Assembly: GCF_020510665.1 (NCBI RefSeq)
Contig: NZ_CP075187.1
Coordinates: 826,501-890,500, forward strand
DNA: 64,000 nt
Source: Dechloromonas denitrificans
Lineage (GTDB): Bacteria; Pseudomonadota; Gammaproteobacteria; Burkholderiales; Rhodocyclaceae
Direction of reading: 5' to 3'
Positions 1 to 64,000 of the stretch are shown piece after piece (the first letter of the stretch is position 1; every line of letters starts with the position of its first letter). Below the pieces are notes generated by a model that did no database searches, had not been told where the DNA came from, and saw only the letters and a program-made list of their open reading frames with translations. The position numbers and the translations under genes were made by a program.

Positions 1-868
1 TGCCCTTGCAGACTTGCGGGGTGAAATACCCGGCATCCAGCCCGACGGCGCCCACGGCCAGATCAAAGCGCTCCATGACCCGATCCAGGCGGGCAAGGTA
101 GGGCTGGCTGTCATGGACATTGCCCGGCGTGACATGGGTATCGACGATCAAAGCATGCACGCCATCGACAGTCCGGTGATCCAGATAGAAGAAGCCGGTC
201 GGCTTGTTGTCGCGGGCCATGAAACCTGCGTCGGGATCGACCGTGCTGACCTTGACCTCCTTCATCGGCGGTGTCGAATCATCGTCATCACGCTTGAGCG
301 GCTTCTTGCCCGCGGCGGCTCGGTCCGTTTCGATGGCTGCATCCAGTTCGGCCAGGTAGGCCGCAGGGGTTTGCTCAACCTGATGCACTTCAAAGTGCCG
401 CTTGTTCGCGTTCGCCTTCAGGTGGGTACTGTCGGTGTACAGCACCCGCCCGCCAATCAGCTTATGCTCAATGGCTTGCTCGACAATCCCGTCAAAGATG
501 CGTTGCTCAATGTCCGTCCCGACAAAGCGGCGACGGCGATTCTGCGACAGCGTCGAGGCATCTGGCACTTTGTCCGTCAGCCGAAAGCCGAGAAACCAGC
601 GGTAAGCCACATTGACCTCGATTTCCTTCACCAGCCGGCGCTCGGAGCGAATCCCGAACAAGTAGCCAATGAACAACATCTTGAACAACACCACCGGATC
701 AATCGCGGGTCGGCCATTGTTCTCGCAATACAGGTGCTGGGTCGCTTCACGAATGAAATTAAACCGGATGTGCTGGTCGAGCAGCCGGAGCCAGTGGTCT
801 TTCGGGACCAATTGCTCCAACGTCACCATCTCCAGTTCCGTTTGGGCAGGGTAGACAGGCTTGAGCAT
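1..868 (-). CDS. IS1182-like DDE transposase, partial (N-terminal 289 residues)
   Basis: The coding sequence reads leftward from an ATG at 868 off the window start with no stop. It carries the N-terminal 289 of the 490 residues found in the two full copies. It begins MLKPVYPAQTELEM and contains the first two acidic catalytic residues, in TDSTH (Asp146) and GLDAGY (Asp278). The third, Glu405 in the full copies, is beyond the edge. No stop or frameshift is visible, so this copy may be intact outside the window. The plus-strand open frame that covers the same bases is an antisense shadow. Confidence 0.9.
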   Translation of the reverse strand, partial: MLKPVYPAQTELEMVTLEQLVPKDHWLRLLDQHIRFNFIREATQHLYCENNGRPAIDPVVLFKMLFIGYLFGIRSERRLVKEIEVNVAYRWFLGFRLTDKVPDASTLSQNRRRRFVGTDIEQRIFDGIVEQAIEHKLIGGRVLYTDSTHLKANANKRHFEVHQVEQTPAAYLAELDAAIETDRAAAGKKPLKRDDDDSTPPMKEVKVSTVDPDAGFMARDNKPTGFFYLDHRTVDGVHALIVDTHVTPGNVHDSQPYLARLDRVMERFDLAVGAVGLDAGYFTPQVCKG

Positions 869-924
869 ACCTGCATTATAAAAAATAAAGCCCCCAATCG
901 CTTGGAGGCTTTGTCAGCGGTCTG
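1..924 (-). mobile_element. IS1182-like insertion sequence, copy 1, cut by window edge
   Basis: This is the transposase-start half of the same 1601-bp element that is complete at 18747-20347 and 41516-43116. The offset to copy 2 is constant (+19423), so the right terminal inverted repeat ends at 924 with TCAGCGGTCTG. The left part, including the 3' third of the transposase, lies outside the window. The outer boundary abuts a rho-independent terminator hairpin at 925-960, as for the other copies. Element identity rests on transposase similarity and shared ends seen in the window; the IS1182 family name is from recall of the transposase type. Confidence 0.9.
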
Positions 925-960
925 AAAAGCCACACCCTGTTGGGGGTGTGGCTTTTTTTG
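925..960 (+). terminator. Rho-independent terminator abutting IS copy 1
   Basis: A 10-bp stem, AGCCACACCC pairing with GGGTGTGGCT around a short TGTTGG-type loop, is followed by seven T. On the left it is preceded by four A, so it could act on both strands. It begins exactly where the IS right inverted repeat ends. By analogy with copies 2 and 3 it should be one half of a target-site duplication; the other half would lie beyond the left edge. Confidence 0.8.
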
Positions 961-1043
961 AGCTGTTTTGGGGGATATCAAGGTGTCGCATGCCGAACAG
1001 AAATTTATGTTGCCAAGCAATGGGCGACGATCCGAACTGTAGA
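961..1043 (+). other. CRISPR array upstream flank (candidate leader)
   Basis: These 83 bases lie between the terminator and the first repeat, on the 5' side of the array as judged from the tracrRNA-defined transcription strand. They hold no open reading frame. A TTGCCA at 1010-1015 is the only -35-like hexamer, but its spacing to any -10-like sequence is poor, so no promoter is called. Leader function is inferred only from position. Confidence 0.35.
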
Positions 1044-4000
1044 GTTGTAGCTCCCTCTCTCACCCCGGAAAGCTACAATCGATAAGAATCTCTTCAGAAA
1101 TGGGATCCACGTTGTAGCTCCCTCTCTCACCCCGGAAAGCTACAATCCCTGAATCCTGCTGTTACGACTGACCTGATGTTGTAGCTCCCTCTCTCACCCC
1201 GGAAAGCTACAATCCACGAACGCTGTCGGATTCTCGTAGGCGCGGTTGTAGCTCCCTCTCTCACCCCGGAAAGCTACAATCTCGCCGTGTCGCGGAAGGA
1301 ATGGAAGACCTGTTGTAGCTCCCTCTCTCACCCCGGAAAGCTACAATCGGTTAATGTCGTCATGCAGCCGGCGAGCAAGTTGTAGCTCCCTCTCTCACCC
1401 CGGAAAGCTACAATCAGCAACCCGGCGCTTTCGACACGCCGCAGGGTTGTAGCTCCCTCTCTCACCCCGGAAAGCTACAATCTGCGACCGGGACGGGTGC
1501 GCAGACGTTGGCGTTGTAGCTCCCTCTCTCACCCCGGAAAGCTACAATCCTGCTGGCCTCGAAGGGCTGTGAGTTTGAGGTTGTAGCTCCCTCTCTCACC
1601 CCGGAAAGCTACAATCGAGGCCCATGGCGAGGACCACATCCCCGCGGTTGTAGCTCCCTCTCTCACCCCGGAAAGCTACAATCGCTTTCGACCGGTGGCA
1701 TTGCGATGGCGGCGTTGTAGCTCCCTCTCTCACCCCGGAAAGCTACAATCGCTGTCTGGCGTAAATGCCGCGATCTTGAGGTTGTAGCTCCCTCTCTCAC
1801 CCCGGAAAGCTACAATGATTATTTTTCGCTCTACAAGAGCCATTCGGTTGTAGCTCCCTCTCTCACCCCGGAAAGCTACAATCCGCGTCTGGCGCTCGAT
1901 CAGGCTGTTCTTGGTTGTAGCTCCCTCTCTCACCCCGGAAAGCTACAATCTGCCCGTTGTGCGCCCAGGTTGATCTATTGGTTGTAGCTCCCTCTCTCAC
2001 CCCGGAAAGCTACAATCGGACTCTGTGAAGGAACTCCCGCCGGACCCGTTGTAGCTCCCTCTCTCACCCCGGAAAGCTACAATCAAGGAATGCATCGGGA
2101 AGGTTACGTGGACTGTTGTAGCTCCCTCTCTCACCCCGGAAAGCTACAATCTCATCGACAACCTTTGTCCATTGCGACACCGTTGTAGCTCCCTCTCTCA
2201 CCCCGGAAAGCTACAATCCGAGCAACCGGTGTTTGACGCTTCGCGAAGAGTTGTAGCTCCCTCTCTCACCCCGGAAAGCTACAATCAAAGTTCACGGACG
2301 ACAGGACGGGGGGCGCGTTGTAGCTCCCTCTCTCACCCCGGAAAGCTACAATCTGGGCCACTGGCTGGCGCTGCTGTAGTTGCGTTGTAGCTCCCTCTCT
2401 CACCCCGGAAAGCTACAATCAACGAAGTCGTCTGTAGCCTCTGAGCTGGCGTTGTAGCTCCCTCTCTCACCCCGGAAAGCTACAATCAAGAAGGCCGAAA
2501 CCAATGGCAGCTTTGAAGTTGTAGCTCCCTCTCTCACCCCGGAAAGCTACAATCTTCTTCGGTCGCAATAGACCAACTTCAACGGTTGTAGCTCCCTCTC
2601 TCACCCCGGAAAGCTACAATCGCGCGTCTTAGCGGCCATCACGCAGCCCCTGTTGTAGCTCCCTCTCTCACCCCGGAAAGCTACAATCCGAGGCCTACCG
2701 CGAGACGTTCAAGGAAAAGTTGTAGCTCCCTCTCTCACCCCGGAAAGCTACAATCAGCAACCCGGCGCTTTCGACCCGCCGCAGGGTTGTAGCTCCCTCT
2801 CTCACCCCGGAAAGCTACAATCAACGAGGGCGGCGGCTGGCGCTGTAGGGATGTTGTAGCTCCCTCTCTCACCCCGGAAAGCTACAATCGAAGAGGGCTC
2901 GTGTTCCTGGGTGAGAAACGTTGTAGCTCCCTCTCTCACCCCGGAAAGCTACAATCGGGGGCTTTTGAGTCATCCCCCCTGCCGCTGTTGTAGCTCCCTC
3001 TCTCACCCCGGAAAGCTACAATCCCCTGATTGACGTCAGGGGCTCTTACAACAGTTGTAGCTCCCTCTCTCACCCCGGAAAGCTACAATCTCGCGCCCTT
3101 GAAGCTGGCACGCTCGACGGGTTGTAGCTCCCTCTCTCACCCCGGAAAGCTACAATCTTCAGCCAGGCTCTAGGGGCAGGTACGTTGGTTGTAGCTCCCT
3201 CTCTCACCCCGGAAAGCTACAATCTGATGTCACCGGGGGGATTGAAAAACTTTTGTTGTAGCTCCCTCTCTCACCCCGGAAAGCTACAATCCCGCGCTGC
3301 GCGGGTGCGACACGGCGCAGCGTTGTAGCTCCCTCTCTCACCCCGGAAAGCTACAATCCGGCGGTGGTGGCATGTCGCTGGCTTTTGAGTTGTAGCTCCC
3401 TCTCTCACCCCGGAAAGCTACAATCGTCCGGCGGCATTGGCATTGCGGCGTTTCGGTTGTAGCTCCCTCTCTCACCCCGGAAAGCTACAATCCAGGAGCG
3501 TTGAATTGATCGCGCTGGCCGCGTTGTAGCTCCCTCTCTCACCCCGGAAAGCTACAATCGCCCATTTGTATTTGCCGGGTGTGGCAGTGGTTGTAGCTCC
3601 CTCTCTCACCCCGGAAAGCTACAATCGCCGCTGGCCAGCTCGCGCGTATAGAGCAGGTTGTAGCTCCCTCTCTCACCCCGGAAAGCTACAATCGGGGCTT
3701 TTGATTCATCCCCCCCTTCCGATGTTGTAGCTCCCTCTCTCACCCCGGAAAGCTACAATCTCGTCGGTTATCATGCCTTGCTTCAAACGGGTTGTAGCTC
3801 CCTCTCTCACCCCGGAAAGCTACAATCTTGTTGCCGCGTTTTACGACGATTGAATACGTTGTAGCTCCCTCTCTCACCCCGGAAAGCTACAATCTAAAGC
3901 AGCGTCATATATCTATCTTTGTGCGTTGTAGCTCCCTCTCTCACCCCGGAAAGCTACAATCGAAAAGCCGCGCAGGCCGTACAGCTAAGCGGTTGTAGCT

Positions 4001-4296
4001 CCCTCTCTCACCCCGGAAAGCTACAATCTGAAGGCGAGTATGCGAACTACCTTGGCCGGTTGTAGCTCCCTCTCTCACCCCGGAAAGCTACAATCCTGGT
4101 ATCGACCACGCCGACGACTGGCACTGTTGTAGCTCCCTCTCTCACCCCGGAAAGCTACAATCGGGCTTTTGAATCATCCCACCCTGCCGGTGGTTGTAGC
4201 TCCCTCTCTCACCCCGGAAAGCTACAATCGGGCTTTTGAATCATCCCACCCTGCCGGCGGTTGTAGCTCCCTCTCTCACCCCGGAAAGCTACAATC
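1044..4296 (+). CRISPR. Type II-C CRISPR array, 49 repeats and 48 spacers
   Basis: The repeat is a 36-nt sequence beginning GTTGTAGCTCCCTCTCTC and ending GGAAAGCTACAAT. It is very close to the Neisseria meningitidis type II-C repeat. Every repeat I read is identical. Spacers are 30 nt. In all but one unit the repeat is followed by an extra C, giving a 67-nt period; unit 12 (repeat at 1781) lacks this C and is 66 nt, and unit 18 (repeat at 2182) carries a 31-nt spacer and is 68 nt. The first repeat starts at 1044 and the last at 4260. Pairing of the 5' repeat half with the tracrRNA at 8957-9055 shows that crRNA is read on the plus strand, towards cas2. The repeat end contains TACAAT, the position of the repeat-borne -10 promoter known in Neisseria. 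Confidence 0.98.
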
Positions 4297-4306
4297 TGAC
4301 AAACCC

Positions 4307-4345
4307 AAAATTCCCACCTGGCGCAAGCTGGGCGGGAATTTTTTT
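4307..4345. terminator. Bidirectional terminator between array and cas2
   Basis: AAATTCCCACC (one mismatch) pairs with GGCGGGAATTT across a short loop, followed by a run of T on the plus strand and preceded by A-rich sequence. It sits between the convergent array (plus) and cas2 (minus), and would stop crRNA precursor transcription before it runs into the cas operon and cas transcription before it enters the array. Confidence 0.75.
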
Positions 4346-4359
4346 GTTCAGATTTGCTA

Positions 4360-4692
4360 TCAGAACAGCAACATTTGGTTTGCCGGGACCTTTTTTTCCT
4401 GAAAAAGGGGCATGCCGACCAGGAACTTGATACCGGCAAATTGTTTTTCGGTCACGGTCATGCAGCGAATGGAACCAGCTGGAGGAAGGCTGTCGACTAA
4501 TCGCTTGAGGTGTTTCTCATGGTCATCGTTGCCATTTAGCAAGCGGGCATAGACGGACCATTGAATCATGTCGTAGCCGTCGTTCAGCAAAAAGCGGCGA
4601 AATTGAACATAGGCGCGCTTCTCGGTCTTGGTGACCATAGGGAGATCGAAGAAGACAATGAGTCGCATGAAGCGTCGTGTCTCCAGTCCCAT
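4360..4692 (-). CDS. cas2: CRISPR-associated endonuclease Cas2
   Basis: Cas2 forms the Cas1-Cas2 spacer integration complex. The product is 110 residues with the ferredoxin-like beta strand RLIVFFDLP at residues 10-18 containing the conserved Asp, followed by a basic stretch and QWSVYARL, all typical of type II-C Cas2. I kept the ATG at 4692 because type II-C Cas2 proteins have a short extension before the FMR(I/L) strand; the alternative is the ATG at 4668. The gene starts 3 nt after the cas1 stop, so it is in the same transcript as cas9 and cas1. It ends just before a bidirectional terminator. Confidence 0.95.
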   Translation of the reverse strand: MGLETRRFMRLIVFFDLPMVTKTEKRAYVQFRRFLLNDGYDMIQWSVYARLLNGNDDHEKHLKRLVDSLPPAGSIRCMTVTEKQFAGIKFLVGMPLFQEKKVPANQMLLF

Positions 4693-4695
4693 GCC

Positions 4696-5598
4696 TCAGC
4701 AGTCCAGCCTGTGAGCTTGCAGGCCAAGCAAGGCTGGGAGCTCTAGCTCGCTGTCGCCTTGCTCGAATAATCGGGCCAGGCTTTCGACGGCGTATTCGAT
4801 GGCGGAAAGCGCAGACATTTTTCCTTGGGGCATGCCTACGTCAACATTAAGCAAGGCAACCAACGCCGCCTTGTCTTGCGGCGCCAGATCACCTTCGGTG
4901 GTGGCCGGATGTTTGGCTACGTGCAAATCAACCAGAGGGCGGAAAGGTTCGATCAGGTCGTCGGCCAGATTGAAAGCGTTTTGTTCGCTGGCGTGGAAAA
5001 GGCCGATAGGCGGATGCATGCCATGGGCGACGAGTCCACGGGCGATGGCGCCGCGAAGAACGGCATAGCCGTAATCGAGTGCGGCATTGGTCCAGCGTTC
5101 TTCTGCGCGATAAAAGCCTTGGCCAAAGAGTTGGGGGAAATAAAAGGCGGCAGCTTGGCCTTCGAGGTTTTCGGTGTCACCGGAGCGCACACGCCGGGCA
5201 TAGGAGTCCAGACGGTCGACGCCATTTTTTCCACAAAGCCGAAGTACGGCAGTTTGGTTTTCGATCTTGCGCCGGACAATGTTGGCCCAGGCTTGCTTGG
5301 CCAAGGGGCGCGGAATCTCCATCTGCTTGCGCATCAGGCGTGTGGTGCGGGAGTGCGCGAGAAATGGCAGGAAGACTCCGTTGGGCTGGTGGTTGTCGCC
5401 GGTTGCGTATAAGCCGATGCCGTAGTCGGCGCAGGCGGAGAGAACGGGGTGGGTGAGTTGGATTTCGCGATGGTTGAGGACAATGATGGCGATGTCTTCG
5501 AAGGGAACAAAGGCTGTCTGTTCCTGCTCGATAGCCAGGGAATAATGTTCCCGGCGCAGCTTGGCCGGCCGGGAAATCATCACGCTACGCCAGCCCAC
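4696..5598 (-). CDS. cas1: CRISPR-associated integrase Cas1 (type II-C)
   Basis: Cas1 is the metal-dependent integrase that inserts new spacers. The 300-residue protein starts MGWRSVMISRPAKL, the usual type II opening. It has the catalytic glutamate in ENLEGQAA (Glu146), the histidine in GLFHASEQN (His202) and the acidic cluster LADDLIEPFRP (Asp213/Glu217), so all metal ligands are present. Its start overlaps the end of cas9 by 14 nt and cas2 follows after 3 nt, indicating a single cas9-cas1-cas2 operon. There is no csn2 or cas4, which supports subtype II-C. Confidence 0.97.
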   Translation of the reverse strand: MGWRSVMISRPAKLRREHYSLAIEQEQTAFVPFEDIAIIVLNHREIQLTHPVLSACADYGIGLYATGDNHQPNGVFLPFLAHSRTTRLMRKQMEIPRPLAKQAWANIVRRKIENQTAVLRLCGKNGVDRLDSYARRVRSGDTENLEGQAAAFYFPQLFGQGFYRAEERWTNAALDYGYAVLRGAIARGLVAHGMHPPIGLFHASEQNAFNLADDLIEPFRPLVDLHVAKHPATTEGDLAPQDKAALVALLNVDVGMPQGKMSALSAIEYAVESLARLFEQGDSELELPALLGLQAHRLDC

Positions 5599-8500
5599 GA
5601 CGTTTCTCCGGTGGGGCGGGGTAAATGTTGCCTAGGGTGTCGACGTTAAATTTATGAAATGCCTTTGCGCTGGAGACGCCTTTTTTTCTAAGGCTTTCTA
5701 CTGATTTCTGGTCGTGAGGAAAATACTTCAAACCGCAGTCGTTTATGTTTATCCCACTGAAATAGCCAAACAAAGCTTCTCCATCAACCTTCAGGAAAAA
5801 TAAATCATTTGGGTACAGAGTGAAGCGAAATTCATAGCTTGAATCCATCAAAGTCCATTGGCTTTCATCCTTCTTGCCGACAACTGCCCGGTTCGGTAGC
5901 CCCGTTACTCTATGATGGACATAAACCGGCACCAGATGGAACTTGCCGGCCTTGGAAAAGACATCCACCCGCAGCATAGTGTCGTTCTTGGCGATGCCGC
6001 CGCGCACCGGGATGCCGGAGAGCTTGTCGATAACCTTGGTCACTGTGCGTACGATGGGGCCGGTCGGGTTGCCATCCTTATCCGGTTTGTGTAGTGGGTT
6101 GGAAGGTGGAAAAGCTTTGTCGCCTTTGCCGCCGTGAGCTTCAAGACGCTGGGCGATGGCATCGTACAGTTTCACATTGCGATGCGGATCGGCGAGCGAA
6201 TCGAGGTCTTTCAGCGTCAGGCTGGAGAGTGGCACCTTCTGCGTGACACCGCCGGTTTTCTTCATTTTTTCCGGTTGACCGTAGATGGTGTCCTTGTGTG
6301 CAGCGCCACCATTGCGCCGCTGCGGTGCGCGGGAAACGAACAGGGGTTTCACCGCAGCGAGTTCTTCATCGCTGTAGCTGCCTAAACGCGCCAATTCCTC
6401 GCGCAGCAATTCTGGCGAATCGATCTTCAGCCGGGCCTCCAGTTCATGCCGGAAGTTGGGCCAAGGATCGGGGAAGTGTTCGCGCAATTGCTGATGCATG
6501 GCGGGGTTGATGATTTCGCCGGTGGCAATATCGACAAAGCCGTCCCGTACCTGTTCCAGTTCGCGGGTGCGTGAGTAATTGGAGAGTCGCTGAACCATGC
6601 TGTGGCTGCACGCTGCGACCACGGCTGCGTCGAGCGCGTGGTGACGGTCGCTGTCTGAACGGACCTTGAGCAAGCCCCAGCGGGCGCGCAGGAAATTGGT
6701 CAGTTGGCCGCTGAGAACCACGCAGCGTTTCTCCGTGCTCCCTTCGGCAAGTTTCAGGTGCTGCTCAACATAATTCTTGAAGAATTTGCAGATGTAGCGC
6801 GTATCGTTCAGATTGCGTTCGCGGAAGTCCTCGGCTTCTTTGGCGCTGAAATCCTTGCGCAGCAGACGGGTTCGTTTGGCTAGTCGATAAGACTTGGTGC
6901 CTTCGACAAAGGCAGCGAAACGTTGCCAGCGTTCACTATTTGCAGCGCCATTCAGATATTCATAAGGGGTGCTGTTGCCTTTATTGCGATTTTCATTGGC
7001 AAATACCAGCACCTTGTTGTTTTTACTGTCATCGAAGCTGCGCGAATACGGCAGAGCATGGTCGATTTCAACATAACCGGGCTCCAACAGGCGCTCAAGG
7101 ACAATGGCCTCCAACGAATAAGGACACTTACCAAGCTGTTCCCGGTATAGCCGGAATTTCTCAAATTCACTGCCCTTTGGCGGCTGACCAAACTGCTCGG
7201 TAAACATCTCTCGATCACGCTGGTTGCGTGACTGATATTCGTCCTGCTCCTTCTTGATCTTGTTCCGCTCATCGAGCGGCCGGGAGAGATCACGGGCCAT
7301 TTCAATGTGAACGGCTGTAGGGGAGCATTTTTGCTTGCGAATAATGGCATTGACCACCTTGCGCGCCTGGTTCAGCGAACGCAGTACGACGGGGTTGCGG
7401 GGAATGTCAGCATCCTCCGCAAAGATCATCCGGCCATCCTTGTCGCGCCCGTCGTAGAGCGGCGGCAGGTACTTGTGTTCGCCTGCGCCGACCTTGTGCA
7501 ACTGGCTGTGGTGGTAGCCGGCCTGCACGCAGGCTTCGTCGTAGCGCAGACCTTTTTCCATGTGCGGGACGATGGCGCGCAGAGCTTTGAGCGACAGGGC
7601 GTGGAACTTGTCGAAACGGATATCGAGCAGCGCTTCGATCAGTGCCGGCGGATTGGGTAGCGCGAGTTTGGCGAGTTCGCTCCTGACCTCGTCGTCATCC
7701 TTGTAAACGCTGAGTACCCTGGCAATTTGATCGAGAATTTCCGGTTGACCGCAGAGGGCGTCGCCCGAGAGTTTTTCCCATTCGTCGGTAAGGCCTGCCG
7801 TGGCGCTGGTAAGCGTTTTTCGCAATTCATGCCATGCCGGAATTTTAATCAGCGTGGCCGATTCTGGGTCTTTCGCCTTGCCCTCGGCTTTTTGCGCTTC
7901 GGTAGGGTAGGCAAGGCCAATGAATTTGAAACTGCCGGCTTCGAGTAGACCGGCTTTGCTCAGTGCGCTGCCCAATTGTTTGTAGGTCAGATCACCTGCC
8001 TGGAGATAGGGCAGCGGCAGGCAAAGTTGGCGCTCCTGATCGGTGAGCGGACGTGTCACGCCGTCGGTGACGATGCGCAGATTGTTCAGGCGGGTCAGCC
8101 AGACGTGGCGTTCGGCCGTGAAACTGGCCTTGGGCGCGCGGTATTCGCCTTTCTCGAAGGTGCAGGTGCCGAGCATCTTGAGCAGGTCTGCGCCTGCCAG
8201 CGCCGGTTTCTGCTGCCAGAACAAACCGCTTTTTCGGTCGCCGGTGCCGAGGATGGCTGTTTCCAGTTGCTCGGAAGTGTGAGGATTGCCCAACGCCCGC
8301 TGTTTTGTGAAAAGCAGGGCAAACTCGTCGGCCAGCAAGATACGCGAAAGTGCCTTGGTGTATTCGCCTTGTTTGTTGCGCTGAGCCTCCGGGTATTCAG
8401 CCAACACCATCTCTGCCATACTGCGGTAGCCTTTTTCAGCCATTAGCTTGGCTGTTCCCGCCAGCCCCTGCTTAACCTTGCCACCTTCGCTCTTGCTGTC

Positions 8501-8917
8501 GCCCTCGGCCTGCTTGGCTTCGGCGCGGCTGATCCAGTGAAAGCCGCGATGTTTGCACAGGTGGTAAATGACGCGGGCCCATTCTTCCTCGTTCAGTTGG
8601 CAGTCGAGTCCGTCGACGCGTAGCTGCCACAGCGATTTCGTGAACGGCCGATCGGGCTGGAAAATCTTGGTGTCGGCGATCAAGCCTTCAGTTTTCAGCA
8701 GGCGTGCCAGCTTTTTCAGTCGCCATGCCCGGCGGAAAAGGCGGCGGCGCATCAGTCGAGCGCTACGCCGGGCCAGGTTCAGCGACTCGCCCTCCTTGGC
8801 TGTCTCGGCTTTGTCGAAGGCGCGAACGCCCAGGTCGATGATGTGGTTTTCCCCGAGGACGCACCAGCCAACCGAGGCGATGCCGATGTCCAGTCCAATG
8901 GTGTATGTCGAGTTCAT
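5585..8917 (-). CDS. cas9: CRISPR-associated endonuclease Cas9 (type II-C)
   Basis: Cas9 is the RNA-guided double-strand nuclease using crRNA and tracrRNA. At 1110 residues it is of the compact II-C size (Neisseria Cas9 is about 1080). Motifs in order: RuvC-I IGLDIGIASVGW with Asp10; an arginine-rich bridge helix at about 50-74; RuvC-II HIEMARDL with Glu539; the HNH domain VEIDHALPYSRSF with His620 and FANENRNKG with Asn643; RuvC-III DRHHALDAA with His760 and Asp763. All nuclease residues are therefore intact. The C-terminal PAM-interacting part (about 900-1110) is not interpretable by eye. It is the first gene of the cas9-cas1-cas2 operon. The start ATG lies only about 40 nt from the divergent tracrRNA start, and I see no strong ribosome binding site. 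Confidence 0.98.
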   Translation of the reverse strand: MNSTYTIGLDIGIASVGWCVLGENHIIDLGVRAFDKAETAKEGESLNLARRSARLMRRRLFRRAWRLKKLARLLKTEGLIADTKIFQPDRPFTKSLWQLRVDGLDCQLNEEEWARVIYHLCKHRGFHWISRAEAKQAEGDSKSEGGKVKQGLAGTAKLMAEKGYRSMAEMVLAEYPEAQRNKQGEYTKALSRILLADEFALLFTKQRALGNPHTSEQLETAILGTGDRKSGLFWQQKPALAGADLLKMLGTCTFEKGEYRAPKASFTAERHVWLTRLNNLRIVTDGVTRPLTDQERQLCLPLPYLQAGDLTYKQLGSALSKAGLLEAGSFKFIGLAYPTEAQKAEGKAKDPESATLIKIPAWHELRKTLTSATAGLTDEWEKLSGDALCGQPEILDQIARVLSVYKDDDEVRSELAKLALPNPPALIEALLDIRFDKFHALSLKALRAIVPHMEKGLRYDEACVQAGYHHSQLHKVGAGEHKYLPPLYDGRDKDGRMIFAEDADIPRNPVVLRSLNQARKVVNAIIRKQKCSPTAVHIEMARDLSRPLDERNKIKKEQDEYQSRNQRDREMFTEQFGQPPKGSEFEKFRLYREQLGKCPYSLEAIVLERLLEPGYVEIDHALPYSRSFDDSKNNKVLVFANENRNKGNSTPYEYLNGAANSERWQRFAAFVEGTKSYRLAKRTRLLRKDFSAKEAEDFRERNLNDTRYICKFFKNYVEQHLKLAEGSTEKRCVVLSGQLTNFLRARWGLLKVRSDSDRHHALDAAVVAACSHSMVQRLSNYSRTRELEQVRDGFVDIATGEIINPAMHQQLREHFPDPWPNFRHELEARLKIDSPELLREELARLGSYSDEELAAVKPLFVSRAPQRRNGGAAHKDTIYGQPEKMKKTGGVTQKVPLSSLTLKDLDSLADPHRNVKLYDAIAQRLEAHGGKGDKAFPPSNPLHKPDKDGNPTGPIVRTVTKVIDKLSGIPVRGGIAKNDTMLRVDVFSKAGKFHLVPVYVHHRVTGLPNRAVVGKKDESQWTLMDSSYEFRFTLYPNDLFFLKVDGEALFGYFSGININDCGLKYFPHDQKSVESLRKKGVSSAKAFHKFNVDTLGNIYPAPPEKRRGLA

Positions 8918-8920
8918 GAT

Positions 8921-8950
8921 TTGTCGGCGTATGAATAATGCGAGTAGAAT
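8921..8950 (+). promoter_or_regulatory. Predicted tracrRNA promoter
   Basis: A TTGTCG hexamer (8921-8926) and a TAGAAT hexamer (8945-8950), 18 nt apart, resemble sigma-70 -35 and -10 boxes. Transcription would start at about 8957, just before the anti-repeat. The promoter lies in the cas9 leader on the opposite strand, so transcription of tracrRNA and cas9 could interfere. Confidence 0.6.
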
Positions 8951-8956
8951 ACGCCT

Positions 8957-9055
8957 GTCGTAGCTTTCCGGGGTGAGAGCCGTTGCTACAATAAGGTGTC
9001 ACCTTCGGGTGACGACCGAATCCAAGCCCGGCAGGGAAACCTGCCGGGCTTTCTT
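8957..9055 (+). ncRNA. tracrRNA for Cas9
   Basis: The trans-activating RNA pairs with the crRNA repeat and loads Cas9. The anti-repeat runs from 8960: GTAGCTTTCCGGGGTGAGAG (8960-8979) is an exact complement of the 3' half of the repeat, then after a bulge GTTGCTACAAT (8982-8992) pairs with the repeat's GTTGTAGC end. The bulged part and following AAGG strongly resemble the Neisseria tracrRNA. Next comes a GTCACC-TTCG-GGTGAC hairpin (8998-9013), then a perfect 12-bp terminator hairpin (9024-9051). The RNA is on the strand opposite to cas9. Ends are predicted from promoter and terminator. Confidence 0.93.
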
Positions 9056-9056
9056 A
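9024..9056 (+). terminator. tracrRNA terminator
   Basis: A perfect 12-bp stem, AAGCCCGGCAGG and CCTGCCGGGCTT, closes a GAAA loop and is followed by TTCTTATTTT. It doubles as the 3' structural hairpin of the tracrRNA. Confidence 0.9.
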
Positions 9057-9312
9057 TTTTCGCCACACAATATTTGAGTAACTAAGCAATATTGGTCGCA
9101 CCTGCGTGCATTCCAAGTATCAAGATCTCAGTTCCCCCAACTTCTGATTGGTTTTGGGATACGTTTTTACCGAGTGAAACCCCGCCATTGATTCCTTAAG
9201 TGCTGCACAGCAGGTAAGCGGTGTGTTTCCGTCTTGTTCTGGAAAGGTGGTTTAGGTTAGTAATGGCCGAACAGCTATTCTTTCCCATTCCCAAAGTTCA
9301 CGTTACCCAACC
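9057..9312. other. Intergenic region without recognisable gene
   Basis: About 255 bases between the tracrRNA terminator and the 3' end of the crotonase gene. It is more AT-rich than its surroundings and has no convincing coding frame, repeat or hairpin; I see no repeat-like remnant here. Confidence 0.5.
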
Positions 9313-10134
9313 TCAATCCGAAAAACTCGCCGCCCGTCGTTCGCGTTGGGCGAGCATGGCTTCGTTGAGGTCGCCCGAGAGCAGCATGGCGGCATTCCAG
9401 CTGGCGACGTGGTTGAGGCCGTCGGCTACGCTGTGTTCGCGGCTGTAGTTCATGACTTCCTTGAGGCCGCGGGTGGCCAGGGGGGATTTGGCGGCAATCG
9501 TCGCGGCCAGGGTGCGGACGCCTGCGGTCAACGCTTCCGGTGAGGCAAAAACGCGGTTAACCAGGCCGAGGCGTTCGGCTTCTGTGGCATCGACATTGCT
9601 CCCGGTGTAAGCCAGTTCACGGGCCATGCCGTCGCCGATCAGGCGCGGCAGGCGCTGCAGTGTGCCGACGTCGGCAACCATGCCGAGGTCGATTTCCTTG
9701 ATTGAAAAAATGGCTTCCGGTGAGGCGTAGCGCATGTCGCAACAGGTGACCAGATCGAGCGCGCCGCCGACGCAGGCGCCCTGGATCGCGGCGAGTACCG
9801 GTTTGCGGCAGCGTTCGAGGCTGCTCAGGCAATCCTGCAGATCGAGAATCAAGCGGCGCAGGGCTTCGCGGCTGCGTGCGCCGTCCGGGTGGGCGATGCG
9901 TTGCTGGATGCTGCCGAGCATGCTCAGGTCGATGCCGGCGCAGAAGTTGCGGCCTTCGCCGGCAAGGATGGCGACACGCGCTGCCGGCGTGGCGTCTACC
10001 CAGTCGAAGGCGAGGCGGATTTCCTGCCACATCGCATCGTTCATCGCGTTCGATTTGTCCGGCCGGTTGAGGCGGATTTCGGCAATGCCCTGATCGAGGC
10101 TGAGGGCGATAGTGGTCAGTGTGGGTTGTTGCAT
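9313..10134 (-). CDS. Crotonase-family protein, dienoyl-CoA isomerase-like
   Basis: Members of this family act on acyl-CoA thioesters in fatty acid breakdown. The sequence has the crotonase oxyanion-hole regions (GRNFCAGIDL and QGACVGGALDL). It also carries the run KEIDLGMVADVGTLQRLPR, which matches delta3,5-delta2,4-dienoyl-CoA isomerase, with acidic residues at the three expected positions (LDL, KEID, VADVG). The frame stays open to 10206, but the ATG at 10134 (MQQPTLTT) has a GGAG just upstream, so I use it; the product is 273 residues. It follows a DUF1330 gene and pduO on the same strand, 81 nt downstream. The substrate is unknown; general enoyl-CoA hydratase is the alternative. Confidence 0.85.
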   Translation of the reverse strand: MQQPTLTTIALSLDQGIAEIRLNRPDKSNAMNDAMWQEIRLAFDWVDATPAARVAILAGEGRNFCAGIDLSMLGSIQQRIAHPDGARSREALRRLILDLQDCLSSLERCRKPVLAAIQGACVGGALDLVTCCDMRYASPEAIFSIKEIDLGMVADVGTLQRLPRLIGDGMARELAYTGSNVDATEAERLGLVNRVFASPEALTAGVRTLAATIAAKSPLATRGLKEVMNYSREHSVADGLNHVASWNAAMLLSGDLNEAMLAQRERRAASFSD

Positions 10135-10215
10135 GAGCTGTCTCCGTGTTTTTGTGCGGAGAAGCTTAACCGAAGCGGCGGCGCCCGGTGAAGTGGGGCG
10201 CCGCAATCGGTCTGG

Positions 10216-10500
10216 TCAATCGCTAAAGCTGGCCAGGACCAGATCGGCAGCCTGTTCGCGCAGCGGGATCAGGGCCTGGTATGCCGCCGACTGATACCAG
10301 CCATCGACCGAAGCCTGGTCGGGAAAGCGGATGACGACGGTATCGGTGTGGGCATGTTCGCCGGCCAGTACCTTCACGGTCAGGCCGCGAAAGACCAGTT
10401 CGGCCCCCCACGGGGCGATGGTTGCCGGCACCTGGGCGCGGTATTGCGCCCATTTGTCGGCATCCTTGACCGTGATGTGGCCGATGACGCAGGCGCTCAT
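10216..10500 (-). CDS. DUF1330 domain protein
   Basis: A 94-residue protein of the dimeric alpha/beta-barrel DUF1330 type, recognisable by the opening GHITVKDADKWAQYRAQVP and the segment VVIRFPDQASVDGWYQS-AAYQALIPLRE. The function of this family is not established. The chosen ATG at 10500 overlaps the pduO stop (ATGA), which favours it over the in-frame ATG eight codons upstream. This shows translational coupling with the cobalamin adenosyltransferase. Confidence 0.85.
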   Translation of the reverse strand: MSACVIGHITVKDADKWAQYRAQVPATIAPWGAELVFRGLTVKVLAGEHAHTDTVVIRFPDQASVDGWYQSAAYQALIPLREQAADLVLASFSD

Positions 10501-11096
10501 GCGGCGTTCTTGCCTTTTTGCCACAGCACATCGCCCCGGCCGCCGGCCCGGTTGAGGACGCGGCCGAGTACGAAGAGCAGGTCGGAGAGTCGATTGACGT
10601 AGCGGCGGGCGGCTTCGGAAAGCGCCTCGGCATTGTTCAGGCGCACCATTGAGCGCTCGGTGCGCCGGCAGATGGTGCGGCAGAGGTGGGCGATGGCCGC
10701 CGGGCGGGTGCCGCCGGGCAGGATGAATTCCTTGAGCATCGGCAGGTCGGCGTTGAAGTCTTCGACCAGTTCCTCAAGCCGGGCGACCTGGGCGTCCTTC
10801 ATCACGCTCATGCCGGGCAGGCATAGTTCGCCGCCAAGGTCGAACAGATCGTGCTGGATGTCGAGCAGGGCGGTGCGCACTTTTTCCGGCAACTCTTCGC
10901 AGAGCAGCAGGCCGAGGCTGGAGTTGAGTTCATCGACTTCGCCGATGGTGTCGATGCGCAGGCTGTCCTTGGTCGTCCGGCTACCGTCGCCGAGCCCGGT
11001 GGTGCCGGCGTCGCCGGTGCGGGTGACGATCTTCGAGAGGCGGTTGCCCTTGCGTTCGCTGCTTGTTTCTTGTTCGCTGTTCCCGGTGTTGCTCAC
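10497..11096 (-). CDS. pduO: PduO-type ATP:cob(I)alamin adenosyltransferase
   Basis: The enzyme transfers the adenosyl group of ATP to cob(I)alamin to make coenzyme B12 in the cytoplasm. The N-terminal ATP-binding signature KIVTRTGDAGTTGLGDGSR and the C-terminal helices with RRTERSMVRL and NRLSDLLFVLGRVLN are diagnostic of the PduO family. I start at a GTG at 11096 (199 residues) because GAGGAG lies about 8 nt upstream; the open frame continues to 11249 but that part lies in the divergent promoter and hyi. It is the first gene of a three-gene unit and is transcribed divergently from hyi. Confidence 0.9.
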   Translation of the reverse strand: MSNTGNSEQETSSERKGNRLSKIVTRTGDAGTTGLGDGSRTTKDSLRIDTIGEVDELNSSLGLLLCEELPEKVRTALLDIQHDLFDLGGELCLPGMSVMKDAQVARLEELVEDFNADLPMLKEFILPGGTRPAAIAHLCRTICRRTERSMVRLNNAEALSEAARRYVNRLSDLLFVLGRVLNRAGGRGDVLWQKGKNAA

Positions 11097-11123
11097 TGGT
11101 TTCTCCTCGTTGTTGTGCGCCGA

Positions 11124-11131
11124 ATTATACT
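11124..11131. promoter_or_regulatory. Overlapping divergent -10 elements
   Basis: The sequence ATTATACT gives TATAAT on the minus strand (11129-11124, for pduO) and TATACT on the plus strand (11126-11131, for hyi). Neither side has a good -35 hexamer. The two promoters, if real, would compete for the same bases. Confidence 0.4.
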
Positions 11132-11160
11132 GGCGGGCCCGGATACTGACTGTCATCGCC

Positions 11161-11934
11161 ATGCCAAAGTTCGCTGCCAATCTGAGTTTTCTGTTTGCCG
11201 ATGTTGCTTTTCCGGAGCGCTTCCAGCGAGCTGCCGCGGCCGGCTTCAAAGGCGTTGAATATCTCTTTCCCTACGATTATCCGGCGCATGATGTGGCCGA
11301 CTGGCTGAAGGCGGCCGATCTCGAACAGGTCCTGTTCAACCTCTCGCCCGGCGACTGGGCGGCCGGCGAGCGTGGCCTGGCCTGCCTGCCGCATCGTCAG
11401 GGCGAATTTGCCGAATCGGTCGAGCAGGCGATCAACTACGCGATGGTGCTCGATTGCGAGCGCCTGCACTGCATGGCTGGCCTGCGCCCGGCCGGGCATG
11501 ACGAGGCCGAGCTGGAGGAAACCTTCATCGCTAATCTGCGCTACGCCGCCGACCGTTGCGCCACGGTCGGCGTGACGCTGATGATTGAGCCGATCAACAG
11601 CCGCATCGACATGCCGGGCTACTGGCTGGACGACGTGGCCAAGGGATTTCGCCTGCTGGACGCGGTCGACCGCAGCAACGTCAAACTTCAGTACGACATC
11701 TATCACGCCCAGATCATCGCCGGCGATCTGGCCCGGACGCTGGAGGCCAATCTACACCGCATCGGCCATATCCAGATTGCCGATAACCCCGGCCGGCACG
11801 AACCGGGTAGCGGCGAGATCAACTATCCCTTCCTGTTCGAATTGCTTGATCGCCTCGGCTACGACGGCTGGGTCGGCTGCGAATACAAGCCGAAAACCAC
11901 CACCGAGGCCGGCCTTGGCTGGATGTCGGCATGA
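11161..11934 (+). CDS. hyi: Hydroxypyruvate isomerase
   Basis: The enzyme interconverts hydroxypyruvate and tartronate semialdehyde in glyoxylate assimilation. The 257-residue TIM-barrel protein starts MPKFAANLSFLFADVAFPER. It has the metal-binding and catalytic glutamates in LMIEPINSR and GCEYKPKT and the family motif DIYHAQ. The reading frame is open further upstream, but the homologous N-terminus begins at the ATG at 11161. The stop overlaps the ttuD start (ATGA), so this is the first gene of hyi-ttuD-glcDEF. Confidence 0.93.
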   Translation: MPKFAANLSFLFADVAFPERFQRAAAAGFKGVEYLFPYDYPAHDVADWLKAADLEQVLFNLSPGDWAAGERGLACLPHRQGEFAESVEQAINYAMVLDCERLHCMAGLRPAGHDEAELEETFIANLRYAADRCATVGVTLMIEPINSRIDMPGYWLDDVAKGFRLLDAVDRSNVKLQYDIYHAQIIAGDLARTLEANLHRIGHIQIADNPGRHEPGSGEINYPFLFELLDRLGYDGWVGCEYKPKTTTEAGLGWMSA

Positions 11935-13193
11935 CGCCGCGCGAGATTTTGCGCCGCTTGTTCGACGCGGCCATTGCCGCCGCCGATCCGGCTATCTGTG
12001 TGCCGCCGCATTTGCCACTGGACGACGGTGGCCGGCTGATCGTGATCGGAGCCGGCAAGGCATCGGCGGCGATGGCGCGGGCGGTCGAGCAGCATTGGTC
12101 CGGGCCGCTCGATGGCCTGGTCATCACGCGCTATGGCCATGGTGTGCCTTGTGAGCGCATCGAGATCGTCGAAGCCGCCCATCCGGTCCCCGATGCCGCC
12201 GGCGAGCGGGCGGCGGCGCGCATTCTCGACAAGTTGCGCGGCCTGAATGAAAACGACCGCGTGCTGGCGCTGATTTCCGGCGGCGGATCGGCCTTGCTTG
12301 CCGCCCCGGCCGAAGGCATTACGCTGGCCGAGAAGCGGGCACTCACCTCGGTGCTACTCAAGTCGGGGGCGAGCATTGGCGAGATCAACTGCGTGCGTAA
12401 ACACTTGTCTGCCAGCAAGGGCGGACGACTGGCGCTGGCCGCCTGGCCGGCACAACTATTGACGCTGGCCATTTCGGATGTGCCGGGCGACGTTCCGGCG
12501 GTCATCGCTTCCGGCCCGACGGTGGGTGATCCGAGCACTGCGCTCGATGCCCTGCGCGTACTCGACGCTTACGCCATTGACGTGTCTGAGCGGCTGCGCC
12601 AGCGCCTTGAAACGGGCGATCTGGAAACGCCCAAACCGGGTGATCCGCGTCTGGCGCGCAGCACCTTCCGGCTGATCGCCAGCCCACGGCAAATGTTGCA
12701 GGCCGCGGCCGATGCGGCGCAGCAAATGGGCATCACCCCGTTGATTCTCGGCGATGCGCTGGAGGGTGAGTCGCGTGAAGTTGGCAAGGTGCTGGCCGGT
12801 ATGGCGCGTTGCTGCGGTCAACACGATATTCCGGCCAAAAAGCCCTGCGTTCTGCTGTCTGGCGGCGAAACCACGGTGACGCTCAAGGGCGAAGGTCGGG
12901 GCGGGCGCAATACTGAATTCCTGCTCGGTCTGGCGCAGGCCCTCGATGCCGTGCCGGGTATTCATGCGCTGGCTGCCGACACTGATGGCATCGACGGCAG
13001 CGAAGACAATGCCGGTGCTTTTGTCGATCCATCGACGCTGCATCGGGCGCGTGGGTTGGGGCTCGATATCCGCCAGCATCTCGCGGTCAACGACGCCTGG
13101 GGCTATTTTTCCGGGCTGGACGATTTGCTGGTCACCGGACCAACGCGAACCAACGTCAATGACTTTCGTGCCATCCTCGTCGGATTAGAATAA
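11931..13193 (+). CDS. ttuD: Glycerate 2-kinase, MOFRL family
   Basis: Phosphorylates D-glycerate (2-kinase type) so that carbon from glycolate and glyoxylate enters glycolysis. The 420-residue protein has an N-terminal Rossmann-like region (VIGAGKASAAMARAVEQHW), the glycine motif LISGGGSALL, and the C-terminal MOFRL domain with LSGGETTVTLKGEGRGGRN and LAADTDGIDG. Coupled to hyi by an ATGA overlap and followed 8 nt later by glcD. A tartronate semialdehyde reductase, which would link Hyi to this kinase, is not in the window. Also annotated as hydroxypyruvate reductase/gckA in some genomes. Confidence 0.92.
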   Translation: MTPREILRRLFDAAIAAADPAICVPPHLPLDDGGRLIVIGAGKASAAMARAVEQHWSGPLDGLVITRYGHGVPCERIEIVEAAHPVPDAAGERAAARILDKLRGLNENDRVLALISGGGSALLAAPAEGITLAEKRALTSVLLKSGASIGEINCVRKHLSASKGGRLALAAWPAQLLTLAISDVPGDVPAVIASGPTVGDPSTALDALRVLDAYAIDVSERLRQRLETGDLETPKPGDPRLARSTFRLIASPRQMLQAAADAAQQMGITPLILGDALEGESREVGKVLAGMARCCGQHDIPAKKPCVLLSGGETTVTLKGEGRGGRNTEFLLGLAQALDAVPGIHALAADTDGIDGSEDNAGAFVDPSTLHRARGLGLDIRQHLAVNDAWGYFSGLDDLLVTGPTRTNVNDFRAILVGLE

Positions 13194-13201
13194 GGCTGAC
13201 C

Positions 13202-14683
13202 ATGACGCTTTCCGATTCCGTCTTCACGACCGACCGCGCGGCGCTGGCAACGCGCCTGAAAATGATCCTGCCGGCGCATTGCCTGCTGACCGATGAGGAG
13301 GATTTGCGGCCTTACGAATGCGATGGCCTGACCGCCTATCGCGAACTGCCGATGGCGGTTTGTCTGCCGGAGAGCGAGGTGCAGGTCATCGACGTGCTGC
13401 GCACCTGCCACCAGTTGGGCGTGCCGGTGGTGGCGCGCGGGGCCGGCACCGGCTTGTCCGGCGGGGCGATGCCGCATGCCCAGGGCGTCGTCTTGTCGAT
13501 GGCCCGATTCAACAAGATTTTGCAGGTCGACCGCAGCGCCCGGACAGCGGTCGTGCAACCCGGCGTGCGCAACCTCGCCGTGTCGGAAGCGGCCGCGCCG
13601 TTCGGGCTGTATTACGCGCCCGATCCGTCGTCGCAGATTGCCTGCACGCTGGGCGGCAACGTGGCCGAAAACTCAGGCGGCGTGCATTGCCTGAAGTACG
13701 GCCTGACCGTGCATAACGTCCTGCGCGTCCGGGTGGTCAGCATCGAGGGCGAGGTGTTCGAGATTGGTTCGGCCGCGCCGGATGCGCCCGGCTACGATCT
13801 GCTGGCGCTGGTCATCGGCTCCGAGGGTATGCTCGGCGTGGTCACCGAAGTGACCGTCAAGCTGGTGCCCAAGCCGGAACTGGCCCAGGTCGTCATGGCC
13901 TCGTTCGACGATGTGGCGCGGGCCGGCGATGCCGTTGCGGCGATCATCGCGGCCGGGATCATTCCGGCTGGTCTGGAAATGATGGACAAACCGGCGACGG
14001 CCGCCGTCGAGCCTTACGTCAAGGCCGGCTACGACCTCGATGCAGCGGCCATTCTGTTGTGCGAATCGGACGGCACGCCGGAGGAGGTTGCCGAGGAGAT
14101 TTCGCGCGTGACGGCGGTGTTGACCGCGGCAGGGGCGCGCGACATTCGTGTGTCGCAATCGGAGGCCGAGCGCCTGCGTTTCTGGGCCGGGCGCAAGGCC
14201 GCCTTTCCGGCGGTCGGGCGAATCACGCCGGATTATTACTGCATGGATGGCACCATTCCGCGCAAACGGCTGGCCGAGATGCTGGCGGCGATTGCGGCGA
14301 TGGAAAGCAAATACCAGTTGCGTTGCGCCAATGTCTTTCATGCCGGTGACGGCAATCTGCACCCGCTGATCATGTACGACGCGGCCAAGCCCGGCGAATG
14401 GGCGCGGGCCGAAGCCTTCGGGGCCGAAATTCTCGAACTCTCGGTCGCACTCGGCGGCTCGATTACCGGCGAACACGGTGTCGGCATCGAAAAAATCAAC
14501 CAGATGTGCGTCCAATACAGTGCGCCGGCGCTCGACGCCTTCCGTCGGATCAAGGCGGCGTTCGACGACAAGGGGCTGCTCAATCCCGGCAAGGCCATCC
14601 CCAGCCTGCATCGTTGTGCCGAATACGGGCGCATGCACGTGCATCGCGGCGATCTCAAATTTCCCGAACTGGAGCGTTTCTGA
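13202..14683 (+). CDS. glcD: Glycolate oxidase subunit GlcD (FAD-linked)
   Basis: The main flavoprotein subunit of membrane-associated glycolate dehydrogenase, oxidising glycolate to glyoxylate. The 493-residue protein carries the PCMH FAD-binding domain at about 50-230 (VARGAGTGLSGGAMPHA, GGNVAENSGGVHCLKYG). The C-terminal FAD-linked oxidase domain has FHAGDGNLHP and SITGEHGVGIEK with the conserved histidines. Its TGA overlaps the glcE ATG. With glcE and glcF next to it, the glycolate assignment is firm; a lactate dehydrogenase role is the alternative for isolated homologues. Confidence 0.95.
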   Translation: MTLSDSVFTTDRAALATRLKMILPAHCLLTDEEDLRPYECDGLTAYRELPMAVCLPESEVQVIDVLRTCHQLGVPVVARGAGTGLSGGAMPHAQGVVLSMARFNKILQVDRSARTAVVQPGVRNLAVSEAAAPFGLYYAPDPSSQIACTLGGNVAENSGGVHCLKYGLTVHNVLRVRVVSIEGEVFEIGSAAPDAPGYDLLALVIGSEGMLGVVTEVTVKLVPKPELAQVVMASFDDVARAGDAVAAIIAAGIIPAGLEMMDKPATAAVEPYVKAGYDLDAAAILLCESDGTPEEVAEEISRVTAVLTAAGARDIRVSQSEAERLRFWAGRKAAFPAVGRITPDYYCMDGTIPRKRLAEMLAAIAAMESKYQLRCANVFHAGDGNLHPLIMYDAAKPGEWARAEAFGAEILELSVALGGSITGEHGVGIEKINQMCVQYSAPALDAFRRIKAAFDDKGLLNPGKAIPSLHRCAEYGRMHVHRGDLKFPELERF

Positions 14684-15747
14684 TGCAGCTTGACGATCTG
14701 ATTGAGCGCATCAAGGCGGCATGTCAGGCGCATGCGCCGCTGCGCATTCGCGGTGCCGGCAGCAAGGATTTCTACGGCGGTATGCTGGCCGGTGAACTCT
14801 TCGATGTCGCTGCCTACGCCGGCATTCTGGCTTACGAGCCGACCGAGCTGTACATCACGGCACGCTGCGGCACACCGCTCGCCGAGATCGAGGCCGAGCT
14901 GGCCGGTAGAGGACAGATGCTGGCCTTTGAGCCGCCCCATTTCGGCGCGGCGACGCTCGGCGGTTGCATCGCTGCCGGCCTGTCCGGGCCGCGCCGGATG
15001 ACCTCCGGTGGCGTGCGTGATTTCGTACTTGGCGCAAAACTGATCGACGGCACCGGGCAGGTGCTCGATTTCGGTGGTCAGGTGATGAAAAACGTCGCCG
15101 GCTACGATGTGTCGCGACTCCTTGCCGGCAGTTTGGGAACGCTGGGCCTGATCGCCGAAGCGACGCTCAAGGTGCTGCCCCGGCCGGTTGCCGAACAGAC
15201 GCTGTGTTTTGACTTCGATGCGGCCGAAAGCATTGCCAAGCTGAATGAATGGGGTGGTCGTCCGCTGCCGATTTCGGCTTCCTTCTGGTTTGCCGACTGC
15301 CTGTACCTGCGTCTTTCCGGTGCGCAGGCGGCGGTCGATGCGGCGATCCGCGCGTTGGCCCAGGCCGGCGGTAAGCCGATTGCTGCGGTCGACGCCGCAA
15401 AACACTGGATTTCGGTGCGCGAACAGACGCATCCGGCGTTTGCTGCAGCAACGCTATGGCGTTGTGCCTTGCCGAGTACCGCACCGTTATCGTCCGATGA
15501 CAGCTTGCAGGCAATCGAGTGGGGTGGCGCCTTGCGCTGGTATGCCGACGCGCCGGATGGTTTGCGCAGCGAAGCGGCAGCATCCGGTGGCCATGCCGTG
15601 CTGTACCGTGCGGCCGAATCGAAACGCTGTCTCGACGGGGCGTTCGCGCCACTTTCGCCGGCCTTGCTGGCGCTGCACCGGCGGCTGAAAAAGTCTTTCG
15701 ATCCGAAAGGCATCCTCAATCCCGGTCGCCTTTACGCGGAGTTCTGA
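14683..15747 (+). CDS. glcE: Glycolate oxidase subunit GlcE (FAD-binding)
   Basis: The second flavin-binding subunit of the glycolate oxidase complex. The 354-residue protein is a shortened GlcD relative with one PCMH domain (LRIRGAGSKDFYGG near the start, FGAATLGGCIAAGLSG and GGQVMKNVAGYDVSRLLAGS). It ends with the oxidase-domain tail KSFDPKGILNPGRLY. Start and stop both overlap its neighbours (TGATG at each junction), so glcDEF are translationally coupled. Confidence 0.95.
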   Translation: MQLDDLIERIKAACQAHAPLRIRGAGSKDFYGGMLAGELFDVAAYAGILAYEPTELYITARCGTPLAEIEAELAGRGQMLAFEPPHFGAATLGGCIAAGLSGPRRMTSGGVRDFVLGAKLIDGTGQVLDFGGQVMKNVAGYDVSRLLAGSLGTLGLIAEATLKVLPRPVAEQTLCFDFDAAESIAKLNEWGGRPLPISASFWFADCLYLRLSGAQAAVDAAIRALAQAGGKPIAAVDAAKHWISVREQTHPAFAAATLWRCALPSTAPLSSDDSLQAIEWGGALRWYADAPDGLRSEAAASGGHAVLYRAAESKRCLDGAFAPLSPALLALHRRLKKSFDPKGILNPGRLYAEF

Positions 15748-17000
15748 TGGATACCCAGCTCGCCGATTTCATCCGTGATGCCCGCGCCGGGCAGCAAGCC
15801 GAGGCGATTTTGCGCAAATGCGTGCATTGCGGGTTTTGCACCGCGACCTGTCCGACCTATCAATTGCTCGGAGATGAACTGGACGGGCCGCGGGGGCGCA
15901 TCTATCTGATCAAGCAATTGCTGGAGGGCAAGGCGGTTACTGAAAAGACGCGGACGCACCTCGACCGTTGCCTGACCTGCCGTTCCTGCGAAACGACCTG
16001 TCCGTCAGGCGTCGAATACAGCCGTTTGCTCAACATCGGGCGCCAGATCGTCGAGCAGCGCCTGCCTCGCCCGCTGCGCGAAGCGGTGCCACGCAAGCTG
16101 TTGCGGGAAATCCTGCCACGTCCTGCCGTGTTTGGCGCACTGGTCAAGGTTGGGCGAACCCTGCGTCCGCTATTGCCGAACGCGCTGGCCGACAAACTGC
16201 CGCCCGAGTCTGCCGGCAAGACCGGTGCATGGCCGGTCGCCGCTCACGAGCGCCGCATGCTGGTGCTCGCCGGTTGCGCCCAGCCGGCGCTGGCCCCCAA
16301 TATCAACCGGGCAACCGCACGCGTTCTGGACCGTCTGGGGATCAGCCTGCTTGAGGAAGAAAAAGCAGGATGTTGCGGCGCCGTACGTTTTCATCTGAAT
16401 GACCAGTCTGCCGCGCTGGACGACATGCGCCGCAATATCGACGCCTGGTGGCCGCACGTCGAGGCAGGGGTCGAAGCGATTGTCGTCACGGCCTCGGGGT
16501 GTGGCGTCCAGGTTCGCGACTATGCCCATTTGCTGGCCGACGATCCGGTTTATGCGGCCAAGGCTGAGCGGGTCAGCGCCTTGTCGCGCGATCCGTCGGA
16601 AATACTGGTGGCCGAACGTGACACTTTGTTTCATCTTTTACGCCAGTCGGCTGTGCCGCAAGGTAAACTGGCGTTTCACTCGCCTTGTACCCTGCAGCAT
16701 GGTTTGAAGATCAAGGGCGTGATTGAAGAATTGCTGTGCGTTGCTGGTTTTGAGCTGACGCCAGTGGCCGATGCGCATTTGTGCTGCGGTTCGGCCGGAA
16801 CGTATTCCCTGCTGCAGCCTGAATTGTCGCAAAAGCTGCGCAACAACAAGCTGGTGGCGCTCAATGCCGGTTCGCCTCGGCAGGTTGCGACCGCCAATAT
16901 TGGTTGTCTCTGTCATTTGCAGGCTGGAAGCCTGTTGGCTGTCAGGCACTGGATCGAATTGATTGATGAGGTTTTGAATGAGCCGGGCTTCGGTATTTGA
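15747..17000 (+). CDS. glcF: Glycolate oxidase iron-sulfur subunit GlcF
   Basis: Carries electrons from the flavin subunits to the quinone pool at the membrane. The 417-residue protein has two 4Fe-4S cluster motifs near the N-terminus (CVHCGFCTATCP and CLTCRSCETTCPSGV). Two CCG-type cysteine-rich domains follow, visible as AGCCGAVRFH and HLCCGSAGTYS. The frame is open upstream of 15747 but the family N-terminus MDTQLADFIRDARAG begins there, overlapping the glcE stop. The downstream HDOD gene begins inside its last 23 nt. Confidence 0.95.
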   Translation: MDTQLADFIRDARAGQQAEAILRKCVHCGFCTATCPTYQLLGDELDGPRGRIYLIKQLLEGKAVTEKTRTHLDRCLTCRSCETTCPSGVEYSRLLNIGRQIVEQRLPRPLREAVPRKLLREILPRPAVFGALVKVGRTLRPLLPNALADKLPPESAGKTGAWPVAAHERRMLVLAGCAQPALAPNINRATARVLDRLGISLLEEEKAGCCGAVRFHLNDQSAALDDMRRNIDAWWPHVEAGVEAIVVTASGCGVQVRDYAHLLADDPVYAAKAERVSALSRDPSEILVAERDTLFHLLRQSAVPQGKLAFHSPCTLQHGLKIKGVIEELLCVAGFELTPVADAHLCCGSAGTYSLLQPELSQKLRNNKLVALNAGSPRQVATANIGCLCHLQAGSLLAVRHWIELIDEVLNEPGFGI

Positions 17001-17862
17001 AGTAACCAAGTCACTGGGTGAAGTCGATGGGGCGCGAATCAAGCGGCTGCTGGAAGGTGGCGTCAAAATACCGCCCCAGCCCCGGGTCGTCGAAGAGTTG
17101 CGCAAATACATGACGCGCAAGGAATTCGACGTGCGTGCGCTGGCCCGGGTGATCAATCAGGATCCCGGCGTAACGGCGATGCTTTTCAAGGTGGTTGGCA
17201 ACGCGGCTTATCATCAGCATCAGCCCTTCGAGTCGGTTGAAGATATTCTCCATGCCGTTGGCGTGCGCCAGACCTTCAACCTGGTCCAGGCGATTGCGCT
17301 GACCGGGATGGGCGACATCAAGAAAAACCGCTTGGCCTACGAAGCGTTCTGGTCGCGTTCGCAAGTGGTCGCCCAACTGGCGATGCTGATCGCCGATGAA
17401 CGGATTGCCGTCTGCAACATCTTCCCGGACCAGGCCTACATGGCCGGTATTTTTCACGATTGCGGCGTGCTCCTGCTGATGCAGCGTTTCCCGACCTATT
17501 GTGCCGAGATGAAGCTCGATCAGCCGGGTTGCTGGACCTGCATGGTCGAGGAAGACCGCAAGTTCAATGCCGATCACTGCGTTGTCGGCTATCTCGTCGC
17601 CCGCCACTGGCATTTGCCGGAATTCATCTGCGATGCCATTCGTTACCACCATGCGATCAACGAACTCGACATGCATGCCTCGCGCACCATGGTGGCGATT
17701 CTTCAGTTGGCGATCGATATCTACTATCGCGATCAGCGTGTACCGCATCCCGAATGGGAGCTGGTGCAGGATGAAGTGATGGCTGAGCTGGGGCTGGATA
17801 GCGATGCGTTGCTCGAATTTGTCGATATCATCATCGAGCGGTTTCATGGCGATGCACATTGA
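16978..17862 (+). CDS. HDOD domain protein
   Basis: A 294-residue cytoplasmic protein made almost entirely of an HDOD domain, a non-catalytic HD-like fold used in signalling. Recognised from PPQPRVVEELRKYM, INQDPGVTAMLFKVVGNAAY, GVRQTFNLVQAIALTGMGD and the helix GIFHDCGVLLLMQRFP. Its start overlaps the end of glcF by 23 nt in another frame, so it is co-transcribed with glcDEF. That may reflect a regulatory tie to glycolate metabolism or simple read-through. Partner and signal are unknown. Confidence 0.88.
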   Translation: MSRASVFEVTKSLGEVDGARIKRLLEGGVKIPPQPRVVEELRKYMTRKEFDVRALARVINQDPGVTAMLFKVVGNAAYHQHQPFESVEDILHAVGVRQTFNLVQAIALTGMGDIKKNRLAYEAFWSRSQVVAQLAMLIADERIAVCNIFPDQAYMAGIFHDCGVLLLMQRFPTYCAEMKLDQPGCWTCMVEEDRKFNADHCVVGYLVARHWHLPEFICDAIRYHHAINELDMHASRTMVAILQLAIDIYYRDQRVPHPEWELVQDEVMAELGLDSDALLEFVDIIIERFHGDAH

Positions 17863-17919
17863 CCGATGCAGGGCGTGCCCTGGTAACCCCCGTATTGTGT
17901 CGACTGCCCTGGAGGTGAT

Positions 17920-18702
17920 GTGCCGATAGCCATTGACGCCTGCGCCGCCCAGCATCAGGCCGACCGCAAGGAACAGCAGGACCGCGTCGCCATTCTTTCC
18001 CACCCGCGCAAACGAGGGGTCGTGCTCGCCCTTGTGGCCGATGGCATGGGCGGTTATGCCGGTGGCTCGCTGGCGGCTGAGCAGGTGCTGCACACCGCCA
18101 AAAGTAGTCTGGAACATTTTTCTCCAGCCGAAGAGGCGCCGGAAAAAATGCTTGAGGCGGCAATGCTTGAAGCGCATACGATGATTCGCGCCTCGCGCTT
18201 CATCAATGAAAAAGAGCCACACAGTACGGCCGTGATGCTGCTGCTCCAGCCGGGTCGGCTGACCTGGGGGCATTGCGGCGATAGTCGCTTGTACCGTTTC
18301 CATGGCAAGGATCTGGTCAGTCGTACGGTCGACCACTCCTACGTCGAACATTTGGTCAATATCGGCCGGATTTCACCGGAAGAGGCGCTGACCCACCCCA
18401 ATCGCAATGTCTTGATGACCTCGCTCGGCGGTGTCGACGAGCCGCGCATCGATTTTTCCAACAGCATCGAGGTCGTCGCCGGCGACTCTTTCGTGCTTTG
18501 TTCGGATGGCCTGTGGGCTTATTTCGGCGAGGTCGAGATGGGTCTGCTGGTCGCTGGCAATTCTGCCCGCAAAGCCTGTGAAATCATGATCGACGAAGCC
18601 CGGCGACGGGCGCGTGGTGCGGGTGATAACGTTTCGCTGGCGGTGATCAAGATTGTCGACGTACCTGCGCCGCGTCCATCGCCTTCGTCATTCATGAAAT
18701 AG
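17920..18702 (+). CDS. PP2C-family serine/threonine protein phosphatase
   Basis: A 260-residue metal-dependent phosphatase. Motifs in order: VADGMGGYAGG (metal-binding Asp and glycines), WGHCGDSRLYRF, GDSFVLCSDGLW, and the terminal metal Asp in GDNVSLAVIKI. The start is the GTG at 17920, since a strong GGAGG lies 4 nt upstream; the nearby ATG at 17918 hits a stop within four codons. It lies 57 nt after the HDOD gene. No kinase gene is adjacent. Its 3' end is followed by the terminator into which IS copy 2 inserted. Confidence 0.9.
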   Translation: MPIAIDACAAQHQADRKEQQDRVAILSHPRKRGVVLALVADGMGGYAGGSLAAEQVLHTAKSSLEHFSPAEEAPEKMLEAAMLEAHTMIRASRFINEKEPHSTAVMLLLQPGRLTWGHCGDSRLYRFHGKDLVSRTVDHSYVEHLVNIGRISPEEALTHPNRNVLMTSLGGVDEPRIDFSNSIEVVAGDSFVLCSDGLWAYFGEVEMGLLVAGNSARKACEIMIDEARRRARGAGDNVSLAVIKIVDVPAPRPSPSSFMK

Positions 18703-18722
18703 TTTTCGGCCGGCAGTTGTGA

Positions 18723-18746
18723 AAATGGCACCTTGCGGTGCCATTT
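18723..18746. terminator. Terminator hairpin, left half of IS copy 2 target duplication
   Basis: A TGGCACC/GGTGCCA stem flanked by AAA and TTT lies directly against the left inverted repeat of the IS. The identical 24 bp recur at 20348-20371 on the other side, so this is a 24-bp direct repeat that is itself a palindrome. It still offers a hairpin terminator to the PP2C gene, though only three T precede the IS end. Confidence 0.85.
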
Positions 18747-20347
18747 CAGACTGCTGACGAACCCCCGATTTTTCGGGGGGTTTGTTTTTCTGGTTGGAAA
18801 TCAGGGAGACTCCTGGCTTCAAGCCGAAGCGAGGCGGATTCTGAAATTCAGGTTAGGAACCCCGATCTGCCAAAGATGGCGGGCGAATGGGGCGGCAAAA
18901 CGGGTTCGTGCGAGGATTTTGGCCAATAAGGCTGCCGCCTTGCGGGCCAGCAACAGGGCCATCTTCTTCATGTTCTGACAGGCCGCCGAGAGCAGGCACT
19001 GCGCTTGCACCTTGGCCAAGCCACGGAAACGGGCGTAACGGTGGCCGTGCAACTCCTTGGCATCGGCAAAACTGCGCTCCACCGTTTCCTTGCGCCGGGC
19101 GTACAGCCGTTTGCCCAGGTCGCTCAGGCGATTGGCGTTGATCGCTTCCTTGAAACCTTCCCAGAGATGTCGGGTCACGAGCTTCTGATGGTTCCGGCTC
19201 TGCGTGCATTGCCCGCGCACGCCGCAATCGGCACACCGCGCCGGGTTCGAGGCGTATTCGCGATAACCCAGCCGGTTGGTCGTCCGGTACGGTAGAACCT
19301 CCCCGGCCGGGCAGCGGTAGCAGTCCTGGACCGCATCGTAGAGATAGTCCCGTTTGTAGAAATAGCCATCGCGGTGTGTGGGTCGCTTGTAGCCCATCAC
19401 CCCGAACAGTGCCCGCTCGAGGAGGCCCTTGCAGACTTGCGGGGTGAAATACCCGGCATCCAGCCCGACGGCGCCCACGGCCAGATCAAAGCGCTCCATG
19501 ACCCGATCCAGGCGGGCAAGGTAGGGCTGGCTGTCATGGACATTGCCCGGCGTGACATGGGTATCGACGATCAAAGCATGCACGCCATCGACAGTCCGGT
19601 GATCCAGATAGAAGAAGCCGGTCGGCTTGTTGTCGCGGGCCATGAAACCTGCGTCGGGATCGACCGTGCTGACCTTGACCTCCTTCATCGGCGGTGTCGA
19701 ATCATCGTCATCACGCTTGAGCGACTTCTTGCCCGCGGCGGCTCGGTCCGTTTCGATGGCTGCATCCAGTTCGGCCAGGTAGGCCGCAGGGGTTTGCTCG
19801 ACCTGATGCACTTCAAAGTGCCGCTTGTTCGCGTTCGCCTTCAGGTGGGTACTGTCGGTGTACAGCACCCGCCCGCCAATCAGCTTGTGCTCAATGGCTT
19901 GCTCGACAATCCCGTCAAAGATGCGTTGCTCAATGTCCGTCCCGACAAAGCGGCGACGGCGATTCTGCGACAGCGTCGAGGCATCCGGCACTTTGTCCGT
20001 CAGTCGAAAGCCGAGAAACCAGCGGTAAGCCACATTGACCTCTATTTCCTTCACCAGCCGTCGCTCGGAGCGAATCCCGAACAAGTAGCCAATGAACAAC
20101 ATCTTGAACAACACCACCGGATCAATCGCTGGTCGGCCATTGTTCTCGCAATACAGGTGCTGGGTCGCTTCACGAATGAAATCAAACCGGATGTGCTGGT
20201 CGAGCAGCCGGAGCCAGTGGTCTTTCGGGACCAATTGCTCCAACGTCACCATCTCCAGTTCCGTTTGGGCAGGGTAGGCAGGTTTGAGCATGCCTGCATT
20301 ATAAAAAATAAAGCCCCCAATCGCTTGGAGGCTTTGTCAGCGGTCTG
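18747..20347 (-). mobile_element. IS1182-like insertion sequence, copy 2 (complete, 1601 bp)
   Basis: Terminal inverted repeats are CAGACTGCTGAC on the left (18747) and, read inward from the right end (20347), CAGACCGCTGAC. A single transposase gene occupies most of the element. Inside the left end is a C5/G6 hairpin with T-rich tail (18760-18787) that terminates the transposase transcript. Inside the right end a short AAAGCC/GGCTTT hairpin may shield it from outside transcription. A 24-bp direct repeat flanks the element and consists of a whole rho-independent terminator. The element is nearly identical to copies 1 and 3. Confidence 0.95.
18819..20291 (-). CDS. IS1182-like DDE transposase (copy 2)
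   Basis: A 490-residue transposase. The N-terminal region (MLKPAYPAQTELEM to about 115) is the DUF772-type domain. The catalytic core has Asp146 in TDSTH, Asp278 in GLDAGY and Glu405 in VERSFADAKE. Between the last two lies a cysteine group (CYRCPAG, CADCGVRGQC) typical of this family. No internal stop or frameshift is present, so it may be active. It differs from copy 3 at only a few residues (for example Ala5/Val and Trp26/Leu). The long plus-strand frames over it are antisense shadows. Confidence 0.95.
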   Translation of the reverse strand: MLKPAYPAQTELEMVTLEQLVPKDHWLRLLDQHIRFDFIREATQHLYCENNGRPAIDPVVLFKMLFIGYLFGIRSERRLVKEIEVNVAYRWFLGFRLTDKVPDASTLSQNRRRRFVGTDIEQRIFDGIVEQAIEHKLIGGRVLYTDSTHLKANANKRHFEVHQVEQTPAAYLAELDAAIETDRAAAGKKSLKRDDDDSTPPMKEVKVSTVDPDAGFMARDNKPTGFFYLDHRTVDGVHALIVDTHVTPGNVHDSQPYLARLDRVMERFDLAVGAVGLDAGYFTPQVCKGLLERALFGVMGYKRPTHRDGYFYKRDYLYDAVQDCYRCPAGEVLPYRTTNRLGYREYASNPARCADCGVRGQCTQSRNHQKLVTRHLWEGFKEAINANRLSDLGKRLYARRKETVERSFADAKELHGHRYARFRGLAKVQAQCLLSAACQNMKKMALLLARKAAALLAKILARTRFAAPFARHLWQIGVPNLNFRIRLASA

Positions 20348-20375
20348 AAATGGCACCTTGCGGTGCCATTTTTTC
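20348..20375. terminator. Terminator hairpin, right half of IS copy 2 target duplication
   Basis: The same TGGCACC/GGTGCCA stem-loop as at 18723-18746, followed by six T. It lies between the IS right end and the 3' end of rhlE and can terminate rhlE transcription on the minus strand (A tract on the other side). Confidence 0.85.
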
Positions 20376-20378
20376 GTC

Positions 20379-21887
20379 TTACTTGCGTCCGAGGCCGCCG
20401 AGTAGGGCGGCAACGACTCGACGCGGCTTATGCGGGTCGGGTTTGGCCGGGGCCTGCGCCGAGTCTGGTACTTCGCCGCGGGGCGAGATTTCCTCGTACG
20501 GCTTGCTGAAGTCGAAACCGTCGGATGCAATCATCGGGTTGCGGCGGGCCGGGCGGCGTTCGCTGCGTTCGGCTCGCTCGTAACGTTCGCTACGCTCCGG
20601 CTTGTGGGCCAGCGGGGCCTTGCTCGGTGCAGCCGACGGGCGTTTTTTCTTGTTGCCCGGCGGGTATTCGTATTCTGCTTCTGGTTCAAAGCCAACGACT
20701 TCAACCTGTTCGATCGGGCGCTTGATCAGCTTCTCGATATCGACCAGGTAACCGACTTCGTGGGCGCTGACCAGCGAGATGGCATTGCCGCTCTTGCCGG
20801 CACGGCCGGTCCGGCCGATGCGGTGTACGTAGTCTTCCGGCGTGTGCGGCAGTTCGTAGTTGATCACATAGGGCAGGTCATCGACATCGAGGCCGCGCGC
20901 CGCGACGTCGGTCGCGATCAGGGCGTGCGTCTGGCCGGCCTTGAAGGCGTCGAGTGCCTTGATCCGGTCGAGCTGGCTCTTGTCGCCGTGAATCGCATCG
21001 GCCTGGATGCCGGCGCGTTGCAGTTCGCGGGTCAGTCGTGAGCAGCCCTGCTTGGTGCGCATGAACACGATGCACTGGCGGATTTCACCGGATTTCAGCA
21101 GCTTGGTCAGCAGGCCGCGCTTGCCGTATTCCGAAACCGGGTGCACGCGGTGCGTGATGGTGTCGGAAACCTGGTTGCGGCGGGCCACTTCGATCAGTAC
21201 CGGCGAGCGCAGCATGCTGTCGGCCAGTTTCTTGATTTCTTCCGAGAAGGTGGCCGAGAACAGCAGGCTCTGGCGCTGCTGCGGCAGCATGTTGAGAATG
21301 CGCGTTACATCGGGCACAAAACCCATGTCGAGCATACGGTCGGCTTCGTCGAGCACCAGCGCCTGAACCGAACTGAAGCTGACACTTTTGTTTTCAACGT
21401 GGTCGAGCAGTCGACCGGGGGTGGCGACCAGGATTTCGACGCCTTTTTTCAGTTCGGCGATCTGCGGCTTGATATCGACACCGCCGAAGGCGCACATCGA
21501 GCGCAGGTGGGTGTGCTTGCTGTAGGCCTTGACCGACTCGAAGACTTGCAGCGCCAGTTCGCGGGTTGGCGCGAGGATCAGGGCGCGTACCGGGTGCTTG
21601 GCTGGCGATGGGCTGCTTGACGCGAAGGGCAGGATGCGCTGCAGGATGGGCAGCGTGAAGGCGGCCGTCTTGCCGGTGCCGGTCTGGGCGCCGCCCATGA
21701 TGTCCTGGCCGCGGATGACCAGCGGGATGGCCTGGGCCTGGATTGGCGTAGGTTTGGTATAGCCTTCGTCGAGTACGGCGCGCAGCAGTTCGGGCGCGAG
21801 GCCAAGATCGGCGAAGGTGATTTCGGGGGCGGCTTCGGCAGCCGGGGTGCTGGCAAGGTCGCCAGCTAACGTATTGATTTCAGACAT
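20379..21887 (-). CDS. rhlE: DEAD-box ATP-dependent RNA helicase RhlE-type
   Basis: Cytoplasmic RNA helicase for ribosome assembly and RNA turnover. The 502-residue protein shows the Q motif (FADLGLAPELLRAV...PTPIQAQAIP), Walker A in AQTGTGKTAAF, VLDEADRMLDMGF (DEAD box), FSATF (motif III), and the C-terminal helicase motifs ATDVAARGLDVDDL and HRIGRTGRAGKSG. After residue 400 is a basic, low-complexity tail rich in Arg, Lys and Ser. The ATG at 21887 lies 8 nt after a TATAAT and has no Shine-Dalgarno, so the message may be leaderless. Its terminator carries the IS copy 2 duplication. Confidence 0.93.
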   Translation of the reverse strand: MSEINTLAGDLASTPAAEAAPEITFADLGLAPELLRAVLDEGYTKPTPIQAQAIPLVIRGQDIMGGAQTGTGKTAAFTLPILQRILPFASSSPSPAKHPVRALILAPTRELALQVFESVKAYSKHTHLRSMCAFGGVDIKPQIAELKKGVEILVATPGRLLDHVENKSVSFSSVQALVLDEADRMLDMGFVPDVTRILNMLPQQRQSLLFSATFSEEIKKLADSMLRSPVLIEVARRNQVSDTITHRVHPVSEYGKRGLLTKLLKSGEIRQCIVFMRTKQGCSRLTRELQRAGIQADAIHGDKSQLDRIKALDAFKAGQTHALIATDVAARGLDVDDLPYVINYELPHTPEDYVHRIGRTGRAGKSGNAISLVSAHEVGYLVDIEKLIKRPIEQVEVVGFEPEAEYEYPPGNKKKRPSAAPSKAPLAHKPERSERYERAERSERRPARRNPMIASDGFDFSKPYEEISPRGEVPDSAQAPAKPDPHKPRRVVAALLGGLGRK

Positions 21888-21895
21888 GGGGCCGT

Positions 21896-21901
21896 ATTAT
21901 A
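21896..21901 (-). promoter_or_regulatory. Candidate -10 element of rhlE
   Basis: TATAAT on the minus strand ends 8 nt before the rhlE ATG, placing the predicted transcript start at or next to the start codon. A -35 hexamer is not evident. Confidence 0.4.
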
Positions 21902-22089
21902 CGCCTAGCCGGGGCCGAGTACCCGGATGTGTCCAGTGTGCATTTTGGGGGCGTCTCCCGGCTGTCTGGGGGCCTCAGTCGGGGTTGCCGCTCAATTGCC
22001 CGCCAATTCAGCTATCCAGGCAATTGCTTGCCGGCATTTTGGCGCCAGGGATAGCGTTGACCGCGACCCTCCGGCGGGGGGAATCGCGA

Positions 22090-22452
22090 TCACAGGTCGG
22101 CGATCAGTTCTTCCAGCCGCTGTCGATTAATTGGTTTGACCAGGATGTTGTCGAAGCCATAGGCCAGGAAACGCTCTCGTTCTTCCGGAAAAGCATGAGC
22201 CGTGTAGGCAATGATGTGCAGTGGGCGGTCACCCTGCATGGCACGCAGGCGCGTGCAGGTTTCTTCGCCGGAAATGCCCGGCATGCTGATGTCGAGCAGA
22301 ACCAGGCTGAAATTGTTTTGTCCGGCAAGTATCAGTGCGGTTTCGCCATTGTCTGCCTCTAGCGGACTCCAGCCCAGTTTCTTGAGCAGGGTGGTGGCGA
22401 GCAGTCGGTTGGTCGGGTGGTCATCGACGACCAGTGCGTTGCGATCAGCCAT
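22090..22452 (-). CDS. Single-domain response regulator (CheY-like receiver)
   Basis: A 120-residue phosphoreceiver with the acidic pair Asp10-Asp11 in LVVDDHP, the phosphoacceptor Asp54 in LVLLDISMPG, and the conserved Lys in ILVKPI. There is no output domain, so it must act by protein contact or in a phosphorelay. The start ATG at 22452 lies inside the last codons of the upstream sensor kinase, overlapping by 8 nt, which makes that kinase the obvious partner. Homologous receivers are often fused to such kinases as hybrid proteins; here it is detached. The 190 bases between this gene and rhlE show no gene. Confidence 0.9.
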   Translation of the reverse strand: MADRNALVVDDHPTNRLLATTLLKKLGWSPLEADNGETALILAGQNNFSLVLLDISMPGISGEETCTRLRAMQGDRPLHIIAYTAHAFPEERERFLAYGFDNILVKPINRQRLEELIADL

Positions 22453-24982
22453 GGATTGGCTCCAGGGGAAAGTGCAGGGTAAAGGTTGAACCGGTGCCGA
22501 CGGTTGAGTCGAGTGTAACCCGTCCACCCATGTGCTCGACGAGTTGCTTGACGATGGCCAGGCCCAATCCGGTGCCGCCGTGTTCCCGGGTCAAAAAGGT
22601 TTCGAGTTGCTTGAATTTTGCGAAAATGACTTCGCGACTTTCCGGCGGAATGCCGGGGCCGGTGTCGGTGATGGCGAAGGTGATTTCGTGCTCGTCACGG
22701 TTGACGGAAAGTGTGATGCTGCCGTGTTCGGTGAATTTGATGGCGTTGTTCAACAGGTTGTTGAGCAACTGACGCAGGCGGGTTGGGTCGGTGCGCAGCG
22801 ATTCCGGCAGGTTGTCGGCCAGTTGCATCCCCAGTTTCAGCCCCTTGGCGGCAGCCGGGTTGTGGTGCACCGCGACGCAGTCGCTGACGAACGTTGCCAG
22901 CGAGGTATTGGTCCAGTTGAAGGTCATTTCGCCGGATTCGATCTTGGCCAGGTCGAGGATGTCGCCGACCAGCGTCAGAAGGTGTTCTCCGCTCTGGTGA
23001 ATGATGTTGGCGTACTCCTGCTGATCAGGGTCGTCGAGTTCCGATTTGAGCAGCTCGGCAAAACCCAGGATGCCATTCAGCGGGGTGCGCAGTTCGTGCG
23101 ATACCGTGGCCAGGAACGCGGATTTGAGGCGGCTGGCCTCTTCGGCCTTTTCCTTCGCTTCTTCCAGGCGCAGGAAGGATTCTTCGACCGAGTCGGCCAT
23201 GTTGTTGAATGAACGTGCCAGTTCGCCCATTTCATCGGCTGAGCGTGCCTCCAGGCGATGCTTGAGATCGCCGCTCTGGAAGGCGTGGATGCCGGTGATC
23301 ATGCCGGTGATGCGTCGTGTCAGCAGGTTGGCCATCCAGATGGCAATGGCAATGACGAGGATGGTCATCAGCAGGGTCGACCCCCACAGGCCGATTGCGG
23401 TCGAGGTCAGGCTGGACTTGATGCCGTCGAGCATCTCGCCTTGCTGGCTTTTGAAGCTGGCATCCTTTTCGGCGACCAGCGCATTGATCTTGCCAGCGGT
23501 TTCGGTCGCCGCCTTGTGGAAGTCGTCGACATTCGCACCAATCGTGACAAAGCCGAATCCTTGCGGTGTCTTGCCATACTGGCCGGTGTAGTAGGGGATC
23601 GCAGCGGCTGTAGTCAGTTTCCACAGGCCTGAGAAGAAAATGACGAAAGAGCCCGAACCGCCGTGTTCCGTGACGGCATTCCAGCCATCACATTGCGGTG
23701 AGAAGTTGAGGTAGCGACAATCCAGTCCGACGGTTCCCGCCTTGACCAGTTCCTTGGCCGGTTTGCGCTTCAGGTTCTGGTCGCGGAAAGGCGGTACGTC
23801 GGCCAGAAACTCATCGGAGGGTTTGCCACTGGCTTGCCATTCTTCGTAGAGTTGCTGATCCATCCAGGGCGTTGCCGGACGACCGGTCTCGGCGTCGTAG
23901 CCGACAATCATGTAATCCCGCGGATGCGAAATCGAGCGACTCTTGTAGTCCCAAATAAAGGCGTAATTGCCCTTGATGGCATCGGCGATCGGCGTGTAGC
24001 GCTCTTCGGTCGGCATCAGGCGGTCTGAGAACTGGCGAATGTGATCGTGATCGAGAGCCAGCGTGACGTAGCCGCTGATCTGCCCGTTTCTGACGACCGG
24101 CATGGCCCAGCGGACAATGCCCCGGAAACGCTTGCCAGCCGGGTTTTCAGTGCCGGCGTAGGCCGATTCCTCCGGCGTGAACGGCTTGCCGGCTTTTTCC
24201 AGTGCTGCAGGAAGGTAAGGGCCGATGGCCTGGGTCGGGACGTAGGCGCCGATGACATCCGAGACGTAGATTTCACCCGGCTTGAGTTTTTTCAGTTCGG
24301 CAAAGTAGTTTTCTGCCTTGACGAAGGTGTTCTTGCGGTCGACAACGTTTTTCAGCTGTTTTTCAGTCAGATTGCCGCGCGTTACCTTGATTTTTTCCTG
24401 GCCGTTGAGATCGACGAAGGTCATTTCAACAAAAATCGGCCGGTTTTCCTGCTCGCCAAAGTATTCCGGTGCGCGGGTGTGAAAATCCTTGGCATTGTCC
24501 GGCAGGATGGGCCGTGTCACCTTGGCTTCGCAGACGACCGGTTTTTCCGGCACCCATGATTTGCCATCTGCGGCAAGTATCCATTTGGCGTGCTGGAAGA
24601 GGGGGCGGTTGCGATCGGCCAGGAAGCGGCGGAAGGCCCCTTCTGACGGTTCCATGCCGGCGGCGATCTGGATGTCACGGTCACGGTCGTAGAGGAAATC
24701 GGCAATTTCCTTGGCCGCATCGGTCGTCAGGGCTTCGATTGCCTCGCGCGAACGCAGGTCCAGTGCGCGAATCGAGTCGTCGGTGACCGTCTGGCCAACG
24801 GCCTTGATGCTCGACAGCATCGCGTCGGCCATGCTGCCGGCTTTGATCGAGACGTCGGCGCCCAATTGCTGGGCGGCATGCCAGGCGAACCAGGCAAGCA
24901 AAATCAGGGGTACAACCTTGATCAGGACGAAAATCGCGATCAGTTTGCCGCGAATGCCAATCAAAAAGGCGGGTAGCTTCAC
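22445..24982 (-). CDS. Membrane sensor histidine kinase with large periplasmic domain
   Basis: An 845-residue two-component sensor. A first membrane helix at about 10-35 (IAIFVLIKVVPLILLAWFAW) is followed by a periplasmic region of roughly 480 residues, probably Cache-like. Then come a second membrane helix (LLMTILVIAIAIWMANLL), a HAMP linker, a HisKA phosphoacceptor in TVSHELRTPLNGILGFAELL and a HATPase domain with DTGPGIPPES and GGTGLGLAIVKQL. The start is chosen at the GTG at 24982, 8 nt after GGAGG; the frame is open much further upstream over the lipoprotein gene but that part is not protein-like. It overlaps the receiver gene. The ligand cannot be told from sequence alone. Confidence 0.88.
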   Translation of the reverse strand: MKLPAFLIGIRGKLIAIFVLIKVVPLILLAWFAWHAAQQLGADVSIKAGSMADAMLSSIKAVGQTVTDDSIRALDLRSREAIEALTTDAAKEIADFLYDRDRDIQIAAGMEPSEGAFRRFLADRNRPLFQHAKWILAADGKSWVPEKPVVCEAKVTRPILPDNAKDFHTRAPEYFGEQENRPIFVEMTFVDLNGQEKIKVTRGNLTEKQLKNVVDRKNTFVKAENYFAELKKLKPGEIYVSDVIGAYVPTQAIGPYLPAALEKAGKPFTPEESAYAGTENPAGKRFRGIVRWAMPVVRNGQISGYVTLALDHDHIRQFSDRLMPTEERYTPIADAIKGNYAFIWDYKSRSISHPRDYMIVGYDAETGRPATPWMDQQLYEEWQASGKPSDEFLADVPPFRDQNLKRKPAKELVKAGTVGLDCRYLNFSPQCDGWNAVTEHGGSGSFVIFFSGLWKLTTAAAIPYYTGQYGKTPQGFGFVTIGANVDDFHKAATETAGKINALVAEKDASFKSQQGEMLDGIKSSLTSTAIGLWGSTLLMTILVIAIAIWMANLLTRRITGMITGIHAFQSGDLKHRLEARSADEMGELARSFNNMADSVEESFLRLEEAKEKAEEASRLKSAFLATVSHELRTPLNGILGFAELLKSELDDPDQQEYANIIHQSGEHLLTLVGDILDLAKIESGEMTFNWTNTSLATFVSDCVAVHHNPAAAKGLKLGMQLADNLPESLRTDPTRLRQLLNNLLNNAIKFTEHGSITLSVNRDEHEITFAITDTGPGIPPESREVIFAKFKQLETFLTREHGGTGLGLAIVKQLVEHMGGRVTLDSTVGTGSTFTLHFPLEPIHG

Positions 24983-25020
24983 AATCACTCCTCCACGGGC
25001 TACCGCAACGCTGCCGCGCC

Positions 25021-25413
25021 CTAGTGTTTGCTGGCGCCTTTCTCGGCGCTCTTTTCTGGTTCCTTGGCCGTCTCGGGCGAATCCGCCTCTTCGCTGGCCG
25101 GCGCTTTTTTCTTCTTTTTGGCTGCGCCGGGCGGATCTGCCGGCGGCAGTTGCGGCGCGATGGTTTCTATCTTGTTCTCGCGCATATATTCGTCCATCTC
25201 GCGCCAGCCACCGTACACACTGGCTTTGGGCAGCCAACTGTAGATTGAATAGCAATCCTCGATGGCTCGGCCGGAATGCCGGCAGGCGCTGCCGACAGCC
25301 TTGCCTTCGGCTTCTTTTTTGGCCGGATCTTCCAATCCCAGTTTCTGATTGACCTGATCGCAGCCGGCAAGAGCCAGAAGTAGCGTGGTGGCGAGAAAAA
25401 TGCGCTTGATCAT
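25021..25413 (-). CDS. Small putative lipoprotein
   Basis: A 130-residue protein beginning MIKRIFLATTLLLALAGC, a lipoprotein signal with lipobox LAGC (Cys18). The mature part has three further cysteines region-wide (SACRHSG, DCYSIYSW) and ends in a Lys/Ala/Glu-rich low-complexity tail. I use the ATG at 25413 rather than the one six codons upstream because it begins the signal sequence. It lies 38 nt upstream of the sensor kinase start on the same strand, so it may share its transcript and act in signal sensing. I do not recognise a family. Confidence 0.75.
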   Translation of the reverse strand: MIKRIFLATTLLLALAGCDQVNQKLGLEDPAKKEAEGKAVGSACRHSGRAIEDCYSIYSWLPKASVYGGWREMDEYMRENKIETIAPQLPPADPPGAAKKKKKAPASEEADSPETAKEPEKSAEKGASKH

Positions 25414-25505
25414 GGGCAGATTCTCGCACATTGTCAGCGGATTTGGCCAACCGCCGACCGTGGTGCCGACGTTATAATTATCCCTTTATGCTTACTGGAG
25501 TTTTC

Positions 25506-26807
25506 ATGTCGCGTCCTCTTCGTCCCCTGGTCGCCGCAGCCTGCGTCGTAATGGCATTTTCGGCACAGGCGGCCAAGCCGGCAAAACAGGCAGCCAAGCC
25601 TGCTGCCGCTGCCCCCGCTGCGCCTTCCGAACTGGCTCTGGCCCATAACCTTGGTCCGGCGGGTGAGGAGCGCTTGCAGGTCGTGGTCGATCGTTTCAAC
25701 AAGGAGACAGGGTCTGCACTGAAGTTGATTCGTCATGAGCATGGGCAAAAGCCGGCCAGCCTGAATCTCATTCGTCGCTACGATCTGGCCGAGGTGCTGG
25801 CCTATCCCAAGAATTTCGTGCCGCTCTACGACATGATGGCGAAAGCCGGGCAGCCGCTGAATGTTGGTGAACTTTCCGGTGATCTGAAGGCTGGAGTGGT
25901 CGATGCCAAGGGGCGTCTGGTGGCCTTGCCGCTGGCCTATTCGACGCCGGTCCTGTTCTTCAACAAGAATGCCATGCGCAAGGCCAAGCTCGACCCCGAG
26001 CAGCCGCCGAAGACCTGGTTTGAAATGCAGGGCATGCTCGACAAGCTGCAGGATGCCGGTTACGCCTGTCCTTACACGACCTCATGGCCGGTCTGGGTGC
26101 ATATCGATAATGTCAGCTCGGTTTCCGGTGTGCCGGCGATGAACGAAAAGGGCCTGCTCACTTTCAACGGCCTGCCTCAGGTCAAGCACGTTGCAATGAT
26201 GGCGACCTGGGCCAAGGCCGGTTATTTCCGGACTTTCGGCCGGCGCGATGAAGCCAGCGCCAAGTTCCAGGATGGCGAGTGCGCGATGATCACCACCGAC
26301 TCCCGCGAAGTGACCGATTTCCGCGATGCCAAGGGTGTCGAGCTGGGGGTTGCCCCGATGCCTTTCCACGATGATGTGTACGGCGGCCGCCAGCACACAC
26401 TGGCAGACGGTGCGTCGCTCTGGGCCGGGGCTGGTTATACGCCGGCACAGTACAAGCAGGCAGCCAAGTTTGTTGCCTATCTGCTGTCGCCTGAAATGCA
26501 GGTCGACTTGGTCCGTTCCTACGGTCAACTGCCGCTGACGGCTGCTTCTCGGGCTGCCGCTCGCAGCAAGCTGCTCAAGGATGACGACCAGTCGCTGCAG
26601 GTGGCGTATGGTTCCCTGAACGGCAAGGGCGCCCAGCCGAGTGTTCGTGTGGCCAATATCGATCCGGTCCGTATTATCACCAACGAAGAGTTGGAAGCAG
26701 TCTGGTCTGACAAGAAGCCGGCCAAGGCGGCACTCGATACCGCCGTGAGCCGTGGTAATGCGGTGCTCGGCGCCAAGCCGGGCCTGAAGAAGGCCCAGCC
26801 CTTCTGA
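25506..26807 (+). CDS. ugpB: UgpB-like periplasmic solute-binding protein
   Basis: A 433-residue ABC-type binding protein, probably for glycerol-3-phosphate or glycerophosphodiesters. It has a Sec signal peptide (PLVAAACVVMAFSAQAAK) and an Ala/Pro/Lys linker. The body is UgpB-like: STPVLFFNKNAMRKAKLDP, EQPPKTWFEMQGMLDKL, FQDGECAMITTDSREV, LADGASLWAGAGYTP. The ATG at 25506 is preceded by GGAG at proper spacing; an upstream in-frame ATG is ignored. Its TGA overlaps the ATG of the phosphodiesterase gene. The permease and ATPase genes ugpA, ugpE and ugpC are not adjacent. Confidence 0.85.
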   Translation: MSRPLRPLVAAACVVMAFSAQAAKPAKQAAKPAAAAPAAPSELALAHNLGPAGEERLQVVVDRFNKETGSALKLIRHEHGQKPASLNLIRRYDLAEVLAYPKNFVPLYDMMAKAGQPLNVGELSGDLKAGVVDAKGRLVALPLAYSTPVLFFNKNAMRKAKLDPEQPPKTWFEMQGMLDKLQDAGYACPYTTSWPVWVHIDNVSSVSGVPAMNEKGLLTFNGLPQVKHVAMMATWAKAGYFRTFGRRDEASAKFQDGECAMITTDSREVTDFRDAKGVELGVAPMPFHDDVYGGRQHTLADGASLWAGAGYTPAQYKQAAKFVAYLLSPEMQVDLVRSYGQLPLTAASRAAARSKLLKDDDQSLQVAYGSLNGKGAQPSVRVANIDPVRIITNEELEAVWSDKKPAKAALDTAVSRGNAVLGAKPGLKKAQPF

Positions 26808-27550
26808 TGCATGATTCGCTGCCGCGCTGGTTTGCCCATCGCGGTGGCGGCTCGCTGGCGCCGGAAAATACGCTGGCCGGGATTCATCTTGCGGCCAGCC
26901 TGGGGTTTCGGGCCGTGGAGTTTGATGTCATGTTGAGTCGGGATGGCACGCCCATCCTGATTCACGATGAAACCCTTGAACGGACGACCAACGGTGTCGG
27001 CCAGGTGTGTGAAAGCACTGACGCGCAGCTTTTTTCACTGAATGCCGGCGACGGGGAGCGCATCCCCCGGTTTTCGGAGGCCGCCGCCCTGTGCCGACAA
27101 TACGGTTTGCTGGCCAACGTTGAAATCAAGCCGGCATCCGGCCATGAAATCCGGACGGCGGAGCTTGTCGCTGCGCTGACGGCGGAGTACTGGCATGGGG
27201 CCGATGTTCCGCCTTTGCTTTCTTCCTTTTCGCTGGATGCGCTGGCCGTGGCCCGCGATGTTGCACCGCAGATCAGGCGTGGTGTGCTCTATGAATCCGT
27301 GCCTGCCGGGTGGCTTGAAGATATCCGGCGTTTGCAGGCATTTTCGCTGCACTGCGATGCCGCGCAATTGACCGATGAAACCCTGGTCGGTTGTCGACAG
27401 CTGGGCATCCCGGTGCTGTGTTACACGGTCAACGTGCCGGAAACGGCAGAAATGCTTTTCCGGCGAGGCGTCAGTGCCTTGTTTACCGATCGGCTTGATT
27501 GGTTTTCACCCGAAACAACTGCTTACAAAAGCTTGCAATCAGGCGGCTGA
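26807..27550 (+). CDS. ugpQ: Glycerophosphodiester phosphodiesterase (UgpQ/GlpQ type)
   Basis: Hydrolyses glycerophosphodiesters to glycerol-3-phosphate and an alcohol. The 247-residue TIM-barrel shows the family signature in order: FAHRGGGSLAPENTLAGI, VEFDVMLSRDGTPILIHDE, TTNGVG, and later ANVEIKP and CYTVNVPE. No signal peptide is present, so it is cytoplasmic like UgpQ. It is translationally coupled to ugpB (TGATG), supporting a joint role in using phospholipid headgroup diesters. Confidence 0.92.
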   Translation: MHDSLPRWFAHRGGGSLAPENTLAGIHLAASLGFRAVEFDVMLSRDGTPILIHDETLERTTNGVGQVCESTDAQLFSLNAGDGERIPRFSEAAALCRQYGLLANVEIKPASGHEIRTAELVAALTAEYWHGADVPPLLSSFSLDALAVARDVAPQIRRGVLYESVPAGWLEDIRRLQAFSLHCDAAQLTDETLVGCRQLGIPVLCYTVNVPETAEMLFRRGVSALFTDRLDWFSPETTAYKSLQSGG

Positions 27551-27616
27551 TTTTCTCCGGCGTTTGTTTTCTAATGCAACTCAGGGAAAACGCCCGATCT
27601 TCTGGAGGAGCCAGTC

Positions 27617-27973
27617 ATGAAAAATTTCAAGAGTATTGCTGTTCTCTGCGCCTTGCTGCCTGTCGCCGCCTGGGCACAAACCGCTACGCCTCGCGTCGAC
27701 CAGCGTGAGGCGCGTCAGGAAGCCCGTATTCAGCAAGGTGCCGCTTCCGGCAGCCTGACGCCCCGCGAGACGGCTCGTCTTGAGCGTGGTCAGCAACGGG
27801 TCGAAAACATGGAGGCGCGCGCCAAGTCGGATGGTGTCGTGACGCGTCAGGAGCGTCGGCATCTTGAGCATACCCAGAATGTGCAGAATCGTCACATTGC
27901 CGCCGAGAAGCACGACCGGCAGCATGACTATAACCATGATGGGCGCAAGGACCGGCCGTATCGTTCCCGCTGA
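27617..27973 (+). CDS. Small secreted protein with EF-hand-like tail
   Basis: A 118-residue protein with a Sec signal (MKNFKSIAVLCALLPVAAWAQ). A charged, helical body rich in Arg, Gln and Glu contains the repeated pattern LTPRETARLERGQ / VTRQERRHLEHTQ. The end DYNHDGRKDRP resembles a calcium-binding DxNxDG loop. A GGAGG lies 8 nt before the ATG. The gene is followed by its own terminator. Similar small exported proteins exist in betaproteobacteria but I know of no function. Confidence 0.8.
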   Translation: MKNFKSIAVLCALLPVAAWAQTATPRVDQREARQEARIQQGAASGSLTPRETARLERGQQRVENMEARAKSDGVVTRQERRHLEHTQNVQNRHIAAEKHDRQHDYNHDGRKDRPYRSR

Positions 27974-27995
27974 TTTGCCGCAGGCATGCACGAAG

Positions 27996-28023
27996 AACCC
28001 GCCCCCCGGCGGGTTTTTCTTTT
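27996..28023 (+). terminator. Rho-independent terminator
   Basis: AACCCGCC pairs with GGCGGGTT around CCC and is followed by TTTCTTTT. It separates the small secreted protein gene from alaS. Confidence 0.85.
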
Positions 28024-28068
28024 AAAATCGACGGTTTCGAATTCAATGCCATTTAGGGCCGACAGCTT

Positions 28069-30690
28069 ATGAAAAGCGCCGAAATCCGCCAGCAGTTCCT
28101 CGACTTCTTCGCCTCCAAGGGGCATCAGATCGTGGCCTCCAGTTCGCTCGTGCCACACGAGGACCCAACCCTGTTGTTTACCAACGCCGGGATGAATCAG
28201 TTCAAGGACGTTTTCCTCGGTTTCGACAAGCGTCCCTACAGCCGCGCAACGACCTCGCAAAAATGCGTGCGCGCCGGCGGCAAGCATAACGACCTCGAAA
28301 ATGTCGGCTACACCGCGCGTCACCATACTTTTTTCGAAATGCTTGGCAATTTCTCGTTTGGCGATTACTTCAAGCGCGACGCAATTACCTACGCCTGGGA
28401 GTTGCTGACCGAAGTCTACAAGTTGCCCAAGGACAAGCTGACCATCACCGTCTATGCCGAGGATGACGAAGCCTACGATATCTGGACCAAGGAAGTCGGC
28501 GTGCCGGCCGAGCGCGTCATTCGCATCGGTGACAACAAGGGCGCCCGTTATGCCTCCGACAACTTCTGGATGATGGGCGACACCGGTCCCTGCGGCCCGT
28601 GCACCGAAATCTTCTACGATCACGGCGAAAAGCACTGGGGCGGCCCCCCGGGATCGCCTGAAGAAGACGGCGACCGTTTCATTGAAATCTGGAACAACGT
28701 CTTCATGCAGTTCAACCGCGACGAAGCCGGCGTGATGCATCCGCTGCCCAAGCCCTCGGTGGACACCGGCATGGGGCTGGAGCGTATCTCGGCCGTGTTG
28801 CAGGGCGTGCACGCCAACTACGAAATTGACCTGTTCCAGAGCCTGATCAAGGCTGCTGCGCGCGAAACCAGCGATGCTGACATCAACAGCCCGTCGCTCA
28901 AGGTATTGGCCGACCATATTCGCGCCTGTTCCTTCCTGCTGGCCGATGGCGTCATTCCGGGTAACGAAGGCCGCGGCTACGTGCTGCGCCGAATCATCCG
29001 CCGCGCCATCCGTCACGGCTACAAGCTGGGCGCCCGTGCGGCCTTCTTCCACAAAATGGTGCCGGATCTGGTCGCCGAAATGGGCGGCGCCTATTCCGAA
29101 CTGGTTCAGAATCAGGCGCGAGTGACTGCCACGTTGAAGCAGGAAGAAGAGCGTTTCTTCGCCACTATCGAACATGGCATGGCGATTGTCGAAAGTGAAC
29201 TGGCTGCCCTCAAGGCTGCCGGCAACAAGGTTTTCAACGGCGATACCGCCTTCAAGCTGCACGATACCTACGGCTTCCCGCTCGATTTGACGCAGGACAT
29301 CTGCCGTGAGCAGGAAATCACCGTCGACGCAGCGGCCTTCGATGCCGCCATGGCGCGTCAGAAGGAACAGGCGCGTGCCGCCGGCAAGTTCAAGATGGCG
29401 GCCAATCTCGAATACGATGGTCCGGCCAGCACTTTCCACGGTTACGATGGTCTTGAAGCGCAGGGCAAGATCCTGGCGCTGTACAAGGACGGTGTCGCGG
29501 TCAACGAGCTGCACGAGGGCGATTTGGGTGTGGCCGTACTCGACAACACGCCTTTCTACGCCGAGTCCGGCGGCCAGGTCGGCGATCGCGGCGAGTTCAA
29601 GGCCGCAGCCGGCATTTTTGCCATTGAGGATACGCTGAAGATTCAGGCCACCGTTTTTGGTCACCACGGCGTCGTCAAGACCGGTTCGCTGGTCGTCGGT
29701 CAGTCCGTCACGGCACGGGTCGATGCACCGTCGCGAGCCGCCACGGCACGCAATCACTCGGTGACGCACCTGATGCACAAGGCGTTGCGCGAAGTGCTGG
29801 GTCAGCATGTCCAGCAAAAGGGTTCGCAAGTCGATCCGGACAAGACTCGTTTCGACTTTGCCCACACTGCCGCGATGAGTGCTGAGGAAATCCGCGAGGT
29901 CGAGGAAATCGTCAATCACGAAATCCTGGCCAATGCCGCAACCGATTCCCGCGTGATGGGCATCGAGGATGCCCAGAAGTCGGGTGCCATGATGCTGTTC
30001 GGCGAAAAATACGGTGATGAAGTGCGCGTTGTCGGTATCGGTTCGTCGAAAGAGCTGTGCGGCGGGACGCACGTCAGCCGGACCGGCGACATCGGCCTGT
30101 TCAAGATTCTGGCCGAATCCGGCGTCGCCGCCGGTGTGCGTCGCGTCGAAGCGGTAACCGGCCATAACGCGCTGCGCTACGTCCAGCAGCAGGAACGTCA
30201 GGTGCTGGGTGTTTCCGCCCTGCTCAAGACGCAGCCGGAAGAGGTTGCCGAGCGTGTCGTCGGTATTCTCGACAATGTCCGTAATCTCGAAAAGGAACTG
30301 GCCCGTCTCAAATCCAAGCTGGCCTCTTCCCAAGGCGATGATCTGCTCAATCAGGCGGTCGACATCAAGGGTGCCAAAGTGCTGGCGGTAACCCTGGAAG
30401 GTGCCGATCTCAATTCGCTGCGCGAAACGATGGATAAGCTGAAGGACAAGCTCAAGTCGGCGGCCATCGTGCTGGCTTCGGTCGCCGATGGCAAGGTTAC
30501 GCTGATTGCCGGCGTGACGGCTGATCTGACCGGCAAGGTCAAGGCCGGTGAACTGGTCAATCTGGTTGCCCAGCAGGTCGGCGGCAAGGGCGGCGGTCGT
30601 CCTGACATGGCGCAGGCGGGCGGTACGCAGCCGGAAAATCTGCCGGCTGCGCTGGCCTCTGTCGCGGCCTGGGTCGACGGCAAGCTGTAA
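28069..30690 (+). CDS. alaS: Alanyl-tRNA synthetase
   Basis: Charges tRNA-Ala; essential. The 873-residue protein has the class II catalytic core at the N-terminus ([37 protein letters not shown]). The editing domain has zinc ligands in [11 protein letters not shown] and [15 protein letters not shown]-terminal coiled-coil and oligomerisation domain ends in the glycine-rich [15 protein letters not shown]. Length is normal. A 945-codon open frame on the other strand is a compositional shadow. Confidence 0.98.
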
Positions 30691-30740
30691 TTCTTTTTTA
30701 GTCACCGGATGGGCCGCTCCCGGCTCGTTCGGCGGGAAAC

Positions 30741-30771
30741 AAAAATGCCACCGGATCGGTGGCATTTTTTT
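30741..30771. terminator. Bidirectional terminator between alaS and the next gene
   Basis: An AAAAATGCCACCG/CGGTGGCATTTTT stem with a GAT loop and extra T. It serves alaS (plus) and the convergent small membrane protein gene (minus). Confidence 0.88.
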
Positions 30772-30792
30772 AATATCGGGCGAGGCTGGGGC

Positions 30793-31125
30793 TTAGCGAG
30801 GCAGGTAGCCGGCCGGGGGGGTGCCTGTCGTTTCACGGATGACTTCACCGTCGATGACCCGGCCGGTCTCGAAACCGGTGGGGCTGTCTTGTGCGGGTTG
30901 TTCGCGCATCTGCTTGCGAATGGCGCGGGTTTTCCACCACAGCCAGCCCCACAGGGCGACTCCGCCAACGGCGACAACCGCCAGGGCAACGAGTGAGAAC
31001 ATGAAGGCCAGCGTCAGGAAGGCGATGCCGAGGATCAGCGAAATCAGCTTGCCGGCCAGGCTTTTGGGCGCTTGCTGGAGGTAGATGTGCTGTTGGGAAA
31101 AGGCGGGGGACTCTTCGTGGCTCAT
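30793..31125 (-). CDS. Small membrane protein of unknown function
   Basis: A 110-residue protein with a soluble N-terminus and one long or two closely spaced hydrophobic helices at about 26-66 (LISLILGIAFLTLAFMFSLV and ALAVVAVGGVALWGWLWW). A basic cytoplasmic stretch (KTRAIRKQMRE) and a flexible Pro/Thr/Gly tail follow. I do not recognise a family. It stands alone, convergent with alaS and 117 nt from the next gene on its strand. Confidence 0.7.
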   Translation of the reverse strand: MSHEESPAFSQQHIYLQQAPKSLAGKLISLILGIAFLTLAFMFSLVALAVVAVGGVALWGWLWWKTRAIRKQMREQPAQDSPTGFETGRVIDGEVIRETTGTPPAGYLPR

Positions 31126-31242
31126 GGCAGATTTTGGCGCAGCTGATTAGTGTCAAGACCCCTATTTTGCAGGGGGATTCAACCTTGAGCCAGCACTGTC
31201 GTGTAGCGTTTGGTGACTATCTGTATCACCCATGGCTTGCGC

Positions 31243-32496
31243 TCAATTCGATGGTGTTTCCTGGCCGATGCTGTTGGCCCATTGCAAGGCTTGCGTCTGG
31301 GCGCGGTTGAGGGCTTTGGGGCCAAGGCCGGGCAGTCGCGAAAGGCTCTCGGCGAGTTGCGCCAGTTCGCCACTTTCGCTGTTTTCTGCCAGTCTCAGCA
31401 TTTGACCGAGCGGGCCGCTGCCATCGCACAAGGCATCGCGTACCGTGCCGGAAAGGCCGAGTGGAGTAACGATTTCATTGATCGGCAGGCCAACCAGTGC
31501 CGGCATCAGCGACATGATGCCAGCCATGAATGCCTGGTCGGCCAGCGCCGCATCGCCTGGACTCAATTCGGCGGCCAGCAGTTCCATCAGGCGGCCGCGT
31601 GTTGCGGCCATGAGCAGCAATGGATTGACGCTTCCGCTCTGGCTGCCAGAGGCAAAAACCAGCAGTTGCAGCCAGCGTTGTAACTGGCGGCGGCCGAGTA
31701 CGGTGATGGCGTGGCGCAGCGAAGTGATTTTCTCGGTACTGCCAGCACCGACGGAATTGGTCATGCGCAGCAGGTTGACCGTGAGACCCGGTTCCGGCTT
31801 CAGGGCTGTTTCAAGTTCGCTGCTATCGGCATCGCTGAGCAGCAGGCCCATCAGCTTCATCAGCGACAACTGGGAATGATCCAGTTTCTTGCCGGCGATG
31901 ATCGTCGGTTTGGCAAAGTAATAGCCTTGGAACAGCGTGAAGCCAAGTTTGAGGCATTGCTCCATCTGTTCGCGCGAATCGACTTTTTCGGCCAGCAGTT
32001 GTTTGCCGAGCGGCTTCAGCTTCATGACCAGTTGCATCAACTGGACGCGGGACAGCGGCTGGATGTCGACCTTGACGATTTCGACCAGGGCCAGCAGGTC
32101 GGCAAATTCAGGTTCGAGCTGGATCACGTCATCCAGGGCCAGCGTGAAGCCGGCCGCCTTGAGTGCGGCACAGCGTTCGACGACGGCGGCGCTGGGCGGC
32201 ACGGTTTCGAGAATTTCGAGTACGACGGCGTGGCGCGGCAACAGTTCAAGCATGTCGCTGAACAGGAAGGCTTCATCGACATTGATGAAGCCGCGGCAAT
32301 TACCCAGCGCCGCTTCGACGCCGAGTTCGCTGAAGGCGTTGGCGATCACCGTGGCGGTGGCCTGGACGCCATCCGTTACTTCGGCGCTGTTGCGCGTACC
32401 GTTGCGGAAAAGCAGTTCGTAAGCGACGAGCCGCTGCTCGCGGTCGAGAATGGGTTGCCGGCCGAGAAATAACTGATCAGCAGCGGTGTCGCTCAC
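31243..32496 (-). CDS. EAL-HDOD two-domain signalling protein
   Basis: A 417-residue protein with an N-terminal EAL-like domain (about 8-205) and a C-terminal HDOD domain (about 210-400). The EAL signature is replaced by AYELLFRNG, and the region expected to bear the catalytic ExK and DDF motifs reads ALDDVIQL and LLAEKVDSREQ. It is therefore probably not an active c-di-GMP phosphodiesterase, like other YuxH/CdgJ-type proteins. Such proteins affect motility and surface behaviour in other bacteria. It lies 9 nt downstream of the phosphomannomutase gene on the same strand and is probably co-transcribed. Confidence 0.88.
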   Translation of the reverse strand: MSDTAADQLFLGRQPILDREQRLVAYELLFRNGTRNSAEVTDGVQATATVIANAFSELGVEAALGNCRGFINVDEAFLFSDMLELLPRHAVVLEILETVPPSAAVVERCAALKAAGFTLALDDVIQLEPEFADLLALVEIVKVDIQPLSRVQLMQLVMKLKPLGKQLLAEKVDSREQMEQCLKLGFTLFQGYYFAKPTIIAGKKLDHSQLSLMKLMGLLLSDADSSELETALKPEPGLTVNLLRMTNSVGAGSTEKITSLRHAITVLGRRQLQRWLQLLVFASGSQSGSVNPLLLMAATRGRLMELLAAELSPGDAALADQAFMAGIMSLMPALVGLPINEIVTPLGLSGTVRDALCDGSGPLGQMLRLAENSESGELAQLAESLSRLPGLGPKALNRAQTQALQWANSIGQETPSN

Positions 32497-32505
32497 GAAA
32501 ACTCC

Positions 32506-33882
32506 TTAAAACGGCAGTTCAATCCCCGGCCAGACGGCCTTCAGGGCATTACGGAAACCGGCCTGGATGCGCTCCAGCGCGACATCGTTGTCGGCTTCGA
32601 AACGCAGCACTACGACCGGCGTGGTATTCGATGGGCGGGCCAGACCAAATCCATCCTGGTATTCGACACGAACGCCGTCGATGGTGATGATCTCTTCGGC
32701 GCCTTCGAATTTGCCTTCGGCTTTCAGCTTGTCGATCAGGACAAACGGTTCGCCTTCAGCCATCTTGATGTTCAACTCAGGTGTAGACGGCGCATTCGGC
32801 AGATTTTTTAGTACCGGATTGGCGTCGGCCGCGCGAGACAGGATTTCGAGCAGCCGGGCGCCGGTGTACAAGCCGTCGTCGAAGCCGTACCAACGCTCCT
32901 TGAAGAAGGTGTGGCCGGACATTTCGCCGGCCAGCGGAGCGCCGGTTTCCTTGAGCTTGGCCTTGACCAGCGCGTGGCCGGTATTCCACATCAGCGGAAC
33001 GCCGCCGTGCTGGCGAATCCATGGTGCGAGCAGGCGAGTGCATTTGACGTCGTAAATGATCTGGCCGCCCGGTACGCGGGAAAGCACGTCGGCGGCGAAG
33101 AGCATCAACTGGCGATCCGGGAAGATGATCTCGCCATCCTTGGTCACCACGCCGAGGCGATCGCCGTCGCCATCGAAGGCGATGCCGATTTCGGCATCGG
33201 TTTCCTGCAGGGCTTTGACGACATCGGACAGGTTTTCCGGCTTGGACGGGTCCGGGTGGTGATTCGGGAAGTTGCCATCGACTTCGCAGTACAACGGCAC
33301 GATATCGCAGCCCAGGCGCTTGAACAGTTCGGGGGCGATGGCGCCGGCCACGCCGTTGCCGCAATCCATGACGATTTTCATCGGGCGGGCCAGTTTGACG
33401 TCACCGACGATTTTTTCGACGTAGGCGCCGAGCACATCGGCGCTGCTGCGCTTGCCCTGGCCGTGTTTCAGATTGCCGGCTTCAATGCGCTTCTTGAGGT
33501 CCTGGATGGCATCGAGGGCCAGCGTCGTGCCGCCGATCACCATCTTCAGGCCGTTGTAATCCGGCGGGTTGTGGCTGCCGGTGACCGAAACGCAGGAGTG
33601 CACGCCGAGCTCGTAGGCGGCAAAGTAGGTGACCGGGGTCGGCACGCAGCCGACGTCGATCGCATCGATGCCGGCGGCACAGATGCCGTCCATCAGGGCG
33701 CCGGCCAGTTCCGGGCCGGACAGGCGACCGTCGCGACCGACGGCAATGGCTTTCTGGCCTTGCTCGGCGGCGAGTGAGCCGAGTGCGTGGCCAATCCGGC
33801 GCACAACGTCGGCGGTCAGGGATTTATTGACGATGCCGCGAATATCGTAGGCCTTGAAGATTTCAGCAGGAAGTTGGCTCAT
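32506..33882 (-). CDS. algC: Phosphomannomutase/phosphoglucomutase
   Basis: Interconverts hexose 1- and 6-phosphates to supply sugar nucleotides for LPS and exopolysaccharide. The 458-residue protein starts with the family opening IFKAYDIRGIV. It has the phosphoserine loop TGSHNPPDYNG (Ser103), the magnesium loop FDGDGDRLG and the sugar-binding GEMSGHTFF. Its start overlaps the stop of the upstream YheT-like gene (ATGA), joining it to a waaF-containing gene string. Confidence 0.93.
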   Translation of the reverse strand: MSQLPAEIFKAYDIRGIVNKSLTADVVRRIGHALGSLAAEQGQKAIAVGRDGRLSGPELAGALMDGICAAGIDAIDVGCVPTPVTYFAAYELGVHSCVSVTGSHNPPDYNGLKMVIGGTTLALDAIQDLKKRIEAGNLKHGQGKRSSADVLGAYVEKIVGDVKLARPMKIVMDCGNGVAGAIAPELFKRLGCDIVPLYCEVDGNFPNHHPDPSKPENLSDVVKALQETDAEIGIAFDGDGDRLGVVTKDGEIIFPDRQLMLFAADVLSRVPGGQIIYDVKCTRLLAPWIRQHGGVPLMWNTGHALVKAKLKETGAPLAGEMSGHTFFKERWYGFDDGLYTGARLLEILSRAADANPVLKNLPNAPSTPELNIKMAEGEPFVLIDKLKAEGKFEGAEEIITIDGVRVEYQDGFGLARPSNTTPVVVLRFEADNDVALERIQAGFRNALKAVWPGIELPF

Positions 33883-34883
33883 GATGAGGTCGTATGACGT
33901 TCGAAAAGGAAGAAGTGTAAGAGTCTTTGGGCCAACCAGTCCAGATTTCCCGGAAAGGGGCCGCTGACAAAACCGACATGGCCGCCGCCGGCTGGATGCT
34001 CAAGATGGACGAAACGGCTCACCTCGGCGGCATCGGGCAGGAATCGAGCCGGCAAAAACGGGTCATTTCGGGCGTTGACCGCGAGCGTCGGCACAGCGAT
34101 CGATTTCAGCCAGGGTTTGGCCGACGCGCGCAGCCAGTAATCGTCGGCGCCGGCAAACCCATGAACCGGCGCGGTGACCGCATCGTCGAACTGGTACAGG
34201 TTGCTGGCCTGCTGCATTTTTGTTGCATCGAACAGTCCGGGAAACTGGCGCAGGCGGGCGTGCGAAATTGCCTTGAGCGTTTTCAGGAAATGCCGGGTGT
34301 AGATCCGGTTGAAACCGCGTGCCAGGTGATGGCCGCAGGCGGCGAGATCAAGCGGGGCGCAAATCGAGACGACGCCGGTGACCAGTGCGCTGGCTGCCGG
34401 GCCTTGTTCGCCGGCCCACTTGAGCAAGGCGTTGCCGCCGAGCGAAACGCCTGCTGCGTGGATTGGCTGTTGCTGATTGATGTCGTGCAGGCGATGCAAT
34501 ATCCAGTCGATCTCTGCCGAATCACCGGAATGGTAGGCGCGTGGCCGGCGGTTCAGTTCGCCCGAACACCCCCGGAAATGCGGCATGACGAAGCGCCAGC
34601 CGGCTTGCTGGCAGGCGTGTGCTGTGGAAATCGCATAGTGGCTGCGGGCGCTGCCTTCGAGTCCATGGAAGAGAACAAGCAGCGGGCTGTCGGCCGGGCC
34701 GTCGAGAAAGTCGACGTCGATGAAATCGTCATCCGGCGTTGTCCAGCGTTCGCGCCGTAGCTTGATCGGGCGGGGCTTGATGAGCAAGGGCCAGATTGTC
34801 TGGGCGTGTCCGCCGGGCAGCCAGCCGGGAGCGCGATAGGCTTTGAAGGCGGGCTTGACCCCGGGCTTGAGCGCAGTCTTCAA
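33879..34883 (-). CDS. YheT-family alpha/beta hydrolase
   Basis: A 334-residue hydrolase. Family features are the opening APGWLPGGHAQTIWPLL, the oxyanion region LFHGLEGSARSHYA, the nucleophile elbow in GVSLGGNALL, and later the acid and histidine in ARNDPF and GGHVGFVSG. Homologues act on lipid esters but the natural substrate is uncertain. Start and stop overlap the neighbouring genes by 4 nt each, so it is in the same operon as algC and the NTF2-like gene. Confidence 0.9.
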   Translation of the reverse strand: MKTALKPGVKPAFKAYRAPGWLPGGHAQTIWPLLIKPRPIKLRRERWTTPDDDFIDVDFLDGPADSPLLVLFHGLEGSARSHYAISTAHACQQAGWRFVMPHFRGCSGELNRRPRAYHSGDSAEIDWILHRLHDINQQQPIHAAGVSLGGNALLKWAGEQGPAASALVTGVVSICAPLDLAACGHHLARGFNRIYTRHFLKTLKAISHARLRQFPGLFDATKMQQASNLYQFDDAVTAPVHGFAGADDYWLRASAKPWLKSIAVPTLAVNARNDPFLPARFLPDAAEVSRFVHLEHPAGGGHVGFVSGPFPGNLDWLAQRLLHFFLFERHTTSS

Positions 34884-35311
34884 TGCAGCGTGTGCGGAAT
34901 CGACTCAGCCATGGCTTGATGGCCGTCGTCGGCCGCCGAGGCGTGGCGGCTGACCATGCGCCAGCCATGGGCACCCAGCGTGTAGACGTGGGTGACATAG
35001 AGCGGGCCGTGCGGGCTTGGGTCGTCGCCGACATAAAGCACTTCGGTCAGATGATGAATGGCCATCACCGAGCCCTGCCAGTGAGTTAGTTGTTCGGCTT
35101 CGACGCGCAGCTTGGCATTGCCGAAAATGCTGCGCCAGCTTTCGCGGATCGGCACCACGCCTTGCAAGCGGACGCCGGTCGGATGAATGCAGATGGTTTC
35201 TTCGTCCTCGGCCCAGAGCAACATCATCAGGTCGGCATCGCCCTTGGTCAGTGCTTCGTAGAAAGCCTGCTCGACATCTTCGGGTGAGGCATAAGCGACG
35301 GGTTTGCTCAT
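34880..35311 (-). CDS. NTF2-like/SnoaL fold protein
   Basis: A 143-residue protein with the compact cone-shaped NTF2-like fold, as suggested by EDVEQAFYEALTKGDADLMM, WAEDEETICIHPTG, the strand VMAIHHLTEVLYV and the final WRMVSRHASA. The ATG at 35311 overlaps the waaF stop and replaces an upstream in-frame start that would lie inside waaF. The function of such stand-alone proteins (DUF4440-like) is not known. Confidence 0.8.
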   Translation of the reverse strand: MSKPVAYASPEDVEQAFYEALTKGDADLMMLLWAEDEETICIHPTGVRLQGVVPIRESWRSIFGNAKLRVEAEQLTHWQGSVMAIHHLTEVLYVGDDPSPHGPLYVTHVYTLGAHGWRMVSRHASAADDGHQAMAESIPHTLH

Positions 35312-36333
35312 CGGGTCGTTCTCGGGGCAATTCTGGTCAGGCAGGCGGCAAAGACCGTGCCGGGGGAGAGTTGATTCAGGCAGTCGAGGTGGCCGAGCGG
35401 GCATTCGCGCTTGAAACACGGGCTGCATTCCAGCTTGAGGCTGAGAACGTCGGCCTGATTCGAGAGTGGTGGTGTGAAACCGGGTGAGGACGAGCCGTAG
35501 AGCGTGACCAGCGGCCGGTCGAGTGCGGCGGCAACATGCATCAGGCCGGAGTCGTTGCAGACGACCAGATCAGCCATGGCCAGCAGGTCGACCGCCTGAC
35601 CAAGCGAGGTTGCGCCACATAAATTGCGGCACAGGCCGGGAGCGAGTTGCGCAATTTCCTCAGCGACGGCGTGATCCTTCGGCGAACCGAACAGCCAGAT
35701 GGCGCAACCCTGTTCGGCCAGCTTCCTGGCCAGTTCGGCGAAGTGGGCTGCTGGCCAGCGTTTGGCCGGGCCGTACTCGGCGCCGGGGCAGAAGGCGACG
35801 ATACGAGACGGGCGCTCAAGTCCAAGCTGGGTCAGCGTATTTTGCTGCTCTGCTGCGGTCGACCGTAGCGTTGGGTACGAAATCGGGCGAGGCAGGCTGG
35901 CGCCTGGTATTTCAGCCAGTTGGGCAAAGCGTTCGACCATCAGCGGCAAAGCGGCCTTGTCGAGCGTGTGGCGCCGATTGATCAGGCCGTAGCGCGATTC
36001 GCCGATGAAGCCGACGCGTAGCGGAATGCCGGCCATGAACGGCACCAGCGCCGATTTCAGTGAATTGGGTAGCACGTAGACCGCGTCGTAATCGCGTGCC
36101 GCCAACTCGCGGCCAAGCCGCCAGCGCGCCTTGAGCGAGAGCTGACCGTGCCCGAAGGGGCTGTCCACGATGTCGGTGATTTCCGCCATGCGCTGCAATA
36201 CGGGGGCGACCCAGCGCGGCGCGAGGGCGTCGAGTTGCAGGCCGGGATGTTTGGCGTGCAGCCGCGCAAAAAGCGGCTGCGCCATGATGGTGTCGCCGAT
36301 CCACGAGGGGGCGACGATCAGTGCCTTCTTCAT
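35308..36333 (-). CDS. waaF: ADP-heptose:LPS heptosyltransferase II
   Basis: Adds the second heptose to the LPS inner core at the cytoplasmic face of the inner membrane. The 341-residue GT9 protein opens MKKALIVAPSWIGDTIMAQP and contains RVGFIGESRYGLINRRHTL, FCPGAEYGPAKRWPA and CNDSGLMHVAAALDRP, the sugar-nucleotide site. A 7-bp GC hairpin lies just upstream of its start (36342-36360). It leads a string of overlapping genes (NTF2-like, YheT-like, algC). Confidence 0.93.
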   Translation of the reverse strand: MKKALIVAPSWIGDTIMAQPLFARLHAKHPGLQLDALAPRWVAPVLQRMAEITDIVDSPFGHGQLSLKARWRLGRELAARDYDAVYVLPNSLKSALVPFMAGIPLRVGFIGESRYGLINRRHTLDKAALPLMVERFAQLAEIPGASLPRPISYPTLRSTAAEQQNTLTQLGLERPSRIVAFCPGAEYGPAKRWPAAHFAELARKLAEQGCAIWLFGSPKDHAVAEEIAQLAPGLCRNLCGATSLGQAVDLLAMADLVVCNDSGLMHVAAALDRPLVTLYGSSSPGFTPPLSNQADVLSLKLECSPCFKRECPLGHLDCLNQLSPGTVFAACLTRIAPRTTR

Positions 36334-36341
36334 GCGGTGAA

Positions 36342-36360
36342 GGCGGGCTTTTGGCCCGCC
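36342..36360 (-). other. GC-rich hairpin in front of waaF
   Basis: GGCGGGC pairs with GCCCGCC around a four-base loop, 8 nt before the waaF ATG. It lacks a T tract on the minus strand, so it may modulate translation or processing between the zinc-finger gene and waaF rather than terminate. Confidence 0.4.
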
Positions 36361-36366
36361 GCCCGT

Positions 36367-36555
36367 TTAGTGATGGCCCTTGGGCGCTTCGCCCTTGAAA
36401 ACGTACTGGGTGCTGCAATACGGGCAGGTTACTTCGCCGCTTTTCAGTACGTCGAGAAAGACGCGCGGATGCAGGCCGGCCAGTGCTGCGCCCGGTTGCG
36501 GGCAGTGCAGCGGCAGGTCGTGTGCGGTGACTTCAACGGTGGTCTTGTCGGACAT
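36367..36555 (-). CDS. CHCC-type zinc-finger protein
   Basis: A 62-residue protein with the ligand pattern Cys18, His29, Cys44, Cys47 (HCPQPG, GLHPRVF, CPYC). This pattern matches the zf-CHCC family related to the NDUFS6 subunit of complex I. It ends in a basic stretch EAPKGHH. It lies 15 nt downstream of ilvE on the same strand. The role in bacteria is not established. Confidence 0.88.
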   Translation of the reverse strand: MSDKTTVEVTAHDLPLHCPQPGAALAGLHPRVFLDVLKSGEVTCPYCSTQYVFKGEAPKGHH

Positions 36556-36570
36556 CGAAAACTCCCTGAT

Positions 36571-37491
36571 TTATACGTAAGCCAGCCAGCCGTCGTGTTC
36601 GGCGGAACGGCCGTACACCACGTCGAAATACTTGGCCTGGATGCGGGTGGTCAGCGGGCCGCGCTTGCCGATGCCGATCTGACGGCCATCGAGTTCGCGA
36701 ATCGGCGTGACTTCAGCGGCGGTGCCGGTGAAGAAGGCTTCGTCGGCGGTATAGACTTCGTCGCGGGTGATGCGCTTTTCGCAGACTTCGAGGCCCATTT
36801 CAGCGGCCAGTTGCAGCACGGTGGCGCGCGTGATGCCTTCCAGGCACGAGGTCAGGTCCGGCGTGTACAGCTTGCCCTTCTTGACGATGAACAGGTTCTC
36901 GCCAGCACCTTCGGCGACATAGCCTTCCGGGTCGAGCAGCATGGCTTCGTCGTAACCGTCGTTGGTCGCTTCGTTATTGGCCAGGATCGAGTTGATGTAG
37001 TGGCCGCAAGCCTTGGCGCGAACCATGGAAATATTCACATGGTGGCGGGTGAAGCTGGAGGTCTTGACGCGAATGCCGCGTTCCATGCCTTCTTCGCCGA
37101 GGTAAGCACCCCACGGCCAGGCGGCGATGGCGATGTGTACCTTGGCACCCTTCGGCGAAACGCCGAGCTTTTCGGAGCCGTAGAAGGCGATCGGGCGGAT
37201 GTAGCCGGATTCGAGGTTGTTGGCGCGGATGACTTCCTTGTGCGCTTCATTGACTTCGTCGCGCGTGAAGGGCATCTGCATCTGGAAAATGTGTGCCGAG
37301 TTGAACAGGCGGTCGGTATGGTCTTCGAGGCGGAAAATGGCGGTGCCTTTTTCCGTCTTGTACGCACGTACGCCTTCAAAAACGCCCATGCCGTAATGCA
37401 GGGAGTGGGTGAGGACGTGGGTGGTGGCTTCACGCCAGGGCACCAGTTTGCCGTCTTGCCAGATAAATCCGTCGCGATCCGCCATCGACAT
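36571..37491 (-). CDS. ilvE: Branched-chain amino acid aminotransferase
   Basis: PLP enzyme for the last step of Leu, Ile and Val synthesis. The 306-residue class IV aminotransferase has GVFEGVRAYKTEKGTAIFRL near the start and KACGHYINSILANNEA with the PLP lysine. It also has GYVAEGAGENLFIVKKGKL and a C-terminal TGTAAEVTPIRELDGRQIG. Length and motifs are normal. It is the first gene of its strand segment, diverging from the Nudix gene, with about 90 bases between. Confidence 0.96.
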   Translation of the reverse strand: MSMADRDGFIWQDGKLVPWREATTHVLTHSLHYGMGVFEGVRAYKTEKGTAIFRLEDHTDRLFNSAHIFQMQMPFTRDEVNEAHKEVIRANNLESGYIRPIAFYGSEKLGVSPKGAKVHIAIAAWPWGAYLGEEGMERGIRVKTSSFTRHHVNISMVRAKACGHYINSILANNEATNDGYDEAMLLDPEGYVAEGAGENLFIVKKGKLYTPDLTSCLEGITRATVLQLAAEMGLEVCEKRITRDEVYTADEAFFTGTAAEVTPIRELDGRQIGIGKRGPLTTRIQAKYFDVVYGRSAEHDGWLAYV

Positions 37492-37581
37492 GCTTGATTC
37501 TCCGTAATGCGCTCGTAAAAGCCCATAATTCTAGCCGAAATCAGTGGGTAAAATAACGCCTTTGCCGATAGAGTCGTTGCC

Positions 37582-38028
37582 ATGATCTGGAAACCCAATG
37601 TCACCGTTGCTGCTGTCATTCAGCGCGACGGCAAGTTCCTGCTGGTCGAGGAGGAAACCGAAGCCGGGCTGGCCTTCAACCAGCCGGCCGGACACCTTGA
37701 AGAGGGTGAGGCACTGATTGATGCCGTGGTTCGCGAAACGCTCGAAGAAACGGCCTACCACTTCAAGCCGACACATCTGGTCGGGATCTACAACTGGAAA
37801 CATCCGACCAAGGATGTGACCTACCTGCGTTTTGCGTTTGGCGGTGAATTGCGCGGCTTCGAGGCCGAGCGCAAGCTCGATGACGGGATTGTTGCTGCGC
37901 GCTGGCTGACGCTTGATGAAATCAAGGCAACGCAGGCGCGGCATCGCAGCCCGCTGATCCTGCGCTGCGTCGAGGATCAGCTCGCCGGAAAATCGTATCC
38001 GCTCGATCTGCTGGTGCATTACGCCTGA
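37582..38028 (+). CDS. nudJ: Nudix hydrolase, NudJ-like
   Basis: A 148-residue pyrophosphatase. The Nudix box runs from GHLEEGEALIDAVVRETLEE (about residues 36-55), matching Gx5Ex7REUxEE. NudJ enzymes hydrolyse thiamine pyrophosphate precursors and nucleoside triphosphates. In many betaproteobacteria a Nudix gene of this type precedes mnmA, as here with one gene between. Its stop overlaps the start of the following exported-protein gene (TGATG). Confidence 0.92.
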   Translation: MIWKPNVTVAAVIQRDGKFLLVEEETEAGLAFNQPAGHLEEGEALIDAVVRETLEETAYHFKPTHLVGIYNWKHPTKDVTYLRFAFGGELRGFEAERKLDDGIVAARWLTLDEIKATQARHRSPLILRCVEDQLAGKSYPLDLLVHYA

Positions 38029-38579
38029 TGAAGTCCTGGCTGCTTGCGCTGCTGTTTTGCTGCGGCTCGCTGCTGGCCGAGGAAAAGGTGCAACTTTGCT
38101 ACGGTTACGGTTGTCTGGTGCAGGCTGAAATTCGCTACGGCGATGCGCAGTTGAGTGAAATTGATCGCACCTTGCGTGCTGCGGTCGACGCTGAAAACGA
38201 GCGCGAATTGCTCGCTGGCGTCATCGGACAACTGTACGCCTGGGCCGGCGAGCAATCAGATCTCCGCAATGATCGCGGTGGCAACTATGCCGATGCCGGC
38301 GTGTCGGGCAAGATGGATTGCATCGATCATTCGACGTCGACCACCCGCTTGCTGCAACTGCTTGAAGCGCGTGGTGATTTGCGCTGGCACCATGTTGCAG
38401 CTATCGAGATGCGTCGCTGGGCGTTCGTTTTTCCGGCGCATTACTCGGCCGTGATTGAAATGCCGGGTGAGGGTGATGGCCGCCACTTTGTGGTCGATAG
38501 CTGGTTTGTTGATAATGGACAACCCGCGGTGATCCTGCCGCTGGATGAATGGAAGAAGGGGGCTGGGCCCGATGTCTGA
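38028..38579 (+). CDS. Exported protein with possible Cys-His-Asp site
   Basis: A 183-residue protein with a short signal peptide ([19 protein letters not shown]). The mature part contains [15 protein letters not shown] (Cys98), [10 protein letters not shown] (His138) and [11 protein letters not shown] (Asp157), in the order and spacing expected of a papain/transglutaminase-like fold. This is inference; I do not recognise a named family. It sits between nudJ and mnmA with overlaps on both sides (mnmA starts 8 nt before its stop), so it is part of that operon. Confidence 0.8.
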
Positions 38580-39669
38580 AAAAACTGTAGTGGTCGGCTT
38601 GTCCGGCGGTGTCGATTCCTCCGTGGCGGCCTTGTTGCTGAAACAGCAAGGCTGGAAGGTGATCGGCCTGTTCATGAAGAACTGGGAAGACGACGACACC
38701 GAGGAATACTGTTCGTCGCGTCAGGATTTGATCGACGTGATGAGCGTTGCCGACCGGATCGGCATCGATGTCGAGGTGGTCAATTTCGCCGCTGAGTACC
38801 GCGAGCGCGTTTTTGCCGAATTCCTGCGCGAATACCAGGCCGGGCGGACGCCGAATCCGGACATCCTGTGCAATTCCGAAATCAAGTTCAAGGCCTTCCT
38901 CGATCACGCCATGAAGCTGGGTGCCGACAAGATTGCCACCGGGCATTACGCCGGGGTGCGCGAATTCAATGGCGAGTTTCAGTTGCTCAAGGCCGAGGAT
39001 GGCACCAAGGACCAGAGTTATTTTCTCTATCGGCTGAATCAGGGGCAGTTGTCGAAGACACTGTTCCCGCTGGCCGATCTTTACAAGCGTGACGTACGCA
39101 AGATTGCCGAAGCGGAGAATCTGCACGTGGCTGCGAAGAAGGATTCGACCGGCATCTGTTTCATCGGCGAACGTCCGTTCAAGGATTTTCTCAGCCGCTA
39201 CCTGCCGCCCAAGCAGGGCGAAATCCGCCGTCTCGATGACGGCAAGGTGCTTGGCCAGCACGATGGCCTGATGTACCACACCCTCGGCCAGCGCAAGGGT
39301 TTGCATATCGGTGGCCTGAAAGAGAAAGGGCAGCCGGGCGGCGGCGATCACGATGCCTGGTTTGTCGCTGGCAAGGATATGGAAAAGAACGTGCTCTACG
39401 TCGTTCAGGGCCACGATCATCCGGCCTTGCTCAAGGAAAGCCTGGTTGCCGAGCAGCTTTCCTGGGTGTCCGGGCAGGCACCGCACACGCATTGGGTGTA
39501 CACCGCCAAGCCGCGTTACCGGACTTCCGACCAGCCTTGCGAGGTCGACCGCGTCGATGGCGAAAGCTGTGAAATCCGCTTTGCCGAAGCGCAGTGGGCG
39601 CTGACCCCGGGGCAGTCGGTGGTGCTCTATGAAAGCCGGGTCTGTCTCGGCGGCGGGATCATTCGCTGA
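38572..39669 (+). CDS. mnmA: tRNA 2-thiouridylase MnmA
   Basis: Puts the 2-thio group on U34 of tRNA-Glu, -Gln and -Lys. The 365-residue protein has the ATP PP-loop [11 protein letters not shown], the first catalytic Cys in [11 protein letters not shown] and the second in [12 protein letters not shown], plus GHYAGV and [12 protein letters not shown] start at the ATG at 38572, since the upstream part of the frame lies in the previous gene. A 14-bp perfect stem-loop follows its stop. Confidence 0.97.
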
Positions 39670-39672
39670 TTG

Positions 39673-39716
39673 AATTTGAGGCGTACTGTCGATATTTCTG
39701 TCGTACGCCTCAAATT
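39673..39716. other. Long perfect stem-loop after mnmA
   Basis: AATTTGAGGCGTAC and GTACGCCTCAAATT form a 14-bp perfect stem around a 16-nt loop (TGTCGATATTTCTGTC). There is no T tract after it on the plus strand. It could be a 3' stabilising or pausing hairpin, or a binding palindrome. The rest of the interval to 39938 has no gene I can support. Confidence 0.7.
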
Positions 39717-39938
39717 CTGTAAAGAGTTGTAGTTTCCTGCCCGCGAGCCGGGCTGCATGGCGCTCTGTTTTTCATTTTATTTCATTGGGTTACGACTTTT
39801 TGTCGTGCGCAATGTGGCGGGCTGGCCGGTTTGCCTATTTGTTGGGGGGTGAACATAATCCGCTCCCATTCCGGCTGACTCTTCCCTGTTGGGTTCTGAT
39901 CCAAACAAGCAGCCTTTGCCATCTCCGAAGGAATCATC

Positions 39939-40517
39939 ATGTCGATCTCTATTTTGCGTCGCCAAATTTCAATCTCGGCTGCAGTGCTCGGCCTGTTGTT
40001 GATTGGCGGTTGTGCCACGGCACCGTTGCCGCCGGCCAAGGTGACGCTGGCCGTTGCCCAGACCGAACGCGGCGTCATGGTCTGGTTGCCCGACACCGTG
40101 CTCTTCGAGTTCGGCAAGGCATCGCTTGATCTGACCGAGGCCGCGCCTTATCTCGATCGGGTGGCTCAGCTTCTACGGGAAAAATCGAGCGCCGATCTGT
40201 TGCTTGAGGGGCATACCGACAATGTCGGTGCGGCAGCATTCAACCAGGCGTTGTCGCAGCGCCGGGCCGATGCGGTGCGCGATGCTCTGCTGACGCGTGG
40301 CGTGCCGCAGGGCCGCATGAAATCGGTCGGTGTGGGCTTGAGCAAACCGCTGGCGCCCAACGATACGGAAACCGGGCGCAAGCTCAATCGTCGGGTTGAA
40401 ATCATTCTGCTCGGCGAAAAGCTTGAGAATCTGGTGCGCGGCGAACCTGACAATGCCTTCGAGCAGGCTTTCGACCGCCTCAAGCGTTTGCTTGAACAGC
40501 CGCAGAGCAAAGGCTGA
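39939..40517 (+). CDS. OmpA-family peptidoglycan-associated lipoprotein
   Basis: A 192-residue outer-membrane lipoprotein. The signal ends in the lipobox LIGGC at about residues 21-25. The C-terminal OmpA domain (about 55-165) binds peptidoglycan, with the key segments LLLEGHTDNVGAAAFNQALS, QRRADAVRDALLTRGV and NRRVEIIL. A short tail follows the domain. It lies 9 nt upstream of a patatin gene, so the two are probably co-transcribed. Confidence 0.9.
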   Translation: MSISILRRQISISAAVLGLLLIGGCATAPLPPAKVTLAVAQTERGVMVWLPDTVLFEFGKASLDLTEAAPYLDRVAQLLREKSSADLLLEGHTDNVGAAAFNQALSQRRADAVRDALLTRGVPQGRMKSVGVGLSKPLAPNDTETGRKLNRRVEIILLGEKLENLVRGEPDNAFEQAFDRLKRLLEQPQSKG

Positions 40518-40526
40518 TCCTGAGCC

Positions 40527-41441
40527 ATGGAAAATCGTCAGGAAGACTTCTCGCCATTACGCCGCCGTTTGCTGGGCGCTTCGCTGGCCGGAGGCATGTT
40601 GGCTTCGCCGCTCGATGTCTTGGCGCAAAGTGGCGCATTGCCTGAAAAGCGTCGCTTGGCGGTGGTGCTGGGTGGCGGTTCGGCGCGCGGGTTTGCCCAC
40701 ATCGGCGTGATCAAGGCGCTTGAGGCAGGCGGTATCCGGCCGGACCTGATTGTCGGCTGCAGCGCCGGCAGTTTGATCGGTGCATTCTGGGCGGCCGGTT
40801 TTTCCGGCGTTCAGATGGAAGAGCTGGCGATGCGGGTCAAGGACAGCGAAATTGTCGATTTGGTCAATGGCCCGACGCAGCAACGAGGCATGGTGACGGG
40901 CAAAAGCCTGCACGCTTTCGTCAATCAGTTACTTCAGAACCGTGCCCTCGAATCGCTTAAAACGCCATTTGCGGCCGTTGCCACGCAATATCCTGGTGGC
41001 GAGCTGGCGGTTTTCAACAAGGGTGATACCGGTTTTGCGGTGCGTGCCTCGTGCTCGATTCCCGGTGTGTTCATTCCGGCCAGCCTGGATGGTCAGGAGT
41101 ATCTGGATGGCGGTCTGGTCAGCCCCTTGCCGGTGTCGACGGCCCGCAAGCTGGGGAGCGATCTGGTGGTGGCGGTCGATGTCGGTGGATTCGACCCGGC
41201 TGGAGACGATGGACATGGCTTGTACAACTTGTTGCTGCGCTCATTCGAGATCATGGGACAGGCATTGCGCAAGCGTGAAGCCGCCGATGCGGATATCGTC
41301 ATTCGCCCTGAAGTCAGCCGTATTTCAAGCACCGATTTCTCGGCCCGCAGGACCCTGATTGCGATGGGGCAGCAGGCCGGGGCTCGTCTCTTGCCCGTGA
41401 TCCGGGAAAAAATGGCCATGCCTGTGCGTCGGCGCGGCTGA
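40527..41441 (+). CDS. Patatin-like phospholipase, RssA-type
   Basis: A 304-residue serine lipid hydrolase. The N-terminus has a Tat-like signal (LRRRLLGASLAGGMLASP), suggesting export. Catalytic features are the oxyanion glycines in VVLGGGSARGFAHIG, the nucleophile Ser79 in VGCSAGSLIG and the dyad Asp in YLDGGLVSPLPV. It follows the OmpA-like lipoprotein gene by 9 nt, pointing to an envelope role. Its 3' terminator was the target of IS copy 3. Confidence 0.9.
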   Translation: MENRQEDFSPLRRRLLGASLAGGMLASPLDVLAQSGALPEKRRLAVVLGGGSARGFAHIGVIKALEAGGIRPDLIVGCSAGSLIGAFWAAGFSGVQMEELAMRVKDSEIVDLVNGPTQQRGMVTGKSLHAFVNQLLQNRALESLKTPFAAVATQYPGGELAVFNKGDTGFAVRASCSIPGVFIPASLDGQEYLDGGLVSPLPVSTARKLGSDLVVAVDVGGFDPAGDDGHGLYNLLLRSFEIMGQALRKREAADADIVIRPEVSRISSTDFSARRTLIAMGQQAGARLLPVIREKMAMPVRRRG

Positions 41442-41498
41442 TTGTTTTTACGTTGATTTCTGCGGTGATTCCCCGGTTGACCGCAGCAGGATTGAAAA

Positions 41499-41515
41499 AG
41501 GCGCCGTTGGCGCCT
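41499..41515. terminator. Terminator hairpin, left half of IS copy 3 target duplication
   Basis: A GGCGCC-GTT-GGCGCC stem-loop with an A tract before it and a single T before the IS left inverted repeat. The same 17 bp recur at 43117-43133. The T tract has been separated from this hairpin by the insertion. Confidence 0.85.
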
Positions 41516-43116
41516 CAGACTGCTGACGAACCCCCGATTTTTCGGGGGTTTTGTTTTTCTGGTTGGAAATCAGGGAGACTCCTGGCTTCAAGCCGAAGCG
41601 AGGCGGATTCTGAAATTCAGGTTAGGAACCCCGATCTGCCAAAGATGGCGGGCGAATGGGGCGGCAAAACGGGTTCGTGCGAGGATTTTGGCCAATAAGG
41701 CTGCCGCCTTGCGGGCCAGCAACAGGGCCATCTTCTTCATGTTCTGACAGGCCGCCGAGAGCAGGCACTGCGCCTGCACCTTGGCCAAGCCACGGAAGCG
41801 AGCGTAACGGTGGCCATGCAACTCCTTGGCATCGGCAAAGCTGCGCTCCACTGTTTCCTTGCGCCGGGCGTACAGCCGTTTGCCCAGGTCGCTCAGGCGA
41901 TTGGCGTTGATCGCTTCCTTGAAACCTTCCCAGAGATGCCGGGTCACGAGCTTCTGATGGTTCCGGCTCTGCGTGCATTGCCCGCGCACGCCGCAATCGG
42001 CACACCGCGCCGGGTTCGAGGCGTATTCGCGATAACCCAGCCGGTTGGTCGTCCGGTACGGTAGAACCTCCCCGGCCGGGCAGCGGTAGCAGTCCTGGAC
42101 CGCATCGTAGAGATAGTCCCGTTTGTAGAAATAGCCATCGCGGTGTGTGGGTCGCTTGTAGCCCATCACCCCGAACAGTGCCCGCTCGAGAATGCCCTTG
42201 CAGACTTGCGGTGTGAAATACCCGGCATCCAGCCCGACGGCGCCCACGGCCAGATCAAAGCGCTCCATGACCCGATCCAGGCGGGCAAGGTAGGGCTGGC
42301 TGTCATGGGCATTGCCCGGCGTGACATGGGTATCGACGATCAAAGCATGCACGCCATCGACAGTCCGGTGATCCAGATAGAAGAAGCCGGTCGGCTTGTT
42401 GTCGCGGGCCATGAAACCTGCGTCGGGATCGACTGTGCTGACCTTGACCTCCTTCATCGGCGGTGTCGAATCATCGTCATCACGCTTGAGCGACTTCTTG
42501 CCCGCGGCGGCTCGGTCCGTTTCGATGGCTGCATCCAGCTCGGCCAAATAGGCCGCCGGCGTTTGCTCGACCTGATGCACCTCAAAATGCCGTTTGTTGG
42601 CATTCGCCTTCAGATGCGTGCTGTCCGTGTAAAGCACCCGCCCGCCAATCAGCTTATGCTCAATGGCTTGCTCGACAATCCCGTCGAAGATGCGTTGCTC
42701 AATGTCCGTCCCGACAAAGCGGCGACGCCGATTCTGCGACAGCGTCGAGGCATCCGGCACTTTGTCCGTCAGACGAAAGCCGAGAAACCAGCGGTAAGCC
42801 ACATTGACCTCTATTTCCTTCACCAGCCGTCGCTCGGAGCGAATCCCAAACAAGTAGCCAATGAACAACATCTTGAACAACACCACCGGATCAATCGCTG
42901 GTCGGCCATTGTTCTCGCAATACAGGTGCTGGGTCGCTTCACGAATGAAATCAAACCGGATGTGCTGGTCGAGCAGCCGGAGCAAGTGGTCTTTCGGGAC
43001 CAATTGCTCCAACGTCACCATCTCCAGTTCCGTTTGGGCGGGGTAGACAGGCTTGAGCATGCCTGCATTATAAAAAATAAAGCCCCCAATCGCTTGGAGG
43101 CTTTGTCAGCAGTCTG
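41516..43116 (-). mobile_element. IS1182-like insertion sequence, copy 3 (complete, 1601 bp)
   Basis: Same length and ends as copy 2: left end CAGACTGCTGAC at 41516 and right end at 43116 (inward CAGACTGCTGAC, a perfect match to the left end here). It is flanked by a 17-bp direct repeat that is itself a terminator stem-loop. It lies between the convergent patatin and GST genes, with the transposase on the minus strand, the same orientation as copies 1 and 2. It shows more silent differences from copies 1 and 2 around 42530-42640, which suggests recombination or an older split. Confidence 0.95.
41588..43060 (-). CDS. IS1182-like DDE transposase (copy 3)
   Basis: A 490-residue intact transposase with Asp146 (TDSTH), Asp278 (GLDAGY) and Glu405 (VERSFADAKE) and the cysteine group CYRCPAG...CADCGVRGQC. 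It differs from copy 2 at a handful of residues (Val5, Leu26, Ala251 and Ile290 here). No frameshift or premature stop, so it may be functional. A short hairpin terminator lies between its stop and the IS left end. Confidence 0.95.
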   Translation of the reverse strand: MLKPVYPAQTELEMVTLEQLVPKDHLLRLLDQHIRFDFIREATQHLYCENNGRPAIDPVVLFKMLFIGYLFGIRSERRLVKEIEVNVAYRWFLGFRLTDKVPDASTLSQNRRRRFVGTDIEQRIFDGIVEQAIEHKLIGGRVLYTDSTHLKANANKRHFEVHQVEQTPAAYLAELDAAIETDRAAAGKKSLKRDDDDSTPPMKEVKVSTVDPDAGFMARDNKPTGFFYLDHRTVDGVHALIVDTHVTPGNAHDSQPYLARLDRVMERFDLAVGAVGLDAGYFTPQVCKGILERALFGVMGYKRPTHRDGYFYKRDYLYDAVQDCYRCPAGEVLPYRTTNRLGYREYASNPARCADCGVRGQCTQSRNHQKLVTRHLWEGFKEAINANRLSDLGKRLYARRKETVERSFADAKELHGHRYARFRGLAKVQAQCLLSAACQNMKKMALLLARKAAALLAKILARTRFAAPFARHLWQIGVPNLNFRIRLASA

Positions 43117-43140
43117 AGGCGCCGTTGGCGCCTTTTTTTA
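43117..43140. terminator. Terminator hairpin, right half of IS copy 3 target duplication
   Basis: GGCGCC-GTT-GGCGCC followed by seven T. It adjoins the IS right end and overlaps the 3' end of the GST gene, which it serves on the minus strand only weakly. Confidence 0.85.
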
Positions 43141-43746
43141 ATCGTGCGGTACTGAATCGGCGAACGAGGGTCGCTGCATCAGTTTGGCGTAGAGCTTGGC
43201 CAGGTTGGGGTGGCTTTCCTGCCAGTTGATGTCGGCAAAACGGAATGCCAGGTAGCCCAGTGCGGTGACGCTGGCGATATCGGCCATCGAAAAATGCGTT
43301 CCCATGCAGAAAGCCTTGTCGCCGAGCTCTTCGGCCATGAAATCGAGACCGCGCATGATCTTGTCGCGTTGGCGGGCGATCCAGCTGGCGCTTTGCTCTT
43401 TCTTCGGGCGTTTGGCTTCGAGAAAGGCGCTGGCGGCTGCGTCGCAGATACCGTCGGCAACTGCTTCCCAGCGCTTGACCTCGATGCGTTCGCGATTGGG
43501 TGCCGGGAAAAGCTTGTTGTTCGGCGTCACATTGTCGATGTATTCGACAATGACGCGCGAATCGAAGAGTGGCGTGTTGTCGTCGAGTAGCAGGACCGGG
43601 ATCTTGCCGAGCGGATTGATGTTCGGCACCTTGCTGTCTTCCAGCCAAGGGGAATCGATTTCGAAGTCGTACTCGATTTTCTTTTCAGCCAGAACGATCC
43701 GTACTTTGCGGACGAAAGGGCTGGTGTGGGAGCCGATCAGCTTCAT
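43138..43746 (-). CDS. Glutathione S-transferase, YibF-like
   Basis: A 202-residue protein with the thioredoxin-like N-terminal domain (MKLIGSHTSPFVRKVRIVLA, NPLGKIPVLLLDDNTPLFDS with the cis-Pro and the glutathione-binding Asp-Ser) and the all-alpha C-terminal domain (HFSMADIASVTALGYLAFRF with the N-capping Ser-Asp). The ATG at 43746 is preferred; a GTG lies one codon upstream. Substrate unknown. It diverges from purB. Confidence 0.92.
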   Translation of the reverse strand: MKLIGSHTSPFVRKVRIVLAEKKIEYDFEIDSPWLEDSKVPNINPLGKIPVLLLDDNTPLFDSRVIVEYIDNVTPNNKLFPAPNRERIEVKRWEAVADGICDAAASAFLEAKRPKKEQSASWIARQRDKIMRGLDFMAEELGDKAFCMGTHFSMADIASVTALGYLAFRFADINWQESHPNLAKLYAKLMQRPSFADSVPHD

Positions 43747-43811
43747 CACATGCTCTCTGATTTGGGGAGTTGGATTATAGCGTATGGCGCAGGGGATCGT
43801 CGGACAGGTAA

Positions 43812-45209
<1,398 letters not shown>

Positions 45210-45485
45210 ATGTTGTGCGCCAAATGCGGGCAGGACGTGCCGGCCGACGCCATTTATTGCCCGCATTGCGTCGGCGAGCGTAAAACCACGGATCGGGATG
45301 TGATCCGTGGCGGCATCCGCGGTGGATCGATCGGCCTTTTCCTCGGATTGTTGCCGATGATCTGGCTGCTTTATCACTTCGGTGCCGAGCGCGGTATCAA
45401 GGCCATCGCTTTTACCGTGCCGATTGCTACTTTTACAACGGGTTTGATCATTGGCATGGTCAAGGCCAAACGGGACTGGAAATAA
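45210..45485 (+). CDS. Small zinc-ribbon membrane protein
   Basis: A 91-residue protein with an N-terminal zinc ribbon (LCAKCGQ and YCPHCVG, Cys3/Cys6/Cys17/Cys20) and two hydrophobic helices (about 40-56 and 64-82), ending in a basic KAKRDWK. It starts directly after the purB stop and ends directly before the next start, so it is co-expressed with purB. Function unknown. Confidence 0.8.
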   Translation: MLCAKCGQDVPADAIYCPHCVGERKTTDRDVIRGGIRGGSIGLFLGLLPMIWLLYHFGAERGIKAIAFTVPIATFTTGLIIGMVKAKRDWK

Positions 45486-45803
45486 ATGTCGTTTGCTGAA
45501 AATCTGAAAAAATTGCCCGGAATCTCGCACCTTGCCGCGGTCAACCTGCTCGACAAGGAAGAAAGCGTGGTTGCAACCATCGAAAACAAGGCGGGTAGCC
45601 AGGGTTCCCTGGCGGTGTACAACCATCTGGCCCAGACCTATGGTTCGATCAATCTTGAAGCCGCGAAAAAGGGGCTGGAGATTTTTGCCGAGCATACCGA
45701 CGATGCCCGTTTGCATGCCGGGAAACATCCGAATATCGACCGCCTGTTGGCGATCGAAAGTGGCGCCCCGGCCTTGCGTGTCAAACACGTTTTTGCCGTC
45801 TGA
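45486..45803 (+). CDS. DUF2322 family protein
   Basis: A 105-residue soluble protein that I match to DUF2322 from the opening FAENLKKLPGISHLAAVNLL, SLAVYNHLAQTYG and DARLHAGKHPNIDRLL. The family is common in beta- and gammaproteobacteria and has no assigned role. It begins immediately after the zinc-ribbon gene. A strong palindrome follows its stop. Confidence 0.82.
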   Translation: MSFAENLKKLPGISHLAAVNLLDKEESVVATIENKAGSQGSLAVYNHLAQTYGSINLEAAKKGLEIFAEHTDDARLHAGKHPNIDRLLAIESGAPALRVKHVFAV

Positions 45804-45809
45804 TTGATT

Positions 45810-45848
45810 GTTGATCTTTTCTCACCGTTTGTGTGAGAAAGGATCAAC
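45810..45848. other. 39-bp palindrome upstream of the cytochrome c-prime gene
   Basis: GTTGATCTTTTCTCAC and GTGAGAAAGGATCAAC are inverse complements apart from one G-T position, separated by 7 nt. There is no T tract on either side, so a simple terminator is unlikely. It ends about 30 nt before a TATAAT. It may be an operator or an mRNA 3' hairpin of the purB operon. Confidence 0.7.
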
Positions 45849-45879
45849 AAGTCCGCCCCGTGCTGTCATGCGCGACAGA

Positions 45880-45885
45880 TATAAT
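45880..45885 (+). promoter_or_regulatory. Candidate -10 element of the cytochrome c-prime gene
   Basis: TATAAT, 81 nt before the ATG at 45967, with no good -35 hexamer at 16-18 nt upstream. This would suit an activator-dependent promoter, and the 39-bp palindrome lies just upstream. Confidence 0.4.
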
Positions 45886-45966
45886 TTTTGTGCGGAATAA
45901 ATTGCTGCCGGCAGACGTATACCGTTTTGCAGGCCAATTCACCTCAACAACAACGGAGAAAATAAT

Positions 45967-46422
45967 ATGAAATCCAAGCTTTTGCTCGCTCTGCTCGCCG
46001 TCACCCTGACCGGCACTGCCGTCGCTCAGGTCAAGCCGGAAGAGGCCATCAAGTTCCGTCAATCGGGCTATACCTTCATGGCCTGGAACATGACTCGCAT
46101 CAAGGCCAACGTTGAAGGCACGTACAACAAGGACGAGGTCATCAAGGCGGCCAACGCCATCCAGGCCATTGCCAATTCAGGCATGGGGGCGCTTTACCTG
46201 CCGGGTACCGACAAGGGCAAGGGCTGGGAAGATACCCGCGTCAAGCCGGAGTTGTTCACCAACAAGGAAGGTGTCGGCAAGGTGGCCGGTGCATTCGTCA
46301 AGGAAGCCAACGAAATGGCCAAGGTTGCGGCAACCGGTGATGTCGCCGCGGCCCGTGAGCAGTTCGGCAAGCTCGGCGGTACCTGCAAGGGCTGTCACGA
46401 CGATTTCAAGATCAAGAAATAA
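45967..46422 (+). CDS. Cytochrome c-prime
   Basis: A periplasmic four-helix c-type cytochrome that binds NO and protects against nitrosative stress. The 151-residue precursor has a signal peptide (MKSKLLLALLAVTLTGTAVAQ). The body has FRQSGYTFMAWNMTRIKANV in helix A, and the heme motif CKGCHDDFKIKK is at the very C-terminus, the hallmark of class II cytochromes c. AACGGAG lies before the ATG. It fits with the nir cluster 8 kb away. A terminator and a cytochrome b561 gene follow. Confidence 0.95.
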   Translation: MKSKLLLALLAVTLTGTAVAQVKPEEAIKFRQSGYTFMAWNMTRIKANVEGTYNKDEVIKAANAIQAIANSGMGALYLPGTDKGKGWEDTRVKPELFTNKEGVGKVAGAFVKEANEMAKVAATGDVAAAREQFGKLGGTCKGCHDDFKIKK

Positions 46423-46445
46423 TCACCTCAGGTTCGGCATGACAG

Positions 46446-46471
46446 CAGGCGCCTTCGGGCGCCTGTTTTTT
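46446..46471 (+). terminator. Rho-independent terminator
   Basis: CAGGCGCC-TTCG-GGCGCCTG followed by six T, directly after the cytochrome c-prime gene. Confidence 0.92.
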
Positions 46472-46491
46472 CATGAACATAAAGGATAGAC

Positions 46492-47184
46492 ATGAACAGC
46501 AAACGTATCCGGCTCTGGGATTTGCCCACCCGTCTTTTTCACTGGTTGCTGGTTGTTTCGGTGAGTGGGGCGATTATCAGCGGCCTGATCGGCGGGAATT
46601 TGATTGTCTGGCATGAGCGCTTTGGTTTGTTGATTGCCGGGCTGGTCGTTTTTCGTCTGGTCTGGGGGCTGATTGGCTCAACCTATGCCCGGTTTTCCCA
46701 GTTTTTTCCGACCCCGGCCAAGCTCAAGGCTTATCTGGCTGGCGACTGGCACGCTCACGGACACAATCCGCTGGGGGCTTTTTCGGTTTTCGGCTTGCTC
46801 GGCCTGCTGGCTTTTCAGGTGAGTAGCGGTTTGTTCAGCAATGACGACATTGCCTTTGTCGGTCCCCTGTTCGACCTGGTTGATAAAAACCTGAGTAACC
46901 GGCTGACTGGGTGGCATACGCTGGCTGCCAACGTCCTTTTTGCGCTGATTGGTCTGCATCTGGCCGCGATTGCCTTCTACGGCCACGTCAAGAAGGAAAA
47001 ATTGGTCAAGCCGATGGTCACGGGCTGGAAGGACGTGGCTTCGGGTGAGTCGGCCAAAGGTGGCGGAGTGCTTGCCCTGCTGGTCGCTCTGGTGCTGGCC
47101 GCCGCAGCGGTTTATGTCGCCAGTGGCCTCTGGCTACCTGAGCCGCCACCCCCTCCGCCGGCAGCAGAAACACCGGCCTGGTGA
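46492..47184 (+). CDS. Cytochrome b561 family membrane protein
   Basis: A 230-residue di-heme b-type cytochrome of the inner membrane. It begins IRLWDLPTRLFHWLLVVSV, the usual opening with the first heme histidine. Other helices contain WHERFGLLIAGLVVFRLVWG, HNPLGAFSVFGLLGLLAFQV and WHTLAANVLFALIGLHLAAI. A last helix (about 198-218) ends in a Pro-rich tail. Such proteins move electrons between quinol and c-type cytochromes and often sit next to cytochrome c-prime genes, as here. Confidence 0.9.
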   Translation: MNSKRIRLWDLPTRLFHWLLVVSVSGAIISGLIGGNLIVWHERFGLLIAGLVVFRLVWGLIGSTYARFSQFFPTPAKLKAYLAGDWHAHGHNPLGAFSVFGLLGLLAFQVSSGLFSNDDIAFVGPLFDLVDKNLSNRLTGWHTLAANVLFALIGLHLAAIAFYGHVKKEKLVKPMVTGWKDVASGESAKGGGVLALLVALVLAAAAVYVASGLWLPEPPPPPPAAETPAW

Positions 47185-47219
47185 TTCTCCTGTATTGATC
47201 CGGATATTTTCCGGGCATG

Positions 47220-47248
47220 AAAAAGCCGCCAATCTGGCGGCTTTTTTA
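47220..47248. terminator. Bidirectional terminator
   Basis: AAAAAGCCGCC-AATCT-GGCGGCTTTTTT lies between the convergent cytochrome b561 and secF genes. Confidence 0.92.
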
Positions 47249-47268
47249 TTGTCGACCGGCGCAGTCGG

Positions 47269-48213
47269 TCAGACTACTGCACCATCTTCATTGGCGCCTT
47301 CAACCGCTTTTTTCGGCTTGATGAACTGCTCACGCGATACGCCCAGCCACATGACCAGCGGACTGGCGACGAGTACCGAAGAGTAGATGCCGAAGCAGAT
47401 CCCGATGGTCAGTGCCATGGCGAAGTAGTGCAGGGTTTCGCCACCGAAAACCAGCATCGAGAGCACCATCAACTGGGTGCAGCCGTGGGTGATGATGGTT
47501 CGGCTGATGGTGCTGGTGATTGCGTGGTCGAGTACTTCTGGCGTCGACAGGCCGCGTTTGCCCTTGAAGGTTTCGCGGACACGGTCAAAGACGACGACAG
47601 ATTCATTCACCGAGTAGCCCAGTACGGCAAGGACTGCTGCCAGGACTGAGAGTGAGAATTCCCACTGGAAGAATGCGAAGAACCCCAGAATGATGATCAC
47701 GTCGTGCAGGTTGGCGATGATGGCGGATACGGAGAAGCGCCATTCGAAGCGAAACGCAAGGTAGACGATGATGCCGATGATGACCAGCAACAGCGCCATG
47801 GCACCGTTTTCGGCCAGCTCCTTGCCGACTTGCGGGCCGACAAACTCGACGCGGCGCAATTCGGCGCCAGACGCTTCGGTTTCCAGTGCCTTCATCACCG
47901 CTTCACCCAATTGGGCGGTGTTCTGGTCGCCCTTGAGCGGCAGGCGGATCATGACGTCCTGGGATGAGCCGAAGTTCTGTACCGAATAATCGCTGAAGCC
48001 GGATTTACCCAGTGCGCTGCGAATCTTTTCCAGATCGGCCGATTGCTCGTAGTGGGTTTCGATCAGCGTGCCGCCGGTGAACTCGACCGACAAGTGAAGT
48101 CCCTTGGTGAAGAGGAATACGACGGCCAGCAGGAAGGTGAGCAGCGAGATGATGTTGAACTTCAGCGCATGGCGCATGAAGGGTATGTCTTGCTTGATAC
48201 GGAAAAATTCCAT
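47269..48213 (-). CDS. secF: Protein-export membrane protein SecF
   Basis: Part of SecDF-YajC, which uses the proton gradient to help SecYEG export. The 314-residue protein has the first helix with FNIISLLTFLLAVVFLFTKG, the Sec-GG motif in LSVEFTGGTLIE, a periplasmic P4 domain and five further helices. These include NLHDVIIILGFFAFFQW and YSVNESVVVFDRVRE with the conserved acidic residue. It follows secD after 12 nt. Confidence 0.97.
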   Translation of the reverse strand: MEFFRIKQDIPFMRHALKFNIISLLTFLLAVVFLFTKGLHLSVEFTGGTLIETHYEQSADLEKIRSALGKSGFSDYSVQNFGSSQDVMIRLPLKGDQNTAQLGEAVMKALETEASGAELRRVEFVGPQVGKELAENGAMALLLVIIGIIVYLAFRFEWRFSVSAIIANLHDVIIILGFFAFFQWEFSLSVLAAVLAVLGYSVNESVVVFDRVRETFKGKRGLSTPEVLDHAITSTISRTIITHGCTQLMVLSMLVFGGETLHYFAMALTIGICFGIYSSVLVASPLVMWLGVSREQFIKPKKAVEGANEDGAVV

Positions 48214-48225
48214 GTCCGTTTTTCC

Positions 48226-50109
48226 TTATTTCTGGTCGTTGACCGTGGGGCTTGCCGTGCCTGGTTTCCAGATCTGACCGATGGCAACCTTGGTGAGCTT
48301 TTTCTGGCGACCATAAATCAGATTGACCAGGGCGCGGGAAACGACGACCGAAGAGAAGATCGAAGTCATGATGCCGAGGCAATGGACGACAGCAAAGCCA
48401 CGCACCGGGCCGGAGCCGAAGATGAGCAGGGCGAGGCCGGCGATCAGCGTGGTGATGTTGGAGTCGAGAATGGTGCTGAAAGCGCGTTCATAGCCTTCCG
48501 AGATGGCCGCCTGGGGCGGCATGCCGGCGCGTAGTTCCTCGCGTACCCGCTCATTGATCAGCACGTTGGCGTCAATGGCCATGCCCAGCGTCAGTGCGAT
48601 GGCGGCGATGCCCGGCAGGGTCAGCGTCGCTTGCAGCAGCGACAGGATGGCGACCAGGAACAGCAGATTCGACGCCAGTGCGAGCACGGAAACGACACCG
48701 AACATCTGGTAGTAGATGATCATGAACAGGGCGATGGCGGCAAAGCCCCACATCGTCGAGTGGAAGCCCTTGCGGATATTGTCTGCACCGAGGCTGGGGC
48801 CGATGGTCCGTTCCTCGATGATGTCCATCGGGGCGGCGAGCGAGCCGGCACGCAGCAGCAGGGCCGTGTCATTCGCTTCCATGGTCGTCATCCGGCCGGA
48901 AATCTGGACGCGGCCACCGCCAATTTCAGTCCGGATAACGGGGGCGGTAACGACTTCGCCCTTGCCTTTTTCAATCAGCAGGATGGCCATCCGCTTGCCG
49001 ACATTTTCGCGGGTGATGTCCTTGAAAATACGGGCGCCGGCCGAATCCAGCGTCAAGTGAACGGCGGCTTCGTGCGTCTGGTTGTCGAAGCCAGGCTGCG
49101 CATCGGTCAGACGGTCGCCGGTCAGGACAACCTGTTTCTTGACGAGCAGTGGCTGGCCGCCACGTTCGTTGTAAACCTCTGTGCCAAAAGGCGCATTGCC
49201 TGCAATGGCAGCTTCCAGTGCCCCGGGCGCGTCGTCCACCATGCGGATTTCGAGGGTTGCGGTACGACCGAGAATGTCCTTGGCCTTGGCGGTGTCTTGT
49301 ACGCCGGGCAACTGGACGACGATGCGGTCGGCGCCTTGCTGCTGGATGACTGGTTCGGCGACGCCGAGTTCGTTGATCCGGTTGTGCAGGGTCGTGATGT
49401 TCTGCTTGAGGGCAAATTCACCGATACGCTTTTGCGCTTCAGGCTTGAGCGTGGCGACCAGGCGGAATTCACTGGCATCGCCCTGCTCGGTCAGGGTCAG
49501 GTCCGGCTGGCTATCGGCGATGGCATTGCGTGCCTTGTCGCGCGTTTCCTGCTCGCGAAACTTGATGACCAGACGCTCGCCTTCGCGGTTGACGCCGCCG
49601 TGACGCAGGTTCTTGTCACGCAGAACGCTGCGCAAATCGGCCGAGGTTGAGTCGAGGCGCTTGGTCAGCGCCCCCTTCATGTCAACCTGCAGCAGGAAGT
49701 GCACACCACCGCGCAGGTCGAGGCCGAGGTACATCGGCAGCGCATGCAGCGAGGTGAGCCATTGGGGCGAGGCGGCCAGCAGGTTCAGGGCAACCACATA
49801 CTGCGGGTCGGTTGCGACCGGATTGAAGGTTTTTTCCAGGATGTCCTTGGCCTTCAACTGGGTGTCCGTGTCCTTGAACCGGGTTTTGACGCCATTGAAG
49901 TCAAGCTGGATGCCATCATGGGTGATGCCTGACAGCTTGAGTGATTCTTCGACACGGGCCTTGGCCTTGTCATCGATCTTGATCGTTGCCTTGGCGCTGG
50001 AAACCTGCACGGCCGGCGATTCGCCGAAAAAGTTCGGCAGGGTGTAGACGAAGCCCAGCACCAATGCGATGGCAACGGTGATGTACTTCCAGAGAGGGTA
50101 GCGATTCAT
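48226..50109 (-). CDS. secD: Protein-export membrane protein SecD
   Basis: The larger SecDF subunit. The 627-residue protein has an N-terminal helix, a large periplasmic P1 domain with GLDLRGGVHFLLQVDMK (Sec-GG motif) at about 145, and a C-terminal six-helix bundle. This bundle contains GMAIDANVLINERVREELR with the proton-relay Asp. Length matches the E. coli protein (615). yajC lies 46 nt upstream, with a GC hairpin between. Confidence 0.97.
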   Translation of the reverse strand: MNRYPLWKYITVAIALVLGFVYTLPNFFGESPAVQVSSAKATIKIDDKAKARVEESLKLSGITHDGIQLDFNGVKTRFKDTDTQLKAKDILEKTFNPVATDPQYVVALNLLAASPQWLTSLHALPMYLGLDLRGGVHFLLQVDMKGALTKRLDSTSADLRSVLRDKNLRHGGVNREGERLVIKFREQETRDKARNAIADSQPDLTLTEQGDASEFRLVATLKPEAQKRIGEFALKQNITTLHNRINELGVAEPVIQQQGADRIVVQLPGVQDTAKAKDILGRTATLEIRMVDDAPGALEAAIAGNAPFGTEVYNERGGQPLLVKKQVVLTGDRLTDAQPGFDNQTHEAAVHLTLDSAGARIFKDITRENVGKRMAILLIEKGKGEVVTAPVIRTEIGGGRVQISGRMTTMEANDTALLLRAGSLAAPMDIIEERTIGPSLGADNIRKGFHSTMWGFAAIALFMIIYYQMFGVVSVLALASNLLFLVAILSLLQATLTLPGIAAIALTLGMAIDANVLINERVREELRAGMPPQAAISEGYERAFSTILDSNITTLIAGLALLIFGSGPVRGFAVVHCLGIMTSIFSSVVVSRALVNLIYGRQKKLTKVAIGQIWKPGTASPTVNDQK

Positions 50110-50126
50110 GATGGCTTCAAAGCAAC

Positions 50127-50150
50127 AAAGGCGGCCAGCGGCCGCCTTTT
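50127..50150 (-). other. Intra-operon hairpin between yajC and secD
   Basis: AAAGGCGGCC pairs with GGCCGCCTTT with a short loop. On the minus strand it is followed by GTTGCTTTG, not a clean T tract. It may lower read-through from yajC or mark an RNA processing site. Confidence 0.5.
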
Positions 50151-50155
50151 GGGGA

Positions 50156-50482
50156 TTACAGGGACTTCAGCGTGCCCTTCGGCAAGACCAGGCCGATCGA
50201 CGGTTTTTGCACAACAACTTCGGTGCCTTCGGCGATCTCGACGGTGATGTAGTTGTCGCCAACCTTGACCACCTTGCCGACGATGCCACCCTGGGTGACG
50301 ACTTCATCACCCTTGGCCAGTGCGGCGAGCAGAGCCTTGTGTTCCTTGGCTTTCTTCATTTGCGGACGAATCATCAGGAACCACAGCACGACGAACATCA
50401 GGATCATCGGCAGCATCTGCATCAGGCCACCGGTCGGGTCGGCAGATGCAGCAGCGGTCTGGGCGTGGGCAAGGCTAATCAT
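50156..50482 (-). CDS. yajC: Preprotein translocase subunit YajC
   Basis: A 108-residue single-span inner membrane protein of the SecDF-YajC complex. One helix (about 20-42, MQMLPMILMFVVLWFLMIRP) is followed by the typical cytoplasmic domain RPQMKKAKEHKALLAALAKG, DEVVTQGGIVGKVVKVGDNY and ITVEIAEGTEVVVQKPSIG. It lies between tgt and secD in the usual order. Confidence 0.97.
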   Translation of the reverse strand: MISLAHAQTAAASADPTGGLMQMLPMILMFVVLWFLMIRPQMKKAKEHKALLAALAKGDEVVTQGGIVGKVVKVGDNYITVEIAEGTEVVVQKPSIGLVLPKGTLKSL

Positions 50483-50527
50483 TAAGAAAACTCCGGATAA
50501 CTAAAAAGTTCAGAACGCAGGATTCTA

Positions 50528-52673
<2,146 letters not shown>

Positions 52674-52734
52674 GGGCTGTATCCGCTTTGAAAACAAAAA
52701 AGGCTTTCCGCAGGGAAAGCCGATTTGCTGTTAC

Positions 52735-52819
52735 TGGTGCCCCGAGCCAGACTCGAACTGGCACACCTTTCGGCGGCGGATTTTGAATCCGCTGCGTCTA
52801 CCGATTCCGCCATCGGGGC
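52735..52819 (-). tRNA. tRNA-Leu (anticodon CAA)
   Basis: On the minus strand the gene starts GCCCCGATGGCGGAATCGGT and closes with the complementary CTCGGGGC, discriminator A and an encoded CCA. The anticodon stem GCGGA/TCCGC encloses TTCAAAA, giving anticodon CAA. A long variable arm (GCCGAAAGGTGTGC region) and CAGTTCGAGTCTGG in the T arm identify a class II leucine tRNA. Confidence 0.97.
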
Positions 52820-52844
52820 GAATGGAGGCCGGATTATCCACGAA

Positions 52845-53246
52845 TCACTTCTTTCGTTCAAGTGTCTCCGTGCAAGGAAATGCATTTGACAGTGCGGCAG
52901 CGACGGTTGCTGCCGTGTTGGCACTGCTGTTTGGAGGCTGGCGGTCAAGTTGGGCTTGCACGGCACGAACCAGGCGAAAAGACATGTCGCCCTCGGCGGG
53001 CAGGCAGAAAGCGTTGAGTTTTACGCCAACCTTGTCGGAAAGATAGTCGCCAACCGCGTACCCGTCGGCGAATCCGGCGATATACGAAATACAGCGGGCA
53101 CTTTTGACTGAGTCGTAAGGGTCGGTATGTTTTTTCTGGGCAAAAAAAGCTTCTGCTGCCTGGCAGTCCTCCCGCAACTCCTTGCCTGAGTAGGCGTGGG
53201 CGGAGGAGGCCAGCAGAAGTGCCATCAGGCCGGCCGGGTGCTTCAT
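52845..53246 (-). CDS. Exported Rap1a/Tai-like protein
   Basis: A 133-residue protein with a signal peptide (MKHPAGLMALLLASSAHAYS) and the cysteine pattern of the Rap1a/Tai domain (EDCQAAEAFF, ARCISYIAGFADGY, NAFCLPAEGDMSF, FPCTETL). Rap1a proteins are known as periplasmic immunity proteins to type VI secreted peptidoglycan amidases. No such effector or T6SS gene is nearby, so here the immunity role is unproven and the gene may be a domesticated relative. Its start overlaps the stop of the SUMT gene (ATGA). Confidence 0.75.
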   Translation of the reverse strand: MKHPAGLMALLLASSAHAYSGKELREDCQAAEAFFAQKKHTDPYDSVKSARCISYIAGFADGYAVGDYLSDKVGVKLNAFCLPAEGDMSFRLVRAVQAQLDRQPPNSSANTAATVAAALSNAFPCTETLERKK

Positions 53247-54013
53247 GCTTTTTCGAACCAGCTCAGTTTTTCATGGAGTCCGACGACGGATCCAATGACA
53301 ATCAGTGCCGGTGGCTTGATGCCGGATTCGGCAATACGCTGCGGCAATGTTCCCAGCGTTGCGAGCAGGGTTTTCTGGCTTGGCATCGTGCCGTTGCGGA
53401 TGACGGCGGCCGGCGTCAGCGACGGGAGGCCGTGATTGATCATCTGGCGACAGATTTCATCGGCCGCACCTATGCCCATGTAGAAGACGACCGTGTGGTT
53501 CGGACGAGCCAGCGCAGGCCAGTCGAGGTTGACGGTTCCGTCCTTCAGGTGGCCGGTCACAAAGGTGACTGACTGGGCATGATCGCGGTGCGTCAACGGG
53601 AAGCCGGAATATGCCGCACAACCTGCGGCGGCAGTGACGCCTGGAACGACTTCGAATGGAATGCCGGAGGCAACCAGCGTTTCAAGTTCTTCACCGCCGC
53701 GTCCGAAAATGAACGGGTCGCCGCCTTTGAGGCGAACGACGGAAAGTCCTTCCTGTGCCAGTTCGACCAGCAACTGATTGATCGAGTCCTGCGGCAAGGT
53801 GTGCTTGGAGGCTTCTTTGCCGGCATAGATTCGGCGCGCATTGCTGCGGGCGAGATCCATGATGCCGTCACCCACGAGGTGGTCGAAGACCAGGACATCT
53901 GCCAGGCCGATCAGGCGTGCAGCCTTGACGGTCAGGAGTTCCGGGTCACCCGGGCCGGCGCCGATCAGCCAGACTTTGCCGGCGGGGAGTGTATTTTTTT
54001 TGTCCATGATCAT
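53243..54013 (-). CDS. nirE: Uroporphyrinogen-III C-methyltransferase (SUMT, likely NirE role)
   Basis: Uses two SAM to convert uroporphyrinogen III to precorrin-2, the entry to siroheme and heme d1. The 256-residue protein carries VWLIGAGPGDPELLTVKAAR, VVRLKGGDPFIFGRGGEE, VPGVTAAAGCAAYSGFPLTH and YMGIGAADEICRQMINHG. There is no CysG-type N-terminal dehydrogenase/ferrochelatase, so it is a stand-alone SUMT. I start at the ATG at 54013, which has AAGGT at good spacing. Placement divergent from nirS supports a d1-heme role (NirE). A general CobA function is the alternative. Confidence 0.88.
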   Translation of the reverse strand: MIMDKKNTLPAGKVWLIGAGPGDPELLTVKAARLIGLADVLVFDHLVGDGIMDLARSNARRIYAGKEASKHTLPQDSINQLLVELAQEGLSVVRLKGGDPFIFGRGGEELETLVASGIPFEVVPGVTAAAGCAAYSGFPLTHRDHAQSVTFVTGHLKDGTVNLDWPALARPNHTVVFYMGIGAADEICRQMINHGLPSLTPAAVIRNGTMPSQKTLLATLGTLPQRIAESGIKPPALIVIGSVVGLHEKLSWFEKA

Positions 54014-54168
54014 TTTGTACCTTTGGGCGGCCATCCTAATGCGGGAAATGGGATGTGCCAATAGGGGCGGGGTTTACCGGCGGCCTTGTACTACCAAAGA
54101 CGTATATTGATAGTTATATATGGCTAACTATATGTATGAATATAAACATTTTCTTCTGAGCAAAAAGA

Positions 54169-54182
54169 TTGACTCGGATCAA
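54169..54182 (+). promoter_or_regulatory. FNR/DNR-type box upstream of nirS
   Basis: TTGACTCGGATCAA matches TTGAT-N4-ATCAA with one mismatch. It is centred about 90 nt before the nirS ATG, consistent with an activator site near -40 of an oxygen- or NO-responsive promoter. The surrounding 54100-54165 is very AT-rich. Confidence 0.6.
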
Positions 54183-54265
54183 GGATGGGAGGCGGCGTCA
54201 GGTTCAACCTAGCGCCCATCGCGTTGGGGAACGGACGCGTTTAATTTTTTTCTAGGAGAGAAAAG

Positions 54266-55948
54266 ATGAAAAAAACTGTTGTGGGGATGCTCGCTTTAAC
54301 TGCTATGGCTGCGGCCATGGGCTCCGCTTTCGCTCAGGATGCCGCCAAGGGCCCGGAGATGACGGCAGCCGAGAAGGAAACGGCCAAGAAGATTTATTTT
54401 GAACGCTGTGCTGGTTGTCACGGCGTTCTGCGCAAAGGCGCAACCGGCAAGAACCTCGAGCCGCACTGGTCGAAGAAGGACAAGGACGGCAACGTCACCG
54501 AGGGCGGCACGCTCAAGTTGGGCCAGCAGCGCCTCGAAAAGATCATCGGCTACGGTACCGATGGCGGCATGGTCAACTTTGACGACATCCTGACCAAGGA
54601 AGAAATCTCCCTGATGTCGAAGTACATCCAGAACACCCCGGATGTGCCGCCAGAGTACAGCTTCAAGGACACGATGGATTCCTGGAAGGTGATTGTTCCG
54701 GTCGACCAGCGTCCGACCAAGCAAATGAATAAGTACAACCTGAAGAACATGTTCTCGGTCACCTTGCGTGATACCGGTGAAGTGGCTCTGATCGACGGCG
54801 ATACCAAGGAAATCCGCAGCATCGTCAAGACTGGTTATGCGGTTCACATTTCACGTATGTCCGCTTCTGGTCGCTATGTTTATGTGATCGGCCGCGACGG
54901 TCGTCTGTCGCTGATCGACCTGTGGATGGAGCAGCCGTCTGTTGTGGCTGAAGTCAAGATCGGCTTCGATGCACGCTCCGTCGATACCTCCAAGTTCAAG
55001 GGCTTCGAAGACAAGTACGCTGTTGCCGGTTCCTACTGGCCGCCCCAGTACGTGATCATGGACGGCGACACCCTGAAGCCGCTCAAGGTCGTTTCGACCC
55101 GCGGTATGACCGTTGATGGCGAATACCATCCGGAACCGCGCGTTGCTTCCATCGTTGCGTCCTTCACCAAGCCGGAATGGGTTATCAACATCAAGGAAAC
55201 CGGCCAGATCCTGTTGGTCGATTACTCCGACATCAAGAACCTGAAGACGACCACCATCGGTTCCGCCAAGTTCCTGCATGACGGCGGCTGGGATGCTTCC
55301 AAGCGTTACTTCCTGGTGGCAGCCAATGCCTCCAACAAGATTGCTGCGGTCGACACCAAAACCGGCAAGCTGGCTGCGCTGGTCGATGTCGCCAAGATCC
55401 CGCACCCGGGTCGCGGCGCCAACTTCACGCATCCGAAGTTCGGTCCGGTCTGGGCCACGGGTCACCTCGGTGCCGATGTCGTGACGCTGATCTCGACGCC
55501 GTCCGACGACAAGAAGAACGCCAAGTTCAAGGGTTACAACTGGAAGGTTGTGCAGGAAGTCAAACACGTTCCGGGCAACCTGTTCGTCAAGACCCATCCG
55601 AAGTCCAAGAACCTGTGGGCCGATTCGCCGCAGAATCCGGACAAGGATCTGGCTGAGTCCGTTTCCGTCTGGGACATGTCCGATCTGTCCAAGCCGAAGG
55701 CTGTCCTGAACGTGGCCAAGGACTCCGGTCTGCCGGCTACCAAGGCAACCAAGCGCGCTGTGCATCCGGAGTACTCGGCTGACGGCAAGGAAGTCTGGAT
55801 CTCCCTGTGGGGCGGCAAGACCGACCAGTCGGCTATCGTTGTCTATGATGACGCAACGCTGAAGCTGAAGAAGGTGATTACTGATCCGAAGATGATTACC
55901 CCGACCGGTAAGTTCAACGTCTTCAACACCCAGCACGACATCTACTAA
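54266..55948 (+). CDS. nirS: Cytochrome cd1 nitrite reductase
   Basis: Periplasmic enzyme reducing nitrite to NO in denitrification. The 560-residue precursor has a signal peptide (MKKTVVGMLALTAMAAAMGS). It has a c-heme domain with CAGCH (Cys48, Cys51, His52) and an eight-bladed d1-heme propeller. The d1 axial histidine is His194 (GYAVHISRMSASG) and the two active-site histidines are His338 (KFLHDGGWD) and His389 (GRGANFTHP), matching the Pseudomonas enzyme. TAGGAGAG precedes the ATG. It is the first gene of the nir operon and is followed by a perfect GC hairpin without a T tract. Confidence 0.98.
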   Translation: MKKTVVGMLALTAMAAAMGSAFAQDAAKGPEMTAAEKETAKKIYFERCAGCHGVLRKGATGKNLEPHWSKKDKDGNVTEGGTLKLGQQRLEKIIGYGTDGGMVNFDDILTKEEISLMSKYIQNTPDVPPEYSFKDTMDSWKVIVPVDQRPTKQMNKYNLKNMFSVTLRDTGEVALIDGDTKEIRSIVKTGYAVHISRMSASGRYVYVIGRDGRLSLIDLWMEQPSVVAEVKIGFDARSVDTSKFKGFEDKYAVAGSYWPPQYVIMDGDTLKPLKVVSTRGMTVDGEYHPEPRVASIVASFTKPEWVINIKETGQILLVDYSDIKNLKTTTIGSAKFLHDGGWDASKRYFLVAANASNKIAAVDTKTGKLAALVDVAKIPHPGRGANFTHPKFGPVWATGHLGADVVTLISTPSDDKKNAKFKGYNWKVVQEVKHVPGNLFVKTHPKSKNLWADSPQNPDKDLAESVSVWDMSDLSKPKAVLNVAKDSGLPATKATKRAVHPEYSADGKEVWISLWGGKTDQSAIVVYDDATLKLKKVITDPKMITPTGKFNVFNTQHDIY

Positions 55949-55977
55949 TCGTTTTTGATTATTTGATTCGTGACAAA

Positions 55978-56003
55978 GCTACGGGGGCGAAAGCCCCCGT
56001 AGC
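55978..56003 (+). other. Perfect 11-bp hairpin after nirS
   Basis: GCTACGGGGGC-GAAA-GCCCCCGTAGC with no T tract after it. It probably protects the 3' end of a nirS transcript or marks a processing point, allowing nirS to be expressed above the downstream nir genes, rather than ending all transcription. Confidence 0.7.
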
Positions 56004-56072
56004 ATATCCAGCGTCGCAATAATCAACCCAGTGGTCTGGTGATAACCGGGCATGATCAAGTGGAGATCCACA

Positions 56073-56915
56073 ATGAAGAAAAATTTTGTTTCGCTCGCCG
56101 TGATGGGCGCATTTGTTGCCTTTGCTTCGCAGGCTGCTTTGGCTGCTCCTGATTGGAGCAAGGTGCCAAAGAAAGAAATCCATGTTTTCCATCCGGCAGC
56201 CAACCCGATCGAATGGGCAACCGGCAAGGGCGATCATAGTGGTGCAGCCGGTCTCAAGAAGGGCGAGGCTTGTGCCGGTTGCCATATTGAGGATGGCAAG
56301 CTCAGTCTCGACCTGAAGCGTCTGGCCAGCAAGGAAATGGAGCCGAAGGGCGCGCCGAAGACCATGACTTACCCGGTTGGCGTTCAGGCTGCGTTTGATG
56401 CCAGTAATCTGTACGTTCGTCTGACATTCAAGGCGCCGGCCGGCGGTGCCGATCATGGCGACAAGGACAATGAAGTCAAGGCCAGCATCATGTTCCCGAA
56501 TGACAAGGTGCCGATGGCTGAGCAGGTCGGTTGCTGGGCAACTTGTCACAAGGATGCCAGAACCATGCCGGGTGCTTCTGATACCAAGACCAAGTACGCA
56601 ACCCCCGGGGCTATGGACCTGATGCAGTGGAAGAGTGGCGGTGGTGGCAAGGCGGTTGACGGTACCGTGACCGACAAGCGCAACATGGAAGGTGGCAAGG
56701 CTGGCGTGGCTGCAGAAGGCGCCAAGGCTGGCGATACCTACACCGTGACCTTTACCCGCAAGCTGGCTGGCGGCGTCAATCTGGCACCGGGTAAAGCCGT
56801 GCCGTTCGGTATCGCCATTCACGCTGACAATGCTGCCGGTCGTTTCCACCACGTTTCCTTCGGCCATACCCTTGGCCTTGGTGCCGATGGTGACGTGAAG
56901 GCAGTCAAGCAGTAA
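56073..56915 (+). CDS. Periplasmic multiheme c-type cytochrome in nir cluster
   Basis: A 280-residue exported protein (signal MKKNFVSLAVMGAFVAFASQ). It has two c-heme motifs, CAGCH (Cys67-His71) and CWATCH, each CxxCH. The region HVFHPAANPIEWATG and the beta-rich rest (YPVGVQAAFDASNLYVRLTF, AVPFGIAIHADNAAGRFHHV) resemble the heme-binding subunit fold of ethylbenzene/DMSO-type dehydrogenases; that family link is tentative. A GGAG lies before the ATG at 56073. Its place between nirS and nirC suggests electron supply to NirS. It is not the small NirM cytochrome c551. Confidence 0.85.
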   Translation: MKKNFVSLAVMGAFVAFASQAALAAPDWSKVPKKEIHVFHPAANPIEWATGKGDHSGAAGLKKGEACAGCHIEDGKLSLDLKRLASKEMEPKGAPKTMTYPVGVQAAFDASNLYVRLTFKAPAGGADHGDKDNEVKASIMFPNDKVPMAEQVGCWATCHKDARTMPGASDTKTKYATPGAMDLMQWKSGGGGKAVDGTVTDKRNMEGGKAGVAAEGAKAGDTYTVTFTRKLAGGVNLAPGKAVPFGIAIHADNAAGRFHHVSFGHTLGLGADGDVKAVKQ

Positions 56916-56920
56916 GCATC

Positions 56921-57268
56921 ATGCCTTCCGGAGTAGCAAGGACGACCGGACGGCCTTTTCTCGAACGAGCACCCGCAATGCTGGTGCTCGTTTGTTTTTC
57001 TGCCTTGGGGCAGACGACGTTTCAAGCGACAATGGAACATTACCGCTTTGATCCTGCCGAGTTGCACATAAAGGTTGGTGATACGGTGCGCTGGACCAAT
57101 CATGAAAAACGGACCAGCCACTCCGTCCTTTTCCCCGCGGAAGGTGGTTTGGAGTCGGATCGCCTGTTTCCCGATGAAAGCTGGTCCCGGCAATTTACGC
57201 AGCCAGGCAGACATGAATATCGCTGTGGGCCGCATCCTGAAATGAAAGGTGTCGTCTTTGTCGAATAG
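56921..57268 (+). CDS. Cupredoxin (plastocyanin/azurin-like)
   Basis: A 115-residue small copper protein, presumably periplasmic. The type 1 copper ligands are visible as His in KRTSHSVLF and the Cys, His and Met in YRCGPHPEMKG. The fold strands DPAELHIKVGDTVRWTNHE are typical. The first ATG (56921) gives an odd Arg-rich leader. The ATG at 56978 would start directly at the hydrophobic MLVLVCFSALGQ, which looks like a signal peptide, so the true start is uncertain. Its end overlaps the nirC start by 20 nt. It could act as an alternative electron donor to NirS. Confidence 0.82.
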   Translation: MPSGVARTTGRPFLERAPAMLVLVCFSALGQTTFQATMEHYRFDPAELHIKVGDTVRWTNHEKRTSHSVLFPAEGGLESDRLFPDESWSRQFTQPGRHEYRCGPHPEMKGVVFVE

Positions 57269-57572
57269 GCTGATTTTTGCCCTTTGTTGTCTGTCGACCG
57301 CAGCACTGGCGGCGGAGCCCGATGCTGCGCGCCAGCGGGAACTGGTCCACCTTGTCCGCCAGGATTGCGGCTCCTGCCATGGCATGACCCTGCAGGGCGG
57401 CTTGGGGCCGGGATTGTTGCCGGCCAATCTGCGTGACAAACCGGTGGAAGCGATGGTCGCAACGATTTACTACGGTCGGCCAGGTACGCCGATGCCACCA
57501 TGGAAACAGTTCATGTCGGAAGCGGAAGCCGGCTGGATTGTCGATCAACTGATGAGCGGATTTCCCCAATGA
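57249..57572 (+). CDS. nirC: Cytochrome c55X, NirC
   Basis: A 107-residue periplasmic monoheme cytochrome of heme d1 maturation. It has a signal peptide (NRLIFALCCLSTAALAAEP), the heme motif CGSCHGMTLQGG and the axial Met in GTPMPPWKQFM. I keep the GTG at 57249, inside the cupredoxin gene; a TTG three codons later is possible. Its stop overlaps the nirF start (ATGA). Confidence 0.88.
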   Translation: MSSLSNRLIFALCCLSTAALAAEPDAARQRELVHLVRQDCGSCHGMTLQGGLGPGLLPANLRDKPVEAMVATIYYGRPGTPMPPWKQFMSEAEAGWIVDQLMSGFPQ

Positions 57573-58741
57573 AAACCATGCGCCTGATTCTCGGCAGTCT
57601 TGCCGTGCTGTTGCTTAATGCCTGTGCTGGCCCTCAATTGCGCGGAACGGGCGATCTTGGTCTGATCATCGAACGGGCGACCGGTCATGTCACCCTGATC
57701 AATACCAGTTCCCGTGAGCCGTACGGGCGCATCGCTGGTTTGGGCGATCTGTCGCACGCTTCCGCCGTTTATTCCCGCGATGGTCGCTACGCCTTCATCT
57801 TTGGTCGTGATGGCGGTTTGACCAAGATCGATCTGCTGGAAGCAAAGATCGTCAAGCGGATCATCCAGTCCGGCAACGCCATCGGTGGTTCGATCTCGCA
57901 GGATGGCCGGATTGTCGTGGCCCAGAATTACACGCCGGGCGGCATCAAGGCATTTGATGCCGAAACCCTTGAGCTGCTTTCCGAAGTGCCTGCCGAATAC
58001 GCGCCAGGGCAATTCTCGAAAGTCGTCGGACTGGCTGATACGGCGGGCAACAAGTTTGCCTATGCGCTGTTTGATGCGGGTGAAATCTGGGTTTCCGATT
58101 TTTCCAATCCACGCCAGCCGGTAACGCAGCGTTATCCTGCCGGTAAACAGCCCTACGATGGTCTGGTCACGCCGGATGGGCGCTACTTCATGGCCGGCCT
58201 CTTCGGTGAGGACGGTATTGCCCTGCTTGACCTGTGGCAGCCTGAAAAGGGCGCCCGCAAGGTGCTGGAGAACTACGGTCGCGGTCAGGAGAAGCTGCCG
58301 GTATTCAAGATGCCGCATCTGCGCGGCTGGTCCGTGGCTCAAGGCAAGGCTTATCTGCCGGCCATCGGGCGGCATGAAGTGCTGGTCGTCGATGTGGCCA
58401 GCTGGAAAGAGGTTGGGCGCATTCCGGTACGTGGCCAGCCGGTATTTGTCATGGCCCGTCCGGATGGTCGTCAGATCTGGGTTAATTTTGCATTTCCCGA
58501 TAACGGCAAGATTGACGTGATCGACACGCTTGCCGCCAAGGTGGTGCATGCTTTCGAGCCGGGGAAAGGCATTTTGCACATGGAGTTTGCGCCGCGTGGC
58601 GAAAATGTATGGCTGTCAGCCCGCGACGATAACAAGGTGCTGATTCACGATACGGCCAGTTTCCGCCGGATTGGCGAAGTGCCGGCCGAAAGCCCGTCTG
58701 GTATTTTCTTTACATCGCGTGCGACGCGTATTGGTTTTTGA
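57569..58741 (+). CDS. nirF: Heme d1 biosynthesis protein NirF
   Basis: Acts late in heme d1 synthesis in the periplasm. The 390-residue protein has a lipoprotein signal with LLLNAC at about residues 14-19, then a beta-propeller related to the NirS d1 domain (YSRDGRYAFIFGRDGGLTKI, MPHLRGWSVAQGKAYLPAIG, HMEFAPRGENVWLSARDDN). The ATG at 57569 overlaps the nirC stop; upstream frame is not used. The lipid anchor suggests membrane tethering. Confidence 0.93.
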   Translation: MKTMRLILGSLAVLLLNACAGPQLRGTGDLGLIIERATGHVTLINTSSREPYGRIAGLGDLSHASAVYSRDGRYAFIFGRDGGLTKIDLLEAKIVKRIIQSGNAIGGSISQDGRIVVAQNYTPGGIKAFDAETLELLSEVPAEYAPGQFSKVVGLADTAGNKFAYALFDAGEIWVSDFSNPRQPVTQRYPAGKQPYDGLVTPDGRYFMAGLFGEDGIALLDLWQPEKGARKVLENYGRGQEKLPVFKMPHLRGWSVAQGKAYLPAIGRHEVLVVDVASWKEVGRIPVRGQPVFVMARPDGRQIWVNFAFPDNGKIDVIDTLAAKVVHAFEPGKGILHMEFAPRGENVWLSARDDNKVLIHDTASFRRIGEVPAESPSGIFFTSRATRIGF

Positions 58742-59709
58742 TGAACGAGACCTTTGAATTTCGTCTGCTGAACGAGTTTCAGCGAGATTTTCCGCTCTGC
58801 CCGGCGCCTTTTGCAGAATTGGCAGCCCGACTTGGGGTGGCGGAACGAGTGGTCCTCGGTGGCCTTGAGAAACTGCGTCGCGAGGGCAAGATTTCACGCG
58901 TCGGCGCAGTCTTTGCTCCGAAGCGGATCGGCGCCTCGACACTGGCCGCCATGGCGGTTCCGGCGGAACAGCTTGATGCGGTGGCTGCTGCGGTCAACCG
59001 CTTTCCGGAGGTGAATCACAACTACGAGCGGGAGCATCATTACAACTTGTGGTTTGTCGTTACCGCGGGCAGCGAAGGTCGATTGCAGGCAACATTGGGG
59101 GCCATTGAACAGGCGGCCGGCTATCCATTGATGCCTTTGCCGCTGGTCGAAGAGTTTCATATCGACCTGGGTTTTTCCCTGAACGATAACGCCCCCAAGA
59201 AAGCGGCGATTGCTCGCCCGGTACGTCCTGCCGCGCTGATCGATGAAGCCGAGCGACGTCTGGTGGCTGTGTTGCAGGAAGGCCTGCCACTGTTCATGCG
59301 TCCTTTTGCGATGATCGCCGAGCGCATCGGCGCTTCTGAATCGGATGTTCTCGGCCGCATCGGACGTTGGCTCGATGATGGTGCGATCAAGCGTTTCGGT
59401 GTGGTCGTCCGCCATCACGAACTGGGTTTTCGGGCCAATGCCATGGTGGTTCATGACATTCCGGATGATCGGGTCAGCGAAATCGGCCGGGCGCTCGCCG
59501 AAGAGCCGGCGGTTACCTTGTGTTATCGGCGACCGCGTCACTTGCCGGACTGGCCATACAACCTGTTCTGCATGATCCATGGTCGCGAACGAGCCGAGGT
59601 CGAGAGTCTGATCGCTGATCTGCGTCTGCGCCACGGGCTTGAGGCCTGTGCGCATGAAACACTTTTTTCGTTAACGCGTTTCAAACAGAACGGGGCGCGT
59701 TATGCGTGA
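58741..59709 (+). CDS. nirDL: Siroheme decarboxylase NirD-NirL fusion
   Basis: With NirG and NirH this decarboxylates siroheme to 12,18-didecarboxysiroheme. The 322-residue protein is two AsnC/Lrp-like units joined end to end. The first (1-155) has NHNYEREHHYNLWFVVTAG. The second (about 165-322) has CYRRPRHLPDWPYNLFCMIH. In Pseudomonas nirD and nirL are separate genes of about 150-170 codons; fused NirDL proteins are known elsewhere. The ATG at 58741 overlaps the nirF stop (a TTG one codon earlier is ignored). It overlaps nirG by 8 nt. Confidence 0.92.
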   Translation: MNETFEFRLLNEFQRDFPLCPAPFAELAARLGVAERVVLGGLEKLRREGKISRVGAVFAPKRIGASTLAAMAVPAEQLDAVAAAVNRFPEVNHNYEREHHYNLWFVVTAGSEGRLQATLGAIEQAAGYPLMPLPLVEEFHIDLGFSLNDNAPKKAAIARPVRPAALIDEAERRLVAVLQEGLPLFMRPFAMIAERIGASESDVLGRIGRWLDDGAIKRFGVVVRHHELGFRANAMVVHDIPDDRVSEIGRALAEEPAVTLCYRRPRHLPDWPYNLFCMIHGRERAEVESLIADLRLRHGLEACAHETLFSLTRFKQNGARYA

Positions 59710-60160
59710 GCTTGATGCGGTCGACCGTCGGATTATCGACACAATGCAGGGCGATTTTCCGATTTGCGAGCGACCTTATGCGGTCGTTGCCGGGCAACTC
59801 GGCATCGATGAAGATGAACTGATTAGTCGTCTTGACGGGCTGCTTGCCGACAAAGTGTTGACGCGCTTCGGCCCGATGTTCCAGATCGAGCGAATGGGCG
59901 GAGCATTCGTCCTGGCGGCGCTGGCTGTTCCCGAGGCGCGCTACGAGACAGTCACCGAACTGGTCAATGCCTTGCCGCAGGTCGCCCACAATTATCGGCG
60001 GGAGCATGCCTTGAATATGTGGTTCGTACTGGCGACGGAAAATCAGGCAGGTATTGCCGAGGCGATTGCGCGTATCGAGGCGGATACCGGCTTGCCGGTT
60101 TTTGCTTTCCCGAAAGAGCGTGAATACTTTGTTGAAATGAAACTGGAGGCCAGGCTGTGA
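59702..60160 (+). CDS. nirG: Siroheme decarboxylase subunit NirG
   Basis: A 152-residue Lrp/AsnC-like subunit of the siroheme decarboxylase. An N-terminal helix-turn-helix-like part (ELDAVDRRIIDTMQGDFPIC) is followed by the effector-like domain with AHNYRREHALNMWFVLATEN, which matches the first half of the NirDL fusion. It starts inside the end of nirDL and ends on the nirH start (TGATG). DNA binding is not expected for these enzymes. Confidence 0.9.
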   Translation: MRELDAVDRRIIDTMQGDFPICERPYAVVAGQLGIDEDELISRLDGLLADKVLTRFGPMFQIERMGGAFVLAALAVPEARYETVTELVNALPQVAHNYRREHALNMWFVLATENQAGIAEAIARIEADTGLPVFAFPKEREYFVEMKLEARL

Positions 60161-60633
60161 TGGATACCATTGACCGCCAGCTGGTCCTGGCGACACAAGG
60201 CGGCTTGCCGCTTGTTGCTCGTCCCTACGCCAGGCTTGCCGAACAGCTTGGCCTCAGTGAGGCCGATGTGATGTTGCGCCTGCAAGGCTTGCTCGATCGT
60301 GGTCTGATCCGGCGCATTGGCGTTGTTCCAAACCATTACGCCATCGGCTGGACCGCAAACGGCATGACCGTCTGGAATGTGCCGGATGACAAGGTGGATG
60401 AGCTGGGAGGGCGCGTCGGTGCCTTGCCATTTGTGACGCATTGCTACCGTCGACCGCGCGCTTTGCCAGCCTGGCCCTACAATTTGTTCGCCATGGTGCA
60501 CGGGAGTTCGCGCGAGGAGTGCTCTGCCAAGGCTGACGATATTCGTCGCTTGCTGGGTGAGGATTGCCTGGGGAATGACGTTCTTTATTCGACGCGAATT
60601 CTCAAGAAAACAGGGTTGCGGATTGGGGGGTAA
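60160..60633 (+). CDS. nirH: Siroheme decarboxylase subunit NirH
   Basis: A 157-residue Lrp/AsnC-like subunit. It starts MDTIDRQLVLATQGGLPLVA and contains CYRRPRALPAWPYNLFAMVH, matching the second half of the NirDL fusion and carrying the conserved basic/histidine region used in decarboxylation. The ATG at 60160 has GGAGG 11 nt before it; a GTG one codon earlier is possible. It is the last nir gene here: nirJ and nirN do not follow. Confidence 0.9.
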   Translation: MDTIDRQLVLATQGGLPLVARPYARLAEQLGLSEADVMLRLQGLLDRGLIRRIGVVPNHYAIGWTANGMTVWNVPDDKVDELGGRVGALPFVTHCYRRPRALPAWPYNLFAMVHGSSREECSAKADDIRRLLGEDCLGNDVLYSTRILKKTGLRIGG

Positions 60634-60694
60634 GTCGTTGCTCCGGCAATGCATTAAGTTCAATATTTAACAAATGCAATATAAGTGTTTAATG

Positions 60695-60700
60695 TATAAT
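60695..60700 (+). promoter_or_regulatory. Candidate -10 element of the hemerythrin gene
   Basis: TATAAT lies 41 nt before the hemerythrin ATG in an AT-rich stretch (60655-60712) that interrupts the GC-rich surroundings. No clear -35 or FNR box. Confidence 0.45.
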
Positions 60701-60740
60701 ATTTGTCTTTGCCATGAATGGTCGGCTTGTGGAGAGACAG

Positions 60741-61166
60741 ATGAACAAAGCACTCAGTGTGGGAGCCAGAAATTTTGCGCTGGGTATTCATGAAATCGAT
60801 GAAGAACACCAGGTGCTCTTTGATTGCCTGGATGCCATTGTCTATTCGCAGAACACCAGTTTCAGGGATTCCCAGGTATTTGAGTCGCTCGAACGCCTGA
60901 CGGACTACTCAAGGACCCATTTTCGGGTTGAAGAGTGTTTGATGCGGATGTTCGATTACCCGGACCTTGAAACGCACCGCAACGAACATGCCTATTTCAT
61001 CGATAGCCTTGGCCTGTTGCGCACCAAATTGCTCTCCGAGGATACCTCGCCGGCCCTGGCAACTTTTTTGACCGAGTGGTTGCTCAGGCACATCAAGGAA
61101 GTCGACACTAAATACGTCGATTTCTTTCGCCAGCAGCAAGGCCCGGCCATCGCGCCGGTCGCCTGA
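60741..61166 (+). CDS. Bacteriohemerythrin
   Basis: A 141-residue non-heme di-iron protein that binds oxygen (or NO). Ligands are all present: His23 (DEEHQVLF), His60 and Glu64 (THFRVEE), His79 and His83 (HRNEH), His117 and Asp122 (RHIKEVD). I start at the ATG at 60741, which has GGAGAG upstream, rather than nine codons earlier. It has its own promoter-like AT-rich region after nirH and a strong terminator after it. A role in oxygen delivery or protection of the denitrification apparatus is possible. Confidence 0.93.
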   Translation: MNKALSVGARNFALGIHEIDEEHQVLFDCLDAIVYSQNTSFRDSQVFESLERLTDYSRTHFRVEECLMRMFDYPDLETHRNEHAYFIDSLGLLRTKLLSEDTSPALATFLTEWLLRHIKEVDTKYVDFFRQQQGPAIAPVA

Positions 61167-61179
61167 AGCAGCAACCAAA

Positions 61180-61215
61180 GCAAAAGGCCCGGGGTGACCG
61201 GGCCTTTTGCTTTTT
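61180..61215 (+). terminator. Rho-independent terminator
   Basis: A perfect 13-bp stem GCAAAAGGCCCGG/CCGGGCCTTTTGC with a 5-nt loop followed by TTTTT. It lies between the hemerythrin gene and the convergent cphA and works in both directions. Confidence 0.93.
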
Positions 61216-61227
61216 AGCGTTGCGCTC

Positions 61228-63801
61228 TCAGCTTGTTTCAGAGATGCGCTGCGCGATGTGGGCTAGCGCCTCTTCAACCTGATCAATCAGGATCAGGCAA
61301 AGATCGCCCGGTTGCAAACGAGCAAGGGCCGTATCAATGGCAATGAATTCGCCGGTGATGGCTTCGATCTGCTTGGTCCGGCTGGCATTGGCCAGGCCTT
61401 CGCGCAACAGGCCGATCACTTCGCCGTCTTCGCGGCCGCGCTGGCAGGCATCCTGATACAGAATGACGTCGTCGAAAGCTTCGCCAAGGATTTCGGTCTG
61501 CTGGCGGATGTCTTCGTCACGCCGGTCACCGGCACCGCTGATGACGACCGAGCGACGCACCGCCGGCATATTGTTGATCGCACCGACCAGCGCCTGGATG
61601 GCGTCCGGATTGTGGCCGTAATCGGCAATCAGCGTTGCTCCTTTGTAGTCAAATACGTTGAAACGACCTGGAGCCGTGGCGGCATCACTGACAAAGCAGG
61701 CGAGTGCCCGCTCGATGCTTTCCCAGCTGTAACCGAGGGCCCAGCCGGTGGCCGTGGCGGCCATCGCGTTCTCGATCTGGAAACCGATCGTGCCATTGCG
61801 GGTCAGCGGCACATTGGCCAGCGGAATGCGATGCTTTTTGCGACCTTCGCTGCAGATGATCGCGTCACGCTCGACATGAACGACGCGTTTGCCCTGGGCG
61901 CGGTGTGTGGCGAGGACTGGGTTGGCGCGGTCGCGGGCAAAGAAAATGATGTTGCCGTGACAGTGATGAGCCATGGCGGCAACGACGGGATCGGCCGCAT
62001 TGAGCACTGCGGTGCCGCTCGGTGCGACGTTCTCGACGATGACGCGTTTGACGACGGCGAGCTCGTCGACCGTGGTAATGAAATTCAGGCCAAGATGGTC
62101 ACCGATACCGATATTGGTAATGACGGCGACGTCGCACATGTCGAAACCCAGGCCTTCACGCAGCACGCCGCCACGGGCCGTCTCGAAAACGGCAGCGTCG
62201 ACGTCCGGGTGCATCAGTACATTGCGGGCGCTGCGCGGGCCGGAACAGTCGCCGCTGTCGATCCGGCGACCTTCGACATAAATGCCGTCGGTGCTGGTCA
62301 TCCCGACACGCAGGTCATTGCTTTCGAAAATGCGGCCAATCAGGCGGCTGGTCGTCGTCTTGCCGTTGGTGCCGGCGATGGCCACGACCGGAATGCGGGC
62401 ATTGTCACCATCCGGGAACATCATGCCGACAATCGCTTCACCGACCGGGCGGCCTTTGCCGAAGGACGGGTCGAGGTGCATGCGCAGGCCGGGGGCGGCA
62501 TTGCATTCGACGATACCGCCACCTTGTTCTTCGAGCGGCTTGTGCATCGTGTCGCAGACGACATCGATGCCGCAGATGTCGAGGCCGACGGTTTGGGCGG
62601 CGGCGACGGCAGCGGCAGCCAGTTCCGGATGCACGTCATCGGTCACGTCGGTAGCGGTGCCGCCGGTCGACAGATTGGCATTGTTGCGCAATACGACGCG
62701 GACGCCACGTGGCGGAATGGTTTCGGCGCTGTAACCCTGCTCTTCAAGGCGGGCGAGGGCGATTTCATCGAAGCGGATCTTGGTCAGCGAGGTGGCGTGG
62801 CCATCCGAGCGGCGCGGGTCGCTATTGACGATATTGACCAGCTCGCGGACGGTATGCGTGCCATCGCCGATGACCAGCGGTGGGTCGCGCCGGGCGGCGG
62901 CGATCAGCTTGTCGCCGATGACCAGCAGGCGCCAGTCGTGGCCGGAGAGGAATTTCTCAACCATGATGTCGTCGCGGAACTCGATAGCGACGCGATAGGC
63001 GCGGCGGACCTGCTCCTCGGTCGTCAGATTGACCGAAATACCCTTGCCCTGATTGCCGTCCTGCGGCTTGACGACGACCGGCAGGCCGATTTCCTGAGCG
63101 GCAACCCAAGCGTCGTCTTCATCTTCGACCGGACGACCATGCGGTACGGCAACGCCCGAGGCGTGCAGCAGCTTCTTGGTCAGTTCCTTGTCCTGGGCAA
63201 TCGATTCGCCGATGGCGCTGGTCAGGCTGGTTTCAGCCGCCTGGATGCGCTTTTGCTTGCTGCCCCAGCCGAATTGAACCAGGCTGCCTTGCGTCAGGCG
63301 GCGGAAGGGAATGCCGCGGGCGATGGCGGCCGAAACGATGGCGCCGGTCGAGGGGCCAAGGCGAATATCTTCATCGAGATCGCGCAGTTCCTTCAGCGTG
63401 GCATCCAGATCGAAAGGCGTGTCATCGAGAGCGGACTGGCAGAGTTGTTCGGCGCGCTCGAAAGCCAGGCGGCCGACATCTTCCTCGGTGTATTCGACGA
63501 TGACCTGGTAAACACCTTGGTCAACCGTCTGTGCCGTGCGGCTGAAAGTGACCGGGCAGCCGGCTTGTGCTTGCAGGCCGAGCGCAGCGAATTCCAGCGC
63601 ATGGGCCATCGATACGGTATCGAGATGGTCCGAAGGAATCAGGTCGCCGAGTTCCGGAAAGCGTTCGCGCAGGCGGGCTTCGAAATTGGGCAGGTTGGCG
63701 ATGGCGCACTCGGCACCTTCGCAGGTGACGATGGCTTGAATGGCGGTATGCCGGCTCCACAAATTGGGGCCGCGCAGGGCGCGAATGCGGGAAACGTCCA
63801 T
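61228..63801 (-). CDS. cphA: Cyanophycin synthetase
   Basis: Polymerises aspartate and arginine into the nitrogen reserve cyanophycin using ATP. The 857-residue protein has an N-terminal cyanophycin-specific domain (MDVSRIRALRGPNLWSRHT), an ATP-grasp domain at about 220-480 (VVVKPQDGNQGKGISVNL, GIVECNAAPGLRMHLDPSFG) and a C-terminal Mur ligase-like domain with the P-loop AIAGTNGKTTTSRLIG and the region IADYGHNPDAI. Length is normal for CphA1. It follows a second cyanophycin synthetase-like gene 15 nt upstream. The 877-codon frame on the other strand is a shadow. Confidence 0.96.
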   Translation of the reverse strand: MDVSRIRALRGPNLWSRHTAIQAIVTCEGAECAIANLPNFEARLRERFPELGDLIPSDHLDTVSMAHALEFAALGLQAQAGCPVTFSRTAQTVDQGVYQVIVEYTEEDVGRLAFERAEQLCQSALDDTPFDLDATLKELRDLDEDIRLGPSTGAIVSAAIARGIPFRRLTQGSLVQFGWGSKQKRIQAAETSLTSAIGESIAQDKELTKKLLHASGVAVPHGRPVEDEDDAWVAAQEIGLPVVVKPQDGNQGKGISVNLTTEEQVRRAYRVAIEFRDDIMVEKFLSGHDWRLLVIGDKLIAAARRDPPLVIGDGTHTVRELVNIVNSDPRRSDGHATSLTKIRFDEIALARLEEQGYSAETIPPRGVRVVLRNNANLSTGGTATDVTDDVHPELAAAAVAAAQTVGLDICGIDVVCDTMHKPLEEQGGGIVECNAAPGLRMHLDPSFGKGRPVGEAIVGMMFPDGDNARIPVVAIAGTNGKTTTSRLIGRIFESNDLRVGMTSTDGIYVEGRRIDSGDCSGPRSARNVLMHPDVDAAVFETARGGVLREGLGFDMCDVAVITNIGIGDHLGLNFITTVDELAVVKRVIVENVAPSGTAVLNAADPVVAAMAHHCHGNIIFFARDRANPVLATHRAQGKRVVHVERDAIICSEGRKKHRIPLANVPLTRNGTIGFQIENAMAATATGWALGYSWESIERALACFVSDAATAPGRFNVFDYKGATLIADYGHNPDAIQALVGAINNMPAVRRSVVISGAGDRRDEDIRQQTEILGEAFDDVILYQDACQRGREDGEVIGLLREGLANASRTKQIEAITGEFIAIDTALARLQPGDLCLILIDQVEEALAHIAQRISETS

Positions 63802-63816
63802 GACGCTTGGTCCTTG

Positions 63817-64000
63817 TTATTTTCGGCCGTTAGCCGGCTTTTTGGCAGGTTGCGATTTTTTGGCGCGCAGCAGGAGCAGAGCAGACGGATCGAGTTGTTC
63901 CAGCCCGAAAGTCTTGATCCCCGTCGTCAGCACTTCCTGGCTTAAATCCATGGCCCAGCCACCGGCGACGCCGGCCAGCAAGTTGGCGACCTGCTTGGGA
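63817..64000 (-). CDS. Second cyanophycin synthetase-like protein, C-terminal end only
   Basis: The frame enters from the right edge and stops at 63817. The visible 60 residues include QVANLLAGVAGGWAMDLSQE and VLTTGIKTFGLEQLDP, like the linker between the Mur ligase central and C-terminal regions of CphA, then end in a short basic tail (RAKKSQPAKKPANGRK). Betaproteobacteria such as Ralstonia often carry a second cphA directly upstream of cphA. The ending soon after the GIKTF segment suggests a CphA variant with a truncated C-terminus. Confidence 0.65.
   Translation of the reverse strand, partial: PKQVANLLAGVAGGWAMDLSQEVLTTGIKTFGLEQLDPSALLLLRAKKSQPAKKPANGRK

Follow-up and report, generated by a model that had tools for sequence, protein, structure and literature searches.

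An IS1182-family insertion sequence of Dechloromonas denitrificans found at terminator-like hairpins, with a full copy of the hairpin on either side

Analysis of an insertion sequence (IS) present in 20 copies in the genome of Dechloromonas denitrificans revealed that each insertion had targeted a single terminator-like hairpin and left a full copy of this hairpin on either side of the element. A terminator-like hairpin was found at all 20 sites; exact direct repeats of 17-32 bp occur at 18 of them, each comprising the whole hairpin and centred within 1 nt, and the remaining two (L011 and L015) carry repeats with one to two mismatches. Taken as a whole, an explanation in which an IS1182-family element uses terminator hairpins as targets, transfers its strands to the feet of a cruciform and brings along inward-facing terminators appears quite probable to us.

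Within the window, as we call the whole stretch of 64,000 nucleotides that was analysed, copies 2 and 3 of the element are bracketed by direct repeats of 24 bp (AAATGGCACCTTGCGGTGCCATTT) and 17 bp (AGGCGCCGTTGGCGCCT), respectively (Table 1), which confirmed the claim of a preliminary description, made from the window sequence, that both repeats are whole terminator hairpins. Copy 1, described there as ending at a terminator, is indeed followed directly by a hairpin, and an identical 32-bp hairpin adjoins its far end beyond the window (L010, exact repeat of 32 bp). The window copies make up two of the 20 genomic insertions, and the other 18 are of like kind. By eye, a TATAAT lies ahead of the transposase start of copy 2 and is overlapped by the tail of the hairpin at 20310..20335.

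Table 1. Element copies, duplicated hairpins and inward-facing hairpins in the window.
Feature	Position	Strand	Remarks
IS copy 1, partial in the window; full copy is L010	1..924	-	transposase start near 868, estimated from the offset in copy 2
32-bp hairpin direct repeat adjoining copy 1; partner left of the window	925..956	.	exact repeat in L010
24-bp terminator hairpin, left duplicate	18723..18746	.	CAGAC replaces the rest of its U-tract
IS copy 2, 1601 bp	18747..20347	-	ends CAGAC...GTCTG
Inward-facing terminator-like hairpin just within the transposase-downstream end of copy 2	18762..18779	+	CCCCCGATTTTTCGGGGG then GTTTGTTTTT
Transposase of copy 2, 490 aa, IS1182 family	18819..20291	-	NF033551, 472.4 bits (cut-off 270)
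Inward-facing terminator-like hairpin just within the transposase-upstream end of copy 2	20310..20335	-	
24-bp terminator hairpin, right duplicate	20348..20371	.	+ strand U-tract retained
17-bp terminator hairpin, left duplicate	41499..41515	.	
IS copy 3, 1601 bp	41516..43116	-	
Transposase of copy 3, 490 aa	41588..43060	-	
17-bp terminator hairpin, right duplicate	43117..43133	.	

Across the genome, the hairpin sequences vary from copy to copy and no common target sequence was seen, as had been proposed for the window; nor did a majority of non-palindromic sites emerge, all 20 lying in hairpins. In 20/20 cases every one of the repeat's seven outermost pairs was formed, in 17 untrimmed and in three after trimming by 1-2 nt (the left repeat copy was used for L011 and L015), and the chance level of the trimmed test at length 20 was 89 of 59,388 window positions. 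The axes of repeat and hairpin coincided at 17 of the 20 sites and were offset by 0.5-1 nt at the other three. That the duplication comprises the whole hairpin and varies in length with it, a further claim of the preliminary description, held over the 20 sites, where the lengths of G+C core and repeat gave a Pearson coefficient of 0.78; this figure is partly circular, as the search for the core started at the beginning of the repeat. The repeat edges are located within the A-T stem foot. We rejected a cut placed precisely at the palindrome end, because at many sites A-T pairs beyond the repeat are left out, so that the two ends do not simply coincide.

Comparison with the sister genome G031, which is IS-free (a search for the transposase gene gave no match), revealed a single hairpin at 19 of the 20 corresponding sites; empty sites already holding two hairpins were not found. 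The alignment covered the whole or nearly the whole stretch at 16 sites and was partial at L008, L010 and L013, covering only the left flank and the hairpin at L010, and for L004 the corresponding site was not recovered in this genome. At L011 and L015 the sister matches one of the two repeat copies, and the mismatches thus arose after insertion. These sites bear directly on two other readings. That both hairpins pre-date the insertion, or travel with the element, is refuted wherever the sister carries only one, and the hairpin sequences moreover differ from copy to copy; nothing was found in its favour, and we give this reading practically no weight. A replacement of the stem-loop as in IS1272, with the second hairpin acquired later, would be in keeping with the membership of IS1272 in the same family and its use of terminator hairpins (PMC4923244, PMC5678879), and all 20 own copies share with IS1272 an inverted-repeat or terminator target. 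However, IS1272 loses the hairpin, wholly or in part, and leaves no repeat, whereas the present element has the target hairpin on either side at 20/20 sites, and the sister has a single one at 19, which refutes replacement for the own-genome copies and makes it very improbable as an explanation.

The family assignment rests on the transposase, whose NF033551 score lies well above the cut-off (Table 1) and which contains the Pfam domains DUF772, DDE_Tnp_1_6 and DDE_Tnp_1, and on the structure of the element, with 1601 bp, CAGAC[C/T]GCTGAC ends and one 490-aa transposase ORF. The layout of the IS1182 family comprises a single ORF, terminal inverted repeats and a size of 1.3-1.95 kb, and the element agrees with it. 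D146, D278 and E405 (P0001 numbering) are invariant across 12 aligned transposase sequences and represent a putative DDE catalytic triad. Structure prediction (A1, 12 sequences) reached a mean pLDDT of 52.9 and a pTM of 0.39, too poor for a fold search, and a sequence search of solved structures gave four weak, uninformative matches, the best of which (E 0.0093) was a ribosomal protein. Viral contigs yielded one candidate stretch and no confirmed relative. The element belongs to the IS1182 family and is, with good probability, a DDE transposon with intrinsic-terminator hairpins as targets.

Related elements were grouped into a clade defined here as CAGACTG-ended and hairpin-duplicating, the label being assigned by the element ends; its hosts belong to the Proteobacteria, Desulfuromonadales, Acidobacteria and Bacillota, and ISBspe1 and ISEfa7 are examples of its ISfinder entries. 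A hairpin adjoins 121 of 140 clade element ends; the corresponding figures are 40/2720 for control positions and 1/26 for element ends of distant relatives within the same genus. The 66 clade insertions with two sides available comprise 45 with exact repeats, 5 with near repeats and 16 with unlike flanks, and by the threshold used the latter have a hairpin on both sides in seven cases, on one side in seven and on neither in two (L207, L212). In G059 and one S. simulans plasmid different copies have hairpins in common, which in these two cases looks like recombination or misassembly, and L087 has an exact 13-bp repeat with no clear hairpin. Most of the insertions studied in this one clade of the family show the hairpin-duplicating pattern. 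In the transposase tree, from which three short translations (L085, L088, L201) were left out, 30/30 clade rows fell on one side of a branch with support 97/99, found in 96% of bootstrap trees; these rows include five insertions with unlike flanks (L086, L204, L206, L207, L208) and three with one flank only (L074, L076, L164). Neither the distantly related transposases in the genus (28-32% identical) nor further IS1182 loci were retained as hairpin targeters, those with clear ends having short repeats or none, and in the other IS1182-family clades scanned the repeats appeared by eye to be 0-6 bp.

Landing on hairpins of differing sequence suggests recognition of folded DNA shape over sequence. 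The preliminary description had proposed recognition by "shape or symmetry"; the hairpin targets stood, but shape alone is insufficient, because an A/T tract flanks 20/20 targets and only 8 of 55 comparable window hairpins, by one measure for both. It was thus missing in 47/55 window hairpins and 0/20 targets, and both feet carry such tracts in 17/20 targets versus 3/55 window hairpins. An earlier comparison (20/20 targets versus 14/138 window hairpins), in which targets were measured from the repeat edge and the background from the stem edge, was rejected as favouring the targets. The A/T tracts, together with the fact that all 20 own repeats start with A and finish with T, would also fit a choice of A/T-rich, bendable DNA at gene ends, with the hairpin incidental and other insertions purged by selection. 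Selection against insertions within genes could indeed be the source of part of the terminator bias; however, it leaves hairpin-centred, hairpin-spanning repeats of 17-32 bp unexplained, and the near absence of hairpins at the ends of the distant relatives in the same genus also speaks against this choice, which we consider improbable.

As to the mechanism, we infer that the element most likely transfers its strands to the feet of a cruciform extruded at the target, and a cruciform substrate is suggested because the repeat is variable in length and centred on the hairpin. The palindrome would be extruded with the assistance of A/T-rich feet and of supercoiling around transcribed genes, and the two 3'-OH ends of the element would attack at the feet of the four-way junction, one on each of the opposite strands, at points that would be near each other at any stem length. 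Fill-in would then duplicate all DNA between the feet, and it is because everything between them is copied that the repeat length would track the hairpin. Alternatively, the transposase may attack a single-stranded hairpin, on the lagging strand at a fork or in an R-loop behind RNA polymerase at the terminator, instead of a duplex cruciform. Hairpins readily form on single-stranded DNA, and the targets are sites where transcription stops, but a symmetric duplication with element ends at both feet requires that both strands are cut, and we judge this course to be unlikely, if worth keeping in mind. The orientation of the transposase gene among the 20 copies is mixed (11 minus, 9 plus), which is neutral in this respect. 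For most DDE transposases the length of the target duplication is nearly fixed; a repeat length that tracks the hairpin, as strand transfer at cruciform feet would produce, points to DNA shape as the ruler.

The proposal that a hairpin is kept on both sides and the neighbouring genes are thereby spared was upheld in its first part only. The hairpin copy facing a gene retains its stem and loses more than half of its U-tract; tails of 10 nt with at least six T were present on one strand at 19/20 sites before insertion and 0/20 after, and on the other strand at 18 before and 0 after. With insertion at the cruciform feet, stem-loop and U-tract would come apart wherever the hairpin faces a neighbour gene. 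Inward hairpins were found at 57 of 66 element ends versus 28 of 1320 internal stretches, and inward hairpins with a U-tract at 47/66 ends versus 1/1320 stretches, the remaining 19/66 ends having none with a U-tract by the same measure. Lying 12-15 nt inside each end, these predicted terminators may restore termination for the neighbour genes, and may shield the transposase gene from read-through. Whether the clade as a whole targets the four-way junction that an extruded terminator forms, with the fold setting the duplication length and the inward terminators replacing the broken one so that insertion is near-neutral to the neighbours, we regard as evenly balanced.

The findings point to a way of landing that does little harm, in hosts both Gram-negative and Gram-positive and also on plasmids, and provide a natural setting in which cruciforms could be tested in cells as targets of transposition, as well as an annotation rule, a terminator on either side, for locating the ends of such elements. 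They also offer a possible reason for the wide span of repeats listed for the IS1182 family, 2-60 bp according to ISfinder as cited in PMC7335449, some members of which have palindromes as targets (Siguier 2015, as cited in PMC4923244 and PMC5678879). Terminator-linked insertion is further known from group IIC (bacterial C) introns, which insert just past rho-independent terminators and affect host genes to a limited degree; these are, however, RNA-based retro-elements without a transposase, and the available part of the account makes no mention of hairpin duplication (PMC8919778). IS1397, ISPpu9, ISPpu10 and others inserted in REP palindromes likewise have palindromic extragenic targets, but these are members of a repeat family, whereas no common sequence was seen among the targets here. 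In the accessible portions of the literature, ISfinder and Siguier 2015 aside, duplication of whole terminators was not found as an observed rule, which does not prove its absence.

The closest known system is IS1272/TnSha1 of staphylococci, a member of the same family whose targets are, according to the available sections of Furi et al. 2016 (PMC4923244) and Wan et al. 2017 (PMC5678879), inverted repeats with no shared sequence. Five of seven TnSha1 sites were confirmed as terminators by RNA-seq, with insertion at the hairpin foot as in the present element, although some older IS1272 copies have non-palindromic targets (PMC4923244, PMC5678879). The IS1272 transposase has 548 aa and the ends 16 bp (PMC5678879), compared to 490 aa and CAGAC...GTCTG ends here. 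Terminator targeting in the IS1182 family is thus already published, and the difference lies in the outcome: IS1272 deletes the hairpin wholly or partly and without target duplication (PMC4923244, PMC5678879), whereas here the entire hairpin is duplicated, an outcome drawn earlier as an alternative model, the hypothetical pathway b of Wan et al. 2017 (PMC5678879). The present model agrees with this drawing, which places strand transfer at the 5' feet of a cruciform, and the clade may represent the hairpin-duplicating pathway drawn, yet unseen, for IS1272.

The transposase encoded by the 1601-bp insertion sequence (IS) belongs to the IS1182 family (NF033551, 472.4 bits against a cut-off of 270), carries DUF772 and DDE domains in Pfam and has 20 matches of 96–100% identity in its own single-contig genome (3.457 Mb), of which the window covers positions 826501–890500. 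The 24-bp and 17-bp direct repeats that a preliminary description had reported around the two complete copies in the window were recovered at the positions given there. The terminator that holds copy 1 lies at one edge of a CRISPR/Cas9-like locus, in which a CRISPR-like array beside this copy is followed by a Cas9-like gene with Pfam matches to HNH_4 and RuvC_III.

Features of the window associated with the IS copies
Feature	Position	Strand	Details
IS copy 1	ends at 924		32-bp hairpin adjoins this end
CRISPR-like array	about 1049–4296		36-nt repeat; by eye
Cas9-like gene	about 5585–8917	-	1110 aa
IS copy 2	18747–20347		1601 bp; ends CAGAC...GTCTG; 24-bp flanking direct repeat
Inward terminator inside element end	18762–18779	+	generic terminator scan
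Likely transposase promoter region	20285–20335		TATAAT; by eye
Inward terminator inside element end	20335–20310	-	generic terminator scan
IS copy 3	41516–43116		1601 bp; ends CAGAC...GTCTG; 17-bp flanking direct repeat

Exact direct repeats of 17–32 bp were found at 18 of the 20 own-genome copies, while at the loci L011 and L015 the two copies of an 18-bp repeat differ by one and two mismatches, respectively. The seven outermost pairs were all formed in 20/20 repeats (the left copy was scored for L011 and L015; in the right copy of L015 the outer pairs no longer form), compared with a background of 89 of 59,388 window positions (0.15%) passing the same trimmed pairing test at length 20. The hairpin axis is exactly central in 17 repeats and displaced by 0.5–1 nt in three (L002, L003 and L018). 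Hairpin sequences vary among the sites, and every repeat begins with A and ends with T; its extent corresponds to the G+C stem plus about 1–5 A-T pairs at the foot, and at many sites further A-T pairs were available beyond the repeat, yet left out. At L016, a second element, IS3-like by eye, is nested in the IS copy (approximately 2980–4312 of the locus) at the TATAAT just before the transposase gene; the 25-bp hairpin repeat on the outside remains intact.

Comparison with G031, a close sister genome without any transposase match, revealed a single hairpin at 19 of the 20 joined sites. The alignment is complete or almost complete at 16 sites and partial at three, namely L008 (gappy left flank), L010, the full form of copy 1 (confined to the left flank and the hairpin), and L013 (right flank resuming about 1.4 kb further away); L004 was not recovered in G031, where its two flanks lie at separate places. 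Full-length matches to the joined site of L008 also occur in five other genomes (G038, G342, G346, G030 and G050). Thus, we concluded that insertion turned one hairpin into two, at any rate where the alignment is good (16 sites). For L011 and L015, one repeat copy matches the sister sequence, and the mismatches therefore post-date insertion.

The same arrangement recurs in a group of IS1182-family elements with CAGACTG-type ends, defined here as the clade. From 31 genome-contig loci, 17 at 60–94% identity were used; of the others, four repeat sites already represented by copies from genomes G010 and G059, and ten fragmentary loci were set aside. Relatives at 40–63% identity were drawn from plasmids. 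Hairpin repeats were found in Desulfuromonadales (27 bp), Rhizobium (20 and 23 bp), Providencia (19 bp), Salinivibrio (20 bp), Aminobacter (25 bp), Sphingobium (18 bp), Bacillus pumilus (28 bp), Bacillus subtilis (19 bp), Sutcliffiella (30 bp), Enterococcus (19–25 bp) and Staphylococcus simulans (27 bp). An adjacent hairpin is present at 121 of 140 element ends (74 insertions, own 20 included), against 40/2720 same-flank control positions and 1/26 ends of distant relatives; this count excludes repeat records of one site (L162, L214, L215), fragments L218–L222 and the partial copies L031, L043, L046 and L091, whose ends are hairpin-like by eye in four of five cases (L046 is the exception). Both flanks were available for 66 insertions, with 45 exact repeats (including L087, with only 13 bp and no clear hairpin), five near repeats and 16 unlike flanks, the latter showing an over-threshold hairpin on both sides in seven cases, on one side in seven and on neither in two (L207, L212). 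Hairpin-duplicating insertion is, almost certainly, real, general and informative.

Three hairpins are cyclically permuted among the G059 copies L023, L053 and L054, and one is common to L213 and L217 of S. simulans; either recombination between copies or misassembly would be expected to give this pattern. The S. simulans plasmid NZ_CP023496.1 (L211–L222) holds about eight element copies or fragments, one of which, L212, lies outside any hairpin and has, by eye, an apparent 5-bp repeat. L052, an internally deleted copy in G038, has an exact 17-bp repeat that forms only a weak hairpin (score 13.1, below threshold).

In a transposase tree of 47 rows, the 30 clade rows fall on one side of a branch supported by 97/99 and found in 96% of bootstrap trees; the neighbouring ISCfr1 and Thioclava elements, with short repeats, join with support of only 84/79. 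Elsewhere in the family, loci whose ends are of the kind GAGGCTGTGTGAAAAC seemingly have repeats of 0–6 bp, as judged by eye in a scan of 28 loci, some but not all with clear ends. A further subclade (L115, L117, L118 and L128; elements of 1735–1816 bp, transposases of 508–528 aa in the first three) has GAGGCTGTAGAAAAAC-type ends and a 3-bp AAC/GTT repeat, located in a site that, at least in L117, resembles the core of an integron attC, itself a folded target.

For target choice, perfect-stem window hairpins scoring at least as high as the weakest target on the same measure were collected from coding and intergenic DNA together, with IS copies and the CRISPR array masked, and an A/T tract was defined as a 10-nt stretch with at least six T following the stem or at least six A preceding it. 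Such a tract occurs on at least one side in 8/55 window hairpins and on both sides in 3/55, compared with 20/20 and 17/20 own-genome targets (Fisher p about 4e-12 and 4e-11). The earlier proposal that hairpins of unlike sequence are targeted holds, but recognition by shape or symmetry alone is not supported: judging by these tracts, the targets are terminators, mostly two-way, rather than any palindrome. This bias may reflect a preference of the enzyme, readier extrusion where the feet are A/T-rich, or the purging of insertions that fell in genes. Among the eight terminator-like window hairpins, three have tracts at both feet versus 17/20 targets, and on these small numbers a preference for two-way terminators is possible.

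It had also been suggested that the convergent neighbouring genes are spared by having a hairpin on each side of the element. The hairpin is indeed kept, but the A/T tract at its foot is cut through: CAGAC follows the copy next to the left gene, and GTCTG precedes the copy next to the right gene. Across the 20 own-genome sites, mean T content of the 10-nt tail on the two strands drops from 7.3 and 7.2 to 3.4 and 3.3, respectively, and tails with at least six T from 19/20 and 18/20 to 0/20 on both. A generic terminator scan of window positions 18600–20500 listed the right hairpin copy and not the left, together with the two inward-pointing terminators inside the element ends; it gave four sites versus 2.4 expected in shuffles, a result that is weak taken alone. 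Among 33 clade elements, some of them near-copies, a strong hairpin lies in the first 60 nt at 57/66 ends versus 28/1320 internal stretches, and a hairpin with an inward U-tract at 47/66 versus 1/1320; structure is kept while sequence is variable. It is plausible, judging from sequence, that these inward hairpins replace the terminator and restore the termination lost with the U-tract. They may also serve in transposition, because the hairpin upstream of the transposase gene has no clear U-tract in several proteobacterial elements and the terminal repeat itself forms one arm of the inward hairpin in Bacillus relatives. In the window, the likely transposase promoter overlaps the tail of an inward terminator, and transposase expression may thus hinge on this hairpin.

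DDE transposases join the two 3' ends of the element to the target, one to each strand, and the distance between the two points of joining, the stagger, becomes the repeat. A palindrome-centred stagger of 17–32 bp within one element would be hard to obtain on a straight duplex and natural on a folded-out palindrome, because its two feet would be adjacent whatever the stem length. Attack of the element ends on opposite strands at the two feet would then duplicate the whole hairpin and yield repeats of variable length, and we consider strand transfer at cruciform feet likely.

A repeat range of 2–60 bp for the family is attributed to ISfinder in PMC7335449. Furi et al. (PMC4923244) showed that TnSha1/IS1272 targets are hairpins, five of seven being confirmed as terminators by RNA-seq, and that insertion partially deletes the hairpin. 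Wan et al. (PMC5678879) assign to IS1272 a pathway a in which the stem-loop is lost, whereas the element studied here duplicates the whole hairpin and matches the product of their pathway b, presented there as a drawing only, in which attack at the 5' feet duplicates the whole stem-loop. The target class is already known and the duplication mode already predicted; the present analysis contributes 20 cases together with empty sites, a survey across the clade, the A/T tracts at the targets, and U-tract loss with its possible replacement.
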